Of a stretch of 54,415 nt of DNA, positions 1-54,415 are shown piece by piece. A program made the translations under genes and the position numbers. Position 1 is the stretch's first letter. Each line of letters opens with the position of its first letter. The DNA comes from Psychrosphaera sp. B3R10. Lineage in GTDB: Bacteria > Pseudomonadota > Gammaproteobacteria > Enterobacterales > Alteromonadaceae. The notes below the pieces were generated by a model. The model saw nothing but the letters and a program-made list of their open reading frames with translations, ran no database searches and had not been told where the DNA came from. The stretch is from assembly GCF_018861025.1 (NCBI RefSeq), contig NZ_JAHKQH010000043.1, positions 1 to 54,415 on the forward strand, given 5' to 3'.

Positions 1-76
1 ATTTGTGGGGATCCTACAGACACTGACCCCATTGGTCCCTGTTGGTCCGACTCAGTTGATTCAAAAATTATGATAT

Positions 77-544
77 TTACTTAAGTTTAAAGCTATTTAC
101 GTTTTCCATTAGGACTTGTTTGTCTGCAGCCCAGTCCTTTTCGTTTCCTGTCGCAGTAACTAAATAGACATAATTGCCTTTTTTAAAAGCCTTGGCATAC
201 CAATGAAGACTAAGGCCTTGCATCATCCCTGTGTATTCAAATGAGATTGAATTTGCGCTTTCTTCAAAGGAAACAATAGAGATACCCATTTGTTTAAATT
301 GGCCTATCGAAAGTTCTTTATATTGAGTCAAGGTGCCAGGGTAAGGTTGAATTTGAACATTTACGTTTGACGCAAAACCATTTTTGGCAGGGAGAAACAT
401 TTGAAGGGGTTGCGACATTCCCGTTGTAGGACTTGTATCCAAGCTATTGATTGTAAAACCGGCTTTTGGAAACTCTAAGACTTCAGCATTAGCAATTGAA
501 AAGACAAGGCTCGTTGCAAGTAAAACAGCTTTATTAATACGCAT
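77..544 (-). CDS. DcrB/PsbP-like secreted protein
   Basis: Encodes about 155 aa with an N-terminal signal peptide (hydrophobic core LLATSLVFSIANA), so probably periplasmic. The remainder has the alternating pattern of the DcrB/PsbP fold: an early FPKAGFTI strand, a NVNVQIQPYP segment, then strands YTGMMQGLSLHWYAKAF and YVYLVTAT, ending with SFKL. This is a fold-level resemblance only and I do not know a substrate. I take ATG at 544 because the signal peptide then starts MRINK; an upstream in-frame TTG at 553 would only add three residues. A 7-bp hairpin (569-575 with 583-589) lies in the leader. The gene is isolated between the window edge and the convergent-looking end of the next minus-strand gene. 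Confidence 0.6.
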   Translation of the reverse strand: MRINKAVLLATSLVFSIANAEVLEFPKAGFTINSLDTSPTTGMSQPLQMFLPAKNGFASNVNVQIQPYPGTLTQYKELSIGQFKQMGISIVSFEESANSISFEYTGMMQGLSLHWYAKAFKKGNYVYLVTATGNEKDWAADKQVLMENVNSFKLK

Positions 545-724
545 AAACGTCAAATCCCTTTTTGTGTAAATCCCCCTGCAAAGGGGATTAATAATTTATA
601 GATTGAATTGGTGTTAAACAGCAAAGTATGTAGCGGCTAGAGACTTTACTATTTTTTCATCTTACCTGAATAATGCAGACTCTGTAATTGTTCTGGGACA
701 AAAAATTGCCCTTAATTAGTTACT

Positions 725-1975
725 CTAATCTTGCGTTATCTTGACCCTTATAATTTTGTTAGTGCTACTTTGATGTATAAGCAAGTCGCCACTTTGAGTT
801 GCGCGCATGTGCCTAATAATCCCAGCATAAATCTCCCCAGAGGGAATAGCCCAACTTTGGAACATTTCTGTTGTCGGGTCAAATCTCACTAACGCATCGG
901 GGCGTTTTCCTGATTCGTTGTACCATACTATGCCATCAACAACCGCGATTGCGTATGGATGTGATTGTTCGCCACTGGGAGAGGGCCACTCTTTTATTGC
1001 GCTGGTGTCTGGACTATAGCGTCCGAGGCGACCTAATGCTGAATTCACGAACCAAATGTTACCGGCATTGTCGATATCTAAACGGCGTACTTTTGAAGCG
1101 GCATCCGGCAGTTTAATTTCTTTTAATTGCATCGTAGATGGGTTTACTTTCACTAAACAATTGCTGCCATTACAGGCCACCCAGGGATTGCCGTCGGCGT
1201 CGATTTTAATGCCATAGGGGCGCGAATGCTCCGTCGGCATGGTAACTAACTTAATATCTCCGGTGTTAGGGTCTAATCGACCAATCATATTACTATGCTG
1301 TGCTGTAAACCAAAGGATGCCGTTACTGTCAAAGGTTGCCGTATGCGGATCTTTGGCGTTTTTGTCTGGCATTTTAAAAACAGTAATTTCACCCGATTTT
1401 GGATCAAGTTTTCCAATCGAGCCATTTTTATTTCCGGTATACCAAATATTTCCGTCTTTATCTGGGGTAACTGAGTGAGGCATCGCATTCGGTGGCAACG
1501 AATACTCCTTCATTTCTCCGGTATCTGAGTCGATGCGGCCAATTAAGTTCGCACGTTGCCCGGCCCACCATATGGAACCATCTGGGGCTTCAACCGGATC
1601 GCGAGCACGTTGTCCTAACGTTGGTGTGTGCCATTGCTCAAAGAAAATTTGCACATCGCCTGAAACAAGATCTGGAGAACGATGATTATTCGGAGGGTAA
1701 GCTTTTGCCAAGTAACTAAAAATTAACTGTTCTGTTTCAGGTTGTTCAGATAAATCTATCATAGTGCGGGTTAGCGATTGCCACTGTTGATAAGTATATC
1801 CAGAGCTACGAGTGATTAAATTGCGGCGATGGCAAGAAGTACATAAACGTTCTACTAACTTTTGCCCTTTGGCGTAAGCGTGCTCGTTGTCTTTGTTATT
1901 TACATTTGTAGCCGCAGCGTGACTACTGGCAAAAACCGACAACAGGAATGAAAGGCTAAATATCACTTTGCGCAT
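725..1975 (-). CDS. Cytochrome c / Vgb-type beta-propeller fusion protein
   Basis: About 416 aa. A signal peptide (MRKVIFSLSFLLSVFASSHA) precedes a cytochrome c-like region whose CTSCH at about residues 45-49 is a heme c attachment motif. From about residue 115 there is a propeller of the virginiamycin B lyase (Vgb)/streptogramin lyase type, with repeated blades such as DGSIWWAGQRANLIGRID, DGNIWYTG and GILWFTAQHSNMIGRLD. The product should be periplasmic. Many such proteins are not antibiotic lyases, so a redox or sensing role is as likely; resistance is not inferred. ATG at 1975 is chosen over the longer 2029 start because GGGAG lies about 10 nt upstream and it exposes the signal peptide. 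Confidence 0.75.
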   Translation of the reverse strand: MRKVIFSLSFLLSVFASSHAAATNVNNKDNEHAYAKGQKLVERLCTSCHRRNLITRSSGYTYQQWQSLTRTMIDLSEQPETEQLIFSYLAKAYPPNNHRSPDLVSGDVQIFFEQWHTPTLGQRARDPVEAPDGSIWWAGQRANLIGRIDSDTGEMKEYSLPPNAMPHSVTPDKDGNIWYTGNKNGSIGKLDPKSGEITVFKMPDKNAKDPHTATFDSNGILWFTAQHSNMIGRLDPNTGDIKLVTMPTEHSRPYGIKIDADGNPWVACNGSNCLVKVNPSTMQLKEIKLPDAASKVRRLDIDNAGNIWFVNSALGRLGRYSPDTSAIKEWPSPSGEQSHPYAIAVVDGIVWYNESGKRPDALVRFDPTTEMFQSWAIPSGEIYAGIIRHMRATQSGDLLIHQSSTNKIIRVKITQD

Positions 1976-2104
1976 GACTAATCTCCCAAAATTAAATACC
2001 AATAGTTCGATTTCAAACGACTGGCGCAAGTGTTATTTGTATCATGATTTCTTTTTTGGGGGTAGAAACATTCAAACTCGTCATCCCAAATACACAGAAA
2101 AAAA

Positions 2105-2177
2105 CGTCATCCCCTTAGCTTGTAATATGAGTCAGCCTAAGCGATATTAGGGATCTCCAACCGAGTGAAGAGGAAGT
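2105..2177. repeat. Intergenic repeat copy 1
   Basis: First of three related copies between 1976 and 2709. It begins CGTCATCCCCTTAGCTTG and contains the core GCGATATTAGGGATCTCCAA at 2141-2160, followed by a CCGAGTG-A-GAGGAA tail. It shares nearly all of its length with copy 2. No ORF with a credible start covers it. It resembles the dispersed intergenic repeats that begin GTCATCCC in many marine gammaproteobacteria, but I cannot name the family. Confidence 0.75.
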
Positions 2178-2220
2178 TCATAATTCACCTTCAATTGCCT
2201 CAAAAGTTCAGAACAAAAAA

Positions 2221-2298
2221 CGTCATCCCCTTAGCTTGTAATATGAGTCAGCCACAGCGATATTAGGGATCTCCAACCGAGTGCAGAGGAATGTCATA
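2221..2298. repeat. Intergenic repeat copy 2
   Basis: Almost identical to copy 1, with the core at 2257-2276 and the tail CCGAGTGCAGAGGAATG. The spacing between copies 1 and 2 is about 116 nt start to start, and the spacer sequences also show weak similarity (cAATTG/TTGGCTC remnants), so the duplicated unit may be longer than the obvious core. Confidence 0.75.
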
Positions 2299-2360
2299 GT
2301 TCGCTTTAATTGGCTCGAATTATCAGGTTAACAACTGTCATGCAATATCAACAGAAAACC

Positions 2361-2418
2361 CGTCATCCCAAAAGAGCCTCAGCGATATTAGGGATCTCCA
2401 ACCAAGTGCAGAGGAAGT
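2361..2418. repeat. Intergenic repeat copy 3 (internally deleted)
   Basis: Starts CGTCATCCCA and carries the core at 2382-2401 and the tail CCAAGTGCAGAGGAAG. It lacks the TTAGCTTGTAATATGAGTC portion present in the other two copies, so it is a deletion variant. Confidence 0.7.
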
Positions 2419-2709
2419 TATTGAATCAACCATTTACTAATCATAAAAGCGGTTCAGCGACACTGAGCCTGTTGGTCCGCTTTCAAAATGGAATTTTATT
2501 ATGACTCTTACAAATTTAAATAAATGAATTAGTGAGGCAATTTAGCTTACCTACTAAATATTATAGAAAGTACTTGGCTAGTAATGCCCTAATTAATTTG
2601 ATACTAATGTTAAAATAATCAAAAACGAGAGCACTATCGGTCTAAGAGTGACCCAATCCTCAGGATTGAATTGTTAGAGTATCCCCTTATATTTATGAAG
2701 GAAAAGCTA

Positions 2710-3018
2710 ATGAAATCAATGTCTAATGTCCTAGTATTTACACTTTTTTGTCTTAGTTGTAATTCAATCGCTGAAGAAAGTATACCTGATACCGAACCAA
2801 CAAAATGCTACCAAATGGCATTTGGTAGCAAAGTTAATAGAGGGTTGGGCTTTACTGCTGGTCAAGCTGCAGAACTATGCAGTGGTGCAACTGATGCTAA
2901 AAGGGTTATTCTCTGTGCTGTTAAAGCATGGTCTCATCCAGATAATGATGGGCTTGGTTTGACAGCAGGTCTAACTGTAACGCTATGTAAAGACGGCACA
3001 AGAAGTAACATACATTAA
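2710..3018 (+). CDS. Small secreted protein with an internal duplication
   Basis: About 102 aa. The N-terminus (MKSMSNVLVFTLFCLSCNSIAEE) is a signal peptide, possibly with a lipobox-like LSC. The mature part contains the same unit twice: GLGFTAGQAAELC at about residues 52-64 and GLGLTAGLTVTLC at about 84-96, with Cys residues at matching places, suggesting paired disulfides. I do not recognise the family. ATG 2710 is preferred over the upstream in-frame start at 2671 because AGGA lies just upstream and it places the hydrophobic segment at the N-terminus. Confidence 0.65.
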   Translation: MKSMSNVLVFTLFCLSCNSIAEESIPDTEPTKCYQMAFGSKVNRGLGFTAGQAAELCSGATDAKRVILCAVKAWSHPDNDGLGLTAGLTVTLCKDGTRSNIH

Positions 3019-3331
3019 AAATAATGCATCAGGATAGCCGATATTGTGTGGCTACTCAATGTGTTGATCGCGTCTACATTATATTTGATTTGCTTTTTAT
3101 GTTATTGATATTGTTATTTTAATCTGCTCTTTCTCAAAGTGTTATTAATGCAGGTCAAGAAATATCGTTGTTTACTAGCAGAACAGCATTTGCTGGCACC
3201 TGAGCCATTCTTCGGGTCTAACGCATACCTGCCCAGCAACTAATTAGACAAAAACGATCTGCTAGGCGTGGTTTACCGGACGATTACCTTTTTATGGGTT
3301 TGTAGATAAGCTAAAATTTGACATGAAAATA
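3019..3331. other. Intergenic, no gene recognised
   Basis: No convincing ORF. A short inverted pair GTCTAA (3216-3221) and TTAGAC (3244-3249) recalls the core ends of integron recombination sites, but the length and inner arms do not fit and no cassette is apparent. The stretch next to 3331 probably belongs to the junk around the IS remnant. Confidence 0.4.
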
Positions 3332-3547
3332 TTAGTTTATTGTTTGATTGCATCCATTGGCATTCCTTACCTTAGGTGCTTTGCCCTGTCGCTCTTCTTT
3401 TAACTGTTTAACCCATTTACCAATCGTTGAATAACCCACATTCATGGCTTTGGCTGCTTCTTCATGCCTATAACCATGATCGAGTACCAATTGTGCCGTT
3501 TCTAATCTAAATTCTGGACTGAAATTTTTACGGGACTTCTTAGCCAT
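3332..3547 (-). pseudogene. IS3-family transposase OrfA, truncated
   Basis: The 71-aa ORF starts [21 protein letters not shown] and contains the N-terminal helix-turn-helix typical of IS3-family OrfA ([27 protein letters not shown]). Full OrfA proteins of this kind continue with a leucine-rich coiled region and then OrfB; here similarity stops after about residue 55 and the frame ends in [11 protein letters not shown]. No OrfB is present. The left end of the IS appears to abut the integrase remnant at about 3617, which indicates that the IS entered that gene and later lost most of its own sequence. Confidence 0.75.
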
Positions 3548-3617
3548 TATCTTCACCTAATACTGCTATGATTCAATCATAACATCCTCTAATTAGGTGG
3601 CCAAAATCACTATGCCA

Positions 3618-3689
3618 CTACAATTCTTTGTCAGTAGCTTTGGCTTGTTTAATTTTTGTATCGGTTAATGGAGTAATGTTTTTTGCCAT
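3618..3689 (-). pseudogene. Tyrosine integrase N-terminal remnant (P4/CP4-57 arm-type)
   Basis: Reading the minus strand from ATG 3689 gives 23 residues, MAKNITPLTDTKIKQAKATD then KEL and stop. The string LTDTKIKQAKATDKE matches the conserved start of phage P4-type integrases (arm-type DNA-binding domain, DUF4102). The remainder is missing: the frame is cut at the edge of the IS3-type remnant. It lies about 180 bp from the tRNA-Ile 3' side in the position where island integrases normally sit, so it marks an old island at this tRNA. Identification rests on a short match. Confidence 0.55.
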
Positions 3690-3862
3690 GATGTACCAAT
3701 GGATTTAGTTGAAATAGCTGTTGGTACATTCGATGGTACATGAATGTTAGGATCTTACAAAATCACCTAGGACTTAGTAAAACCATAGAATGCGGGATGT
3801 AGGGCTGTTTTATTGAATTTTAGGTATAAAAAAGGCGTTTTGAACGTCTAGGGAAGAGAAAA

Positions 3863-3939
3863 TGGTGCCCCCTCCCTGACTTGAACAGGGGACCTGCCGA
3901 TTATGAGTCGGATGCTCTAACCAACTGAGCTAAGGGGGC
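3863..3939 (-). tRNA. tRNA-Ile (anticodon CAT, lysidine type), possibly tRNA-Met
   Basis: The minus strand folds as a cloverleaf: acceptor stem GCCCCCT with AGGGGGC, discriminator A and encoded CCA; a D arm with GCTCAGTTGGTTAGAGC; anticodon loop CTCATAA; T arm with GTTCAAGTC. Anticodon CAT fits either elongator Met or the Ile2 tRNA whose C34 is modified to lysidine. The acceptor, the CATAATCG stem context and GGTTCAAGTC-type T arm look more like Ile2. The first anticodon-stem pair appears to be a T-C mismatch. It is bordered by a decayed island, consistent with use as an integration site. Confidence 0.85.
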
Positions 3940-3980
3940 ATACCATATGTTTTTGGGAATATAAGAATCCCAGAAAACGG

Positions 3981-4020
3981 CAGGGAGTATAAGCAAAGTC
4001 GAATTGCTTGTCACTCCCTG
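3981..4020 (-). terminator. Hairpin terminator of the LVIVD protein gene
   Basis: Arms CAGGGAGT (3981-3988) and ACTCCCTG (4013-4020) enclose an inner pair AAGCAA/TTGCTT, giving an extended hairpin 16 nt after the stop on the minus strand. It is followed by CCGTTTTC, a weak T tract. Confidence 0.6.
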
Positions 4021-4036
4021 ATTTAGGTTTGTTTAA

Positions 4037-6826
4037 TTATTTGCTCATAGTTTGAACAATTTTACCGATCTTTTTAATATCTGCGCGCCTTCTTAGGAAG
4101 ATTAGGGCGGTGGTTAAAAACAATGTTAAGTAATTAAACGAAAATCCACCCTTGTCTTGCTTTTTTGCTTCGGTTTTTTCGACGGTAAACGAGGTTGTTG
4201 CCGATTCGCCAAATGGGTCGGTTACCATAAGTGTGAGTGGGTAAACGCCTGCGACTGATGTTGTAAATTTCGCATTTAAGGTGTTAGCCGTGCTTAGTGT
4301 TGCATTGCTGTTGTTGGCAGTCAGCGTCCATTGGTACGTTAAATTCGTTTGATCGTCGCTAACCGTGACTAAGTCTCCTAGCGGCAGTGATTCGATGGTT
4401 TCGCCGATATAATTATTGCTTGTGACGGTTGGCGCGGCATTTGAGTCATCGTCCAATATAGTAATTGTGAACGCGTTCGTACCTACTATTCGGTAATTAT
4501 CACCCACATCGAATGCTAAAGTTACTGTCTCTGTGCTTTCTTGCTGATCGTCATTGATAATATCGACGGTGATTGTTTTGTCAGAATTGTCGTCAGCAGC
4601 CCACGTTAACATTGTATCGTGTAATACAAAGTCGGAGTTGTTTGTGGCTTGGCTGTCGCCTGTTTGAACAACCGACACTCCGACATTTAGACCGCTCACA
4701 TACGACGGAAGTCGACTAACTGGGATAAAAATTTGGGTTTTGTCGCTTGTTTGGTTTTCAATCAGTTCGGCACTTGCAGCACCAAATTTAACGCCGCTAA
4801 CTTCATTATTACCGTCAATTATGATCCAGGCGTTACCCGGGTTTTGCAATGTTGCGCCGCCTTGAGGGTTAAACAATTCGACCGAAAATTGCTCGGTGAA
4901 TTCTAAGGTGTCAGTGTCGGAATTGATTGGGATAGAAATAGTTTTATCAGAGTTATCTCCGTCGGCCCAAGTTAGCTTGCCTGTTTGTGCAACAAAATCG
5001 TCGCCGGTGGCGGAGCCCCAAAGAGTTTGGTATTCAACGCTAATCTCGCCTGTGCTATCTAGCAGTCGTTGAACATGGATTATGGCTGTTTGGCCTTCTG
5101 CGTAGTTTTGCTTCATTTGACTAAATGAAATCTGGCCCGCTACAACGTTTTTGGTCTTGTCCTTAACGACGTACAAGCCTGAATTGATATCACTGATCAA
5201 AATCAGACCGCTTGGTAAAAATGGGTAAACGCCCCAGGCACCATTAAACTGGTCGTCATCTGAAAATGGAAAAGTATCAAAGTAACCTATTTCGACAGGC
5301 TTAACTGGGTCGGTTATGTCCAAAATGGTCATGCCGCGTTCATAGTTAGACATATAGTAACGATTACCCCGAACAAAACCATTGTGGTCAATGGCTTTCG
5401 TTGGGCCGTTCCAACGGCCTTTGGATAACGGTGCCGTGAGATCAGAAACATCAAATATCATCACTGCGGTATTGTTATTAAATTGCTGTTCGTCTAGCTC
5501 GTCGTGAACGTAAATATACTTTTTGTCTTCGGTCCACCAACCTGAATGGGTATAAGCGGCGTTGTTGTATATGCCCTGTCCTAATTCGGTTAAGTCTGTT
5601 TTATCGGTTTGGTCCCAAAGGCGCATTTCGTTTTCGTTAAAGTCGACAAAAATATCACATTCGGTTGGGGTTGTTTGGTCTGTGGTTAAGCGCTGACAGT
5701 CGTTTGCCACGCGATCATCCGTGACCACAAAAGACGTACCATCGTGGGTGTAATCGTCTCGTGTTGCATCCACTGGTGTATAAACAGCAGTTGGGGCTTT
5801 AGGATTGATGAGGTCGTAGCTGCGGTGAGCCCCACCATAACGACTCGATCCCATAGAGTGCAACAAAGGTTGTCGGTGGTTAATCGCTACGCCTGTACCA
5901 TAGTTGACGTTGCTGATGTAGATATTATGTAAACTTGCGTCTTCATTGGCATGACCAACAGAATGGATGCTATTGGGTAAGTCGTTTAGGTCAATAATTG
6001 TGACGCTATCCGCCGCACCGTCGGTAGAGACATAAGCATATGCTTGCCACATGCCCTGTTCGAAATCGAAATACTGATAAACTTTAATGTCGCGCCAGAT
6101 CGCCGTTAATCCGGTGACGTGGCCAACAACTTGCGGATTACTTGGATCTTCGAGTGATACCACCGAAGCACCGTTACGTAAGCCTATTATAGCGTATTCA
6201 ATATCTGTATTTAGGTCGACGTGTCCCCAAATGTCATTGGCTGCAGATGGTGAATTTGCAAAGCTGCTAAGTGGCACGTGTGAAACGAGATCAACATTAT
6301 TACACGGGAAGCTTCCCGCATTGCCGTTGACACAGCTTATGTCGCTTTGGGATTGTTTGATTGCATCAAATTGCCCAAGCTTTTGTTGAAATGCTGCCGA
6401 CGCCGCCAAGCTCTTTGATTTTTTATCGACGATGAGAATAAAGCCACGTTCGCTAAGCTGCTTATTATAAGTTGCCGGGACACCACTGATGTATGTTGGG
6501 TTCTGTTGAGGATTAGCGGTTTTATAATGGTCAGCTTTAGAATAGCCGCCGTAACTTGGTACAAGTTCGGAGGTGAGATAAAATAGCTCGTCGACACTCT
6601 TGGCTTGGTATTCGCCACCGGCAACTAAAATTTTATCCCCTTTGTTTGCTTTTTTAGCGGCGTAACCAATTGATTGGCAAGGCTGGGCGGGTTGTTCGCA
6701 TGAACCTTGGTCTTTGCCGTCGACGGCAACATAACGAGCCTTGTCATGCTCTGCATGAGATAAAGCATCATCCGAGTACATTAGCGTGAGAAGAAAAATA
6801 ATGGCGCAAATATGGCGATTAAACAT
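4037..6826 (-). CDS. Choice-of-anchor B LVIVD-repeat protein with Calx-beta repeats and GlyGly-CTERM tail
   Basis: A 929-aa surface or secreted protein. It has a signal peptide (MFNRHICAIIFLLTLMYSDDALS), then an LVIVD-repeat region of the choice-of-anchor B type (for example DPSNPQVVGHV, DLTAPLSKGRW, DPVKPVEIGYF, DINSGLYVV) to about residue 560. Two Calx-beta-like domains follow (LTWADGDNSDKTISIPI and LTWAADDNSDKTITVDI), then a PKD-like domain (TYQWTLTA to VMVTDPFG). The C-terminus is KGGFSFNYLTLFLTTALIFL with RRR, which matches the GlyGly-CTERM sorting signal processed by rhombosortase: GG, hydrophobic segment, basic end. The function is unknown; Calx-beta implies calcium-dependent folding. 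A single-gene unit ending at the hairpin at 3981. Confidence 0.85.
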   Translation of the reverse strand: MFNRHICAIIFLLTLMYSDDALSHAEHDKARYVAVDGKDQGSCEQPAQPCQSIGYAAKKANKGDKILVAGGEYQAKSVDELFYLTSELVPSYGGYSKADHYKTANPQQNPTYISGVPATYNKQLSERGFILIVDKKSKSLAASAAFQQKLGQFDAIKQSQSDISCVNGNAGSFPCNNVDLVSHVPLSSFANSPSAANDIWGHVDLNTDIEYAIIGLRNGASVVSLEDPSNPQVVGHVTGLTAIWRDIKVYQYFDFEQGMWQAYAYVSTDGAADSVTIIDLNDLPNSIHSVGHANEDASLHNIYISNVNYGTGVAINHRQPLLHSMGSSRYGGAHRSYDLINPKAPTAVYTPVDATRDDYTHDGTSFVVTDDRVANDCQRLTTDQTTPTECDIFVDFNENEMRLWDQTDKTDLTELGQGIYNNAAYTHSGWWTEDKKYIYVHDELDEQQFNNNTAVMIFDVSDLTAPLSKGRWNGPTKAIDHNGFVRGNRYYMSNYERGMTILDITDPVKPVEIGYFDTFPFSDDDQFNGAWGVYPFLPSGLILISDINSGLYVVKDKTKNVVAGQISFSQMKQNYAEGQTAIIHVQRLLDSTGEISVEYQTLWGSATGDDFVAQTGKLTWADGDNSDKTISIPINSDTDTLEFTEQFSVELFNPQGGATLQNPGNAWIIIDGNNEVSGVKFGAASAELIENQTSDKTQIFIPVSRLPSYVSGLNVGVSVVQTGDSQATNNSDFVLHDTMLTWAADDNSDKTITVDIINDDQQESTETVTLAFDVGDNYRIVGTNAFTITILDDDSNAAPTVTSNNYIGETIESLPLGDLVTVSDDQTNLTYQWTLTANNSNATLSTANTLNAKFTTSVAGVYPLTLMVTDPFGESATTSFTVEKTEAKKQDKGGFSFNYLTLFLTTALIFLRRRADIKKIGKIVQTMSK

Positions 6827-7203
6827 ATCAAATTCCTGTTTGGGTTACGTTCCACAGTCATGGTTATACTCTATTAAATTATAGACTGGGTTTTAAATCG
6901 AGTTTGAAATAAGGCTATAAATAAAACATTGCGAGTATCAAACAACCAAATACTTTTGGCGTGATACATTAAGTGTGCAGGACATTTGCTTTGCAGTAAA
7001 CTCGTCTGTGAGGTAATTTGTCGATGAGCGACCCGAACGGTTTAATGATTTTTTAAAACGTGCCGATAACTTTACATGTTTTATGTTGTCTTACAGGTCG
7101 TAAACTTCGTGGTTTAAATGGGGCCGCTTCAATTGATATCGACAGATGTTTTAATCGCAAGTGTAATGTCACTTTTGTTCATATAGGTTAATTAGGTAGT
7201 ACT
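6827..7203. other. Divergent intergenic region, promoters only
   Basis: Lies between the oppositely oriented LVIVD and FapA-family genes and so must hold both promoters. I see no ORF, repeat or structured RNA that I would defend in this 377-nt stretch. Confidence 0.4.
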
Positions 7204-8850
7204 TTGGAAGATTTTAATTTCGAGCAGGAAGACACCAATATCAATTTGATTGTTGCTTGCAATGCAGAAACGCCTCCTTTAACTGAAGCCTTGCTTATTT
7301 CAGCATTTGAACGCAGCCAATATTACGAAGCCAGCTTATCTCACGAATTACTACCATCCATTGTTGAACTTGGAAATGAGTTTATAATTTCAGTAAAAGA
7401 AGAACTTGAGCCTGAAGGGGACTTTGTTCATCAAATTGCTGCGATTAGAGACGGTAAATTATCAATCTTTTTATCTGCAAATAAAATGACCGCTAAAGCC
7501 ACAATTGAAATGGCCTGGGGCGGTAAAAACATTGATATAAACGATATCAAAGCGGAATGTAAAAAACTCGGTATTGTATTTGGTGTTAAAAAGTCTTTGG
7601 TTGATAGATTGTTGCATCAAACTATTGAAGCTGAGCCAGGCGACCTAATCGAAGGGACAATTGCTTTAGGACTTGAGCCTAAACACGGTAAAAATGCGTA
7701 TTTCAAACCTTTAGTGGAATTGTTGACTGAAAAGATCAGACGGCCCATGGAAATTGAAGGCGGCAAGGTCGACCTAAAAGATTTAGGCGACATTGAAACG
7801 GTTAAGCCGGGTGAAAAAATATTCCAAAAATTCCCAGCAACTGGCGGTACGCCGGGCAAAAATTTACTTGGTGAAGTCTTAATTCCAACAGCGGGGAAAG
7901 ACGCCGAACTCGAAGTTTCAAGTGGCACGACAATAGATAAGAAAGACACTAATATCCTGTTGGCCAAACGCGAAGGTTTAGCGCGTTTAATCGAAAATCG
8001 AATGGAAGTCGACGACGTTTATACGCTAGCCGAATTAACGCCTAAACATGGTCATATTAAATTTAACGGCTCAGTGATGATCGCTGGCGATGTTTCACCT
8101 GAAATGCGTATTGTGGCAACCGGCGATGTCATTATCGGTGGCTTTGTAGAGCAAGCATCCATTCGTTGTCGTGGTGAAATAACCATCATCTCTGGTGCGT
8201 CTGGTAAGCCTTTAGACGAACCTTATGACGGACGAATGAGTAATTGTTTATTGGAGTCTGGCTACCGAATTAACGTAGCCTTTGCAAATCAAATAGACAT
8301 TATTGCCAAGCGTGATGTGCATGTTCATAAACAGCTCTCGCATTGTAATGTAACCGCCGCGTCGTTACGAGTTGGTCGAGGTAAATTTGGCGACGGCAAG
8401 CTTGTCGGTGGAAAGATTAAGTTAAGTAAGGGCTTGTTGGTTGGAAAACTTGGTTCGCCATCAGACACGGCAACGTCGGTATCGCTAAACCGCAGCTTTG
8501 TTTTGTTTAAACAAAAAGAGCTCGATATCTGGACTAAAGTTGAGCCATTGTCAGACGAGTTAGATGCGTTAAAAAATAGGTTACAGTCGTTTCTTACCGA
8601 CCAGCAGCGGGCAGAGATTAAAGAGCAGATCCTTAACCAACAATACAAAATAGTCAAATTAAACAATGCGCGTAAACGGATCACTAAGAAGCGCAAAGAA
8701 TACATGAGCCAAGTGGCAGTGGAGATAACTAATACGTTACATGCCGCGGTGACATTTGAAATAGGCGATAAGACCATTATTAACGACCGTGAACGTGGCC
8801 CTTCAATTGTGACGTTAGACGAGTATCAAATTGAAATAAAACCGAGGTAG
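7204..8850 (+). CDS. FapA family protein (DUF342)
   Basis: A 548-aa cytoplasmic protein of the FapA/DUF342 family. An N-terminal region of about 175 aa leads into the conserved core (GTPGKNLLGEVL at about residues 215-226), then a right-handed beta-helix of short repeats (IKFNGSVMIAGDVSPEMRIVATGDVIIGGFVEQASIRCRGEITI) with a hairpin-rich middle, and a coiled coil at about residues 435-505 (LSDELDALKNRLQSFLTDQQ). The family is structurally well known but biochemically obscure; members occur near chemotaxis or polymer genes, and none is adjacent here. The start is TTG 7204, preceded by TTAGGTAG about 7 nt upstream. It converges on the next gene with a 12-nt gap. Confidence 0.8.
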   Translation: MEDFNFEQEDTNINLIVACNAETPPLTEALLISAFERSQYYEASLSHELLPSIVELGNEFIISVKEELEPEGDFVHQIAAIRDGKLSIFLSANKMTAKATIEMAWGGKNIDINDIKAECKKLGIVFGVKKSLVDRLLHQTIEAEPGDLIEGTIALGLEPKHGKNAYFKPLVELLTEKIRRPMEIEGGKVDLKDLGDIETVKPGEKIFQKFPATGGTPGKNLLGEVLIPTAGKDAELEVSSGTTIDKKDTNILLAKREGLARLIENRMEVDDVYTLAELTPKHGHIKFNGSVMIAGDVSPEMRIVATGDVIIGGFVEQASIRCRGEITIISGASGKPLDEPYDGRMSNCLLESGYRINVAFANQIDIIAKRDVHVHKQLSHCNVTAASLRVGRGKFGDGKLVGGKIKLSKGLLVGKLGSPSDTATSVSLNRSFVLFKQKELDIWTKVEPLSDELDALKNRLQSFLTDQQRAEIKEQILNQQYKIVKLNNARKRITKKRKEYMSQVAVEITNTLHAAVTFEIGDKTIINDRERGPSIVTLDEYQIEIKPR

Positions 8851-8862
8851 CGTCAGTTAACT

Positions 8863-9738
8863 TTAAAATCGGTGTTTGCCGTTAAGTTCAAACACGGGTA
8901 ACCATGGAATGCCGTCATGATCTTCGCTTAGTAAGTTAAGCAAACCAATGCCAATGTCGATAGACGACTGTTTTGAAAACCAATGTTCCCTTGAACCACT
9001 TATTTGAAAATATAGTTCTCCAAACTCTAAATCATCAAAGTCATAGTTTTCATCATCTCGGAAACGGCTGAGGGAGGCCGTCACCTTATAACTTGTAGTG
9101 CTCGAGGCTAAATAAGTCACTTTGTTAGACCAGGATAAATAATCCCTAAAAAAGACGATTCTACTATTGATGTCCCAACCCGTTGAGCCTTGAATATCGG
9201 TATATCTTGCTTGGAATGTTGGCATGTAAAACTGATCGACATCGTTTCTGTCATAGCCAAAAGAATGAGAACTTTCATTGTTATATATGCCAACAAACCC
9301 GGCACCTAGCTGCCATTGGTTATTAAGTGCTTTGTTTAAAACAAAGTCTGAAAGCACAGAGAAGTTACGGGCTTCGTTAAGACTCAAAAAATTTGGCAGA
9401 TAAGTAATGTCATATTCTAGGTTAAGGCCGTTATCAAAATAATATTGGCCACTTAAACTAGGTGCTAATCCAAACAGTAAATTTATGTCGTATTGCACCC
9501 AGCTTTTTTGTTCTAAATGAGACTCAATATGGCTTGGTAAATTGCCACTTAACCCTTCAAAGTAATAGCGATATGTCCCGCCAAATACCGGAAATTCAGA
9601 GAAATCAGTACTAAAAAGTTCAAAGGTATCGACATTGATAAGTCCAAAATTAATTTCATGTTGGTATCGTTCTTCGGCCGACGAAGAAAAAGCGAAAATA
9701 ATGCTGGCAAGGAAAAATAATAATTTGATGCTATTCAA
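8863..9738 (-). CDS. Outer-membrane beta-barrel protein
   Basis: A 291-aa protein with a signal peptide (SIKLLFFLASIIFAFSSSAEE) and a body rich in alternating aromatic/polar strands (YDINLLFGLAPSLSGQYYF, YKVTASLSRFRDDENYDF, FGELYFQISGSREHWF), ending in GKHRF, the terminal Phe typical of outer-membrane barrels. It may be a solitary autotransporter-like barrel; I cannot assign a ligand. Monocistronic: 234 nt separate it from the cysG stop, with no recognised feature between. Confidence 0.65.
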   Translation of the reverse strand: MNSIKLLFFLASIIFAFSSSAEERYQHEINFGLINVDTFELFSTDFSEFPVFGGTYRYYFEGLSGNLPSHIESHLEQKSWVQYDINLLFGLAPSLSGQYYFDNGLNLEYDITYLPNFLSLNEARNFSVLSDFVLNKALNNQWQLGAGFVGIYNNESSHSFGYDRNDVDQFYMPTFQARYTDIQGSTGWDINSRIVFFRDYLSWSNKVTYLASSTTSYKVTASLSRFRDDENYDFDDLEFGELYFQISGSREHWFSKQSSIDIGIGLLNLLSEDHDGIPWLPVFELNGKHRF

Positions 9739-9972
9739 TTTTTAATATCCATATAGCTACGAAATACGAGTTTTAAAGGCGTTAATTAAAAAGCGGCGCC
9801 AATTATGGCAACATTAATACCATTTCATGCAACGCCATTCCAGCTATGATTGTACATGACCGCGCAACGATACAAAGACGTTAGGTTTGTTTTAAAGACG
9901 TTTGCAAACATTTAACGTGCATTAACATCATCAAATAAAAGCAGTAAATAAAGCTTGAGACTGGCGGCCGAA

Positions 9973-11433
9973 CTACAATTTTGGTTCAGATAAATAAAAC
10001 GATGAGTCGAGATTGGCCGCATGTAGCGTTTGATGTAGGTCGACAACTTCACCAACTATGATAAGTGCAGGCGAACCAATTTTATGTTCGTCAGCTAAGG
10101 TGTCTAGCTGCGCTAGTGTGCCCGTAACGACTCTTTGGTTAGGACGAGTACCGTTTTCAATAATCGCCACTGGTGTGGAAGCGGCACGGCCATGTTTGAG
10201 TAAATTGTCTTTAACGTTGCTGCTGCGAATGATGCCCATATAAATAACTAACGTTTGATTCGACGCTGCCAATGCTGTCCAGTTTGGTTGATTGGCTTTG
10301 CCCGGCGCTTTATCACCTTCGGTTTTTTGCTCGGCACTTTTAAAATGACCCGTAATAAACTGCACAGACTGGGAGTAATCTCGGTGTGTTAACGGAATGC
10401 CTGTAGAGGCTGAACATGCTGACGCTGCGGTAATGCCTGGGATAACGTTAAATGGGATATTATTCGTTACTAGGAGTTGAGCCTCTTCGCCGCCTCTGCC
10501 AAAAATATACGGGTCGCCGCCTTTTAGCCTGCATACAACCTTTCCTTCTTTTGCCAAGTCGACAAGTAGTTGATTGATTTTTTCCTGTGGTAACGTATGT
10601 TTACCGGCCTTTTTGCCTACGGATATCATGTCGGCATCTTTACGGCATAGGCGCAAAATGTCATCGGCTATTAGGTAGTCATAAACGATAACGTCGGCCA
10701 ATTGCATAACTTGTAAGGCTTTTATGGTCAATAAATCTGGGTCGCCTGGACCACCGCCGACTAAAAAGACTTGGCCGTCACTGTTGGCTGATTTTGTTCC
10801 TGACGCCGCAGCACTTAATTCGTTTTGCATTTCTTTAGTGGCTAAATCCCATTGCTCGCCTGCGGCATATTGTGATGCTTTACCGCGGAACACACGTTCC
10901 CAAAAATGGCGACGAGATTTAAAATCGTTGATTTGCTGTTTTGCTTGCGCTCGAAATTCGCCGGCGAGCTTGGCAAATTGGCCAGTCCAGCGAGGTATGA
11001 TCTTTTCGAGTTTTTCTTTTAATAATCGGCCTAAAACCGGTGCTTTGCCGTTGGTAGAGATGGCAATAACAAGCGGTGAGCGGTCGATGATAGATGGAAA
11101 CGTAAAACCACAGAGATCTGGTTGGTCGACAACATTGACCCAAATGTTCGCAGCGTCACAATCATCTTTAACACGTTTGTTTAATGTTAAATGGTCTGTA
11201 GCCGCGATAACCAGTTGTTTTTGTTCAACGTCTGTTGATTGATATTCTTTAAAGACTCGATTGAGCTTTGAGTCCGCTATTTCTTCTAAAGCGTGATGAA
11301 ATTCAGGTGAGACAACAGTTACCTGTGCCCCAGCCTGCAATAACGACTGTACTTTACGCAACGCAACATCACCGCCACCGACAACCAGTACGGCTTTGTT
11401 TTCTAAATTAAAAAATAGCGGTAAGCTTTGCAC
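9973..11433 (-). CDS. cysG: Siroheme synthase, trifunctional
   Basis: About 486 aa. The N-terminal half is the precorrin-2 dehydrogenase/ferrochelatase (CysG-B) with NAD-binding VLVVGGGDVALRKV at about residues 15-28. The C-terminal half is uroporphyrinogen-III C-methyltransferase (CysG-A) with GGGPGDPDLLTIKALQVM and PGITAASACSASTGIPLTHR. It makes siroheme, the cofactor of the sulfite reductase encoded upstream in the same operon. I choose GTG 11433, not ATG 11472: it begins MQSLPLFFNLE like family members and overlaps the cysH stop by one base (TAGTG), implying translational coupling. Last gene of cysJIHG. Confidence 0.93.
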   Translation of the reverse strand: MQSLPLFFNLENKAVLVVGGGDVALRKVQSLLQAGAQVTVVSPEFHHALEEIADSKLNRVFKEYQSTDVEQKQLVIAATDHLTLNKRVKDDCDAANIWVNVVDQPDLCGFTFPSIIDRSPLVIAISTNGKAPVLGRLLKEKLEKIIPRWTGQFAKLAGEFRAQAKQQINDFKSRRHFWERVFRGKASQYAAGEQWDLATKEMQNELSAAASGTKSANSDGQVFLVGGGPGDPDLLTIKALQVMQLADVIVYDYLIADDILRLCRKDADMISVGKKAGKHTLPQEKINQLLVDLAKEGKVVCRLKGGDPYIFGRGGEEAQLLVTNNIPFNVIPGITAASACSASTGIPLTHRDYSQSVQFITGHFKSAEQKTEGDKAPGKANQPNWTALAASNQTLVIYMGIIRSSNVKDNLLKHGRAASTPVAIIENGTRPNQRVVTGTLAQLDTLADEHKIGSPALIIVGEVVDLHQTLHAANLDSSFYLSEPKL

Positions 11434-12206
11434 TAAATGCCGCTGCCGTCGCTTACTTCGTGTAAACCACATTCGCGTGTAAGACCAAAGAAACGCGTTT
11501 CTTCTTCGGTCATGCCAGCTTCGAGTTTTTGTGTTGTTTGCATATCACCTACCGAGACATAACCTTCTTCCCAAAGAGGGTGATAAGGTAAGTCGTGTTT
11601 TTGTAAGTACTGATATATATCACGATTTGTCCATTCCAGTATAGGGTGAAGTTTTACTACCGGCTGACTTTCACCACGGATGAAACTGTACTCTGCGACT
11701 GGTTTTTCCGCACGACTTTGTGATTGCCCCTGACGGATACCACTGAACCATGTATTTACATTTAGTTCTTGCAGCGCACGACGCATCGGCTCAACTTTAT
11801 TCATTTGGTTGTATTGCTTGATACCGCTGGCACCTTTTTCCCACAATTTACCAAATCGAGCTTCCTGCCATGCAGGTGAAAGGTCAGACCGATAAATCTG
11901 TAGGTTAAGGTTTAAACGTTCTGCAAGTTGATCGATAAACTGATACGTTTCAGGAAATAAATAACCTGTATCGGTCAATACAACTGGAATATCTGGCATC
12001 TGTTGGGTTACTAAGTGCAGCATAACCGCAGATTGGATCCCAAAGCTAGACGACAACATCGCTTGTTGTGGCAAATTCTCTAAGGCCCACTCAACACGTT
12101 TTTCAGCATTTAAAGATGACAGATCGCGATTAATTTGCGCAAGATCTGTAATCAATTCAGAACCTTGTCCTGAATTTTTTTCATTGATAGCTGTAGCACT
12201 AGTCAT
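11433..12206 (-). CDS. cysH: Phosphoadenosine phosphosulfate reductase
   Basis: About 257 aa. Reduces PAPS to sulfite with thioredoxin as the electron donor. Visible are the PP-loop-like [15 protein letters not shown], the [16 protein letters not shown] segment, and the C-terminal catalytic ECGLHE at about residues 246-251, here followed by a short VSDGSGI tail. No extra CC pairs of the APS-specific class are present, so PAPS is the expected substrate. ATG 12206 (MTSATAIN) follows a GGGAA site; the in-frame ATG at 12239 would be an unneeded extension. It sits 38 nt after cysI and overlaps cysG. Confidence 0.92.
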
Positions 12207-12244
12207 AATTTTTTCCCAATGGGGCTCAAAGGAGCCCAAATTTG

Positions 12245-13978
12245 TTAGGCGTGAAAGTCTGTTTTAGATACTTTCACTTCAGCGACGATTCCTTTACGGA
12301 TAACAAAGTCACCAAAACATTCGCCGTCATTACGTTCTTTTGCCCACGACCCAATGAGTTCGTCAAAAGCAGGCAAGTAAACGTCTTCTGAAACATTTTC
12401 TAAATACAATTTAGGAACACGAGTTCCTTCACGGTTACCACCTAAATACACATTGTATTTACCTGGTCCTTTACCAACTAAACCGATTTCTGCTAATAAA
12501 GCGCGTCCACAACCGTTTGGACAACCAACAACACGCATGATGATGTCGTCTTCTGCAATGTCGTGCTTGGCTAATATCGCCTCAGTTTTTTCTATTAAAC
12601 TTGGTAAATAACGCTCAGCTTCCGCCATGGCTAATGGACACGTTGGCATTGCTACGCAGGCCATAGAATTTTTGCGCTGTTCAGTATCGTTGTCGTCAAT
12701 AAGTCCATGTTCGCGAGCAATTTTCTCGATAATGGCTTTTTGATCAGCTGGGACACCGGCAATAATTAAGTTTTGATTTGCTGTCATGCGGAAATCACCT
12801 TGGTGAATTTCAGCAATTTTGCGACAACCTGTTTTAAGGGTTTTTTCTGGGTAATCTAAAATACGACCACTTTGGATAAATAGCGTTAAATGGTGTTTGC
12901 CATCAATGCCCTCTACCCAACCGATACGATCACCACGATGAGTGAATTCGTAAGGGCGGCTTGCTTCAAACTTAATGCCAGCACGTTTTTCAACTTCAGC
13001 TTTAAATGCGTCTGCACCAAAGTTATCTAATGTATATTTCGTTTTGGCATTTTTACGATTAGCTCGGTTACCCCAGTCACGTTGAACGCCTACGACATGT
13101 TCTGCAATTAACAAAGTATGCTCAGCCGGAATATACCCAAAGTCATCTGCTTTACGCGGATAGGTGTTTACGTCGCCGTGAGTCATTGCTAAACCGCCGC
13201 CTACAAGCACGTTAAAACCAATTAACTTGCCGTCTTCTGCAATCGCAACAAAGTTTAAGTCATTCGCGTGAATATCCACTTCGTTGTTTGGTGGGATAGT
13301 CACTGTGGTTTTAAACTTACGTGGTAAGTAAGTTGACCCTAAAATTGGTTCTTCTGTAGTTGCTTGTTTTTCGCCATCTAACCAAATTTCAGCGTACGCT
13401 TTCGTTTTTGGTAACAAATGCTCTGAAATTTTAGTCGCCCAATCATAGGCTTCTTGATGTAACTCAGATTCAACAGGATTAGTTGTGCACAACACGTTAC
13501 GGTTAACGTCGCCAGCCGTTGCTATCGAGTCGATACCAACACTGTCTAACATTTGGTGCATGCCTCTGATATGCGGCTTTAATACCCCATGAAACTGAAA
13601 CGTTTGACGTGTGGTTAAGCGAATGCTGCCATACATGGTTTTGTCATCTGCAAATTTGTCGATGGCTAACCATTGCGCTGGTTGAATAATACCGCCAGGC
13701 ATACGGGCACGAAGCATTACGTTATGTAACGGTTCTAATTTTTGTTTAGAACGTTCTGCACGAATATCGCGGTCGTCTTGCTGATACATACCGTGGAAGC
13801 GGATCAACTGGAAGTTGTCTGCAGTGAATCCACCAGTGAGTTGGTCAGTAAGATCGGCTTCAATTGTGCCGCGTAAAAAATTACTCTGTGTCTTTAAGCG
13901 CTCGTTATCAGCAAACTTTGCATTGGCATCGTGCTTGCTGTTTGGCTTAATGTCATTGTTTTCTAAATCTATGCTCAC
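12245..13978 (-). CDS. cysI: Sulfite reductase [NADPH] hemoprotein beta-subunit
   Basis: A 577-aa protein that reduces sulfite to sulfide at a siroheme-4Fe4S centre. The four cluster cysteines are in [19 protein letters not shown] and [17 protein letters not shown], about residues 441-491. Substrate-binding segments [20 protein letters not shown] and TGDVNRNVL-type motifs ([14 protein letters not shown]) are intact. Start GTG 13978 with AGGA about 7 nt upstream. It lies 27 nt downstream of cysJ and partners its product in the alpha8-beta4-type holoenzyme. Confidence 0.94.
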
Positions 13979-14005
13979 GTTAATTCCTAAAATTCTGTTC
14001 GACTA

Positions 14006-15835
14006 TTAATACACGTCTTTTTGATAACGATGGGTGCTACGCAACTCTTTAAGGTATAGCTCTGCTTGTTCGTCATCTTTACCGCCATGAGTTTTAACAA
14101 TATCAAGGAGGGTTTGATGTACGTCTTTTGCCATACGGTTTGCGTCACCACAAATATAAAAATGCGCGCCTTTTTCTAACCATGCAAATACGTCTTTGCC
14201 TTGCTCGCGTAATCTGTCTTGAACATAGATTTTTTCGGCTTGGTCACGGCTAAACGCTAGGTCGACTTTAGATAATAGGCCAGATTTAACGTAGCCTTGG
14301 ATTTCAACTTGATACAAGAAGTCTTGGGTAAAGTTAGGGTTGCCAAAGAACAACCAGTTTTCACCTTCGGCGTCACGTGCATCACGTTCTTGTAAAAATG
14401 CTCTAAATGGCGCAATACCCGTACCTGGACCAACCATGATCACTGGAGTATTGTCGTCACTTGGTAAGCGGAAATTGTTGTTGTGCTCGATAAAGACTTT
14501 TATCGATGCACCTTCTTCAGCACGACGTGCTAAATAACCAGAACAACCGCCTAAATGTTCGCTGTCAAACGCGTCGAATTCGACAAGTCCAACCGTTAAA
14601 TGAACTTCATCTTCAACTTCAGCTTGGCTTGACGCGATTGAGTATAAACGTGCTTGTAACTTACGGGCACAATCAACTAACGTTTGAGCGTCTAATTTAG
14701 CTGGGTTTTGAGCGACAACATCAAATATTTGACGTGCTTCGATGTATTCACGCAATGCGGCTTTATCTTCAACAAGTTTTAGTAGCTCTGCATTATTTGT
14801 TACATGGGCATACTTGTCGACAAATCCTGGGTAAGATTGCGTTAATTCTAACTTTTCAATTAGTGCTTGGCGCACAGTGAGTGATTCTTCGCCTAACTTA
14901 ACTTGCTCTTCGCCTGTTAATTCAACTTGAGTTAACAGTGCATCTACAAGCGTCTCGTCGTTTAAGAAGAACATGCCTAGTGCGTCACCAGGCTGATACG
15001 TTAATCCTGACTCTTCAAGCGAGATTTCAACGTGGCGAACATCTTTTGTAGAGTCACGCCCGGTAATTTTTTGCGAAACCGATAATTCAGCGGCAAATGG
15101 GTTTTGTTTTGTGTACTGGCTCGCTTGAGGTGCAGGCGCACCAAATCCAGCCATTGGTATCACTTGTGCGCTACCTTGTGAGCTTGCTTTGAGTTCAGGT
15201 TCAAATGCGTCCACGGCACCAGTAATCCAGGCTGGTACTTGGTCTTCATAATCAACGTCTAACTCGGCACGAGTAACAACCGTTTCAGCACCTAATGCTT
15301 TAAAGCGTTCTTCAAAGTCGATGGCTGTTTTGCAGAAAAATTCATAGCTTGAATCGCCTAAGCCGATAACCGCGACTTTCACGCCAGCTAATTTAGGCGC
15401 TTTTTTAGACGCTAAGAATTCGTGCAATGCTTCTGCGTCTTCAGGTGGTTCACCTTCACCGTAGGTAGAAACAGCAATCGCGATATATTTTTCTTTTTTA
15501 AGTTGGTTAGGCTTGTAGTCAGCCATGTTTACCAATTTAACTGCTAAACCACGAGATTCAGCTTGTTCTTTCAATTGATTAGCAACACCTTTAGCGTTAC
15601 CTGTTTGCGAACCATATAAAATAGTTAGCACTGAGGCTTCGTTGGTTTGCGTAGCAACGCCCGCAGGTTGTGCCGCTGGCATAGCTGCATTGGCCGTAGC
15701 TGCTAAATAGCCGCTTACCCATGCCTGTTGGATTGGGTTTAAAGCGCTGACCAAAGTTTGCAGGTCTGCCACTTGCTGCGCCGACAATGGCGACGAAGCT
15801 TGATTCAATTGTTGTACAAGTTGTGTTGGACTCAT
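14006..15835 (-). CDS. cysJ: Sulfite reductase [NADPH] flavoprotein alpha-subunit
   Basis: About 609 aa. The order is: N-terminal helical segment, flavodoxin-like FMN domain (ILYGSQTGNAKGVANQL at about 70-86; STYGEGEPPEDA), FAD domain (RLYSIASSQ at about 398-406; GGCSGYLA) and NADP-binding domain (MVGPGTGIAPFRAFLQERDA at about 465), ending in RYQKDVY as in other CysJ proteins. It passes electrons from NADPH to CysI. ATG 15835 (MSPTQLVQQL) is chosen; the in-frame ATG at 15904 would add 23 atypical residues. First gene of the operon; its promoter lies in 15836-16078, shared divergently with the lipid kinase gene. Confidence 0.93.
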   Translation of the reverse strand: MSPTQLVQQLNQASSPLSAQQVADLQTLVSALNPIQQAWVSGYLAATANAAMPAAQPAGVATQTNEASVLTILYGSQTGNAKGVANQLKEQAESRGLAVKLVNMADYKPNQLKKEKYIAIAVSTYGEGEPPEDAEALHEFLASKKAPKLAGVKVAVIGLGDSSYEFFCKTAIDFEERFKALGAETVVTRAELDVDYEDQVPAWITGAVDAFEPELKASSQGSAQVIPMAGFGAPAPQASQYTKQNPFAAELSVSQKITGRDSTKDVRHVEISLEESGLTYQPGDALGMFFLNDETLVDALLTQVELTGEEQVKLGEESLTVRQALIEKLELTQSYPGFVDKYAHVTNNAELLKLVEDKAALREYIEARQIFDVVAQNPAKLDAQTLVDCARKLQARLYSIASSQAEVEDEVHLTVGLVEFDAFDSEHLGGCSGYLARRAEEGASIKVFIEHNNNFRLPSDDNTPVIMVGPGTGIAPFRAFLQERDARDAEGENWLFFGNPNFTQDFLYQVEIQGYVKSGLLSKVDLAFSRDQAEKIYVQDRLREQGKDVFAWLEKGAHFYICGDANRMAKDVHQTLLDIVKTHGGKDDEQAELYLKELRSTHRYQKDVY

Positions 15836-16078
15836 AACGATCTCGGATTTATGGATTACAGAGGGGGATTGTAGAAAAGGATCACTACTACGATAAAGTA
15901 TCAATAGTATACTGTTTATTACTTTTTGATATAAAGGTCCGCAAGTGGCTGTTTTTACTGGATGTGGTCAGACTAGGTGATGATATTACTTTTTACTATG
16001 ACATAGATCTTTTTTTGTTTAACCTGATAGGCTGTAACAAAAGTGCCAACTGACGGCCTAAAGTACCCGAGAGAATGA

Positions 16079-16981
16079 ATGACAGCAAGAAAATATTTGG
16101 TGGTTTTTAATCCCTTACCAAATCGTCGTCGAACGCGCCGGTTAAATAAACTTGTAGCGAAGCTTGGTCAAATGCAGTTTGACTATACGCTTTATCCAAC
16201 GGCGCCAACCGTTAGTGCCAATAAAATATTTTTTGCTAAGCACCACACCGAATACACCGATGTTATTGTTGTGGGGGGTGACGGTACATTTAACTTAATG
16301 ATTAATGTACTGATTGATTACAACTTTAATGTGGCGTTAATGCCAGCCGGTACGGGGAATGACTTTGCCCGAGCCTGGTACGGGAAAAACCGAAATAATC
16401 TCGATTACCTTTTGAACGTCGTCACCGGCGAGGAAAACAAAACCATCCACCTTGGCTATTGTGAATTTCTAGGCTCTAAAACAGCGGAGTTGGTGTATTA
16501 CCATAATGTATTAGGTATTGGTTTTGACGCCGCTATCGCCAAGGCGTTAAGACACAACAAAGGGACAGTTCCGAGTTTAAGTTATCTTATCGCGGCTTTG
16601 TGGTATATCCCGCTTTACCGGGAACCCGAATGTACCATTTCGTATGACAATAAAACGGAAACCTATTTTAACTTTATGACGGCCTTTGCTAACAGTCGCT
16701 TTTTTGGAAGCGGTTTACCAATCGCGCCTAAGGCCAACCCCGAGGACAATAGTGTGCAAATGGTCAAGTTGGCAAAACAAGACTTATGGACCAAGTTAGC
16801 TTTATTAGTAAAGTTGCTGTTTGCAAAACACTCTGGGTCGGATCATGTTGAAATTAAGTCGATGTCACAACCTCTTGTGGTTGAAACAACAGGCTTAGAT
16901 ATTGAAGCAGACGGAGAGTATCTAGGGCAAAGCCCCTGTAAAATTGGTGTTTCAAAACAAGGGCTACGTTTAAAGCAGTAA
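16079..16981 (+). CDS. Diacylglycerol/lipid kinase family protein (YegS/BmrU-like)
   Basis: A 300-aa cytosolic or peripheral-membrane lipid kinase of the DAGK catalytic-domain superfamily. Diagnostic sites are VVVGGDGTFNLMINVL at about residues 61-76 and LMPAGTGNDFARAW at about 85-98, with a C-terminal DGE (IEADGEYLG). Length is normal. The lipid substrate cannot be told from the sequence. RBS GAGAG lies directly upstream. Monocistronic, divergent from cysJ. Confidence 0.85.
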   Translation: MTARKYLVVFNPLPNRRRTRRLNKLVAKLGQMQFDYTLYPTAPTVSANKIFFAKHHTEYTDVIVVGGDGTFNLMINVLIDYNFNVALMPAGTGNDFARAWYGKNRNNLDYLLNVVTGEENKTIHLGYCEFLGSKTAELVYYHNVLGIGFDAAIAKALRHNKGTVPSLSYLIAALWYIPLYREPECTISYDNKTETYFNFMTAFANSRFFGSGLPIAPKANPEDNSVQMVKLAKQDLWTKLALLVKLLFAKHSGSDHVEIKSMSQPLVVETTGLDIEADGEYLGQSPCKIGVSKQGLRLKQ

Positions 16982-17046
16982 TACCATAGGTATTACGCTA
17001 GCGGCACACTATAAAAACAAAGTGATGTTCATTAAAAGACGGGCAC

Positions 17047-17070
17047 AAAAAAGGGCGCAAAAGCACCCTT
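17047..17070 (-). terminator. Rho-independent terminator of the DUF481 gene
   Basis: On the minus strand AAGGGTGC, loop TTTT and GCGCCCTT form an 8-bp stem with one A-C mismatch, followed by a T tract. It is placed about 50 nt beyond the stop at 17123. Confidence 0.75.
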
Positions 17071-17122
17071 ATTTCGTATTGGTTGATATCTAATATTTAG
17101 TTGGCCAAAAACCAACGATATA

Positions 17123-17878
17123 TTAGAAGTTTACAACAACAGTAACACTTGTTTCAGTGTCTGTTTTTTCAAAGCCTTCAGCAACATTGGTATTTGAAAT
17201 TGTTTTAAAGCCAAATTTCATTTGCATAGAAGAACTGAAAGATGCAGAAACACCCGTTTCAGTAATTGTTTGAGTATTGTCTAAACCAGGAGCGTGCTCA
17301 ATACTTACGTTTTGAACAAACTTAGTCATGTCGTTAATTTTCCACTCTAGAGCGGCAGAACCACGGTATAATTCACTGTCATCGCTGTCGTCAGTACCTT
17401 GTACTTTAGCGTCAACAAAACCGGCACCAACATCTAAGTCTAAAAATAGGTTTTCTTTTTCAAGAGCACGGAAGCTATAACCACCAGATACAGTTGCGTA
17501 TGTAGCATAAGCACCGTATTGAGTGTCAGCATAACTACCTAAAACAAACGCTGAAGATTTACCGCTAACTTTGTAGCTACCTTTTGCAGAAGCATTCCAA
17601 CGGTCGTCAGTTTCCTGAGTCATTTTGTTGCCGTCAGAATCTTTGATTTCAGCTTCTTTTTTCAACATGTCGAAAGTATATTTGTTTGTCCACTTTTCTA
17701 GTTGTTGCTTAGCAACAATCTTAGTGAAGAATGAAGATGTATCAGTATTACCAGATGTTAATAGAACACCAAGCTCTGCAGTTATGTCAAAGTTAGATGT
17801 TTTTGCTGGCTCAGCAGCAGTTGCAATATTTGAAAACAATGCTGATGCAACAGCGCCAAGTACCAAGTAATTATTCAT
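17123..17878 (-). CDS. DUF481 (YdiY-like) outer-membrane protein, copy 1
   Basis: A 251-aa DUF481 protein with a signal peptide (LVLGAVASALFSNIATAAE) and the family hallmark ELGVLLTSGNTDTSSFFTKI at about residues 34-53, then beta-strands to the C-terminal VTVVVNF, a barrel-type terminal Phe. DUF481 members such as E. coli YdiY are outer-membrane barrels, in some species induced by salt or acid; transport is not established. It is the second of two tandem paralogues. Confidence 0.85.
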   Translation of the reverse strand: MNNYLVLGAVASALFSNIATAAEPAKTSNFDITAELGVLLTSGNTDTSSFFTKIVAKQQLEKWTNKYTFDMLKKEAEIKDSDGNKMTQETDDRWNASAKGSYKVSGKSSAFVLGSYADTQYGAYATYATVSGGYSFRALEKENLFLDLDVGAGFVDAKVQGTDDSDDSELYRGSAALEWKINDMTKFVQNVSIEHAPGLDNTQTITETGVSASFSSSMQMKFGFKTISNTNVAEGFEKTDTETSVTVVVNF

Positions 17879-18026
17879 GTATAAAATTTCCGTGTTAAGT
17901 TTTTTGTGGTTACTAATAAAATATAAATTTTGAATTTGTTAATTAAAGTAGAAGACTTTTCGAATATGTCCAATTTATCACGCGATAAAATCGAATAAAT
18001 TACATATTCATGACAAATGGGTCTTT

Positions 18027-18815
18027 TTAAATGTTAACAACTAGAGTGACAGACGTTTGAGTATCTAAATTTTTTAGATTAGTGGCCACTTCACTGTTAT
18101 GAATCGCTCGAAAACCTACTTTCATCTGCATTGAGTCACTAATTTTAGTGACGATTGATGTTTCTGAGATGCTTCTGTTATTAAAGCCAGCTGTTTGCAC
18201 ACTTACATTTTGAACAAATTTAGCGCTTTTAGATATTACCCAAGAATAGGCCGCTGAAGCGCGTACAACAGGACCTTCTTCAACAGCCCCGTCAGCTTTC
18301 AATACGCCTCTTGCGTATCCAGGACCTAAGTTTAGATCTAGAAACATGTTTGATTTGTTGATGCCGCGGAAAGCATAACCCGCAACTATCATCGAGTATT
18401 TAGTAAAAGAAGCAAATCGATCGTCGGTGTGTGAAATCAATGCAAAGACACCATTGGTTCGCGTTAGCTCATAGTTTCCTTGAGCATCAAATGAATACTT
18501 TTCAGCAGTAGTCGTTAGTACTTCTCTATTTTTTTCTGAATCAAACTTTTCGTCTTGTTTTAATAAGGCATTTAAATCGTACTTGAACCGCCATTTTAAT
18601 ATCTCGTGTGAAGCGGTTATTTTACTTAAAAACGACGTTGAATTTGTATTACCAGATGTGAGGAGGACACCAAGTTCGGCCGACATATCCCATTCTTTAT
18701 CTTTGAACATAGGTTCAAGTTTATAGTTGCCAGGTGATGCGAGCATCATCATGCGAGCTTCGGCTCCAATTGGCAAAAAAACTAAAATAAAAAATAAAAA
18801 GACTCTATAGGTCAC
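18027..18815 (-). CDS. DUF481 (YdiY-like) outer-membrane protein, copy 2
   Basis: A 262-aa paralogue of the gene at 17123-17878. The hallmark is MSAELGVLLTSGNTNSTSFLSKI at about 44-66 and the end is DTQTSVTLVVNI, mirroring the neighbour's DTETSVTVVVNF. The signal peptide is MTYRVFLFFILVFLPIGAEA. The pair is a local duplication with considerable divergence. 148 nt of AT-rich DNA lie between them, enough for a separate promoter for copy 1. Confidence 0.83.
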   Translation of the reverse strand: MTYRVFLFFILVFLPIGAEARMMMLASPGNYKLEPMFKDKEWDMSAELGVLLTSGNTNSTSFLSKITASHEILKWRFKYDLNALLKQDEKFDSEKNREVLTTTAEKYSFDAQGNYELTRTNGVFALISHTDDRFASFTKYSMIVAGYAFRGINKSNMFLDLNLGPGYARGVLKADGAVEEGPVVRASAAYSWVISKSAKFVQNVSVQTAGFNNRSISETSIVTKISDSMQMKVGFRAIHNSEVATNLKNLDTQTSVTLVVNI

Positions 18816-20058
18816 GAACTTTCCTACGCAAATATTAAATTGTTAACAAGCCGCGTATTGTATACTAATTAATCACCACTTTTCGAGAGCAAATCGAGTA
18901 TTAACACTAAATATTTTTAATAATGGGCTATTTATTTTTGTTATTGAACGAAATTTCGGCGGAATAAGGAATTCAGTTGTTTTAATGATCTGCTTATTGG
19001 AAAATGCGCCTTTAAAATTTTGGAGTAAGTTATGGCAGGTCAGCAGTTTGACGTAATCGTTATCGGAGCGGGTGCAGCCGGATTGATGTGTGCAGCACAA
19101 GCGGGTTATCGGGGACGTCGTGTATTATTGCTTGATCACGCAAAGCAAGCCGGGAAAAAGATATTAATTTCTGGCGGCGGCCGCTGTAATTTTACTAATA
19201 TGGATGTCGAGCCTAGCAACTATTTATGCAGCAATGAGCACTTTGTTAAATCGGCGTTGTCTCGTTATACCCAGTGGGACTTTTTAAGTCTGATTGCCAA
19301 ATATGAGATTGCTTACCACGAACGCGACTTTGGTCAGCTTTTTTGTGACGACAGTGCCAAAGATATCGTGCGACTATTAATGGGCGAATGCAACGAAGCC
19401 GGCGTTAAAGTTCAGCTTAGATCCGAAATTACAAACGTAACAAAAACCAACTCAGGTTTTGAGGTGCAAACATCTGGCCTTAACTATCAATGTGAGTCTG
19501 TTGTTATCGCAACAGGCGGGCTGTCTATGCCTAAATTGGGTGCTACACCATTTGGTTATAAAGTGGCTGAGCAGTTTGGGTTAACGGTATTGCCAACACG
19601 CGCTGGCCTTGTGCCATTTACCCTGCATGACCATGACAAAGCGATTTATGCTGATTTATCTGGCGTATCGCTCCCGATTCGAGTGGAATCAAAAGACGGC
19701 ACTTCGTTCCCCGCCGACATGTTATTTACCCACCGAGGTTTGTCTGGTCCATCGATTTTACAAATCTCCAATTATTGGTTACCAGGCGAAGCGGTTTCAA
19801 TCGATTTGCTGCCTCATATCGACTTAAAACAAGAACTGGATAATTTAAAACAACAGTCGTCAAATCAAAGCCTAAAAAATACGTTAGCGCAGTGGTTACC
19901 AAAACGGTTTATCGAAGCATTAATCGAGTCAAAACAACTCGTTGACAAGCCAATAAAGCAGCTCCAGCATAAAGACTTAGACAACACCATCGCCACCATT
20001 CATCAGTGGCAAGTAAAACCAAACGGCACTGAAGGTTACCGAACCGCCGAAGGAGATG

Positions 20059-20065
20059 AACATTA
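20059..20065 (+). repeat. Left terminal inverted repeat of the island
   Basis: AACATTA, extended imperfectly as AACATTACAAGTTA, lies 7 nt inside the left edge. The right end carries the same heptamer inverted at 44021-44027 (AACATTATAATTAC read outward-in). Likely part of the recombinase binding sites; the match is short. Confidence 0.45.
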
Positions 20066-20159
20066 CAAGTTAAATTGTTTATTATATTTAAATTATTTAT
20101 TTTCAATTGGTTATGATGACTTTAAGATCAACAGTAAAGATAGCACTCTAAGGCATAGT

Positions 20160-20173
20160 TTGTTGATCGATTC
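20160..20173 (+). repeat. Left subterminal 14-bp inverted repeat
   Basis: TTGTTGATCGATTC occurs here and, inverted, at 43996-44009 near the right end: an exact 14/14 match in opposite orientation, about 108 and 20 nt inside the two edges. A degenerate ATTGTTTAT also lies close to the left edge. A candidate recombinase arm or core site. Confidence 0.65.
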
Positions 20174-20212
20174 GGCCCCTCAAAATCTGCAAAACTATAA
20201 AGAGGCAGCATA

Positions 20213-21406
20213 ATGACTAATTGTGAGTCTGTTGACGTTATTGTAATTGGTGCTGGAGCGGCAGGTTTATTTGCTGCAAATACCGCAGGAAAAAATAATA
20301 GAAAAGTAAAAGTACTAGATCATGCCAAAAAGCCAGGGAAAAAGATTCTCATATCTGGTGGCGGTAGATGTAATTTTACTAATTATTATATAGAGCCAGA
20401 AAAGTACTTATGTAAAAACCCTCATTTCTGTAAGTCAGCTCTTAGTCAGTATACTCAATGGGAGTTTATTGGTTTAGTTGATGACTACAATATTCCTTAT
20501 CATGAAAAAACACTTGGGCAATTATTTTGTGATGATTCGGCAAAAGATATTGTAAACATGCTCATGAATGAATGTGAGAAAAGTAATGTTAGTTTTAGTT
20601 TTCAAACTGAAATTACTAAGGTCGAAAAATGTGAAGATGGGCAATTCTATGTTTACACAAACAAGCAAAGCTATAAGTGTGAATCTCTAATAGTAGCTAC
20701 CGGTGGTCTTTCAATGCCAAAGCTTGGTGCTACTCCTTTTGCTTACAAATTAGCTGAACAATTTGGCTTAACTGTACTTCCAACAAGAGCAGGCTTAGTA
20801 CCTTTTACACTCGATCCTGTCTTGAAAGAGCTACTGTCTGAAGTTTCAGGGGTATCAACCGATGTAACTGTCACTACAAACAATATGTCATTTGCTGAGG
20901 ATATGTTAATTACTCATCGAGGACTCTCTGGACCGGCTATTCTTCAAATATCATCTTATTGGCATCCAGGCGATCAAGTAGAAGTAAATTTGTTACCTAA
21001 TAAAGATATTGAACAGCTTATTACTGCGGCCTTGATTGAACAACCAAATATTTCAATTAAGAATTACCTTTCAACTCTATTTGCTAAAAGGTTTGCTGAA
21101 AAGCTCATCACTTTGTTTGATATTCCTAATGTACCTATCAAACAGCTGAATCATAAACAAATTCAAGCATTATCTGTAAATATACATGCATGGAAGATAA
21201 AACCTTCTGGAACTGAGGGGTATCGAACCGCAGAAGTCACAATTGGGGGGATCGATACTGATCATCTATCTTCTAAAACAATGGAGGTGAAATCAGTTTC
21301 AGGTTTATTCTTTATTGGTGAGGCAATTGACGTTACTGGTTGGCTAGGAGGGTACAACTTCCAATGGGCCTGGAGTAGCGGTTGGGTTGCAGGACAGAAC
21401 GCTTAA
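20213..21406 (+). CDS. yhiN: Island-borne replacement YhiN-type flavoprotein
   Basis: Complete, 397 aa, same family as the interrupted host gene but clearly diverged (roughly 60% identical by eye) and with more AT-rich codons. It keeps VIVIGAGAAGLFAANTAG, GKKILISGGGRCNFTN, TGGLSMPKLGATPFAY, GTEGYRTAEVTIGGI and the C-terminal IDVTGWLGGYNFQWAWSSGW. Its ATG overlaps the TAA of the broken host ORF (TAATG), with AGAGG about 7 nt upstream, so it can be translated from the host transcript by coupling. A hairpin terminator follows. Inferred role: it compensates for loss of the host enzyme on integration. The enzyme's physiological substrate is unsettled; BaiN homologues reduce unsaturated bile acids. 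Confidence 0.92.
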   Translation: MTNCESVDVIVIGAGAAGLFAANTAGKNNRKVKVLDHAKKPGKKILISGGGRCNFTNYYIEPEKYLCKNPHFCKSALSQYTQWEFIGLVDDYNIPYHEKTLGQLFCDDSAKDIVNMLMNECEKSNVSFSFQTEITKVEKCEDGQFYVYTNKQSYKCESLIVATGGLSMPKLGATPFAYKLAEQFGLTVLPTRAGLVPFTLDPVLKELLSEVSGVSTDVTVTTNNMSFAEDMLITHRGLSGPAILQISSYWHPGDQVEVNLLPNKDIEQLITAALIEQPNISIKNYLSTLFAKRFAEKLITLFDIPNVPIKQLNHKQIQALSVNIHAWKIKPSGTEGYRTAEVTIGGIDTDHLSSKTMEVKSVSGLFFIGEAIDVTGWLGGYNFQWAWSSGWVAGQNA

Positions 21407-21415
21407 CTTCTAGCA

Positions 21416-21449
21416 AGGCCTAATCCTTATAGCTTTAGGCCTGTTTTTT
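21416..21449 (+). terminator. Terminator after the replacement yhiN
   Basis: AGGCCTAA (21416-21423) pairs with TTAGGCCT (21435-21442), loop about 11 nt, followed by GTTTTTT. A strong rho-independent form 10 nt after the stop, closing the hijacked yhiN transcript before the cargo. Confidence 0.85.
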
Positions 21450-21469
21450 ATAATAAATTCACATTAATT

Positions 21470-22150
21470 TTACGAGTGACTGTTAGATGACAAAGGAGAT
21501 ATTTTCCAACCTTTCATAACTTGATCAATTGACAGTATCTGCACGGTTTTTTCAGTTTCTCCAGCATTCTTTAAATAAGGGGCAACATAATAATTATTTA
21601 GATAGTCAGCTGCATATTCATTAAATTCGCACATTCTATCCTTATAGAGTAAAAATTTAATACCTGATGATTCACGCCACTCAAATTTTCCATCATTCTC
21701 TTTAAAGCCATTAAAATTGGGTATCTTATCTGATAGTTTAACTGAACCTGTTTTGACACAACTCGAAAATATTCGATAACTAATTTTTCTTCTGTCTTCT
21801 ATATTTGGTAAGCGTAATATTGCCCATGCGTCAGGGATTAAAAAATTGACTTCACTGTCCTCTATTTGAGAGATAAACTTAAATTTGAAGAGGGCTGTGA
21901 GATCGGTTTTCTCATCTACTATTTGTTGAATACCTGTTAAACCGAATTTATTCAATTGGTATTTCAAAAATTTATAGCATTTGGCAATATCAACATTGTT
22001 GTCATTAAACTGAGCATTATCTCGATGCAATTGCTCTGCTAAGCCATCTAAAGTGGATTCTCCAATTTTTACATTAAGTAATATACGAAGAGCCCCTGAT
22101 CCAAGCATATGCTTAAACTCTTTATATACATCTTCAGTATTTTGTTTCAT
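21470..22150 (-). CDS. Hypothetical cargo protein
   Basis: About 226 aa, no signal peptide or membrane segment, no motif I recognise. It is Lys/Asn-rich with mixed helices (DVYKEFKHMLGSGALRILL; AAYDYLNNYY-like C-terminal part EFNEYAADYLNNYYVAPYLK). ATG 22150 is preferred; an in-frame GTG is at 22156 and GAGGTG lies just before the ATG. It is convergent with the replacement yhiN and divergent from the HTH gene at 22289, a position common for cargo regulators or effectors, but nothing further can be said. Confidence 0.55.
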   Translation of the reverse strand: MKQNTEDVYKEFKHMLGSGALRILLNVKIGESTLDGLAEQLHRDNAQFNDNNVDIAKCYKFLKYQLNKFGLTGIQQIVDEKTDLTALFKFKFISQIEDSEVNFLIPDAWAILRLPNIEDRRKISYRIFSSCVKTGSVKLSDKIPNFNGFKENDGKFEWRESSGIKFLLYKDRMCEFNEYAADYLNNYYVAPYLKNAGETEKTVQILSIDQVMKGWKISPLSSNSHS

Positions 22151-22288
22151 GAACACCTCGGTTGCCTAATATCTAATGACATTATCTATTAATAATTAAA
22201 TAATATTTGGCATCTAAATCGCACCAAATTGTCATCATACCTTGGTACTGTTTTGTTGCCAAGAGGGTTATGCAATAGAGTTCATGCC

Positions 22289-22540
22289 ATGATTAAGCAT
22301 ATAAACGATTCTCGTTATAAAGCCTTGATAGACTGGCTAAAAGCTGCTCGTAATGAGCAGGGGTTAACTGTGCGTGACCTTGGTAAATTACTGGGTGAGC
22401 CTCACCAGTTTGTGGTAAGAATAGAAACCTGTGAAAGAAAACTGAATGTATTTGAATACGTTCAGTATTGCGATGTATTAAATCTGCCTAAAGAGAAAGG
22501 CTTAGATATTTTAAGTACTCCTATCCAATCAATTTATTAA
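22289..22540 (+). CDS. XRE-type helix-turn-helix regulator
   Basis: About 83 aa consisting of one HTH: YKALIDWLKAARNEQGLTVR, DLGKLLGEPHQFVVRIETCERKLNVFEYVQYCDVL. The LTVRDLGKLLGEPHQFVVRIE part is a typical XRE helix 2-turn-helix 3. The start at ATG 22289 fits the family; an upstream TTG-initiated extension (from 22229) has no homologous look. A probable small DNA-binding regulator of the island, or an orphan antitoxin. It lies upstream of the HigB/HigA-type pair but is separated by about 150 nt. Confidence 0.7.
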   Translation: MIKHINDSRYKALIDWLKAARNEQGLTVRDLGKLLGEPHQFVVRIETCERKLNVFEYVQYCDVLNLPKEKGLDILSTPIQSIY

Positions 22541-22691
22541 TAAAATAGTATTTAATAAGAGCAGTTGTACATACTGCTTAATTAGGTATTTCTCATTTAA
22601 AAATAAGGTTCCACTAATATATTTTTAAAAAATATTTGAAAGTTCCAATAAATGGATCAATAATGGGGCTGTAATAAAAAGGAACTACAAT

Positions 22692-22979
22692 TTGAAAGTC
22701 ATTGGTCGAGAGTTAATTACTACGTACATAGCGAATAATTGTGATGCGCAAAAGCCATTGCAATGTTGGTTACGTGAAGTAGAAGAAGCTTCTTGGAAAG
22801 ATAAGGAAATAATAAAGATCTCTTATCGAGGAATCGACTTTTTGCCTAATAACAAAGTTATATTCCACTTCTTTGCTGGAAGCTTTAAATTACTTGCGTT
22901 AATTGTTATTGGAGCCGGTGTCATTATTGTAGAAAAAATAGGGTCCATTGCTGAATCAAGCAAATGGAATCTTAAGTAG
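22692..22979 (+). CDS. higB: HigB-family type II toxin
   Basis: A 95-aa RelE-like mRNA interferase of the HigB_toxin family. The layout matches: MKVIGRELITTYIANNCDAQ, KPLQCWLREVEEASWKDKEI, then IDFLPNNKVIFHFFAGSFKLLALI. The C-terminal half is unusual: where typical HigB has a charged IVYIRFVGTHAEYDKID, this one has VIGAGVIIVEKIGSIAESSKWN, so the catalytic His (THAEY) is replaced by SIAESS. It may be a weakened toxin. Start TTG 22692 with AGGA about 9 nt upstream. The stop is 9 nt before the antitoxin ATG, as expected of a higBA pair. Confidence 0.75.
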   Translation: MKVIGRELITTYIANNCDAQKPLQCWLREVEEASWKDKEIIKISYRGIDFLPNNKVIFHFFAGSFKLLALIVIGAGVIIVEKIGSIAESSKWNLK

Positions 22980-22988
22980 GTGAGCAAT

Positions 22989-24182
22989 ATGAAAATAAAA
23001 ATCATTACAAATGAAAAAGAACGAATAGAGGCTCAACAGCACCTATCGATGCTTATTGAAAAAGATCCCATCGCAAATGAAGATTTAATAGGTGTGTTAG
23101 GGCTTTTAATTGAAAATTACGAGAAAGAACTTTTTGATATTGGCTTGCCAGATCCCGTTTCTGCTATCGAATATCGTATGGAACAACAAAATTTATCTAG
23201 AAAAGACTTAATTCAATATTTAGGTACAAAAAGTAGGGTATCTGAAATATTGAATAAGAAAAAGTCATTAAGTCTATCTATGATTCGTTCATTACATGAA
23301 GGATTGGCAATCCCATATGATGTACTCCTGCAAGAACAAGAGCATGAACTAGACAATAGAGATGTCAATTATAATGATTATCCAATCTCAGCAATGTTTA
23401 AGCTTGGTTATTTTGGCAAAACCATAGCAAATATAGCAGATGCTAAAGAACGTGCAGAAGAGCTTATTAAGGGGCTTCTCAAGCCTGTAGGTATGAATAC
23501 CTTTGATAATTGTTCAGCTCACTTAAGAAAAAGTGATGCACATACAACAAATAAAAAAATGGATTCATTGGCTTTAGCAGCTTGGCAAGCAAAGGTTTTA
23601 AGCAAAACACTCAATACTAAGCTGCCAAATTGTGATCTAGAACGAATAGATCTTGATTTCATGAAAAGAGTTTTAAAGCTTTCAAGCCTGGAAAAAGGGC
23701 CGCTATTAGCTAAAGAGTTGCTTGCAAAAAATGGAATACATTTAGTTTTTGAAAAACATTTGCCCAAAACATATTTAGATGGTGCTGCGATGTGGGGCAT
23801 CGATGGTAATCCTGTTATTGGTATGACTATCCGCTATGACAGACTAGATAATTTTTGGTTTGTTTTAATGCATGAGTTAGCACACGTATCGCTTCACTTG
23901 AAAGAGACAAAAATACCGTTTTTTGATGATCTTGACAGTTCAGAACACGTCAATAATCAGGAAGATGAGGCTGACGAAAAAGCTTTAGCCGCTTCATTAT
24001 CAAAAAATGACTGGTCAAAATATATTGGCATGCTAGATACACCTAATAGTGTTCTAAGCCTTGCAAATAAGCTCGGAATAAGTCCTGCGATTATTGCAGG
24101 TAGGTACAGAAAAGATACCGGAAACTATCGAATATTTAACCGCCTAATTGGCAGTAATCAGGTAAGAGATATGATTTTTTAA
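22989..24182 (+). CDS. HigA-type antitoxin fused to an ImmA/IrrE (M78) metallopeptidase
   Basis: About 397 aa. The N-terminus resembles HigA: an acidic lead (LIGVLGLLIENYEKELF) and an HTH at about residues 58-100 (AIEYRMEQQNLSRKDLIQYL, SRVSEILNKKKSLSLSMI). The C-terminal half is an ImmA/IrrE-family zinc peptidase with HELAH at about 295-299 (VLMHELAHVSLHL) and downstream EDEADEKALAASL supplying the third ligand. In this class an HTH represses and the peptidase cleaves a regulator or the antitoxin itself. Paired with HigB it suggests conditional antitoxin removal, which is an inference. ATG 22989 follows AGGTG; an in-frame GTG at 22980 is the alternative. Confidence 0.82.
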   Translation: MKIKIITNEKERIEAQQHLSMLIEKDPIANEDLIGVLGLLIENYEKELFDIGLPDPVSAIEYRMEQQNLSRKDLIQYLGTKSRVSEILNKKKSLSLSMIRSLHEGLAIPYDVLLQEQEHELDNRDVNYNDYPISAMFKLGYFGKTIANIADAKERAEELIKGLLKPVGMNTFDNCSAHLRKSDAHTTNKKMDSLALAAWQAKVLSKTLNTKLPNCDLERIDLDFMKRVLKLSSLEKGPLLAKELLAKNGIHLVFEKHLPKTYLDGAAMWGIDGNPVIGMTIRYDRLDNFWFVLMHELAHVSLHLKETKIPFFDDLDSSEHVNNQEDEADEKALAASLSKNDWSKYIGMLDTPNSVLSLANKLGISPAIIAGRYRKDTGNYRIFNRLIGSNQVRDMIF

Positions 24183-24198
24183 AATTTATGGGAAGGTA

Positions 24199-24230
24199 TC
24201 ACAAGGTAATGTTGGCGCATTACCTTGTGA
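24199..24230 (+). terminator. Hairpin after the higBA-like operon
   Basis: A perfect 13-bp stem (24199-24211 with 24218-24230) with a 6-nt loop, beginning 17 nt after the stop. There is no U tract after it on the + strand, so it may be a bidirectional boundary or RNA-stability element rather than a canonical terminator. Confidence 0.6.
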
Positions 24231-24348
24231 CAGATGACCCAAACAAACGAGGCACATCTTAGGAATTTTTACGTTCCAGACAGGCTTACTTTAGTCAAAA
24301 ACGTAAAACATTTCAACCTAATGCCTCTTAAATATAGGAGTGTGCATT

Positions 24349-24495
24349 ATGGCCACTAAAAAGAAAATCCCTGTTCCAGAGGGTATGAAGTTAATCTTTC
24401 GCAGATATAGAAAGGACCCTAAGTCAAACCAGATGCTTGATGCAAGGCGTTATGGTTGTAAAGCTTGGCCCATTCTTGTTCCAGCTGAAAGTTAG
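24349..24495 (+). CDS. Small 48-aa basic island protein
   Basis: ATG 24349, with AGGAG 8 nt upstream, encodes 48 residues beginning MATKKKIPVPEGMKLIFRRY and ending CKAWPILVPAES. The mix of KxIFRRYRKDPKSNQMLDAR and a conserved-looking KAWPI terminus recalls short unnamed proteins often found with the next gene in gammaproteobacterial islands; I recall this association but cannot verify it here. Function unknown. Confidence 0.65.
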   Translation: MATKKKIPVPEGMKLIFRRYRKDPKSNQMLDARRYGCKAWPILVPAES

Positions 24496-24552
24496 CGTAA
24501 ACGAGCAGTTTATATGTAGCTGCTCAAATTTATATTTTAGAGGATAGTTGAA

Positions 24553-24798
24553 ATGACTAATACTAAACAAAGCTCTAAGCAGTTAGCTTCAAAAGCTGCT
24601 TCAACATTAAATGATCCATCGGCGTCTCAAATACAAAAGTCGTTAGCGGCATCAGTATTGAGCCAATCTAGCTCAACACATCAAACGAGCTCCGGAATGG
24701 AAACCAAGGCTTCAAATGTTATGAAGAGCGACAAATACAGTGATGATACAAAATCATTTGCTGCATCTGTTCTCTCACAGTCAAACAAAGCCCGGTAA
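24553..24798 (+). CDS. Small Ser/Ala-rich repeat protein
   Basis: 81 aa, low complexity with an internal repeat: SQIQKSLAASVLSQS and TKSFAASVLSQSNKA, each preceded by an ALN-D/S-SDKYSDD type linker. It would form amphipathic helices. It sits 57 nt after the 48-aa gene in the same direction with a good RBS (AGAGGATAG), so the two probably share a transcript. Not recognised functionally; proteins of this look (KAASTLxxPxASxxxKSLAxSxLSQ) are frequent island companions in my recollection. Confidence 0.6.
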   Translation: MTNTKQSSKQLASKAASTLNDPSASQIQKSLAASVLSQSSSTHQTSSGMETKASNVMKSDKYSDDTKSFAASVLSQSNKAR

Positions 24799-24807
24799 TG
24801 TTCTGTT

Positions 24808-24842
24808 TAGGGGATAAGCAGAGATTACCTGCTTATCCCCTA
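24808..24842. terminator. Strong 14-bp hairpin
   Basis: A perfect 14-bp inverted repeat (24808-24821 with 24829-24842) and a 7-nt loop, directly after the repeat-protein gene and before the nuclease-like gene. It lacks a long T run; probably a terminator or attenuation point. Confidence 0.65.
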
Positions 24843-24890
24843 TCTTGGGTTTAAAAATACACCATGGCAACTTAAAGATGAGTTTAACAA

Positions 24891-25877
24891 ATGGCAAATA
24901 AAAAAATTTGGGCCTATGGAAAGGACATTAATGGCGATTATATAACTGGTGAAGTACACCCTTTGAGGATTTTTTATATTTGGGAAGTACTTAAGCTGAA
25001 GCGTGACAATATTCATGAATTCAATAAGATTACTTTCATGAGTACTCAAAAAGATCCAAATGCGAGAACTGAAATGTCTTCTGTAATAAAAGGCTTCTTT
25101 AGGTATATAAAAAAACCTAAACAATCTATTAAAGAAGATAAAGATAGTGATTCATTATCTCATTCTATTGCGATATTAGCTCTTGCAGAACAAAAGCAAC
25201 TCAATTTCACGTGTGGCGAGGTTAAGTTCACAATTGACGTTGATGAACTGCGCACTGAAGATGTAAAAATACAACTTACAAATAGAGATACATTCGATTA
25301 TTACTATCCAGATCTAATTTGTCAGTTTTCTTCGCCACAAGATCTAGCTGAAAAATGGGGGGGGAAAGTAGCTTTAGAAGTTAAACAGACTCATGCTTGT
25401 GACCCTGAAAAAATACATGACTTTAAAAATCATTGTATACCGATCATCGAGATAGATATTGAAAAGTGGTCTATTGAAAAAAAATACGAAACAAAATCAC
25501 CTTCACCAGAGCAATTAGAAGATTACTTTTATTTCTGGAAAAACGTGTTTAGTAAAAATATTTTCGGTAAAATTTTAAGTGATCCGGTCACTCCTCAATA
25601 TTATGAAAAAAAAGAGATTGAATTTAAGAGCCGTATTGATTCGTTACAATCCCAAAACAAGCAGTTAGCGGATGGATACCAAGGAGTGAAAAAGCAAGTT
25701 TTAGCTATTGAAACTAAAAACACCCGATTAACTTCTAATATTGACAGCTTAAATGAAAAATACGTTAAAGAAGTCAAAGAGTTGAATGCATTAATTAATG
25801 ATAAAAACAGCGCTATTAGCATACTTGAAAGTAGAGGACTGTTTGACTTTATTAAACAAGCTTTTAAGGTTAATTAA
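24891..25877 (+). CDS. PD-(D/E)XK nuclease-like protein with a C-terminal coiled coil
   Basis: 328 aa. The middle carries YYYPDLICQF at about 140-149 and KVALEVKQTHACDPEKIHDF at about 162-181, the D...ExK arrangement of PD-(D/E)XK nucleases, in a setting like CoiA or DUF6035-type proteins. Residues about 240-315 form a coiled coil (FKSRIDSLQSQNKQLADGYQ ... LTSNIDSLNEKYVKEVKELN). No membrane segment. Possibly a defence nuclease or a DNA-processing protein of the island. It stands alone after the hairpin at 24808-24842. The RBS is weak. The nuclease call is motif-based only. Confidence 0.55.
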   Translation: MANKKIWAYGKDINGDYITGEVHPLRIFYIWEVLKLKRDNIHEFNKITFMSTQKDPNARTEMSSVIKGFFRYIKKPKQSIKEDKDSDSLSHSIAILALAEQKQLNFTCGEVKFTIDVDELRTEDVKIQLTNRDTFDYYYPDLICQFSSPQDLAEKWGGKVALEVKQTHACDPEKIHDFKNHCIPIIEIDIEKWSIEKKYETKSPSPEQLEDYFYFWKNVFSKNIFGKILSDPVTPQYYEKKEIEFKSRIDSLQSQNKQLADGYQGVKKQVLAIETKNTRLTSNIDSLNEKYVKEVKELNALINDKNSAISILESRGLFDFIKQAFKVN

Positions 25878-25971
25878 AGTGAATAGCCGATTTTTGCCCG
25901 TTACTGGCGGCCCCCTGCATCAGGAGCCAATAGATAATAATGTGCTCAGATACCGGTAACTTAAAACTATT

Positions 25972-26199
25972 TTAACCGTTTCGTCCTAGAAGCTTTTTTA
26001 ACTTTTGCTGCGCTACTTTGTCACCTGATGATAGAGCTTTATATTCATCAATAAGCTTTGTTAAGCCTGAATTTTTCTCACCACGAAAATATTCAATATT
26101 ACGCTCTATTTTCTTCAAGATCTTAACTAGACTAACATCATTAACCTGTGAAACATCTTCTTTGTGAGCAAATAGGCTTTTCTCTTGCGGAAAGTTCAC
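25972..26199 (-). CDS. Short helical ORF, possibly a gene remnant
   Basis: 75 codons starting at GTG 26199 (MNFPQEKSLFAHKEDV). It is helical and Lys-rich with LVKILKKIERNIEYF. The start lacks a clear RBS and the frame stays open upstream as RYFVN, so it looks like the C-terminal end of a larger gene whose 5' part is lost. It is downstream of the HNH gene in the same orientation, separated by 267 nt without recognisable content. Confidence 0.35.
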   Translation of the reverse strand: MNFPQEKSLFAHKEDVSQVNDVSLVKILKKIERNIEYFRGEKNSGLTKLIDEYKALSSGDKVAQQKLKKLLGRNG

Positions 26200-26466
26200 A
26201 AAGTAACGTAAACCACGCTTACTTTATATCGAATTGTGATTTAAAAACCCGCGCTTTATGAATCATATATAGAGTAATTTTGATTTATAAAATAAAGATG
26301 TATAAATCAAATTAATTCTTTTGGGCAGGGCTGAACTATTTAAACGTCTGCGCTTTGTAAAAATGTTCAAATCGTTGTAAATGATAGCGAACATCTCTTG
26401 ATAGCTCAAAGTGCTAGTCAGATGAAGTCCAAACTTATTCATCGAAACTGTAAGATCAGATATGAG

Positions 26467-27354
26467 CTATATTTCAAAAAAAGCATCTGAATTTGCTAAG
26501 CATTGATACATTACCTTCTTCCAGTGATTAGCAAACTGCTCGGAATCTATGAGAGGTTGAAGGTTAGCATTCACAAAACCATTTTTGATTGCCTGTGGTG
26601 TTGCTTGAGGATCAAAACCTAATATTACATCTACAAAGGCATTCTTTTGATCAATTACTTCACTTAAATGTTTGCCTGCTTCCAAGCTATACCTATTAGC
26701 TAAATCTAAACCATTGAAGTGGTTTCTAGCTCTGTTCTTTTCTTCTGGGCTCCAAGCAGCAGGGCATTGGACGGAATAAACTACAGCACCATCATCTTCA
26801 TCAATATACTCGGCATATACCCACTGCTCTTGATAAAAAATACCTTTATCGACATAAGGGTGAATAGCTTGTTCGTCTTCAACAGTAGCGTAAGCTTGCC
26901 CCTTTTCACCCATATTACAGTCACGACAAGAAGGAACTAAATTAAGTGGCATTACAGAAAATTCAGGAAAATGAGCTTTGGGTAAAAAGTGATCTAAATT
27001 CTTGGTCTGCCCTATGTCACCACAAAATGGGCAACGCTCCCCAGAAGAAACCAGCAAAGCATCGTAATAGTCTCTTGCAGGCTTATCTTTATCACGTAAA
27101 TTATTTTCATATAGATTAACTAATTTTCTTTTTGTCAGATGTCCAACAACTGGTGTTGTATTAGTTAAAGGGTTAACTTTAGGGTATGTATATAAATTAC
27201 CAGCCAAACTTAAGGCTTGATATTGTTGTTCTTTAACGTAAAAGGTTGGGAAAACCGAAATAAAGTTATTACGTACATTAACTTGCTCCATCCCTTCTGA
27301 GCATTTTACTAACATGTCATTGAAAGAAATATTAGGTAGGGTTAGTCTTTTCAT
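26467..27354 (-). CDS. Septu-like HNH endonuclease (PtuB-type)
   Basis: 295 aa. A zinc-stabilised HNH domain lies at about residues 112-153: CPFCGDIGQTKNLDHFLPK then LVPSCRDCN, with two CxxC pairs, LDHFLPK supplying the catalytic His and CRDCN the distal part. Its ATG overlaps the stop of the upstream ATPase gene (ATGA), so the two products are made together. An ATPase/HNH pair of these sizes is the architecture of Septu (PtuA/PtuB) phage defence. The nuclease probably acts on nucleic acid under ATPase control (inferred). Confidence 0.75.
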   Translation of the reverse strand: MKRLTLPNISFNDMLVKCSEGMEQVNVRNNFISVFPTFYVKEQQYQALSLAGNLYTYPKVNPLTNTTPVVGHLTKRKLVNLYENNLRDKDKPARDYYDALLVSSGERCPFCGDIGQTKNLDHFLPKAHFPEFSVMPLNLVPSCRDCNMGEKGQAYATVEDEQAIHPYVDKGIFYQEQWVYAEYIDEDDGAVVYSVQCPAAWSPEEKNRARNHFNGLDLANRYSLEAGKHLSEVIDQKNAFVDVILGFDPQATPQAIKNGFVNANLQPLIDSEQFANHWKKVMYQCLANSDAFFEI

Positions 27355-28928
27355 TGTGCTTTTTTTGCATCCCTACTTAAAACCATTGCTTTTAAAACGG
27401 TTCTACCTTCTAAGCCTATTTGATTTTTATAGTCTGACAATATTTCATCATAGGATGCTCCAGATTCAACAGACTTAGTCAAAAGCGAGTGATATCCTGA
27501 GTTTGCTACTTCAAGAACAAATACTTCACGAGTTAAAACGCCAAGGTTTTCTCCAAAAGTTTCTATTTCTGGTCTTGCAACAGTAATAGCTTCTCTAGAG
27601 CGAATGACCTTCCATACACATGATTTAGGTATTTCTTGCAGAACTACAGGGGAGTGTGTTGCGATGATAGCTACGCCATTTTTGACATATAGCAGGTCGC
27701 TTAAAGTACGCAAAAATGCGGAAAGCAAAGGTGGGTGCAAATGACCTTCTGGCTCGTCTAATAATACGAGGGATTTTTCTCCAACCGTATCGACTAACCT
27801 TGTAATGGTAAACAATACAATTGCATGACCCGAACTCATCCGTTTTAAATAGCTTTGAATATCGTTATAAACTAGCTCTTTGAACTCATCACTATCTACT
27901 TGGCAGTTTGGATGCTTTTCTCGTAAGTTAGCATACCTAGTGTTAAGAATGCTTAGCCCCATGTTTTCGAAATTTTGATCGCTACTTAATTTATCAATAG
28001 CGTCAAGCCACAAGCCTTTCTTATCTTCATTACGCAAGCATCCTATTAACGCTGAAACAAAGTCTTTTCGAAGATCTCCTAATGAATTCAATGCTTCACT
28101 ATTTTCTCTGTTTTTTAAGCCGATATAGAAGTACTTTGTTCCCTTAGCCGGATCTGGTTGTTCTTGAGGTGGAGTAAAAGGGTCAAATGCGCTAAAAGAT
28201 ACAGAAACTAAGGAGCGAAAATAGCCATTAGGAATGCGAGACTCAGTAAATATACTACTTTCTGTAAACAAACATGATTCATGCTCAGGATTTGTGATTG
28301 CATCAATCATACCGTTTAAAATAGTTGTCTTTCCGCAACCATTACGTCCGATAAATGCATGAATATTTGTACTTGGAACTGAGCCTACTTTAACTTTAAA
28401 TGGTATTTTTAAGTTACAAAAACCATCTAAACCCTGTCTTACAAAGTTAAAATCAAAATCTGATAACTCAGCAAGCCCGTTTAATACTCTGGAGAATTGA
28501 CCATGTACATCGGATAATGTTACCCCACGAAAGAGAGATGTATTTAATACTTCTTCATCTTCAATATCTTTTAATTTTTCGGGCTTATAAACAATATCTT
28601 CTAATGCAGCTAAAATGTGCTGTTTCAATTCAGGGGGTAACTTATTTAAATTTTTATAATATTCTGTATCAGTTCCTAATGAAAAGTACTGATCATTTAG
28701 AAGCGAGAAGCTTTTTCCTAGTGTTGTGTATGTGCTTTTGTCAGTAGTTTGCCCTTTAAAAGCAATTTTTACATTTCCAATCTCATGCTCTATTCCTTCC
28801 TTATCAAAAACAGTTAAATAAAACATGGTGACAAAGGAGTAATCATTCCAATTATCTACACTTAAATATGCTGTATCTACAGAAGCAGGAGCTTTGCGGC
28901 CATAATTATCTAAAATTACAAAATTCAT
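27351..28928 (-). CDS. Septu-like AAA/ABC-type ATPase (PtuA-type)
   Basis: About 525 aa. Walker A is FIGRNGCGKTTILNGM at about 189-204; Walker B with the adjacent glutamate is SLVLLDEPEGHLHPPLLSAF at about 382-401, followed by IIATHSPVV as the H-loop. A long insert of about 170 aa lies between them, as in OLD/PtuA ATPases. A 180-aa N-terminal domain precedes Walker A. Start ATG 28928 or the overlapping GTG 28931, both touching the HsdR stop. No TOPRIM domain is evident, so Septu fits better than OLD (Gabija-type). Confidence 0.75.
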   Translation of the reverse strand: MNFVILDNYGRKAPASVDTAYLSVDNWNDYSFVTMFYLTVFDKEGIEHEIGNVKIAFKGQTTDKSTYTTLGKSFSLLNDQYFSLGTDTEYYKNLNKLPPELKQHILAALEDIVYKPEKLKDIEDEEVLNTSLFRGVTLSDVHGQFSRVLNGLAELSDFDFNFVRQGLDGFCNLKIPFKVKVGSVPSTNIHAFIGRNGCGKTTILNGMIDAITNPEHESCLFTESSIFTESRIPNGYFRSLVSVSFSAFDPFTPPQEQPDPAKGTKYFYIGLKNRENSEALNSLGDLRKDFVSALIGCLRNEDKKGLWLDAIDKLSSDQNFENMGLSILNTRYANLREKHPNCQVDSDEFKELVYNDIQSYLKRMSSGHAIVLFTITRLVDTVGEKSLVLLDEPEGHLHPPLLSAFLRTLSDLLYVKNGVAIIATHSPVVLQEIPKSCVWKVIRSREAITVARPEIETFGENLGVLTREVFVLEVANSGYHSLLTKSVESGASYDEILSDYKNQIGLEGRTVLKAMVLSRDAKKAQ

Positions 28929-28930
28929 CA

Positions 28931-31903
28931 CTACATCCCACCATAAAACGTATTAACAAAGCCTTTTAGCTTTTCAGCTAACCTTGGTATTACTTTCTTG
29001 CGCTGTAATACACTAGGTGGTTTTTCCATAGTCGCTACTATGTCTTCACGTAGTGGCTCTTGGTTGCTGAATATCATGCGTTCAACAAGCTCTTTTACGT
29101 TTTCAGGTATCAAATGCTCTTCTTCAGCCATTGCTTGGGTGGCTTTTTCTTTTTCAACTTCCCAGTAGGCGGCAAAGGCATCATCAACTTCTTCGGCTGA
29201 TTGCACATCTGGTAGGTTTTCTTGAATGAATTTATCAATCAGTTCTTGCTTACTGCGCAGTTCAGGATCACCACCAATGGTTTGCATTAGTGCTTTATAC
29301 TGCTGCTGGTATTCTTCGTCAGAGTCTGATTGTTTAAGCTTGCTCAGTAGCTTTAAGATGTAAGCAACATTCACTTCGTCCATCGCTAGCAGCTCAAGCT
29401 CAAAGTCTATTTCTTCTAATATCGACTCTTTTTCAGGGGCCGTATTAGTTTTAACCTTGTCGTATAAATCGAGGTACTTACTTTTATAGTCTTCATATTC
29501 TTGTTCTTGAATACAGACATCATCAAACTTAAAGTCAGCAAACGTAGAAAGCACATTACGTAAACGCATTAACTCCCTGAATGCTTTAATAAACTCAAGT
29601 TCAGCGTTTTCATCTTCAAGGCTATCAACACTCGCCGTATCAGGTGCGATGGTTTGCATTTGGTCTAACGCTTGGTTAAACATCTTAATGAATTCTTCAT
29701 ACGGCGGCATGATCACCGTATCTTTCGCATCTTTGTTTGAAAACAACGCTAAGGCATCATCTGTGCGCTTTTTCAGATTACGGAAGCTAATGATATTACC
29801 TTGCGATTTTTGCTCGTTTAAAATGCGATTGGTGCGTGAATATGCTTGAATTAAACCGTGGTACTTAAGGTTCTTATCAACATAAAGCGTATTTAAGGTT
29901 TTACTATCAAACCCGGTTAAAAACATATTTACCACAAGCAAAATATCAACTTTTCGCTCACGCACTTTTTTAGAAATATCGTTATAGTAGTTGTAGTAAG
30001 ACTCGCTATCTTTAGTGGTATAGCTACTGCCAAACATTTTGTTGTAGTCGCCAATAAACTCTTCTAGTCTGTCTCGGCTATGGCTGGCTATACCTTCATA
30101 CTGGGCTTGAGGCTCTGCAACTTTATCCAATACAACTTCGTCTAAGCCATCTGCATCTGGGTCTTCTTCGTTAGCGGCATACGAAAAAATAGTGGCAATT
30201 TTAAGGTTATGTTTACCTTCCGCTTTTTTCTGTGCAAATAGCTCGTAATACTTAATTAATGCAGGCACGCTTGAAACACAAAACATGCCGGTAAAGGCTT
30301 TGCTATGCGTTTTACGATTATGCTGAGCAATAATGTAATCGGTTATTTTTTCTAACCGAACTTCAGATTCCATTAACTCTTTAGTGTCGATACCTTCAAC
30401 GTCTATATCAACTTCATTGGCACTGTCTTTTTTCTTATAACGGCCCACATACTCAACATTAAACTTAAGTACGTTTTCGTCTTTAATTGCATCAACAATG
30501 GTGTATTTATGTAGTGGTTTGTGGAATAAGTCACTGGTGGTGTATTTACGAGAAAACTTAGACACCGCATTCTCTGCAAAAATAGGCGTACCGGTAAAAC
30601 CAAACATTTGATGATTCGTAAAAAACTGACTAATGCGCTGATGAGTATCGCCAAACTGACTGCGATGACATTCATCAAAAATAAACACCACGTTTTTGTC
30701 TTTTACTGGCTCCATTCGGCTTGAATAACGTTTATTGCTAATAGCGTTATTAAGCTTTTGAATGGTGGTTACAATCAGCTTTTCATTGCGGCGAGTATTA
30801 ACCTTTCCGCCTTTCGCTTTAGTTGATGACTGCTGCTCACCGTCTTTCTCAAGGTAATACACATCTTTACCGGTAAACTGGTCAACTAACACTTTAGTTT
30901 TGTCAGTGCCGTCTACACAGCCCTTGATGAAACTATTAAATTCTTTAGCTGTTTGGTAATCCAAATCTTTGCGGTCAACTACAAACACCACTTTGTGAAT
31001 GGCGCTATCACCCGTAAGCAACTGAGCCGTTTTAAATGAGGTAAGTGTTTTACCAGAGCCAGTAGTATGCCAAATGTAACCATTTTGCTTTTCTATTGAT
31101 TGATTACTGGCTTTTAACTGTTCACGCTCTTCAACTCGGTCAATTATCGCTTCTGTGGCATATATTTGATACGGGCGCATTACCATTAATATGCGGTCTG
31201 TTTCGTTCAGTACCACGTATTTAGTGATCATATCAGTTAGGTGTTTAGGGGTTAAAAACACCTTAGCGAATTGGCTTAACTCGGTATAACGGTCGTTATT
31301 TTCTTTTGCCCAGAAGAAGGTTTGCTTAAAGCTTTGTTTGCGGTTATTGGCGTAGTACTTAGTATTAACGCCATTAGAGATAACAAACACCTGAACATAT
31401 TGGAATAAGCCATCTTCAGCCCAGTAAGAATGGCGCTGATAGCGATTAATTTGATTAAACGCTTCTTTAAGCTCTAAGCCACGGCGCTTTAACTCTATTT
31501 GAACAAGAGGTAAACCGTTAACCAAAATGGTTACGTCATAGCGGTTTTTGTAACGGCCTTCTACGGTAACTTGTTGGGTAACTTGAAAGTGGTTTTTGCT
31601 AACATCGGCATCAATAAAACGAATGTAACCAGCGGTGCCATCGTCTTTATTTATTTGCAGCCTATCACGCAGTATTTTCGCTTTATCAAAGACATTGCCT
31701 TTAGCTAAAACATTGCGAATTTGCTTAAGTTCATTGTCACTTATCTCAAAGCCATTAAGCTTTGAAAGCTGCTTTTTTAAGTTAGCTCTTAGTGATTCAA
31801 CATCGGTGATATTAGCCTTTTCAAACTGCTGCTTACCATCAACTTTTTTAGCAAGCTGAGCAACTAAGTTATCTTCTAATTCTTGTTCTGACTGATAGGC
31901 CAC
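28931..31903 (-). CDS. hsdR: Type I restriction endonuclease subunit R
   Basis: 990 aa. The N-terminal nuclease domain has VTILVNGLPLVQIELKRRG at about 132-150 (D/E-x-K core LVQIELK). The SF2 translocase follows: WHTTGSGKTLTSFKTAQ at about 279, VFIFDECHRSQFGD at about 404, FGFTGTPIF, and LLVVNMFLTGFDSKTLNTL with AYSRTNRILN. The C-terminal helical region (DEVNVAYILKLLSKLKQSD) contacts the methyltransferase. Full length and intact. 15 nt after the DUF2513 gene; its stop is fused to the ATPase start. Confidence 0.9.
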   Translation of the reverse strand: MAYQSEQELEDNLVAQLAKKVDGKQQFEKANITDVESLRANLKKQLSKLNGFEISDNELKQIRNVLAKGNVFDKAKILRDRLQINKDDGTAGYIRFIDADVSKNHFQVTQQVTVEGRYKNRYDVTILVNGLPLVQIELKRRGLELKEAFNQINRYQRHSYWAEDGLFQYVQVFVISNGVNTKYYANNRKQSFKQTFFWAKENNDRYTELSQFAKVFLTPKHLTDMITKYVVLNETDRILMVMRPYQIYATEAIIDRVEEREQLKASNQSIEKQNGYIWHTTGSGKTLTSFKTAQLLTGDSAIHKVVFVVDRKDLDYQTAKEFNSFIKGCVDGTDKTKVLVDQFTGKDVYYLEKDGEQQSSTKAKGGKVNTRRNEKLIVTTIQKLNNAISNKRYSSRMEPVKDKNVVFIFDECHRSQFGDTHQRISQFFTNHQMFGFTGTPIFAENAVSKFSRKYTTSDLFHKPLHKYTIVDAIKDENVLKFNVEYVGRYKKKDSANEVDIDVEGIDTKELMESEVRLEKITDYIIAQHNRKTHSKAFTGMFCVSSVPALIKYYELFAQKKAEGKHNLKIATIFSYAANEEDPDADGLDEVVLDKVAEPQAQYEGIASHSRDRLEEFIGDYNKMFGSSYTTKDSESYYNYYNDISKKVRERKVDILLVVNMFLTGFDSKTLNTLYVDKNLKYHGLIQAYSRTNRILNEQKSQGNIISFRNLKKRTDDALALFSNKDAKDTVIMPPYEEFIKMFNQALDQMQTIAPDTASVDSLEDENAELEFIKAFRELMRLRNVLSTFADFKFDDVCIQEQEYEDYKSKYLDLYDKVKTNTAPEKESILEEIDFELELLAMDEVNVAYILKLLSKLKQSDSDEEYQQQYKALMQTIGGDPELRSKQELIDKFIQENLPDVQSAEEVDDAFAAYWEVEKEKATQAMAEEEHLIPENVKELVERMIFSNQEPLREDIVATMEKPPSVLQRKKVIPRLAEKLKGFVNTFYGGM

Positions 31904-31918
31904 ATTAACTTCCTTGTG

Positions 31919-32353
31919 TTAGCTTTCTAGTAATTTATCCATTTTCTTCTTGGCAACGTGTTCTAATAATTTTCTGCCAGAGTCAAAAATGACCTTAAAT
32001 GGAAAGTCTTTAAATTCAGACTTTAATTTGGAGAAAACTTCTTTATTGGCAAGCGATTTAGCAAAGTCATGACCCGTCTGGGTTAACCTTAAATCTTTAA
32101 GAACAACACCCCATTGACCATCCAAGCTTTGATAAATCCCCATATGTTTCAAATTACCAATTTCGAGAGAACTTAAACTTACTAATTCGTTATCAATTAA
32201 AATTTGGTAATGAAATAAAAACTTCTGATTAATGTCACCATTCTCATCATGTGGAATTCCTGCCTTTTTTAAATCGGCAAAAGTAATATGAGCAGTTTCA
32301 GCTTCAATAAATACAGTTAAAATATCTTTTATATATTCGAGATCAATTTTCAT
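31919..32353 (-). CDS. DUF2513 protein inside the restriction operon
   Basis: 144 aa, matching the DUF2513 layout: MKIDLEYIKDILTVFIEAET, FLFHYQILIDNELVSLS, LRLTQTGHDFAKSLANKEVF. The pattern of a short wHTH plus LT..GHDFA is typical. Role unknown. It lies between hsdS and hsdR, 14 and 15 nt from its neighbours, so it is co-expressed and could modulate restriction or be an independent antiphage gene. Confidence 0.75.
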   Translation of the reverse strand: MKIDLEYIKDILTVFIEAETAHITFADLKKAGIPHDENGDINQKFLFHYQILIDNELVSLSSLEIGNLKHMGIYQSLDGQWGVVLKDLRLTQTGHDFAKSLANKEVFSKLKSEFKDFPFKVIFDSGRKLLEHVAKKKMDKLLES

Positions 32354-32367
32354 ACCTAGTCCTTTAA

Positions 32368-33591
32368 TTATACAAACATCTGCTGTAACAAACCTTTTTT
32401 GAAGGTTTTTGTTAGTTCTATTTGCTCATTTACCGCATTAACTTTTGTTTCAAGAGCTTTTATAAAACTAACAATTTTTTCTCGTTCACCTTCACAAGGT
32501 AACGGAATAGGTAAAGCATAAAAATCGGCAGATGTTATATTCATTCGGTCATGTCTGGCACCAAAGTTCGCAATGCTGTGCATATATCGATGCCACATAG
32601 TTGTATTAAAATATTGCTCTAAATAATCTAAAACGTTTTCATCTTTAAAGCGGAAAGCAGTATAAAGAGGCGACATAACACCTTGGCCTATGTGGTTGCG
32701 TTTAATAGGGCCAACAGGCGCAAGTTCAGAAATTCTAGGGTTATAAATAAAGTCATTCTTTTCAACAACGGTATATCCAGTCAAGTTACCTTGATTAGCT
32801 ATATCTTTATTGAAATAATCGCCTTGATTTACAATGCCACTTTTAGCTGAGTTGGTTAGTACAGCATTAACAGCATTATCTTTGTTTTTAAGATTATTTT
32901 TATCAGCTAATTTTGATAATAGCTTTGTTTTCCAATCAGGAAAGTCATTGCCATTTTCATCTTTAAAGCGGATATATTGCTTGAATAGCTTTTGCATCAC
33001 GCCTTTTTTATATTGCGTTAACAAAGCATGTTTTTCTTTAAGTAGACTGATTTTTTTATCTACTGATGAAAGGAAGTCTGCGATTTTTTGTTGTTCGGAT
33101 AACTCTTGAGGTGTTGATACCTTTAACCTCATGAGATCCTTGGTATAAATGGCTGCGACAGATGTAGTGCCACTTGCTACTCTCTTTAATTTTTTTAATC
33201 CCCAAAAAGAATTAAATACATAATTAAAAAAATAGTTGTTTTCAAACTTCATTCTTAAAAGGTTAGAATTGTAATATGCTGTCGGTAATTCATTTCTCCA
33301 AACAGCTACTTTACCAACCAAATCTAATGTATTTCTTGTATTAAAGAACAAGTCGCCTTCTTGAATTTTATCCTCTGCCGCTGGAATATCTCCTACAATA
33401 TATTCAAGTTTATTAGTAACAAAGTAACCTCTTCCAACATTACCCATTTTAATAAGAGGATATGCGTTTTTCTCAATAGAGTTTTGGTAATTCCCTCCTA
33501 ATTTATAGCTTGAAACTAAATCCTCTATACGACTCTCAACCCAATTAATTTTGAATTCAGGGAAGCGTAATGTCGGTGCTAATCTTTGCAC
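32368..33591 (-). CDS. hsdS: Type I restriction specificity subunit S
   Basis: About 407 aa with two target-recognition domains and two conserved spacer helices: LSEQQKIADFLSSVDKKISL at about 164-183 and REKIVSFIKALETKVNAV at about 370-388, each followed by a KKGxxQ-type end (YKKGVMQKLF; FKKGLLQQMF). The first TRD begins LRFPEFKINW. It directs both methylation and cleavage; the target cannot be read from the sequence. GTG 33591 (MQRLAPTLRFPEF) is preferred to the longer ATG at 33615 because GGAGGAG sits 7 nt upstream, at the end of hsdM. Confidence 0.88.
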   Translation of the reverse strand: MQRLAPTLRFPEFKINWVESRIEDLVSSYKLGGNYQNSIEKNAYPLIKMGNVGRGYFVTNKLEYIVGDIPAAEDKIQEGDLFFNTRNTLDLVGKVAVWRNELPTAYYNSNLLRMKFENNYFFNYVFNSFWGLKKLKRVASGTTSVAAIYTKDLMRLKVSTPQELSEQQKIADFLSSVDKKISLLKEKHALLTQYKKGVMQKLFKQYIRFKDENGNDFPDWKTKLLSKLADKNNLKNKDNAVNAVLTNSAKSGIVNQGDYFNKDIANQGNLTGYTVVEKNDFIYNPRISELAPVGPIKRNHIGQGVMSPLYTAFRFKDENVLDYLEQYFNTTMWHRYMHSIANFGARHDRMNITSADFYALPIPLPCEGEREKIVSFIKALETKVNAVNEQIELTKTFKKGLLQQMFV

Positions 33592-33592
33592 T

Positions 33593-35173
33593 TTACATCT
33601 CCTCCGAAAGAACATTTATACCTAATTCAGAACAGTACTTATCAATACTTTGATTCACACTTGCAAGCGACCCATCTATTGCATTTATACTATTGACGGT
33701 GACTTCTAAATCTACAGTAGTTTCTTCTTCAAAAGTATCAACATACCTAGGAATATTTAGGTTAAAATCATTCTCTACTTCTATTTCATTCATTGGCACT
33801 GAGTTAGCAAACTTGTCAATAAACTCTCGTTTTTGAACAGCTCTTAATATTTCTTCTAAATCAATCTCTCGTAGATAATTCTGATTTGTTGACTTCCCAT
33901 AATTCTGGCTTGCATCAACAAATAAAATATCATCATTAATATCCCTATTTTTCTTAAGTAATAAAATACAAGTAGGAATTCCTGTGCCATAGAAGATGTT
34001 CGCTGGCAAACCAATGACCGCATCAAGGTAGTTTTTATCTTTGATTAAATGTTTACGAATATGGCCTTCGGCTGAACCACGGAATAATACGCCATGCGGT
34101 AATACTACCGCCATAGTGCCATTTTCATCTAGTTGGTGAATCATGTGTTGAACAAAAGCAAAATCAGCCTTACCTTTTGGTGCTAATTTACCGTAATCTT
34201 GAAAGCGCTCATCCGTTAGAAAGCCTGCGGAGGCACTCCAATCTGCCGAAAATGGTGGGTTTGCGACTACAGCTTCAAAGCGCTTTTCGACATGGTGTGG
34301 TTGCTCTAGTGTGTCGTCTTGCTGAATATCAAAATTACGGTAATGCACACCATGTAAAATCATGTTCATGCGAGCTAGGTTGTACGTACTTGGGTTAGAT
34401 TCTTGACCAAAATAGCCGCCAATATCACCGCCTTTGCGTTTAATCTCTTTTGATACTTTTAATAGTAGCGAACCTGAACCACAAGTTGGGTCGTAAACAC
34501 TTTTAAGCTTGTCTTTACCTTGCGTTACAAGTTTGGCAAGTAATGTAGAAACCATAGGTGGCGTATAGAATTCACCAGCTTTTTTACCTGCACCAGAAGC
34601 AAACTGACCAATAAGGTATTCGTAAGCATCACCAAGTACATCAATATCAGTTTCATGATGAAGAAAATCAATATCATCAAGGTGGGTAAGTACTTTCGAA
34701 ATAAGCTCGTTTTTAGCGTTTTCTGTTTTACCTAGTTTGTTTGATGTTAAGTCTAGGTCATCAAACAAGCCGTTAAAGTCATCTTCTGCGGCAGTACCCA
34801 TTGTGCTTTGTTCAATATGGTTAAGCACTTCAGATAAGTCTTCTAAAATAAACTCGCCGTTTTCACCTTTTTGCGCCAATACATGAAATAACTCATTAGG
34901 TTTTAAGAAGTAACCTAAGTGGTCGATTGTCTCTTCTTTAATCGCTTCTAAGTATTCTTTGCCTTCGTCTGTGCTTTCATCAATAGCGTCAAACTTGATG
35001 CCGTCTTCTTTTAATAGCTCATCAGCATATAAATCCATTCGTTCAGACAAGTATTTGTAAAATATAAACCCTAAAATATAATCACGAAACTCATCGGCAC
35101 TCATGTTGCCACGTAAAGTATTGGCAATGTTCCAGAGCTGTTTTTCTAATGCTTTTTTGTGTTGTTCAACCAT
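33593..35173 (-). CDS. hsdM: Type I restriction DNA methyltransferase subunit M
   Basis: About 526 aa. N-terminal helical domain (LEKQLWNIANTLRGNMSADE FRDY, written in two parts), SAM-binding VYDPTCGSGSLLLKV at about 226 and the adenine N6-methylase motif VVANPPFSADWS at about 303. ATG 35173 follows AAGGA and starts MVEQHKKALEK; the frame is open further upstream into the WYL gene but that extension has no family match. Immediately precedes hsdS, with one base between the M stop and the S GTG. Confidence 0.9.
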   Translation of the reverse strand: MVEQHKKALEKQLWNIANTLRGNMSADEFRDYILGFIFYKYLSERMDLYADELLKEDGIKFDAIDESTDEGKEYLEAIKEETIDHLGYFLKPNELFHVLAQKGENGEFILEDLSEVLNHIEQSTMGTAAEDDFNGLFDDLDLTSNKLGKTENAKNELISKVLTHLDDIDFLHHETDIDVLGDAYEYLIGQFASGAGKKAGEFYTPPMVSTLLAKLVTQGKDKLKSVYDPTCGSGSLLLKVSKEIKRKGGDIGGYFGQESNPSTYNLARMNMILHGVHYRNFDIQQDDTLEQPHHVEKRFEAVVANPPFSADWSASAGFLTDERFQDYGKLAPKGKADFAFVQHMIHQLDENGTMAVVLPHGVLFRGSAEGHIRKHLIKDKNYLDAVIGLPANIFYGTGIPTCILLLKKNRDINDDILFVDASQNYGKSTNQNYLREIDLEEILRAVQKREFIDKFANSVPMNEIEVENDFNLNIPRYVDTFEEETTVDLEVTVNSINAIDGSLASVNQSIDKYCSELGINVLSEEM

Positions 35174-35210
35174 GTTGGTTAACTTCCTTTTTAAATTCTT
35201 TAATGAGTAT

Positions 35211-36080
35211 TTAGCTATGCTGATAGCCTGGTGCAATTGCGAGATTTTCTGCACCGTATAATGTTTGTATATTCTGTAAATAAAGCTGATATTCAGGGCC
35301 TGAAAGTGAGCCACTTTCAGAACAATCCACGTTCCAACGCCTTAATAAATAGCCTGCCATTGCCGCACGCACGTTAACTTCTAACATGCCTTTTTCCATA
35401 CCAAAATCGAGCTTAATAGCGGTTGGATGTTTAACGTTATTTGGGTGCGGAGTAATTTGTAATGGCACCATACGCATCCACTGGTGATCTTCTAACTTAT
35501 CTTCTTCAGGAGATGGTGTCTGTGCCAGAATTGTAACTTTGGTAATGCGAGTTAATACAAAGTCTCTAAATGACTTTGATTTGCGATCATACGCTCTTAA
35601 ATGCCATCGTAAGCCATTATCTACGATTGAATGAGGCACAAGTTCTCTTGCACCTGAACCACTGCTTAAAGACGTGTATATAACGCTAATAGGCTTATGG
35701 TTGATAATCGCTTGAGATAGCTTAGCGATAATATCAATATCAGGTGCGTTTAACGGGCTTGGTGATTCAATAGGGAATGAAGTATCACCAATAGAATCAA
35801 AGCCATCACTGATGTTATTCGCTAACTTAATAAGAGTACGGCGAGCATCATGTTTAAATATGGGCTTGAATTGCGTGGTGATGAAGTATTTTTTTTCTAC
35901 ATTGTCATACGCCATATTCTCAGGCGCATTGTCTTTGTAGAATTTTAAATCTCTGGTTGCTGCGGCAAGGCCTAATTCGAAATGGCTGACTATTTCACTG
36001 CGAGTTACCATCCCAGTAAAATAGAGCTTAAAGTCGATATAAGCTAGCCGCTGCTTCTGTGCAAAACTAAATTCGTCCAT
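35211..36080 (-). CDS. WYL-domain transcriptional regulator (BrxR/CapW-like)
   Basis: 289 aa: an N-terminal winged helix (FAQKQRLAYIDFKLYFTGMV, TRSEIVSHFELGLAAATRDL), then a WYL domain (ISVIYTSLSSGSGARELVPH, SIVDNGLRWHLRAYDRKSKS FRDF) and a C-terminal WCX extension (HPTAIKLDF to GYLLRRWNVDC). This layout matches the BrxR/CapW regulators that head many defence operons. 37 nt upstream of hsdM in the same direction, so it probably autoregulates the whole seven-gene unit. The ligand is unknown. Confidence 0.85.
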   Translation of the reverse strand: MDEFSFAQKQRLAYIDFKLYFTGMVTRSEIVSHFELGLAAATRDLKFYKDNAPENMAYDNVEKKYFITTQFKPIFKHDARRTLIKLANNISDGFDSIGDTSFPIESPSPLNAPDIDIIAKLSQAIINHKPISVIYTSLSSGSGARELVPHSIVDNGLRWHLRAYDRKSKSFRDFVLTRITKVTILAQTPSPEEDKLEDHQWMRMVPLQITPHPNNVKHPTAIKLDFGMEKGMLEVNVRAAMAGYLLRRWNVDCSESGSLSGPEYQLYLQNIQTLYGAENLAIAPGYQHS

Positions 36081-36108
36081 TCGATAAATCTGATTCTATT
36101 GACATTTT

Positions 36109-36126
36109 CTATTTGAATTGAAATAG
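36109..36126. promoter_or_regulatory. Possible WYL regulator operator
   Basis: CTATTT and AAATAG arms separated by 6 nt, in the 129-nt divergent gap between the WYL gene and the DUF2384 gene, close upstream of the regulator start. BrxR-type regulators bind inverted repeats in this position. The arms are short and AT-rich, so chance is possible. Confidence 0.3.
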
Positions 36127-36209
36127 TATGTCTCATTATGAGTTAGACAGCAAATAGATTTTATGCTTTAGTGTTGATACAGATCATCACTATTTAAAAG
36201 CTTAAATTT

Positions 36210-36464
36210 ATGTCTCATCAAAACAGCAACCCCTCCCTAGAAGAACATACTAATTTAACTGAACTAGAGCATTTAAAAGCTGAGCATTTTGATATTTATC
36301 AAGAGCTGATGAAGCAGTTTAAATTTGATGATCGGGTGTGCCATGAATGGCTGACTAAACCCAAGCGCCCCTTGCAAGGTAAGTCACCTTTTGAGCAACT
36401 TGCGATTGATGCTGAAGTAGTAATGGAGATGCTAGTTCGCATGAGAACTGGTGACTTTTCATGA
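36210..36464 (+). CDS. Small DUF2384 (MbcA/ParS toxin-binding-like) protein
   Basis: 84 aa. The C-terminal two thirds (CHEWLTKPKRPLQGKSPFEQ, LAIDAEVVMEMLVRM) show the pattern of the antitoxin Xre/MbcA/ParS toxin-binding domain: WL..P...L.G.SP......A..V...L.R. It lacks an HTH of its own. The start lacks a good Shine-Dalgarno. It is 13 nt upstream of a longer protein that carries a second copy of the same domain. No RES or other ParT-type toxin is next to it. Confidence 0.65.
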   Translation: MSHQNSNPSLEEHTNLTELEHLKAEHFDIYQELMKQFKFDDRVCHEWLTKPKRPLQGKSPFEQLAIDAEVVMEMLVRMRTGDFS

Positions 36465-36477
36465 GGGGCAAGCGCTA

Positions 36478-37185
36478 GTGAATATTTTATTTTTATGCAC
36501 TTCTAATATTCAGTGCAGCAAAACCGCTGAAGAATTGTTTCGTGCTGCAAATAGCGGTCACGAGTATAAATCAGCAGGTCTCAGCGCCAAATACGTGCAG
36601 AAAGCTAACTCGACACTTTGCACTGAAGAAATGTTGCAATGGGCTGATCAAATTTATGTGTTTGAACAGCAACACATTGACCGCATTAAAAAGCACACAG
36701 GGGATGTTTATTTGTCTAAAATAACTAATTTAAAGATTCCTGACGATTACCAGTATTTTCAACGAGAGCTGGTTTTACTTTTACTAGAACGAGTTAAATT
36801 AGTAAGTTGTGTTAAAACTTCGAGCATAAACCATAGTGTAGCTTTTGATTTAGGGGCTCGCCTTCTTGAAAAGTGGGGTTGTACTACTATTCAGAAGCTA
36901 GCAATTTTAGGAATAACTAAAGCTGACTTTCATCGCTATCAAAAAAATATAAACACGGTTTATTTAGATAAAGAGCAGCTAGAGCGTCTTAGTTACCTCG
37001 CAAACATTCATCAAAACCTTAAAGTGGCTTTTTCTAATCCTGATAACGTCTATGGCTTTATGAATATGAAAAATAATAATTCATATTTTAATGGAAGAAC
37101 TCCACTATCGATCATAGCTACGGGTAACTTTGACTCTTTAGATGAAGTATTTAAGCGAATAGATTGTATGCTACACGGAGCCTAA
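36478..37185 (+). CDS. LMW phosphatase-like domain fused to an Xre/MbcA/ParS-type antitoxin
   Basis: About 235 aa. Residues 1-107 follow short low-molecular-weight tyrosine phosphatases (NILFLCTSNIQCSKTAEELF; AGLSAKYVQ; WADQIYVFEQQH; IPDDYQYFQRELVLLLLERV). The active-site loop should be CX5R; here it is CTSNIQC, so the phosphate-binding Arg is Cys and catalysis is doubtful. Residues about 115-235 are an Xre-like helical region (LEKWGCTTIQKLAILGITKA) and a DUF2384 toxin-binding domain (VYGFMNMKNN ... GRTPLSIIATGNFDSLDEVF). GTG 36478 has GAGGGG about 10 nt upstream and gives a proper phosphatase N-terminus; the longer frame starts at GTG 36451. No frameshift is needed for the fusion. Confidence 0.65.
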   Translation: MNILFLCTSNIQCSKTAEELFRAANSGHEYKSAGLSAKYVQKANSTLCTEEMLQWADQIYVFEQQHIDRIKKHTGDVYLSKITNLKIPDDYQYFQRELVLLLLERVKLVSCVKTSSINHSVAFDLGARLLEKWGCTTIQKLAILGITKADFHRYQKNINTVYLDKEQLERLSYLANIHQNLKVAFSNPDNVYGFMNMKNNNSYFNGRTPLSIIATGNFDSLDEVFKRIDCMLHGA

Positions 37186-37243
37186 TCGACTTTTATAACA
37201 GTAAGTTACGATTTGTACAATTATCGATTGTGCTTACTAGGGA

Positions 37244-38548
37244 TCATGCACTACGGATTTCAGTAAACTGTTTTATATGTAGTTCCATATGCTGCTCGAA
37301 CGCCTTTTTTACATCTATATCCACATCTGTTTTATTTATATCGAAAGTCCCAGGTAACAAAGCCAATATGGCTGCATTTCCACGTAACTTTAAGACCGTT
37401 TTGATATACTTTTTTGTTGTCTCTATATCCGCATGACAAAGCTGCATTTGTAACCAGCTATGGATATCACTCAACATAGACATATTGATTTCCAAATCAG
37501 TCACTTTTTCATAATTCATAAGTATATGTGTTGCACCAGTGTGACGAAGATCATGAGGTATAACTTTTTTCCCAATTTTTTTTGATGCGGTTTTAAAAGC
37601 CTCTTGGAGCATATGACTAGAAACTGGCGTTCCATGTTGATTTATCCATAATGGTGGATACTTGGTAATTAAAGGGTCTTTACAATGCTTGGAAGGGACA
37701 TATTTTTCTATTAGTTTTTTACGCCGCTCTTCGAAGTCATGATTCAATAGCAATTCATCAATGAATTTCATCGTATGTATTGTGACTGTACAGTGAGCGT
37801 TAGAACCACCTTTATTACGAAACCATAACTCTTGAGTTTCAATATTAGCGCTTTGCATTTCACGATAACTTTTCCATAATGGATTCTTTGCATTCGGGCT
37901 TTTCGGGAACTGCCTTATTCCACCGTTTCGGAGTAATGTTTGCAGCATTGCAATGGCCATAACACCAAACACGCTATCTTCTTCATTTAATGCTTTAAAT
38001 AGTTGCCAAAATTCATCCATTGTTAAAACACTATCAGCATATGTTTCATTCTTAGTTAACCAGTCATCTGGGACTGTATTATTCTTCTTTCTTCTGACTG
38101 TATCTTTATTTCCTCTTGTATGTGATTGGAAATCACCTTCGGGATTGCGTTTTTTTTCAAAGAAGTTGGACGCTGGAAATTTCATATTATGATGAATGTT
38201 ATTTGCTGTTAAATAATCGAAGTAAGCCTGCCACGATGAAACATAAACCTGGATAGAGTTACCTGTAAAGCTAGTGTCATGCATAAAATCCATTAAATCT
38301 TCAACATCTTCATAAGTAGCCTCATACGGATCAATTCCATTATCTTCAAAAGTATCGAATAAAAATTTTAAGTGGTACGCTGTAGTTCTTAACGTTTCTT
38401 CGCTTGCAGATTTTTTCTTATTAGGTATGGATGAAGGCTCATTTTTAAAAGCATGTAAGAATGAAAAAAGCTGTTCATGGACATGCCCATTACTAGTTAT
38501 GGGGATCCCGCAAGAAAGAAGGTTGCTTTCAGTAAATTTAATTGGCAT
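37244..38548 (-). CDS. Tyrosine recombinase (island integrase 1)
   Basis: 434 aa. A SAM-like N-terminal domain (residues about 40-135) precedes a catalytic domain with Arg I in TLLRNGGIRQF, HxLR in IPHDLRHTGATHIL at about 331-344, and the His/Tyr end CHADIETTKKYIKTV, where Tyr is 9 residues after His. All catalytic residues are present. Its ATG abuts the TAA of the preceding P-loop gene, so it is the fourth gene of the recombinase operon. It corresponds in kind to the recombinase of gamma-mobile-trio islands (possibly GmtY); the name is not assigned because I cannot compare. Confidence 0.85.
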   Translation of the reverse strand: MPIKFTESNLLSCGIPITSNGHVHEQLFSFLHAFKNEPSSIPNKKKSASEETLRTTAYHLKFLFDTFEDNGIDPYEATYEDVEDLMDFMHDTSFTGNSIQVYVSSWQAYFDYLTANNIHHNMKFPASNFFEKKRNPEGDFQSHTRGNKDTVRRKKNNTVPDDWLTKNETYADSVLTMDEFWQLFKALNEEDSVFGVMAIAMLQTLLRNGGIRQFPKSPNAKNPLWKSYREMQSANIETQELWFRNKGGSNAHCTVTIHTMKFIDELLLNHDFEERRKKLIEKYVPSKHCKDPLITKYPPLWINQHGTPVSSHMLQEAFKTASKKIGKKVIPHDLRHTGATHILMNYEKVTDLEINMSMLSDIHSWLQMQLCHADIETTKKYIKTVLKLRGNAAILALLPGTFDINKTDVDIDVKKAFEQHMELHIKQFTEIRSA

Positions 38549-39526
38549 TTAATTTCTTACCACTATTATTTCGTCAATGAATGTTTCTCTTTCAATATCA
38601 ACTTTTTCAAGACGTGCAACATATTCAATAAGTATTGAAGATGGTATTTGTCTATCAAATGGTCGAGCCATATTTCTTGTTTGTATTAAAGGAATTGGGG
38701 TATTGATTACAACAGCACAAATTAGTGCTGTTGGGTTAGTTTTCGCAATAAGGTTAGCCCATTCAAAACGATCAATAAGCGTTAAATTACAGCAATCAAT
38801 TATTAGAGAGTGGCGATCAGGGTAAAGCTCTCCTTGTTCAATCCAGGTGGTTTTTCCGCTGCACGGTAGGCCAACCATTAAGTATACCCTTGTTAATATT
38901 GGCTTTTTCAACTCAGTAGTTATGTTTTTTCGCGTATCACTCCAAGCTGAATTTCTTAAACTAATATCATCAAAGTTATACTTACCATCGACAAAAAGAA
39001 GTGTATCAGGTGAGAACACTTTAGCTGAACCAACAAATGACTGTTTAATTTTTGGTGAAGAAATTGCTTCGTATGCGTATTTATCAAGTTTCTCTTGAAG
39101 TTCTTCTATTTCTTTCCTTTTAGAAGATAAAGAAGCACTTAACCTGTTTTTATCAATAAGTAGTCTGGCAGATTGATCTTGCGCATTTTCTGACTCTTTT
39201 CTTAATCGAGAGATTTCTTCATCCTTGATGCCGATCACCGTGTCATCAAACTCCATTGATTTATCTTTGTTCCATGTAGTGATTTTTTCACCTAGATCAG
39301 TAAATAAGTTATTATATTTTGACTCTGAAAAATTAGGTTTATAAAAAGTTGTTCTATTCAATCTCGACTCTTCAGCTATTTTAGACAGTACAAGTCTTTT
39401 TTTACCTTCAGCTTTTGCTTGAGATAGATGATCAATGTATATATTTAAAGCATCATCATACTTTTGCTGTGGCGAGCGTTTATCTTCGTCTTGCTCACTT
39501 GGCTTTTTAGCTATTTTTTTAACCAT
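38549..39526 (-). CDS. Coiled-coil P-loop protein of the recombinase operon
   Basis: 325 aa. Residues about 20-70 resemble a small DNA-binding helix-turn-helix (KKRLVLSKIAEESRLNRTTF YKP), residues about 105-150 are a coiled coil (ISRLRKESENAQDQSARLLI), and the C-terminal half is a kinase-like P-loop domain: Walker A VGLPCSGKTTWIEQG at about 216-230, with SLIIDCCNLTLIDRFEWANL behind it. Not a recombinase. Such a protein between recombinase genes could load or regulate the recombinases (inference); it may correspond to GmtX. It overlaps the upstream recombinase by 8 nt. Confidence 0.7.
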   Translation of the reverse strand: MVKKIAKKPSEQDEDKRSPQQKYDDALNIYIDHLSQAKAEGKKRLVLSKIAEESRLNRTTFYKPNFSESKYNNLFTDLGEKITTWNKDKSMEFDDTVIGIKDEEISRLRKESENAQDQSARLLIDKNRLSASLSSKRKEIEELQEKLDKYAYEAISSPKIKQSFVGSAKVFSPDTLLFVDGKYNFDDISLRNSAWSDTRKNITTELKKPILTRVYLMVGLPCSGKTTWIEQGELYPDRHSLIIDCCNLTLIDRFEWANLIAKTNPTALICAVVINTPIPLIQTRNMARPFDRQIPSSILIEYVARLEKVDIERETFIDEIIVVRN

Positions 39527-41543
39527 TAGCTAACTCTACCTCGATATCCCCAAAGACTTCTTTTATGTCTTTAGCGTACTGTTTAATAAAAATTTTAGCT
39601 GTTTGCTCTTCATCAAATGAGCTTTCTAGACCTAATAGAAGTTGCTTATAGAACACGTAAGCTTCATAAAGTGGTAAGCTCCAATCTCCCATTAGTGAAT
39701 CTTTGCACTTATTTCCAATACAGTTCGCCAAATCTGGTAATGTACCTAAAACTTCTGAATATGCTTTAGAAAAACCAGAGTCACTTCTCATTCGTCGATA
39801 TTTATCATGACTGCAAGGGGACTCAGTAGTATCGTTTGCATTTCTCATACAAATAACACTCATTGGTGTTAAAAGAGCATTCATTTGACCTGATTGAATG
39901 CGTTCATAGAGCAAGACTTTAAATTGTTCTTTTAAAGTTAAATTTAGCTCTGCTTCTGTTAGAGATTCAGATTGATTAATATCTTTTTTAAGCTCTTCAA
40001 TGCCTGTTTTTAATGATTCTGCCTTACCTCCTGCAATTTGATCGTTTACTATCGCATTAGTGATTTGCTCAACGGTTTTAAAGGTACTTTCCTTAATAAT
40101 TTCTTTTCGTTTTTTAATTACGATGGGATTATTTTTCAAGTAAGCATCAGGCATAAGCCCATTTGAGTGTCCGAATAATTTTTTTAAAATTAAAATAGCA
40201 AACTTACTATGACTTCCGATCCAACCAGCAAGAGTCGATCTATAGCAATGAGCTGTAGCTTCATAGTCTTTGTCTTCATCTATGATCAAATCAATAGAGT
40301 AATAGTTAAAAAAGTATCGAATAATTTGGCTAGTAACTTTACCATCTGCAATTGCCCACTCTTCACCTTCTTTTCGTTCTTTACCCCTGTTAATTTTCTG
40401 TACACGATTAAGTAAAAATTTAGACGATTTTTCCCATCGAATTGCTTCTAACAGCTTTGTTGCTTTATAAGTTCTGGAAGGTACTGGAATAACAAAGTTT
40501 TTCAGTTTAGTTTTTTTTATGTTGAGAACGAGGTAATAAAGTAAATCACTACGCTTAGATGAAATGCAGCATCCCACTTGTAAATTTCTTAGATCTACAT
40601 TTCTAATGCCTGTTGTTAAAAGAATAATTTGAGTTGCTGCTCCCCTTGCTAATTTAAATAAATCATTTAGCCATGACATTGTTATTTTGCCCTTAACATC
40701 AAATTCTAAAGGTAAAAATGATTTGAAGTACCGTCCATAATTCTCAACAATAGTTCTTGAAATAAATGTATTTATTTGAGGTTTTTTGCTGTTCTTTTCA
40801 CGCTTTGAGTTTTTGTCTTGATTACTTCTAACCAAATAAAAAATCTCAGATATAACACGTATTCTTTCTTCAGATATCCATGGTTCAGCATGTGTAATAA
40901 TCTGACTGATTTGGGAAAGTGGAATCGGGATGTATGGAGTTGCTATATGATAATAACCGAGCTGATTGTTTACATTATTCACCCAACTTGAAATGTCATT
41001 TCCTTCCCAAGGTAGCTCCAAATTACCGTGTAAAAAAGGTGCTTCTTTAATAGAGTCAAATGGAGTTTTTTCTACATAAGAAAAAACAGATAATGCATGA
41101 TAGTTAAAAACGCTTTGTTTCTTTTGAATATAACAAGATACTACCTGCGTAATATCTCCTTTTTTTAGGTACGATAAGCCTTTAATAGAAGAGCTACCAC
41201 TAATTGTAAGTATATTCTTTTCTTCAAGAAGGTGACCAAATTTAGACATAAATTCAGGAACAACATTGATAATGCTTGTTGCTTTGTTGTTTAGTTCTAT
41301 TTGGTGGTAAATGACAACTTTAATGAGCACCATTAAAGGAAATTGATTTTCACTAAAGTAGTTTAACCATTTAAAATCTGGCTGGTCAAAGTTCTTGAAT
41401 TTCCAAACGTTATCAGAAAACTTTGATTCGTTAGATATTCTACTCATATCGTAGGTGTCATACTTTTCGCCAAGAGCTTTTAAACATTGTAGCTGCTGGT
41501 AAAGTTGACTATTTAGTACATTTAGTTTTAAAAGGTTTTCCAT
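39519..41543 (-). CDS. Large tyrosine recombinase (island integrase 2)
   Basis: About 674 aa. The catalytic domain has Arg I in LLTTGIRNVDLRNLQVGCCI at about 303-322, HxxR in ATAHCYRSTLAGWIG at about 426-440, and GHSNGLMPDAYLKN at about 460-473 with Tyr 9 residues after His. A long N-terminal part of about 250 aa and a C-terminal tail of about 170 aa with Cys pairs (CSHDKYRRMRSDSG; ANCIGNKCKDS) go beyond simple integrases. ATG 41543 follows AAGGA and is one base beyond the upstream stop. Confidence 0.8.
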   Translation of the reverse strand: MENLLKLNVLNSQLYQQLQCLKALGEKYDTYDMSRISNESKFSDNVWKFKNFDQPDFKWLNYFSENQFPLMVLIKVVIYHQIELNNKATSIINVVPEFMSKFGHLLEEKNILTISGSSSIKGLSYLKKGDITQVVSCYIQKKQSVFNYHALSVFSYVEKTPFDSIKEAPFLHGNLELPWEGNDISSWVNNVNNQLGYYHIATPYIPIPLSQISQIITHAEPWISEERIRVISEIFYLVRSNQDKNSKREKNSKKPQINTFISRTIVENYGRYFKSFLPLEFDVKGKITMSWLNDLFKLARGAATQIILLTTGIRNVDLRNLQVGCCISSKRSDLLYYLVLNIKKTKLKNFVIPVPSRTYKATKLLEAIRWEKSSKFLLNRVQKINRGKERKEGEEWAIADGKVTSQIIRYFFNYYSIDLIIDEDKDYEATAHCYRSTLAGWIGSHSKFAILILKKLFGHSNGLMPDAYLKNNPIVIKKRKEIIKESTFKTVEQITNAIVNDQIAGGKAESLKTGIEELKKDINQSESLTEAELNLTLKEQFKVLLYERIQSGQMNALLTPMSVICMRNANDTTESPCSHDKYRRMRSDSGFSKAYSEVLGTLPDLANCIGNKCKDSLMGDWSLPLYEAYVFYKQLLLGLESSFDEEQTAKIFIKQYAKDIKEVFGDIEVELANG

Positions 41544-41544
41544 T

Positions 41545-43959
41545 TTAAAATCCTTTTTGTGAAAAAATTGGAGGCAAAAGAGCTTGTCCATTTACCCAAC
41601 ATTTGTTTGCATAGATATAAGCCTCTTCTAAAAGCTTTACACCATTTACATGTTCTTTCTTGAATCGCTCTAAAGAGTCAAGCGCAATAGTATGTTTATC
41701 AATCAATGTTGAGTTAAATAAGTCAGGTGTCTTCTCCATAACTTTTTCATACTGCAATACCCTGTAAACAATACGAGGAAGATGGCCAGAAAAAACTCTA
41801 GATCTTTTACAGCCAAGGCATAAATCAAAACTTTTACAATAATCTAAATGAATTAATTCTTTAGGCGTAGGTTGCGTAGGGTCAGTACAATCACATAGAT
41901 ATCTTTGCTTAAAATTTGTCAGTGATTTATCTTTACCAACTACAATTTCGCCTTCGAACTTTAAAGCGGAATCAAGTAAGTCTTCGGTAAGCGCAATTAT
42001 TGATAGATCAATTGCATGAGAACTATGGCCACTTTTCATCAAGTAGCTAAAGACTGTTACATCAAAATTTTTGTGACTAAGTGCAGCTTTAAGTTTTTCA
42101 ATTAGTTCAGTTTCAGATTTTACTTCATCTATTAAAGAAGTTAGTTTGTGACCGGCAAAAACTTTTCGAAACTTATGTCCTTCAAGAGAAGGTAATCGCT
42201 GCCAAGTGTCATCCATAATGCTAAATATCTTACAAAATGTAGAAATCAAGTTCTGCCATTTGTGATCATTTAATTCATAAAACAATTCTCGTTCTTTATC
42301 TTTTGTGCTATCAAGCAGCTCCAGATATTTATAAAAAGGTGAAGATACATTTACAGAGCTAATGACCTCTTTTCCAAGCCCGGTGAAATTCGACCTTTTT
42401 TTGTATCCTAAGAGCAATATCGCCTTTTCTTTGTTGTTAGATTCCTCAGTTGATCCTAAATATTTATCAAAGTACTCTAACGTGGAAATACCATCGATTT
42501 TTGACAGTGTTGAGTAAATTACTTCGCCATTTAAGCCGTAGGTTATACATGCATATAAAGCGACTAAAAAGGCTAGGTGATCTGACTTTCCTGATAAAAA
42601 ATCAAAATATGAGTGGTTAAATTTTTCAATTTCTCCATCTTCATACTCTTTTCTTTGTCTGACTCCCCATAAGTCTTTTCTCAGATAGCATAAAAATTCA
42701 TGGTATTGCTCTTCTTGATTATATGCTTCTGCAATTTTTCTTATTCGCTGAACCAACCAATCTTTTCGATCTGGGTTTCCCTTTAAGTGAAGTAAAACAT
42801 TATCCATTAGGATTTCGTAGCCGTTATTACCTTGATTAAGTAAATCAGAAATTTTACTTTCATATAGCTTTATCGGTCGTTGAACTCTTATAGAAAACTT
42901 TTCATACTCGATATAGTTTTTACCCAAATCTGATTTTTTAATTCTTTTAATGTCATTTTTTCTTTGTTTTATCGTTTTAGTAGCTGTAAATTTAAGAAAC
43001 GATTTATATTCAGAAACCATTCCCAACTTTGTTGCAAGTCTATTGATTTTATTCATAAAACGACCTTGGTAGGCTGCCTTGTGAGCTTCATCGTAAATGC
43101 AATTCAGATATAAGGTTTGATACTTTTCAGGGGATGAAAGTAATTCATTAATCTTTTTATCGTAATAATAAATCGGAGGTACTGCTTCTATTTCAAAATT
43201 GTTAGGATTTAAATAATGTACGCCTAACACTTCAGGGGATAGCTGTTTAATGTGCTCCATTGAAGTCTTTATATTTTCAATTTCATAAAATGTATAAGCT
43301 AAGATCTGAGTCATTATTCGATCAGAGTACCCTTGATCAAGTGCTAGCTCTAAATCTATTTCATGGATATTCCGAGATAGACTTTTATCCCACATTACAT
43401 TAAGTAAACCTATATCCTTGAAGTAAGGCTCCTCAAGAAATAACGCTTTTAAGCTATTAAAGTAATTTTCTTTGGTTATGTTTTTTTCTTCGAGTAAATA
43501 GGCTCTAAAATTTGCGAATGTGCTTAATTCCAAATTTAAAATATCGCTTAAGTTAAGTTTTTCTAAATACTCTATAAAGTAACGTAAGCATGAGTTAATT
43601 TTTGATAGGCTTGACCATTTACTTTGTTTTTCTAAATGCTTTATTAAAAGCCTTGCTAAAAACTCCGCACTTTCTCGACCTAATACACTCACTGCGAAAT
43701 TAAAAAATGATTCCTTTTTATTATTCTCTGCGTGAGTTCCGGCTCCAATTATTGTTTTTAAGTGATTATGAAACCTTGAGTTTGCCTCTTCTTTTGAGTT
43801 AGCTGCTTCAAAGAAAAAACGTATTCCTTTTGATTTATTTTCAATATATGGTTGAAATGGAGGAAGTTCTGGATGAGTAATCGATATCACTTTATGATCT
43901 TCAGATCTTTTATTTCTATATTTTGATAAATCTCGTTTTGTTCTTTTACTAACAACCAT
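41545..43959 (-). CDS. Large recombinase-like protein, Tyr not at its usual place (operon gene 1)
   Basis: 804 aa, first gene of the operon. Recombinase-like signals are an N-terminal core-binding-like region (LSKINSCLRYFIEYLEKLNL), an HxFR box in GHKFRKVFAGHKL at about residue 595, and GHSS in LMKSGHSSHAIDLSIIALTE at about 640. No Tyr lies 8-10 residues after this His, so catalytic ability is uncertain. A Cys-rich segment follows at about 685-715 (YLCDCTDPTQP; LDYCKSFDLCLGCKRSR), probably a zinc-binding module. It may serve as the targeting or DNA-bending partner of the two intact recombinases. Confidence 0.65.
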   Translation of the reverse strand: MVVSKRTKRDLSKYRNKRSEDHKVISITHPELPPFQPYIENKSKGIRFFFEAANSKEEANSRFHNHLKTIIGAGTHAENNKKESFFNFAVSVLGRESAEFLARLLIKHLEKQSKWSSLSKINSCLRYFIEYLEKLNLSDILNLELSTFANFRAYLLEEKNITKENYFNSLKALFLEEPYFKDIGLLNVMWDKSLSRNIHEIDLELALDQGYSDRIMTQILAYTFYEIENIKTSMEHIKQLSPEVLGVHYLNPNNFEIEAVPPIYYYDKKINELLSSPEKYQTLYLNCIYDEAHKAAYQGRFMNKINRLATKLGMVSEYKSFLKFTATKTIKQRKNDIKRIKKSDLGKNYIEYEKFSIRVQRPIKLYESKISDLLNQGNNGYEILMDNVLLHLKGNPDRKDWLVQRIRKIAEAYNQEEQYHEFLCYLRKDLWGVRQRKEYEDGEIEKFNHSYFDFLSGKSDHLAFLVALYACITYGLNGEVIYSTLSKIDGISTLEYFDKYLGSTEESNNKEKAILLLGYKKRSNFTGLGKEVISSVNVSSPFYKYLELLDSTKDKERELFYELNDHKWQNLISTFCKIFSIMDDTWQRLPSLEGHKFRKVFAGHKLTSLIDEVKSETELIEKLKAALSHKNFDVTVFSYLMKSGHSSHAIDLSIIALTEDLLDSALKFEGEIVVGKDKSLTNFKQRYLCDCTDPTQPTPKELIHLDYCKSFDLCLGCKRSRVFSGHLPRIVYRVLQYEKVMEKTPDLFNSTLIDKHTIALDSLERFKKEHVNGVKLLEEAYIYANKCWVNGQALLPPIFSQKGF

Positions 43960-43995
43960 GCCATTACCTTTTTAATTCGATAACATTAATATAGT

Positions 43996-44009
43996 GAATC
44001 GATCAACAA
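43996..44009 (-). repeat. Right subterminal 14-bp inverted repeat
   Basis: GAATCGATCAACAA, the exact reverse complement of 20160-20173. It lies between the recombinase operon start and the right edge, so it could also act as an operator for the operon. Confidence 0.65.
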
Positions 44010-44020
44010 TGTGGTAATTA

Positions 44021-44027
44021 TAATGTT
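44021..44027 (-). repeat. Right terminal inverted repeat of the island
   Basis: TAATGTT, the inverse of AACATTA at 20059-20065, just 2 nt inside the right edge. Beyond it the host yhiN sequence resumes. Confidence 0.45.
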
Positions 44028-44028
44028 T

Positions 44029-44199
44029 GTCACTTTAGGCGGCGTAGACACCAATCAACTGTCGTCAAAAACGATGGAATGTAAATCAGTAAAAGGTTTG
44101 TATTTTATTGGCGAGGTCACAGATGTAACGGGTTGGTTAGGCGGCTATAACTTCCAGTGGGCCTGGGCCTGTGGATGGGCGTGCGGGCAAGATTGTTAA
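44029..44199 (+). pseudogene. yhiN: Host yhiN, 3' part, separated by the island
   Basis: Reads VTLGGVDTNQLSSKTMECKS then the conserved VTDVTGWLGGYNFQWAWACG and ends at TAA 44199. These are the last 56 residues of the host YhiN, in codon usage like 19032-20051. It completes the 5' part exactly (TAE|VT). No promoter or RBS of its own is evident; an open frame continues a few codons into the island (from GTG 44011), so it is probably not translated usefully. Confidence 0.9.
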
Positions 44200-44307
44200 G
44201 TTAGTATACGAACATTATAGCTTGAGATAATTATAATCGCAGTGCGACAATTATAGACAAATAGGTTACAAAATGAATCATGCGCATTAATACTACGCTG
44301 CACTTAC

Positions 44308-44391
44308 CGCTCAAAATTTATTCGTCCTAAAGTGTCGTGGTTCACATCTGCTATAACACTTTGATTAACCGACGACAGGCAGTTTTGAGCG
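44308..44391. other. Nested stem-loop region
   Basis: CGCTCAAAA (44308-44316) pairs with TTTTGAGCG (44383-44391), and inside it AAAGTGT (44329-44335) pairs with ACACTTT (44356-44362). It lies downstream of the FRG gene. Could be a folded non-coding RNA, a cassette-type recombination site or chance; there is no other evidence. Confidence 0.35.
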
Positions 44392-44437
44392 AAAAGCGGA
44401 CGGTCGTTCAAACTCATTTCTGGACAAAAGTGAGTTG

Positions 44438-45106
44438 CTACTCCCAAAAACCATATTCAAACTTTAGACTTTTAGTTAAACCATCCAAATCTGGGAATAT
44501 TGTAGCTGCATTTATTCCTGATATGGAAAGAGTGTTTTTAATAGCTTCTTTTATGCTACATGGCATAATAATTTTAGTTATTTCAGGGTGTTGCCAAGGT
44601 GTTGTGGGATTTGGATGTATCGAAAAAAATCCACTTTGAGCACTAACGCGCCTTGTTAAGTGCTTAGGTGGGTACATATACACGTCGTCCAACCCATCAA
44701 TTGGTGGCTTTCCAGTTATATCCTCAATAGTCCTCACATTTGTCGGCGTAATGTAAACAGCAAAGTCACTCTCTTTTATATGGTTCTCAGTTGCAAAATA
44801 TAATGCAACAAGAGGGCTACGCGTCCAATCTAGTAATCTAGTAGGCAGTCCATGATGTTGGGCAATTGTTAACAACTCGTAATCATTTTCTGGGATTTGA
44901 TTAAGGAAAGGGACAGCTTCATTTTTAAAGCGCTTAATTAATATTTTCTCTATTTCATTAATAGGCCGCTCGTCTATATTTTTTCGACCAATAGATGGAA
45001 TCAATTCAAAACTCTTATCTTCCACCCCTCGATAAAATGTTCCGCCGGGAAGAGTTTGAATATATGCCAAATATTCATCAAATGTTTTTAATTTTTTAAC
45101 TTTCAC
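44438..45106 (-). CDS. FRG-domain protein
   Basis: 222 aa, essentially a single FRG domain: GGTFYRGVEDKSFELIPSIG at about 17-36 (FxRG and PSIGR motifs), then LTIAQHHGLPTRLLDWTRSP at about 76-95 and LVALYFATE. FRG proteins occur widely as lone genes in variable regions and in defence settings; the biochemical activity is not settled. Start GTG 45106 (MKVKKLKTFDEYL) with AAGG about 8 nt upstream. No partner gene is adjacent. Confidence 0.8.
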   Translation of the reverse strand: MKVKKLKTFDEYLAYIQTLPGGTFYRGVEDKSFELIPSIGRKNIDERPINEIEKILIKRFKNEAVPFLNQIPENDYELLTIAQHHGLPTRLLDWTRSPLVALYFATENHIKESDFAVYITPTNVRTIEDITGKPPIDGLDDVYMYPPKHLTRRVSAQSGFFSIHPNPTTPWQHPEITKIIMPCSIKEAIKNTLSISGINAATIFPDLDGLTKSLKFEYGFWE

Positions 45107-45710
45107 CTAAATACCTTAATAACGAATAGATTCTACTTTTCAAAGTAACAAAGAATTCCTACCTATGAAATAAGTTAAACCGTTTTGGGGCAAATACGAG
45201 TCAGACGCTAGCTCGCCAATGGACACTTGTGAGTTAGAACGAATGCGTGCTTTGTGCCAATAACAAGCCTTGAGACACTTAACGATTAAGGCAACAATTA
45301 TACGGTAGCGGACATAAGCCTTGTTATTTCTCACGATATTTGAATCGATACAACTCTCCCAGCGTTAGATAAAGAAGTTACCTAAAAGAAGTGGACATTC
45401 AATTAAGATGATTTTAGGTATTAAATTTTTGTGATTCTTTGATGCTTTCGGGCACATTACGCCATAGGGTTTACGTGCACTTATTACAAAGTATGAGTAC
45501 TCTAAAACATAAGGTTCAGTACAAAAGTTCAGCCTGAATGTGAACAAAGCGAGATCTAAATAGATGCTTTAGCTCAAGCAATAACTTATCTATTAATTGT
45601 GTTGGCTGTATAGGCAATAGGCTCGTAATCAATCACAGTATTTAAAGTTCTGTGATTGATTAATGTAGGACTTAATAACTAGAGCTCACTAAAATGAATA
45701 GGTTGTATTT
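45107..45710. other. Gene-free stretch with two hairpins
   Basis: About 600 nt without a credible gene; short frames here lack RBS and family resemblance. Two inverted repeats are notable: AATAACAAG-c-CTT (45259-45271) with AAG-c-CTTGTTATT (45316-45328), and a perfect 13-bp pair (45626-45638 with 45650-45662, loop 11 nt) near the end of the sulfatase gene. The second may terminate transcripts; neither has a U tract. Confidence 0.5.
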
Positions 45711-47672
45711 TTAGTCATACAAAGAAAAATACCAGCCATTTTTATACGCTAAACTGCCCCATAGAACATGAGCTAAAGCTACTTCAGATAAATAAACGTT
45801 TTCTGCTTTTGGGTTTAATTGATTTTCATTAATATTATATTCAAAATTTAAAGCAGGTTTACTTGGTTGTAATATGGTTACTTCATCATCGATCATATAT
45901 GCAAAATTTTCTGCGTATTGCATCATTGCTCTGCCTGATGAGTTTGGTTCGGTAAGATCTTGCCCTAACATAGGTGAATGATTTTCTACGCCCATTAACG
46001 ATAACAATGTTGGTGCTAAGTCAATTTGACTGACAATTCGCTCATCTGACTGAGGGCTGTTTCCTGAATTTAAAATGACACCGGGTATATGAAAGTTATT
46101 GATTGGCACTAAGTCACTGCCTGTTACTCTAGCATCATGATCAGCGACAACAAGGAATACGGTATCTTCCCAATATGGTTGCGTTTTAGCTTTGGCTATA
46201 AATTTTCCAAGAGCATAGTCAGCATATTGAATTGCTTTATGGCGAAGTAATTCTTTAGAATCATATCGTTGTAATTGTTCTTTGGTATATTCTATAGGGC
46301 TTATGACACCCTCTGGGATTTCAAAAGGGTCGTGATTACTAGAGGTAAACACAAAACTAAAAAAAGGTTTATTAGATTTGTGTAATTTAGTTAACTCTAT
46401 ATCAGCTTGATTAAATAAATCTTCATCACTAGCTCCCCAAGATGCGATAAATTGAGGGTTTTCAATATCATCAAAATCAACGATGTCAGTAAACCCATTC
46501 CCCAGAAAAAAGCTTTTCATATTGTCAAAATGACTTTCGCCACCGTAAATGAATTGGGTTTCATAGCCATTACGTTTTAATAATGATGCAATGGTAAAGA
46601 AGTCTTTTTGAGACTTATCTAGTTTGACTACCGCTCTTGATGGGGTCGGAGTAAACCCAGTGATGACCGCTTCGATACCGCGAACTGAGCGTGTACCTGT
46701 GGCATATAATCGATTAAACGCCCATCCTTGTGCATTGAGTTTGTCTATTTCAGGCGTTATTGGTATTCCACCTAATGATGAAACATATTGTGCGCCTAAA
46801 CTTTCTTCTAAAATGATCACAAGATTTTTGGGTTTGCCTTGGTAAGAAGGTGAACGTTTAGTTAGAGTTGGATACTCGCTATTATTAAAGCTACTTTGAG
46901 GTTGTTGCGTTTGGTGTCTAACCAATTCGATAATTCGCTCATCACTCATTTTGCCGTACAGCTTGGCAGCATTTTTTTCATCGCCAAACTGATTAAGTGC
47001 ATAGGCAACGCTGTAGGTTGAGTTTAAGGTCAGTGAGTTTATTAATGGGTCTGTTGAAAAATAGACCAATGCAGGATTAATTGGTCGATGACCAACAGTA
47101 CCTCTTGCACACAAAAACAAAACGATAAAAAGCGTAAAGAACGAAACGATAGAGATTTTTAAATTGGTATTTGTACCTGCTGGTAGGAATTTCCCTAAGT
47201 ACTTCCATATAAATTTACTAGCAACAATTAAGGCGGTAAAAACTACGATTAACGTCAGTGAATGACCATTAACTAGCATTTTTGTTACTTCATCAGGATA
47301 AGCTAGATACTCAATAAATAAACGATTAGGTCTAAAACCGTATTCGATTATGAAAGCAGGTGTTGCTAATTCAAAAAATAAGACAGCAAAAGCGGCAATG
47401 AAAAACCAAATTTTCAAACAGTTTATCCAGATTAATCTGAATTTAGTCGCTACTAGCCAAGGGTGAAGTAAAGCTGGTAATGCACATAGGTAGCCGAGCA
47501 GACTTAAGTCAATACGTAGACCATTTACGAAGAGCTGAATAAGGCTAGAAGCCGTATCAAATCGTTGAACTTGCCACATAGCTAAACCAAATCTTGTTGC
47601 CGTAAGAAATATAAGCAATGCAGCAGAAAAAATAACAAATGGTCTTAAAACACTATAGACAGGAGCAAACAT
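45711..47672 (-). CDS. LtaS-like membrane sulfatase/phosphotransferase
   Basis: 653 aa: about five N-terminal membrane helices (PFVIFSAALLIFLTATRFGL; YLCALPALLHPWL; IWFFIAAFAVLFFELATPAF; LTLIVVFTALIVA; ISIVSFFTLFIVLFLCARGT) then a periplasmic alkaline-phosphatase-fold sulfatase domain, NLVIILEESLGAQYVSSLGG at about 283 and GTRSVRGIEAVITG at about 330, the Thr being the likely nucleophile; VFLVVADHDARVTG carries metal ligands. LtaS-like enzymes transfer phosphoglycerol; Gram-negative members modify glycans or lipids. A PmrA-like box lies upstream (47721-47737), tying it to the envelope-modification cluster. ATG 47672. Confidence 0.82.
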   Translation of the reverse strand: MFAPVYSVLRPFVIFSAALLIFLTATRFGLAMWQVQRFDTASSLIQLFVNGLRIDLSLLGYLCALPALLHPWLVATKFRLIWINCLKIWFFIAAFAVLFFELATPAFIIEYGFRPNRLFIEYLAYPDEVTKMLVNGHSLTLIVVFTALIVASKFIWKYLGKFLPAGTNTNLKISIVSFFTLFIVLFLCARGTVGHRPINPALVYFSTDPLINSLTLNSTYSVAYALNQFGDEKNAAKLYGKMSDERIIELVRHQTQQPQSSFNNSEYPTLTKRSPSYQGKPKNLVIILEESLGAQYVSSLGGIPITPEIDKLNAQGWAFNRLYATGTRSVRGIEAVITGFTPTPSRAVVKLDKSQKDFFTIASLLKRNGYETQFIYGGESHFDNMKSFFLGNGFTDIVDFDDIENPQFIASWGASDEDLFNQADIELTKLHKSNKPFFSFVFTSSNHDPFEIPEGVISPIEYTKEQLQRYDSKELLRHKAIQYADYALGKFIAKAKTQPYWEDTVFLVVADHDARVTGSDLVPINNFHIPGVILNSGNSPQSDERIVSQIDLAPTLLSLMGVENHSPMLGQDLTEPNSSGRAMMQYAENFAYMIDDEVTILQPSKPALNFEYNINENQLNPKAENVYLSEVALAHVLWGSLAYKNGWYFSLYD

Positions 47673-47720
47673 CGTTGAAAAACTCTCTTAATAAAACGAT
47701 ATTTACCTTATTTTATGAAG

Positions 47721-47737
47721 CTTAAAATTTGCTTAAT
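47721..47737 (-). promoter_or_regulatory. PmrA-box-like operator 3 (sulfatase gene)
   Basis: + strand CTTAAAATTTGCTTAAT, that is two CTTAA(A/T)-type half-sites 5 nt apart, matching the PmrA consensus YTTAAK-N5-YTTAAK. The flanking TTAAACTGATATT also occurs beside boxes 1 and 2. It is 49 nt upstream of the start codon at 47672. Confidence 0.6.
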
Positions 47738-47861
47738 TTAAACTGATATTTAACTAGGTAAGTAGATTTCTACTGAAATTTTCTATGAATTAATGAAAAT
47801 TAATTCTCAATGTTTTATTAAGGCTGGCCGTAGAGGTAGAGTTACAACGAAAACTATTATG

Positions 47862-48008
47862 TCAAACAGTAATGCCTAAGTTTGCAGTGTACCTACTCAA
47901 TTCTAATCCACCTGTTTCGCCTAATGTGGTGGCAAGCACTTTAATAACCCAAAAACCTAGGGTAACTTGAAGTACTTTAACCACTATATCTTTTAAGTTT
48001 TGGTTCAT
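47862..48008 (-). pseudogene. Truncated COG4705-like membrane protein
   Basis: 48 codons from ATG 48008: MNQNLKDIVVKVLQVTLGFW then VIKVLATTLGETGG. This is the conserved beginning of the COG4705 membrane-anchored family (VLQVTLxFWxIKxLATTLGETGG), whose members have about 250 aa and several helices. The frame ends in RYTANLGITV and TGA, so only the first helix remains. It follows dgkA by 13 nt in the operon. Start has AGAAG upstream. Confidence 0.55.
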
Positions 48009-48021
48009 ATTCTTCTCGTTA

Positions 48022-48387
48022 TTAAATCAAAACCGCAGCCCAAGTACATACTGCGATAACTAAGCTTATAAAAACTGCCGCAGAGCCTAAATCTTTAGCT
48101 AAGCCTGATAAAGGGTGAATTTCTAACCCTACTCTATCAACAACAGATTCAATCGCAGTATTGAGTACTTCTGTAAAAAGGATGAACAAAGTCACTATAA
48201 TTAATATCAGTTGCTCTTTATTTGTAATATCAAATAAAAAGGTAATTGGGATAACTACGATTAAGAGTACAAGTTCTTGTCTAAAGGCAGCTTCGTTTTT
48301 TACTAACCAGTTAAAAGCTCTTAACGAGTTTAAGGTTGCTAAGTAAACCCTTTTTAAGCCTTTCGGCTTATTTTTATTATCAAACAT
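48022..48387 (-). CDS. dgkA: Diacylglycerol kinase
   Basis: 121 aa, typical length, three membrane helices, with the catalytic signature EVLNTAIESVVDRVG at about 68-82 and the N-terminal amphipathic NSLRAFNWLVKNEAAFRQEL. It phosphorylates diacylglycerol at the inner membrane. That fits the operon, since EptA leaves diacylglycerol after taking phosphoethanolamine from PE. The start ATG is 3 nt after the eptA stop, so the two are coupled. Confidence 0.92.
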   Translation of the reverse strand: MFDNKNKPKGLKRVYLATLNSLRAFNWLVKNEAAFRQELVLLIVVIPITFLFDITNKEQLILIIVTLFILFTEVLNTAIESVVDRVGLEIHPLSGLAKDLGSAAVFISLVIAVCTWAAVLI

Positions 48388-48390
48388 GAC

Positions 48391-50073
48391 TTATTTGGCT
48401 CCAATAGAAGTAGATTGGTATGCTGATTGAGCTATTAAACTCGATAGCTTACATTGGTTTAATGGATTGTTTTGTTCTTTGTAGGTGCCGGACTTTACCG
48501 ACATTTCATTGAGTAAAATATCAAATATATTGTCGTGGGAAAGGTCGACATTTATTGCTTCTTTTAAACAATCTGCTTTACCTTTCAAGTGTAATGAATC
48601 GGCCCAATAGATAAAAGGTACGTGGGTTTGTTCTCTTGGAGCAAAAGCATAAGGTAAGCCATGCAGGAAAACGCCACTTTCACCCAATGACTCTCCATGA
48701 TCTGAGATATAAAGCATAGAGGTTTCAACATCATTTAGTTCACTTAAGGAACTCAATTCACCTATAACTTTAGATAGCACGTAATCAGTATACGCTATTG
48801 TATTATCGTAAGTATTCACCAACTCATCTAGCGTACAATTTTGAATATCGCTACGTTGGCAGTCAGGTGTGAAAATACGTTTTTTTTCTGGATATCTTTT
48901 GTAATACGTTGGACCGTGAGAGCCAATCATGTGAAGCACAATTAACGTGTTTTCATGTGTTAACGAAGTCAGCTTCTGTCTTAGTGGGGGAAGTAGTGCT
49001 TCGTCAAAACAATACTCTCCATCACATAATGGACTTGCCTTTTCAGTTGCAATCTTTAGTGTTTTTACCCGGTTGCATACATCTTTACAGCTACCGTTAT
49101 TGTTACTAATCCATAATACGTCCGCACCTGCTAAATGAATAATATCAATAGCATTTTGCTGCGAAATTGCTATTCGTTTGTCATAGTTTTCTTTATTTAA
49201 TCTTGAAAACAAACAAGGAACAGAAACGGCTGTTGCAGTTCCACAAGAACTAACGTTTGCAAATGAAACAACATTCAACTTGTCGGTATACTGATTGGTA
49301 GGTTTATCATAACCATTAAGCGAAAAGTTTTGAGCGCGAGCTGTCTCGCCTAATACCATGACAGTTACGTGTTTGTTTTGTGTAGGCTTAACAATTTCAG
49401 GTTTGGTGTCTAATAGGCTAAATTTTAATGGAGGATATAAGTAGTTCTTCCTAATATATTTGGCTGTTGAATCAATTAAAGCATAAGGTGTTAAATAGCC
49501 TACAAGGTCGCGGTTATTTCTGCCGACAGATGCATAGCTAGAATAGAAAACTATCGCTATTAATAATAGTACACCAATACTACCACTGAGTAGTTTTAAA
49601 CGAGTGAACAATTCCCCTATAAATGAGTTATAGGTTAACTGCACTTTTGCGATGAGTATAGAAGGTACAACCCCAAAAAATAGAAAGAAGAAAATAGCAG
49701 ACAAATTGAAATATGAAAACGCTTCAGCAGTATCGATTTCAGCAGTGTTCTGAATCATGCCGTAATCAAAAACGATGCCGTAATTAAGAGTCGCATAGAA
49801 TAGTATTGATGATAATAAAACTATTAAGATTAAGAGCGGCTTAGTTATCCATCTAAAAGCGAAAAAGCTTTGTACTATGATTGATAACGACAATAAGAAA
49901 AAAGGCACAGAAATTAAAAATAATAGGTTATATTGATCTAAGGCTGTAATGACAGTTACCGTTTTGGTTAAAAACGGGATATTCACAATAAAAGTAATAT
50001 ATAGGCAGGTATAGATTACTAGTTGATTTGTTGTGAGTTTGAGGTTTTTGATAAAGGGAATAGCGCGGTTCAC
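48391..50073 (-). CDS. eptA: Phosphoethanolamine transferase, EptA-type (copy 1)
   Basis: 560 aa: five N-terminal membrane helices (to about residue 190) and a periplasmic catalytic domain. Motifs are VMVLGETARAQNFSLNGYDK at about 235-254, the nucleophile segment SCGTATAVSVPCLFS at about 276-290 (Thr), MIGSHGPTYYKRYP, and YISDHGESLGESGVFLHGLPY with metal ligands D/H. It adds phosphoethanolamine to lipid A phosphates, lowering negative charge and polymyxin binding. ATG 50073 is 10 nt after the Omp85-like gene; preceded by AAAGTG. Expected to answer to PmrA through operator 1. Confidence 0.9.
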   Translation of the reverse strand: MNRAIPFIKNLKLTTNQLVIYTCLYITFIVNIPFLTKTVTVITALDQYNLLFLISVPFFLLSLSIIVQSFFAFRWITKPLLILIVLLSSILFYATLNYGIVFDYGMIQNTAEIDTAEAFSYFNLSAIFFFLFFGVVPSILIAKVQLTYNSFIGELFTRLKLLSGSIGVLLLIAIVFYSSYASVGRNNRDLVGYLTPYALIDSTAKYIRKNYLYPPLKFSLLDTKPEIVKPTQNKHVTVMVLGETARAQNFSLNGYDKPTNQYTDKLNVVSFANVSSCGTATAVSVPCLFSRLNKENYDKRIAISQQNAIDIIHLAGADVLWISNNNGSCKDVCNRVKTLKIATEKASPLCDGEYCFDEALLPPLRQKLTSLTHENTLIVLHMIGSHGPTYYKRYPEKKRIFTPDCQRSDIQNCTLDELVNTYDNTIAYTDYVLSKVIGELSSLSELNDVETSMLYISDHGESLGESGVFLHGLPYAFAPREQTHVPFIYWADSLHLKGKADCLKEAINVDLSHDNIFDILLNEMSVKSGTYKEQNNPLNQCKLSSLIAQSAYQSTSIGAK

Positions 50074-50083
50074 TTTTATGGCC

Positions 50084-51688
50084 TTAAAATGAATGTTTAG
50101 TTGTTATGCGAAACTCAACGCCATTGACATTGGCATCGGAGCTTATTGGTTTAATAACGTCAACATGAATGACTCGTGCCTCACTCGTTTGGGTTGAATA
50201 AAATCGAGCACCTAGTCCTATTGATTTCATCCATAAGTTTTTTTCTGAGGTTGCTTCTTGCTGGTTAAAAATCTTTCCTACATCGATAAACGCAGCACCA
50301 CCTACTTCTATAAGTTTGTAAATATTGATATGAGGGTAATACCTCGCTTCAAGAGTGAAAAGCGTACTGTGGTCGCCATGTTGATATTGAAGAGGGTAGC
50401 CTCGCAACCCAGTTTCGCCGCCCAATACGATGGGAGAGTCTTTAAATTGGTTCTGACTAATTTGGCTTACATTCTTAAAATAGCCGCCCCAATTGTTATT
50501 GAATTTGTGAAAGTACTCATTGCTAATATTTAGAAGAGTTCTAGATTCTTTACCTGACAAGCTATACGCTTCCCCTTCAAAAGTAGCTGTAAAAAACCAA
50601 AAGGAGTTCTCAAAAATATCTATGCCTTTGGAAACACTCGACTGCCAGATGAGTATTGGTGAGGTATTTGACCCACTGATATCGGAGCCAACATTACCTG
50701 TTAGGTGCCAACCTAAGTTAAAATCTTCAATCTGATTAATTAAATTGACGTTGGTGAGTTTTCTATAATCTTTTTGTAAAAATTCAACGCTTAGAAATGG
50801 GTAGTTAAACTCTCTATTTTCAGGCAGGAATTCTGGTGCGGTTAAATGGGTAATATCATCGTTTGAAAACTGATGTTCTTCACTGGTATAGCCAATACCA
50901 AACCTTAGCGTATTGGCAGTCGTATCTTTATACAGCCACTGCCAGCGTGCGGTAGAAAGCTTTTGTTTATGGTTGTATCGATCAAATTCCTCACCATTTT
51001 TGTATTGAGTATCAATTTGATTAAAATTATTGAAACCAATATTAAAGGCATTATTTGTGTCGAAACTTACAAAGTCTTTGTCTATTGATATTGCTTCTGA
51101 TGTGCAGTCATCATTGCTTGTGAAGCGAATATTTGCATTGATGTTGTTGTTTAAAAACAGAGGGAAACTTGACTTAAATTTATATCCACTGCGCTGATCA
51201 TTGGTAAACGATTCAATTTCCGCATTAATGCCTAAGCCAAGAAAATTTCTATCTTTAATACCAATGGCATACTTATTTTTTCCGCCTTTTCTGCCAAAAT
51301 CGACCGTAGGCATTAATGACCAATTATCCCACGTTTCAACCTTTATCTTGGATGAGTTTTCGTTAGTGGTAACTCGTGCATCTTTGAGATACTTTTTGCT
51401 TCTAAGGTGGCGCTCTAACTCTTGTAAGTCTTGCTCATCAATTTCACATTTTTTTATGAAAAAGGCGGCTTCATTTATTAGGGTTGTACTTTTGGTTTTT
51501 ATGTGTAGAAAATTCCCCCATCGATGGAGGAAAATAGTGTCAGGATCTTCTAGGTCAAAAATATCGTTAGTGGTCAGTTCAAGATTTTTTGTTTGGTTAC
51601 AGACTTGCTTTTGGTCGGAAGCTTTAGATGTAAAGCTAATATTTAGTAATGTGCTGACTAATACGGTGGAAGTAATAATTCTATACAT
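50084..51688 (-). CDS. Omp85/BamA-like surface-antigen outer-membrane protein
   Basis: 534 aa. A signal peptide (MYRIITSTVLVSTLLNISFT) is followed by a short POTRA-like part (ELERHLRSKKYLKDARVTT at about 85-103), then a barrel of about 400 aa. The barrel carries the Omp85 lid-loop signature VLGGETGLRGYPLQYQHG at about 440 (GLRGY), and ends in VEFRITTKHSF with terminal Phe. Function unknown; it may export or insert something at the outer membrane under envelope stress. First gene of an operon with eptA and dgkA, and 43 nt downstream of PmrA-like box 1. Confidence 0.8.
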   Translation of the reverse strand: MYRIITSTVLVSTLLNISFTSKASDQKQVCNQTKNLELTTNDIFDLEDPDTIFLHRWGNFLHIKTKSTTLINEAAFFIKKCEIDEQDLQELERHLRSKKYLKDARVTTNENSSKIKVETWDNWSLMPTVDFGRKGGKNKYAIGIKDRNFLGLGINAEIESFTNDQRSGYKFKSSFPLFLNNNINANIRFTSNDDCTSEAISIDKDFVSFDTNNAFNIGFNNFNQIDTQYKNGEEFDRYNHKQKLSTARWQWLYKDTTANTLRFGIGYTSEEHQFSNDDITHLTAPEFLPENREFNYPFLSVEFLQKDYRKLTNVNLINQIEDFNLGWHLTGNVGSDISGSNTSPILIWQSSVSKGIDIFENSFWFFTATFEGEAYSLSGKESRTLLNISNEYFHKFNNNWGGYFKNVSQISQNQFKDSPIVLGGETGLRGYPLQYQHGDHSTLFTLEARYYPHINIYKLIEVGGAAFIDVGKIFNQQEATSEKNLWMKSIGLGARFYSTQTSEARVIHVDVIKPISSDANVNGVEFRITTKHSF

Positions 51689-51730
51689 AAAGTCACCTCG
51701 TTCAATGTGACTTTATAGTAATGAGGTAAC

Positions 51731-51747
51731 CTTAAGATCGGCTTAGT
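51731..51747 (-). promoter_or_regulatory. PmrA-box-like operator 1 (Omp85-eptA-dgkA)
   Basis: + strand CTTAAGATCGGCTTAGT: two half-sites 5 nt apart. Downstream on the minus strand, TATAAA about 13 nt beyond the box is a plausible -10. The flank TGTAAACTGATATTT is shared with the other two sites. The site is 43 nt before the ATG at 51688. Confidence 0.65.
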
Positions 51748-51778
51748 GTAAACTGATATTTGACCTAAATTACACTGA

Positions 51779-53371
51779 TTATTCTCTCAGGTTAGGTGAA
51801 ATATTTTGGTTTAATACATCTAGTTCTTTTTTATAGATAGGTGATTGAAAATCAAACGCACCTAATACAGTATGAAATACATTGAAGTGTGTATGACTCT
51901 CGCCTTGTTGTATAAACTCCAGGTCTATTTGCTTATGCGATTGCATCGAATCTGAAGCCCATAACAAAAAGGGGATGTTTTTTTGATAGTCAGGGGCAAA
52001 TGAATAAGGTGTTCCGTGCAAATAAAGTCCTTGCTCTCCTAATGACTCACCGTGATCTGAAATATACATCATGGCTGATGGAATGCTCTGCAAACTCTCA
52101 AGCTTGGCGATCAAAGTTGCTAAAAAATGATCCGTATATAAAATCGTATTATCATAGGCATTAATCAGCTCTTGTGAAGTGCATTTACTAATTTCCTCAT
52201 CTCGACAAACTGGCTTAAATTGGTTGAAACTTGCTGTATATCTAGAGTAATAACTAGGGCCGTGGCTTCCTTTAGTATGCAAAACAATAAATATTTTTTG
52301 TTTTGTTGATGATTCAATAGTTTCAATTAAGTTTGTTAATAGAGCCTCATCCAATCTACAGCCTTCTCCCTGACAACTTGAACGTAAATCACTAGCTTTA
52401 ACATAACTGCTTACGTCAATTGCTGGCTCTCCCCAGTTGTTTGTTCTCCATATCACGTCAGCCCCATGCCTAGCTAAATAAGTTGGTAATGCTTCAAAAT
52501 TGGCGACTTTTTCAGTGTGAGATAACATGCAAGCTAGTGAACCTGTAGTATACGTGGTGCATGACTGTGTGTTTTTAAACACAAGTAAATTAGGCGTTTG
52601 TTGCAATTTAGGGTTTGTATTTTTCGGGTAACCATATAAAGAAAAATTGTCTGAGCGAGCGGTTTCACCTATCACTAAGACAAAGACCATCTTTTTAGTA
52701 TTGCTAAATTGCCCATCAGGTAAGGGCATTTGTCCGTCAGTTGAGTTATTCAGTGAAGCGTAATATCGATTGGTGTTAATGATGTAAGACCAAGGCAATA
52801 TTTTCCCCCCAAGCAAGCTTGCGTATTTGTCTATCCATAGCCAGCTTGAGGCGTTTAAATAGAGGATAAGGATTGAAGTAATTAATCCAATAACTCCATT
52901 TATCGCGACCTTTCCTCTATCTAGTCGATTTATTTTAAGCTTTATATAAAAATAAGCCGGAATTAAGCCGATAAATACTATAAATAATAAAAGCTTAAAG
53001 GTAATAAGTTCAGATGATTCAGAGTACTCAGTATTAAATATATTGCCCATCATGGTTTTATCTAAAACCACTTGGTAATTAGCCATATAGTAAATTGCCA
53101 TGGCATTAATTATCGCGGTCACTCCAAGAAATATTTTAAGTAAGATAGGGGAAATTAATGTAACAATGGAAGCGAATGTAAAAGTAAAGGTAAAAGCGAT
53201 GAGGAACACAGACAACAAAATGACAGCACCACTGGCACTTAATACATCGGTATTTTCTACAACAAAAGAGAACAAAATTAGATTGAAAAAAATTGTATTT
53301 ATTATGCTAGTTATTAGCACATAATTACTGGCTTTCATCATTAAGAATAATGAATTTAGTTTTAATATCAT
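51779..53371 (-). CDS. Phosphoethanolamine transferase, EptA-type (copy 2)
   Basis: 530 aa, a divergent EptA paralogue. Membrane helices to about residue 195, then VLVIGETARSDNFSLYGYPK at about 228-247, SCTTYTTGSLACMLS with the Thr nucleophile at about 268-282, LHTKGSHGPSYYSRY, and MYISDHGESLGEQGLYLHGTPY. All metal and catalytic positions seem intact. It could act on lipid A or on another acceptor (core heptose, as in EptB/EptC). ATG 53371 overlaps the upstream PAP2 gene by 4 nt (ATGA type), so the pair is one unit, governed by operator 2. Confidence 0.88.
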   Translation of the reverse strand: MILKLNSLFLMMKASNYVLITSIINTIFFNLILFSFVVENTDVLSASGAVILLSVFLIAFTFTFTFASIVTLISPILLKIFLGVTAIINAMAIYYMANYQVVLDKTMMGNIFNTEYSESSELITFKLLLFIVFIGLIPAYFYIKLKINRLDRGKVAINGVIGLITSILILYLNASSWLWIDKYASLLGGKILPWSYIINTNRYYASLNNSTDGQMPLPDGQFSNTKKMVFVLVIGETARSDNFSLYGYPKNTNPKLQQTPNLLVFKNTQSCTTYTTGSLACMLSHTEKVANFEALPTYLARHGADVIWRTNNWGEPAIDVSSYVKASDLRSSCQGEGCRLDEALLTNLIETIESSTKQKIFIVLHTKGSHGPSYYSRYTASFNQFKPVCRDEEISKCTSQELINAYDNTILYTDHFLATLIAKLESLQSIPSAMMYISDHGESLGEQGLYLHGTPYSFAPDYQKNIPFLLWASDSMQSHKQIDLEFIQQGESHTHFNVFHTVLGAFDFQSPIYKKELDVLNQNISPNLRE

Positions 53372-54219
53372 TTTAATAGGATAGCTTTAAGTGAAATGTA
53401 TGTGCCGACCGTGCCGCTAACAATTATCGCTACCCACACTATAAATAATGCAGGGGTTTCGCCGCTAATTGTTAAATAAAGTAATAGCGCACAAAAATTA
53501 AGAATAAAGTATCCTAGATAAATAGGCTTAGTCACTGCCCAGTTCCACCATTTTGAGTAATGACGACTTAAATACTCACCACTCATCCCTGCCATACCAC
53601 CCAAAAGAGCGCCTAAGAGTAAATCGGCAGGCCAATGAGCACCAACGGCAACTCTTGAAATAGCAGTGATGGTTGCAATAAACAGTAGCATTGCTATTAC
53701 AGAGTTTCTTAAATTCGAATGATGTTTATCCTGCTTCAAATATACAAAAATAAGTGCTGACATAGCAGTGAAAATTGTAATGGTATGCCCAGAAGGAAAG
53801 CTTGTGTGTGCGGCTAAAGTACGACCAATAATAGTAAACTGGTCATGCTCCAATACTGCTGCTGGTCGGGGAATAGCGAAAAATGCTTTTCCTGCATGAC
53901 TTATAATAAATGCAGGCGGTACTGAGCCAAACATTGCAGCCCATGCTTTAACGCTAAATAAACAAATGAATGAAAGCAAAGGAACGAGAATTAACGCATC
54001 GCCTAAATAAGTAACGTTATGCCAAAAGTATTGAGGTAAAAACTGGAATGTTTGATTACCAAAAATAAATACCTTTAGTTGGCTGGCTATATATTGGTCT
54101 TTGTTCAACGCAATGCTTGAAACTAATGCCGAAAATAATAGAAAAAGAGCGAATGGCTTCCAATAAAAGGATTTGTTGGAATGAACATTTATTTTGCAAA
54201 GTTCAGGCTTAATTAACAT
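53368..54219 (-). CDS. PAP2-family lipid phosphatase
   Basis: 283 aa, about six membrane helices, with the three phosphatase blocks: KAFFAIPRP at about 108-116, SFPSGHTITIF at about 137-147, and SRVAVGAHWPADLLLGALLG at about 184-203. Substrates of this family include undecaprenyl or phosphatidylglycerol phosphate and lipid A phosphates (LpxE/LpxT-like). In an operon with a phosphoethanolamine transferase, recycling or lipid A 1-position chemistry is plausible. The unit starts at ATG 54219, preceded by AGAGGTG. Confidence 0.87.
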   Translation of the reverse strand: MLIKPELCKINVHSNKSFYWKPFALFLLFSALVSSIALNKDQYIASQLKVFIFGNQTFQFLPQYFWHNVTYLGDALILVPLLSFICLFSVKAWAAMFGSVPPAFIISHAGKAFFAIPRPAAVLEHDQFTIIGRTLAAHTSFPSGHTITIFTAMSALIFVYLKQDKHHSNLRNSVIAMLLFIATITAISRVAVGAHWPADLLLGALLGGMAGMSGEYLSRHYSKWWNWAVTKPIYLGYFILNFCALLLYLTISGETPALFIVWVAIIVSGTVGTYISLKAILLK

Positions 54220-54260
54220 AAATCACCTCTAGTTTGATGAGCTGATTTTATGAACTGAAA

Positions 54261-54277
54261 CTTAAGAATCGCTTAGT
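54261..54277 (-). promoter_or_regulatory. PmrA-box-like operator 2 (PAP2-eptA)
   Basis: + strand CTTAAGAATCGCTTAGT, 15 of 17 positions alike or equivalent to operator 1 and with the same flank (GAAAACTGAAATTT). CATAAAAT downstream on the minus strand could be the -10. It lies 41 nt before the ATG at 54219. Confidence 0.65.
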
Positions 54278-54415
54278 GAAAACTGAAATTTGGCAATAGA
54301 TGCACTTTTAATTTGACCAAGCACACATGTTGCGGATAAAAGTGATACAAGTCGTGACGTTAAGTAGTGTTTTAGGAAGAAAATATAATGAATCTGTAAC
54401 CCTCCCATAAAATCA

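What the first reader, a model, noticed from the sequence alone, without database searches (positions are those of the whole stretch)
19032..44199. Island splits yhiN but brings its own full-length yhiN replacement
The host gene is interrupted near its end (19032-20051 and 44029-44199 rejoin into a perfect 396-aa YhiN), while the island carries an intact but diverged YhiN directly inside its left edge. Known integrative elements often repair a target by supplying a short end of the gene; replacing the whole protein by a separately evolved copy is less usual. It suggests that YhiN matters to the host and that the island co-evolved with its target.
Basis: partly seen in the sequence, partly recalled or inferred. 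Interest (0 to 1): 0.85.

Follow-up and report, generated by a model that had tools for sequence, protein, structure and literature searches.

The report
Island that replaces the gene it breaks
A 24-kb mobile DNA island cuts a conserved bacterial gene (yhiN) near its end and brings along its own complete, long-diverged version of that gene; relatives of the island do the same to other genes, a strategy known from a few earlier cases but seen here in a recombinase family I could not place among the described ones.

Summary
Host yhiN is split after codon 340 (19032-20051 / 44029-44199; the flanks rejoin into 396 aa). The ~24-kb insert carries an intact 397-aa YhiN, 59% identical to the host's N part, about 160 bp inside its left edge. 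At the other edge lies a four-gene recombinase module (X-Y-Z-W): two tyrosine recombinases with complete catalytic residues, a large protein lacking them, and a coiled-coil/P-loop protein. I found this module in 8 further genomes of the family. In 6 of these 9 islands the interrupted gene could be read; 3 of the 6 carry a full-length copy of exactly that gene (yhiN; an Atm1-like ABC exporter; an AstE/AspA-like enzyme), 3 do not as far as searched. A different four-gene system in another genus splits yhiN within about two codons of the same place and carries a YhiN of the same lineage. Island-type YhiNs from six genera form one supported clade; in five genomes that type is the only YhiN found. 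Whole-gene replacement itself is known (RME/recA, SE-6283/bcp, Tn552-II/tgl). So this is a new variant of a known kind: new target, unassigned recombinase family, recurrent strategy. Movement and YhiN function are untested.

The parts
19032..20051 (+). host yhiN, N-terminal part (codons 1-340)
   Evidence: sits with its genus in the tree
44029..44199 (+). host yhiN, C-terminal part
20052..44028 (.). inserted island, about 24 kb (ends placed by the two host parts; a base or two uncertain)
20213..21406 (+). island yhiN, full length, 397 aa; ATG overlaps the TAA of the truncated host frame (TAATG), AGAGG just upstream
20052..20213 (+). island end read in frame behind host codon 340: 53 codons, then the stop that overlaps the island yhiN start
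   Evidence: 154 of 20,000 base shuffles stay open
20160..20173 (+). subterminal repeat TTGTTGATCGATTC, left end
43996..44009 (-). the same 14 bases inverted, right end
41545..43959 (-). X, 804 aa: conserved module protein without the catalytic residues of tyrosine recombinases; conserved Cys cluster
39519..41591 (-). Y, 690 aa: large tyrosine recombinase, R330/H448/R451/H475/Y484 invariant in 9 of 9
38549..39526 (-). Z, 325 aa: coiled coil and P-loop, conserved module protein
   Evidence: (below Pfam cut-off)
37244..38548 (-). W, 434 aa: tyrosine recombinase, R207/H332/R335/H372/Y381 invariant in 9 of 9
22692..24182 (+). cargo: PD-Lambda-2 A and B (candidate defence system)
26467..28931 (-). 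cargo: PDC-M01 A and B, Septu-like (PtuA-type ATPase)
28931..36080 (-). cargo: type I restriction-modification genes (R, S, M), a DUF2513 gene and a WYL-domain gene

Best explanation
A defence-cargo island moved by a four-gene tyrosine-recombinase module (X-Y-Z-W) inserted site-specifically into yhiN DNA that encodes a nearly invariant peptide (GYRTAE|VT). That insertion breaks the host gene, and the island carries a complete YhiN that stands in for it. Shown from sequence: the split, the intact and constrained copy, the module, the parallel cases. Inferred: (1) Y and W do the strand exchange, with X and Z as partners, by analogy with SEs, GInts and Tn554; (2) in this orientation transcription from the host promoter reaches the island yhiN, and the TAATG overlap with AGAGG lets ribosomes restart there; (3) the copy supplies the lost function and so lowers the cost of insertion; (4) such copies sometimes displace the native gene.
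For: Copy matches the broken gene at three different genes with the same recombinase family: yhiN, Atm1-like ABC exporter in G994, AstE/AspA-like in G912 on a single contig, and again at yhiN with another four-gene system in G1051. In all four the copy sits within about 160 bp to 240 bp of a host fragment, away from the recombinases. Island-type YhiNs are one clade, 7 of 80 rows at 100/99 and 7 of 98 at 100/100. dN 0.16 with saturated dS between the window copy and G793. Two of the module proteins keep the full catalytic set in 9 of 9.
Against: 3 of 6 islands with a readable target show no second copy of it (G799, G985, G839; their far ends are not on the fetched contigs). Translational coupling cannot be general: in G912 and G1051 the copy lies on the other strand from the host gene. 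No evidence of movement or expression. The target site is still present in the island copy (GAAGTCAC in both), so nothing suggests protection from re-insertion.
Confidence: 0.78

Rival explanations
1. The YhiN copy is ordinary cargo with its own use (for example redox or defence related) and matches the broken gene only by coincidence or by shared recombination history.
For: 3 of 6 relatives lack a replacement, so carrying one is not obligatory; the island is full of defence cargo.
Against: The match between carried and broken gene recurs at three different genes and, at yhiN, with two recombinase systems; the copy stands at the island edge each time.
Confidence: 0.1
2. The copy is kept mainly as a landing or homology aid: it preserves the target sequence or lets the island recombine at yhiN, and its protein function is incidental.
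For: The copy keeps the core GAAGTCAC of the target; Tn552-II's tgl also keeps an att copy (PMC12486829).
Against: Whole proteins are conserved under purifying selection, far beyond the few bases of a target site; 59% protein identity leaves little DNA homology.
Confidence: 0.08
3. Assembly error or tandem duplication of yhiN followed by unrelated insertion.
For: The window's genome is a draft of 48 contigs.
Against: The copies are 59% identical and fall in different clades; all 7 same-genus genomes have one copy; G912 and G994 show the same arrangement inside single contigs.
Confidence: 0.02

Closest known systems
recA mobile element (RME) of Vibrio cholerae S24 (PMC4405046; abstract and passages seen)
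   Same: Island splits a conserved gene at a specific site, carries a complete divergent copy at one end and a phage-type integrase at the other; also carries a XerS-like recombinase.
   Different: Target recA, not yhiN; the copy there was shown to protect from UV and the island to excise; kinship of its recombinases with X-Y-Z-W not tested (sequence not held).
SE-6283 / Tn6283, strand-biased circularizing integrative element (PMC5991714, PMC9345347, PMC10214605; passages and sections seen)
   Same: Four core genes, two with catalytic residues and one large one without; splits bcp and carries a bcp homologue of 54.8% identity; marine Gammaproteobacteria.
   Different: Core order intA-tfp-intB-srap from the left end; here X(no catalytic set)-Y-Z-W, with W last and sometimes kilobases away. 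Sequence kinship not tested.
[quoted passage not shown] passages and part 1 seen)
   Same: Four-gene recombinase operon at one end, defence or fitness cargo, high target specificity.
   Different: Order ginABCD with a small fourth protein; no whole-gene replacement in the passages I saw, rather changes of gene ends or outward promoters.
Tn552-II / Tn554 group (PMC12486829; parts 1 and 2 of 3 seen)
   Same: Tyrosine-recombinase transposon that inserts in a gene and carries a target-gene-like gene (tgl) proposed as rescue.
   Different: Three transposition genes, staphylococci, YolD-like target.
Tn6230, Tn7-like, at the yhiN-yhiM gap in E. coli (PMC10121019; passages)
   Same: The same neighbourhood is an integration hotspot.
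   Different: Inserts after yhiN without splitting it; no Tn7-type proteins found here.

Membership tests
SE | two recombinases with the RHRY set, one tyrosine-recombinase-fold protein without it, one small partner | tested here: inconclusive
SE | core order intA-tfp-intB-srap from the left end | tested here: not met
   order is X-Y-Z-W with W last in 9 of 9 modules:
SE | sequence homology to Tfp and Srap | not testable with these tools
   no SE protein held; record AP024167 absent
SE | 6-bp footprint beside the right end | tested here: inconclusive
   G912 shows GTGCAA left and ATGCAA right, read by eye; not resolvable in the window
SE | circle formation without an empty donor site | not testable with these tools
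   needs DNA from the strain
GInt | ginABCD order, with the integrase lacking the first Arg third | tested here: not met
   the protein lacking catalytic residues (X) comes first:
GInt | sequence homology to GinA-D | not tested
   no GInt protein was fetched
RME-like gene-replacing island (recA) | complete divergent copy of the split gene at one end, integrase at the other | tested here: met
RME-like gene-replacing island (recA) | target recA | tested here: not met
   target yhiN:
RME-like gene-replacing island (recA) | excision restores the split gene; carried copy functional | not testable with these tools
   the joined flanks are open, which is compatible only
Gamma-Mobile-Trio | GmtX, GmtY, GmtZ | tested here: inconclusive
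   no such match for X, Y, Z, W in NCBIfam at E 0.01; that the library holds GMT models is recalled; the paper is not held
Tn7-like transposon | TnsA/B/C and TniQ-type proteins | tested here: not met
   no such Pfam match above cut-off in the 18 island proteins scanned; one TnsA-like hit below cut-off (E 0.009) at 24891-25877
Tn554 group | three genes tnpA, tnpB, tnpC | tested here: not met
   four conserved genes:

The most novel reading that the evidence does not exclude
X-Y-Z-W islands are a separate family of four-gene recombinase elements that aim at DNA encoding near-invariant, often catalytic, peptide motifs, and make this tolerable by carrying a whole replacement gene that matches the target. 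The carried genes form long-lived mobile lineages, shared between unrelated recombinase systems, that can displace the chromosomal original, so that a core gene becomes the property of mobile elements.
Probability: 0.35. Interest if true: 0.75.

Novelty: new variant of a known kind. Interest (0 to 1): 0.58.

Why it matters
It turns a few isolated cases (recA, bcp, tgl) into a recurrent strategy that can be searched for: an island breaks a conserved gene and supplies its own. It would explain how a site-specific element can use highly conserved coding DNA as a landing site in many hosts, and gives a route by which core genes are replaced by mobile copies, which would mislead gene trees and markers. 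It also points to yhiN as a landing site for defence islands outside E. coli.

Tried and rejected
Gamma-Mobile-Trio and Tn7-like readings were considered first and dropped. Viral contigs: no relative of Y and two YhiN relatives at 46-48%, not followed. Plasmids: no match for X or Y; YhiN matches in 61 records, each below 60% identity. Class-level search with X found only the window, 1 of 369; order-level with Y 3 of 394, one of them the window and one very weak. G867's orphan C-terminal yhiN piece was tested as a classical 3'-end replacement; equivocal, and the script stopped before the two other cases.

Full report
OBSERVATION. 19032-20051 and 44029-44199 join into a 396-aa YhiN, which sits with its genus in the tree (8 rows, 100/100). 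Between them lie about 24 kb with a second, intact YhiN at 20213-21406, 59% identical to the host N part and 75% to the C part. GC is 35% in the island against 45% in the host yhiN parts and 41% in the left flank, but the right flank, at 36%, is like the island, so GC alone does not mark it. All 7 same-genus genomes have one yhiN match each, open through the site. The truncated host frame runs 53 codons into the island and its TAA overlaps the ATG of the island YhiN, behind AGAGG. 154 of 20,000 base shuffles of that stretch stay open: a weak hint of translational coupling.

RECOMBINASES. At the opposite end, reading inward, are X (804 aa), Y (690), Z (325) and W (434). Pfam recognises only W as a phage-type integrase above its cut-off. 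A two-row profile of Y found matches in 16 of 390 family genomes. I read the surroundings of 9, window included; all 9 have X, Y, Z and W in that order, W sometimes kilobases away. Of the other 7, G800 and G813 hold pieces with module proteins and five (G684, G711, G843, G870, G925) are weak; their neighbours were not read. Across the 9, Y and W keep the tyrosine-recombinase residues invariant (Y: R330, H448, R451, H475, Y484; W: R207, H332, R335, H372, Y381); X does not, but keeps a Cys cluster. X therefore resembles the inactive partners Tfp and GinC of SEs and GInts in role, but neither Pfam nor profile comparison showed its fold.

TARGETS. In 6 of the 9 the interrupted gene could be read, each at a strongly conserved motif: window yhiN GYRTAE|VT; G994 Atm1-like ABC exporter LLNYET|; G912 AstE/AspA-like HGAEVQ|GN; G799 M49 peptidase NTMF|HEVAHG; G985 Met-zincin HEVG|HTLG; G839 a YciA-like thioesterase at V|HGG (that name, and Atm1, are recalled). 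Both halves of the host gene were seen in the window, G994 and G912; in G799, G985 and G839 only the half beside X. By eye, the X end begins CAAA at the host boundary in the window, G912, G839, G985 and G799. G785, G975 and G555 were unresolved. Full-length copies of the broken gene are present in 3 of 6: window; G994 (603 aa, 61-68% identical, about 140 bp from the host N fragment, insert about 42 kb; there X lies 9 kb from the host C fragment, so the module is not at the very edge); G912 (378 aa, 63%, 240 bp from the host C fragment, everything on one contig, insert about 28 kb). In G799, G985 and G839 whole-genome searches with the N-terminal part of the target found no second copy (G985 has a 27% paralogue). 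These are drafts, and the far ends of those three islands were not on the fetched contigs.

A SECOND SYSTEM AT THE SAME SITE. In G1051, another genus, host yhiN is split within about two codons of the same place (N part on contig C14, C part on C45), the island lies in the opposite orientation, and a complete YhiN, 70% identical to the window's island copy, stands about 85 bp from the C part. Its four genes (717, 705, 163, 505 aa) do not match X-Y-Z-W by blastp and only weakly by profile (705 with Y, 505 with W). They are like a quartet on Providencia IncT plasmids beside umuDC in order and size, with 26.5% identity over 49% of the 705-aa protein. The middle of that island is not assembled, so its unity rests on matching inverted ends.

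THE YhiN LINEAGE. Among 80 YhiN rows, seven form one clade at 100/99: window island, G793, G886, G1051 island, G1118, G985, G961, from six genera, while the native copies compared sit with their genera. With 68 named outgroup rows and 30 of the former rows the clade stays (7 of 98 rows, 100/100), next to a Salinimonas-like lineage (93/89). G793, G886, G1118, G985 and G961 have no other YhiN match. Their flanks are shared with no other locus compared, but so are the upstream flanks of some native loci (16 of 77 unshared in all), and no X-Y-Z-W protein was found in the stretches held around them (5 to 34 kb). Loss of the native gene after arrival of a mobile one is the likely reading, not proven. 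dN between the window's island copy and G793 is 0.16 with dS saturated, so the copy is under purifying selection.

HOTSPOT. Of yhiN loci with at least 1,400 bp of flank, 61 of 77 share an upstream neighbour with another locus but only 23 of 79 share a downstream one (loci chosen by nearness to the island YhiN and as genus-mates, not at random). Separate C-terminal yhiN pieces in G859, G867, G933, G786, G1103, G1062 and G544 begin at about codons 338-373; some are decayed. In E. coli a Tn7-like element, Tn6230, uses the gap after yhiN (PMC10121019, passages).

PRIOR ART. RME in V. cholerae recA: complete divergent recA at one end, integrase at the other, functional and excisable (PMC4405046, abstract and passages). 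SE-6283/Tn6283: bcp split, bcp homologue of 54.8% identity carried, compensation proposed and compared with RME (PMC5991714, passages; PMC9345347, section 6 and passages). Tn552-II: tgl proposed as rescue (PMC12486829, parts 1 and 2 of 3). SE and GInt definitions: PMC10214605 (outline, sections 7, 9, 12, 13, first part and passages) and PMC5385486 (passages and part 1). One search with yhiN, transposon and insertion site listed no yhiN-replacing island among the 20 papers shown of 6,253; that is not exhaustive.

VERDICT. The finding is real, and the replacement reading is well supported by recurrence over targets and recombinases, though not every island of the family has a replacement. It belongs with RME and SE-6283 as a way of working; by gene order the X-Y-Z-W module is neither an SE nor a GInt as described in the passages I saw, and sequence kinship with them remains to be tested.

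Noticed in passing
36210-37185: Two overlapping frames: an 84-aa Xre/ParS-type C-terminal piece followed by a 244-aa protein that joins a low-molecular-weight phosphatase-like N part to an Xre-like HTH and toxin-binding domain (scores mostly below curated cut-offs).
   Followed up: no
22692-25877: PD-Lambda-2 A and B genes followed by a 328-aa coiled-coil protein with a sub-threshold TnsA-like nuclease hit.
   Followed up: no
44438-45106: FRG-domain protein just outside the right end of the island; this flank is as AT-rich as the island, so it may be another insertion.
   Followed up: no
L102:4376-6490 (G867): Intact yhiN followed about 780 bp later by a decayed C-terminal yhiN fragment starting near codon 341, perhaps the scar of an earlier island.
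   Followed up: partly
L103 (G933), L107 (G786), L108 (G1103): yhiN intact at one place and a short separate C-terminal piece (from about codon 355 or 373) elsewhere: other integration events at the 3' end of yhiN.
   Followed up: partly
L215/L216 (G785): Two UmuC-like polymerase genes, 64% identical, inside or near the X-Y-Z-W island; umuDC also lies beside the Providencia quartet and in RME.
   Followed up: no
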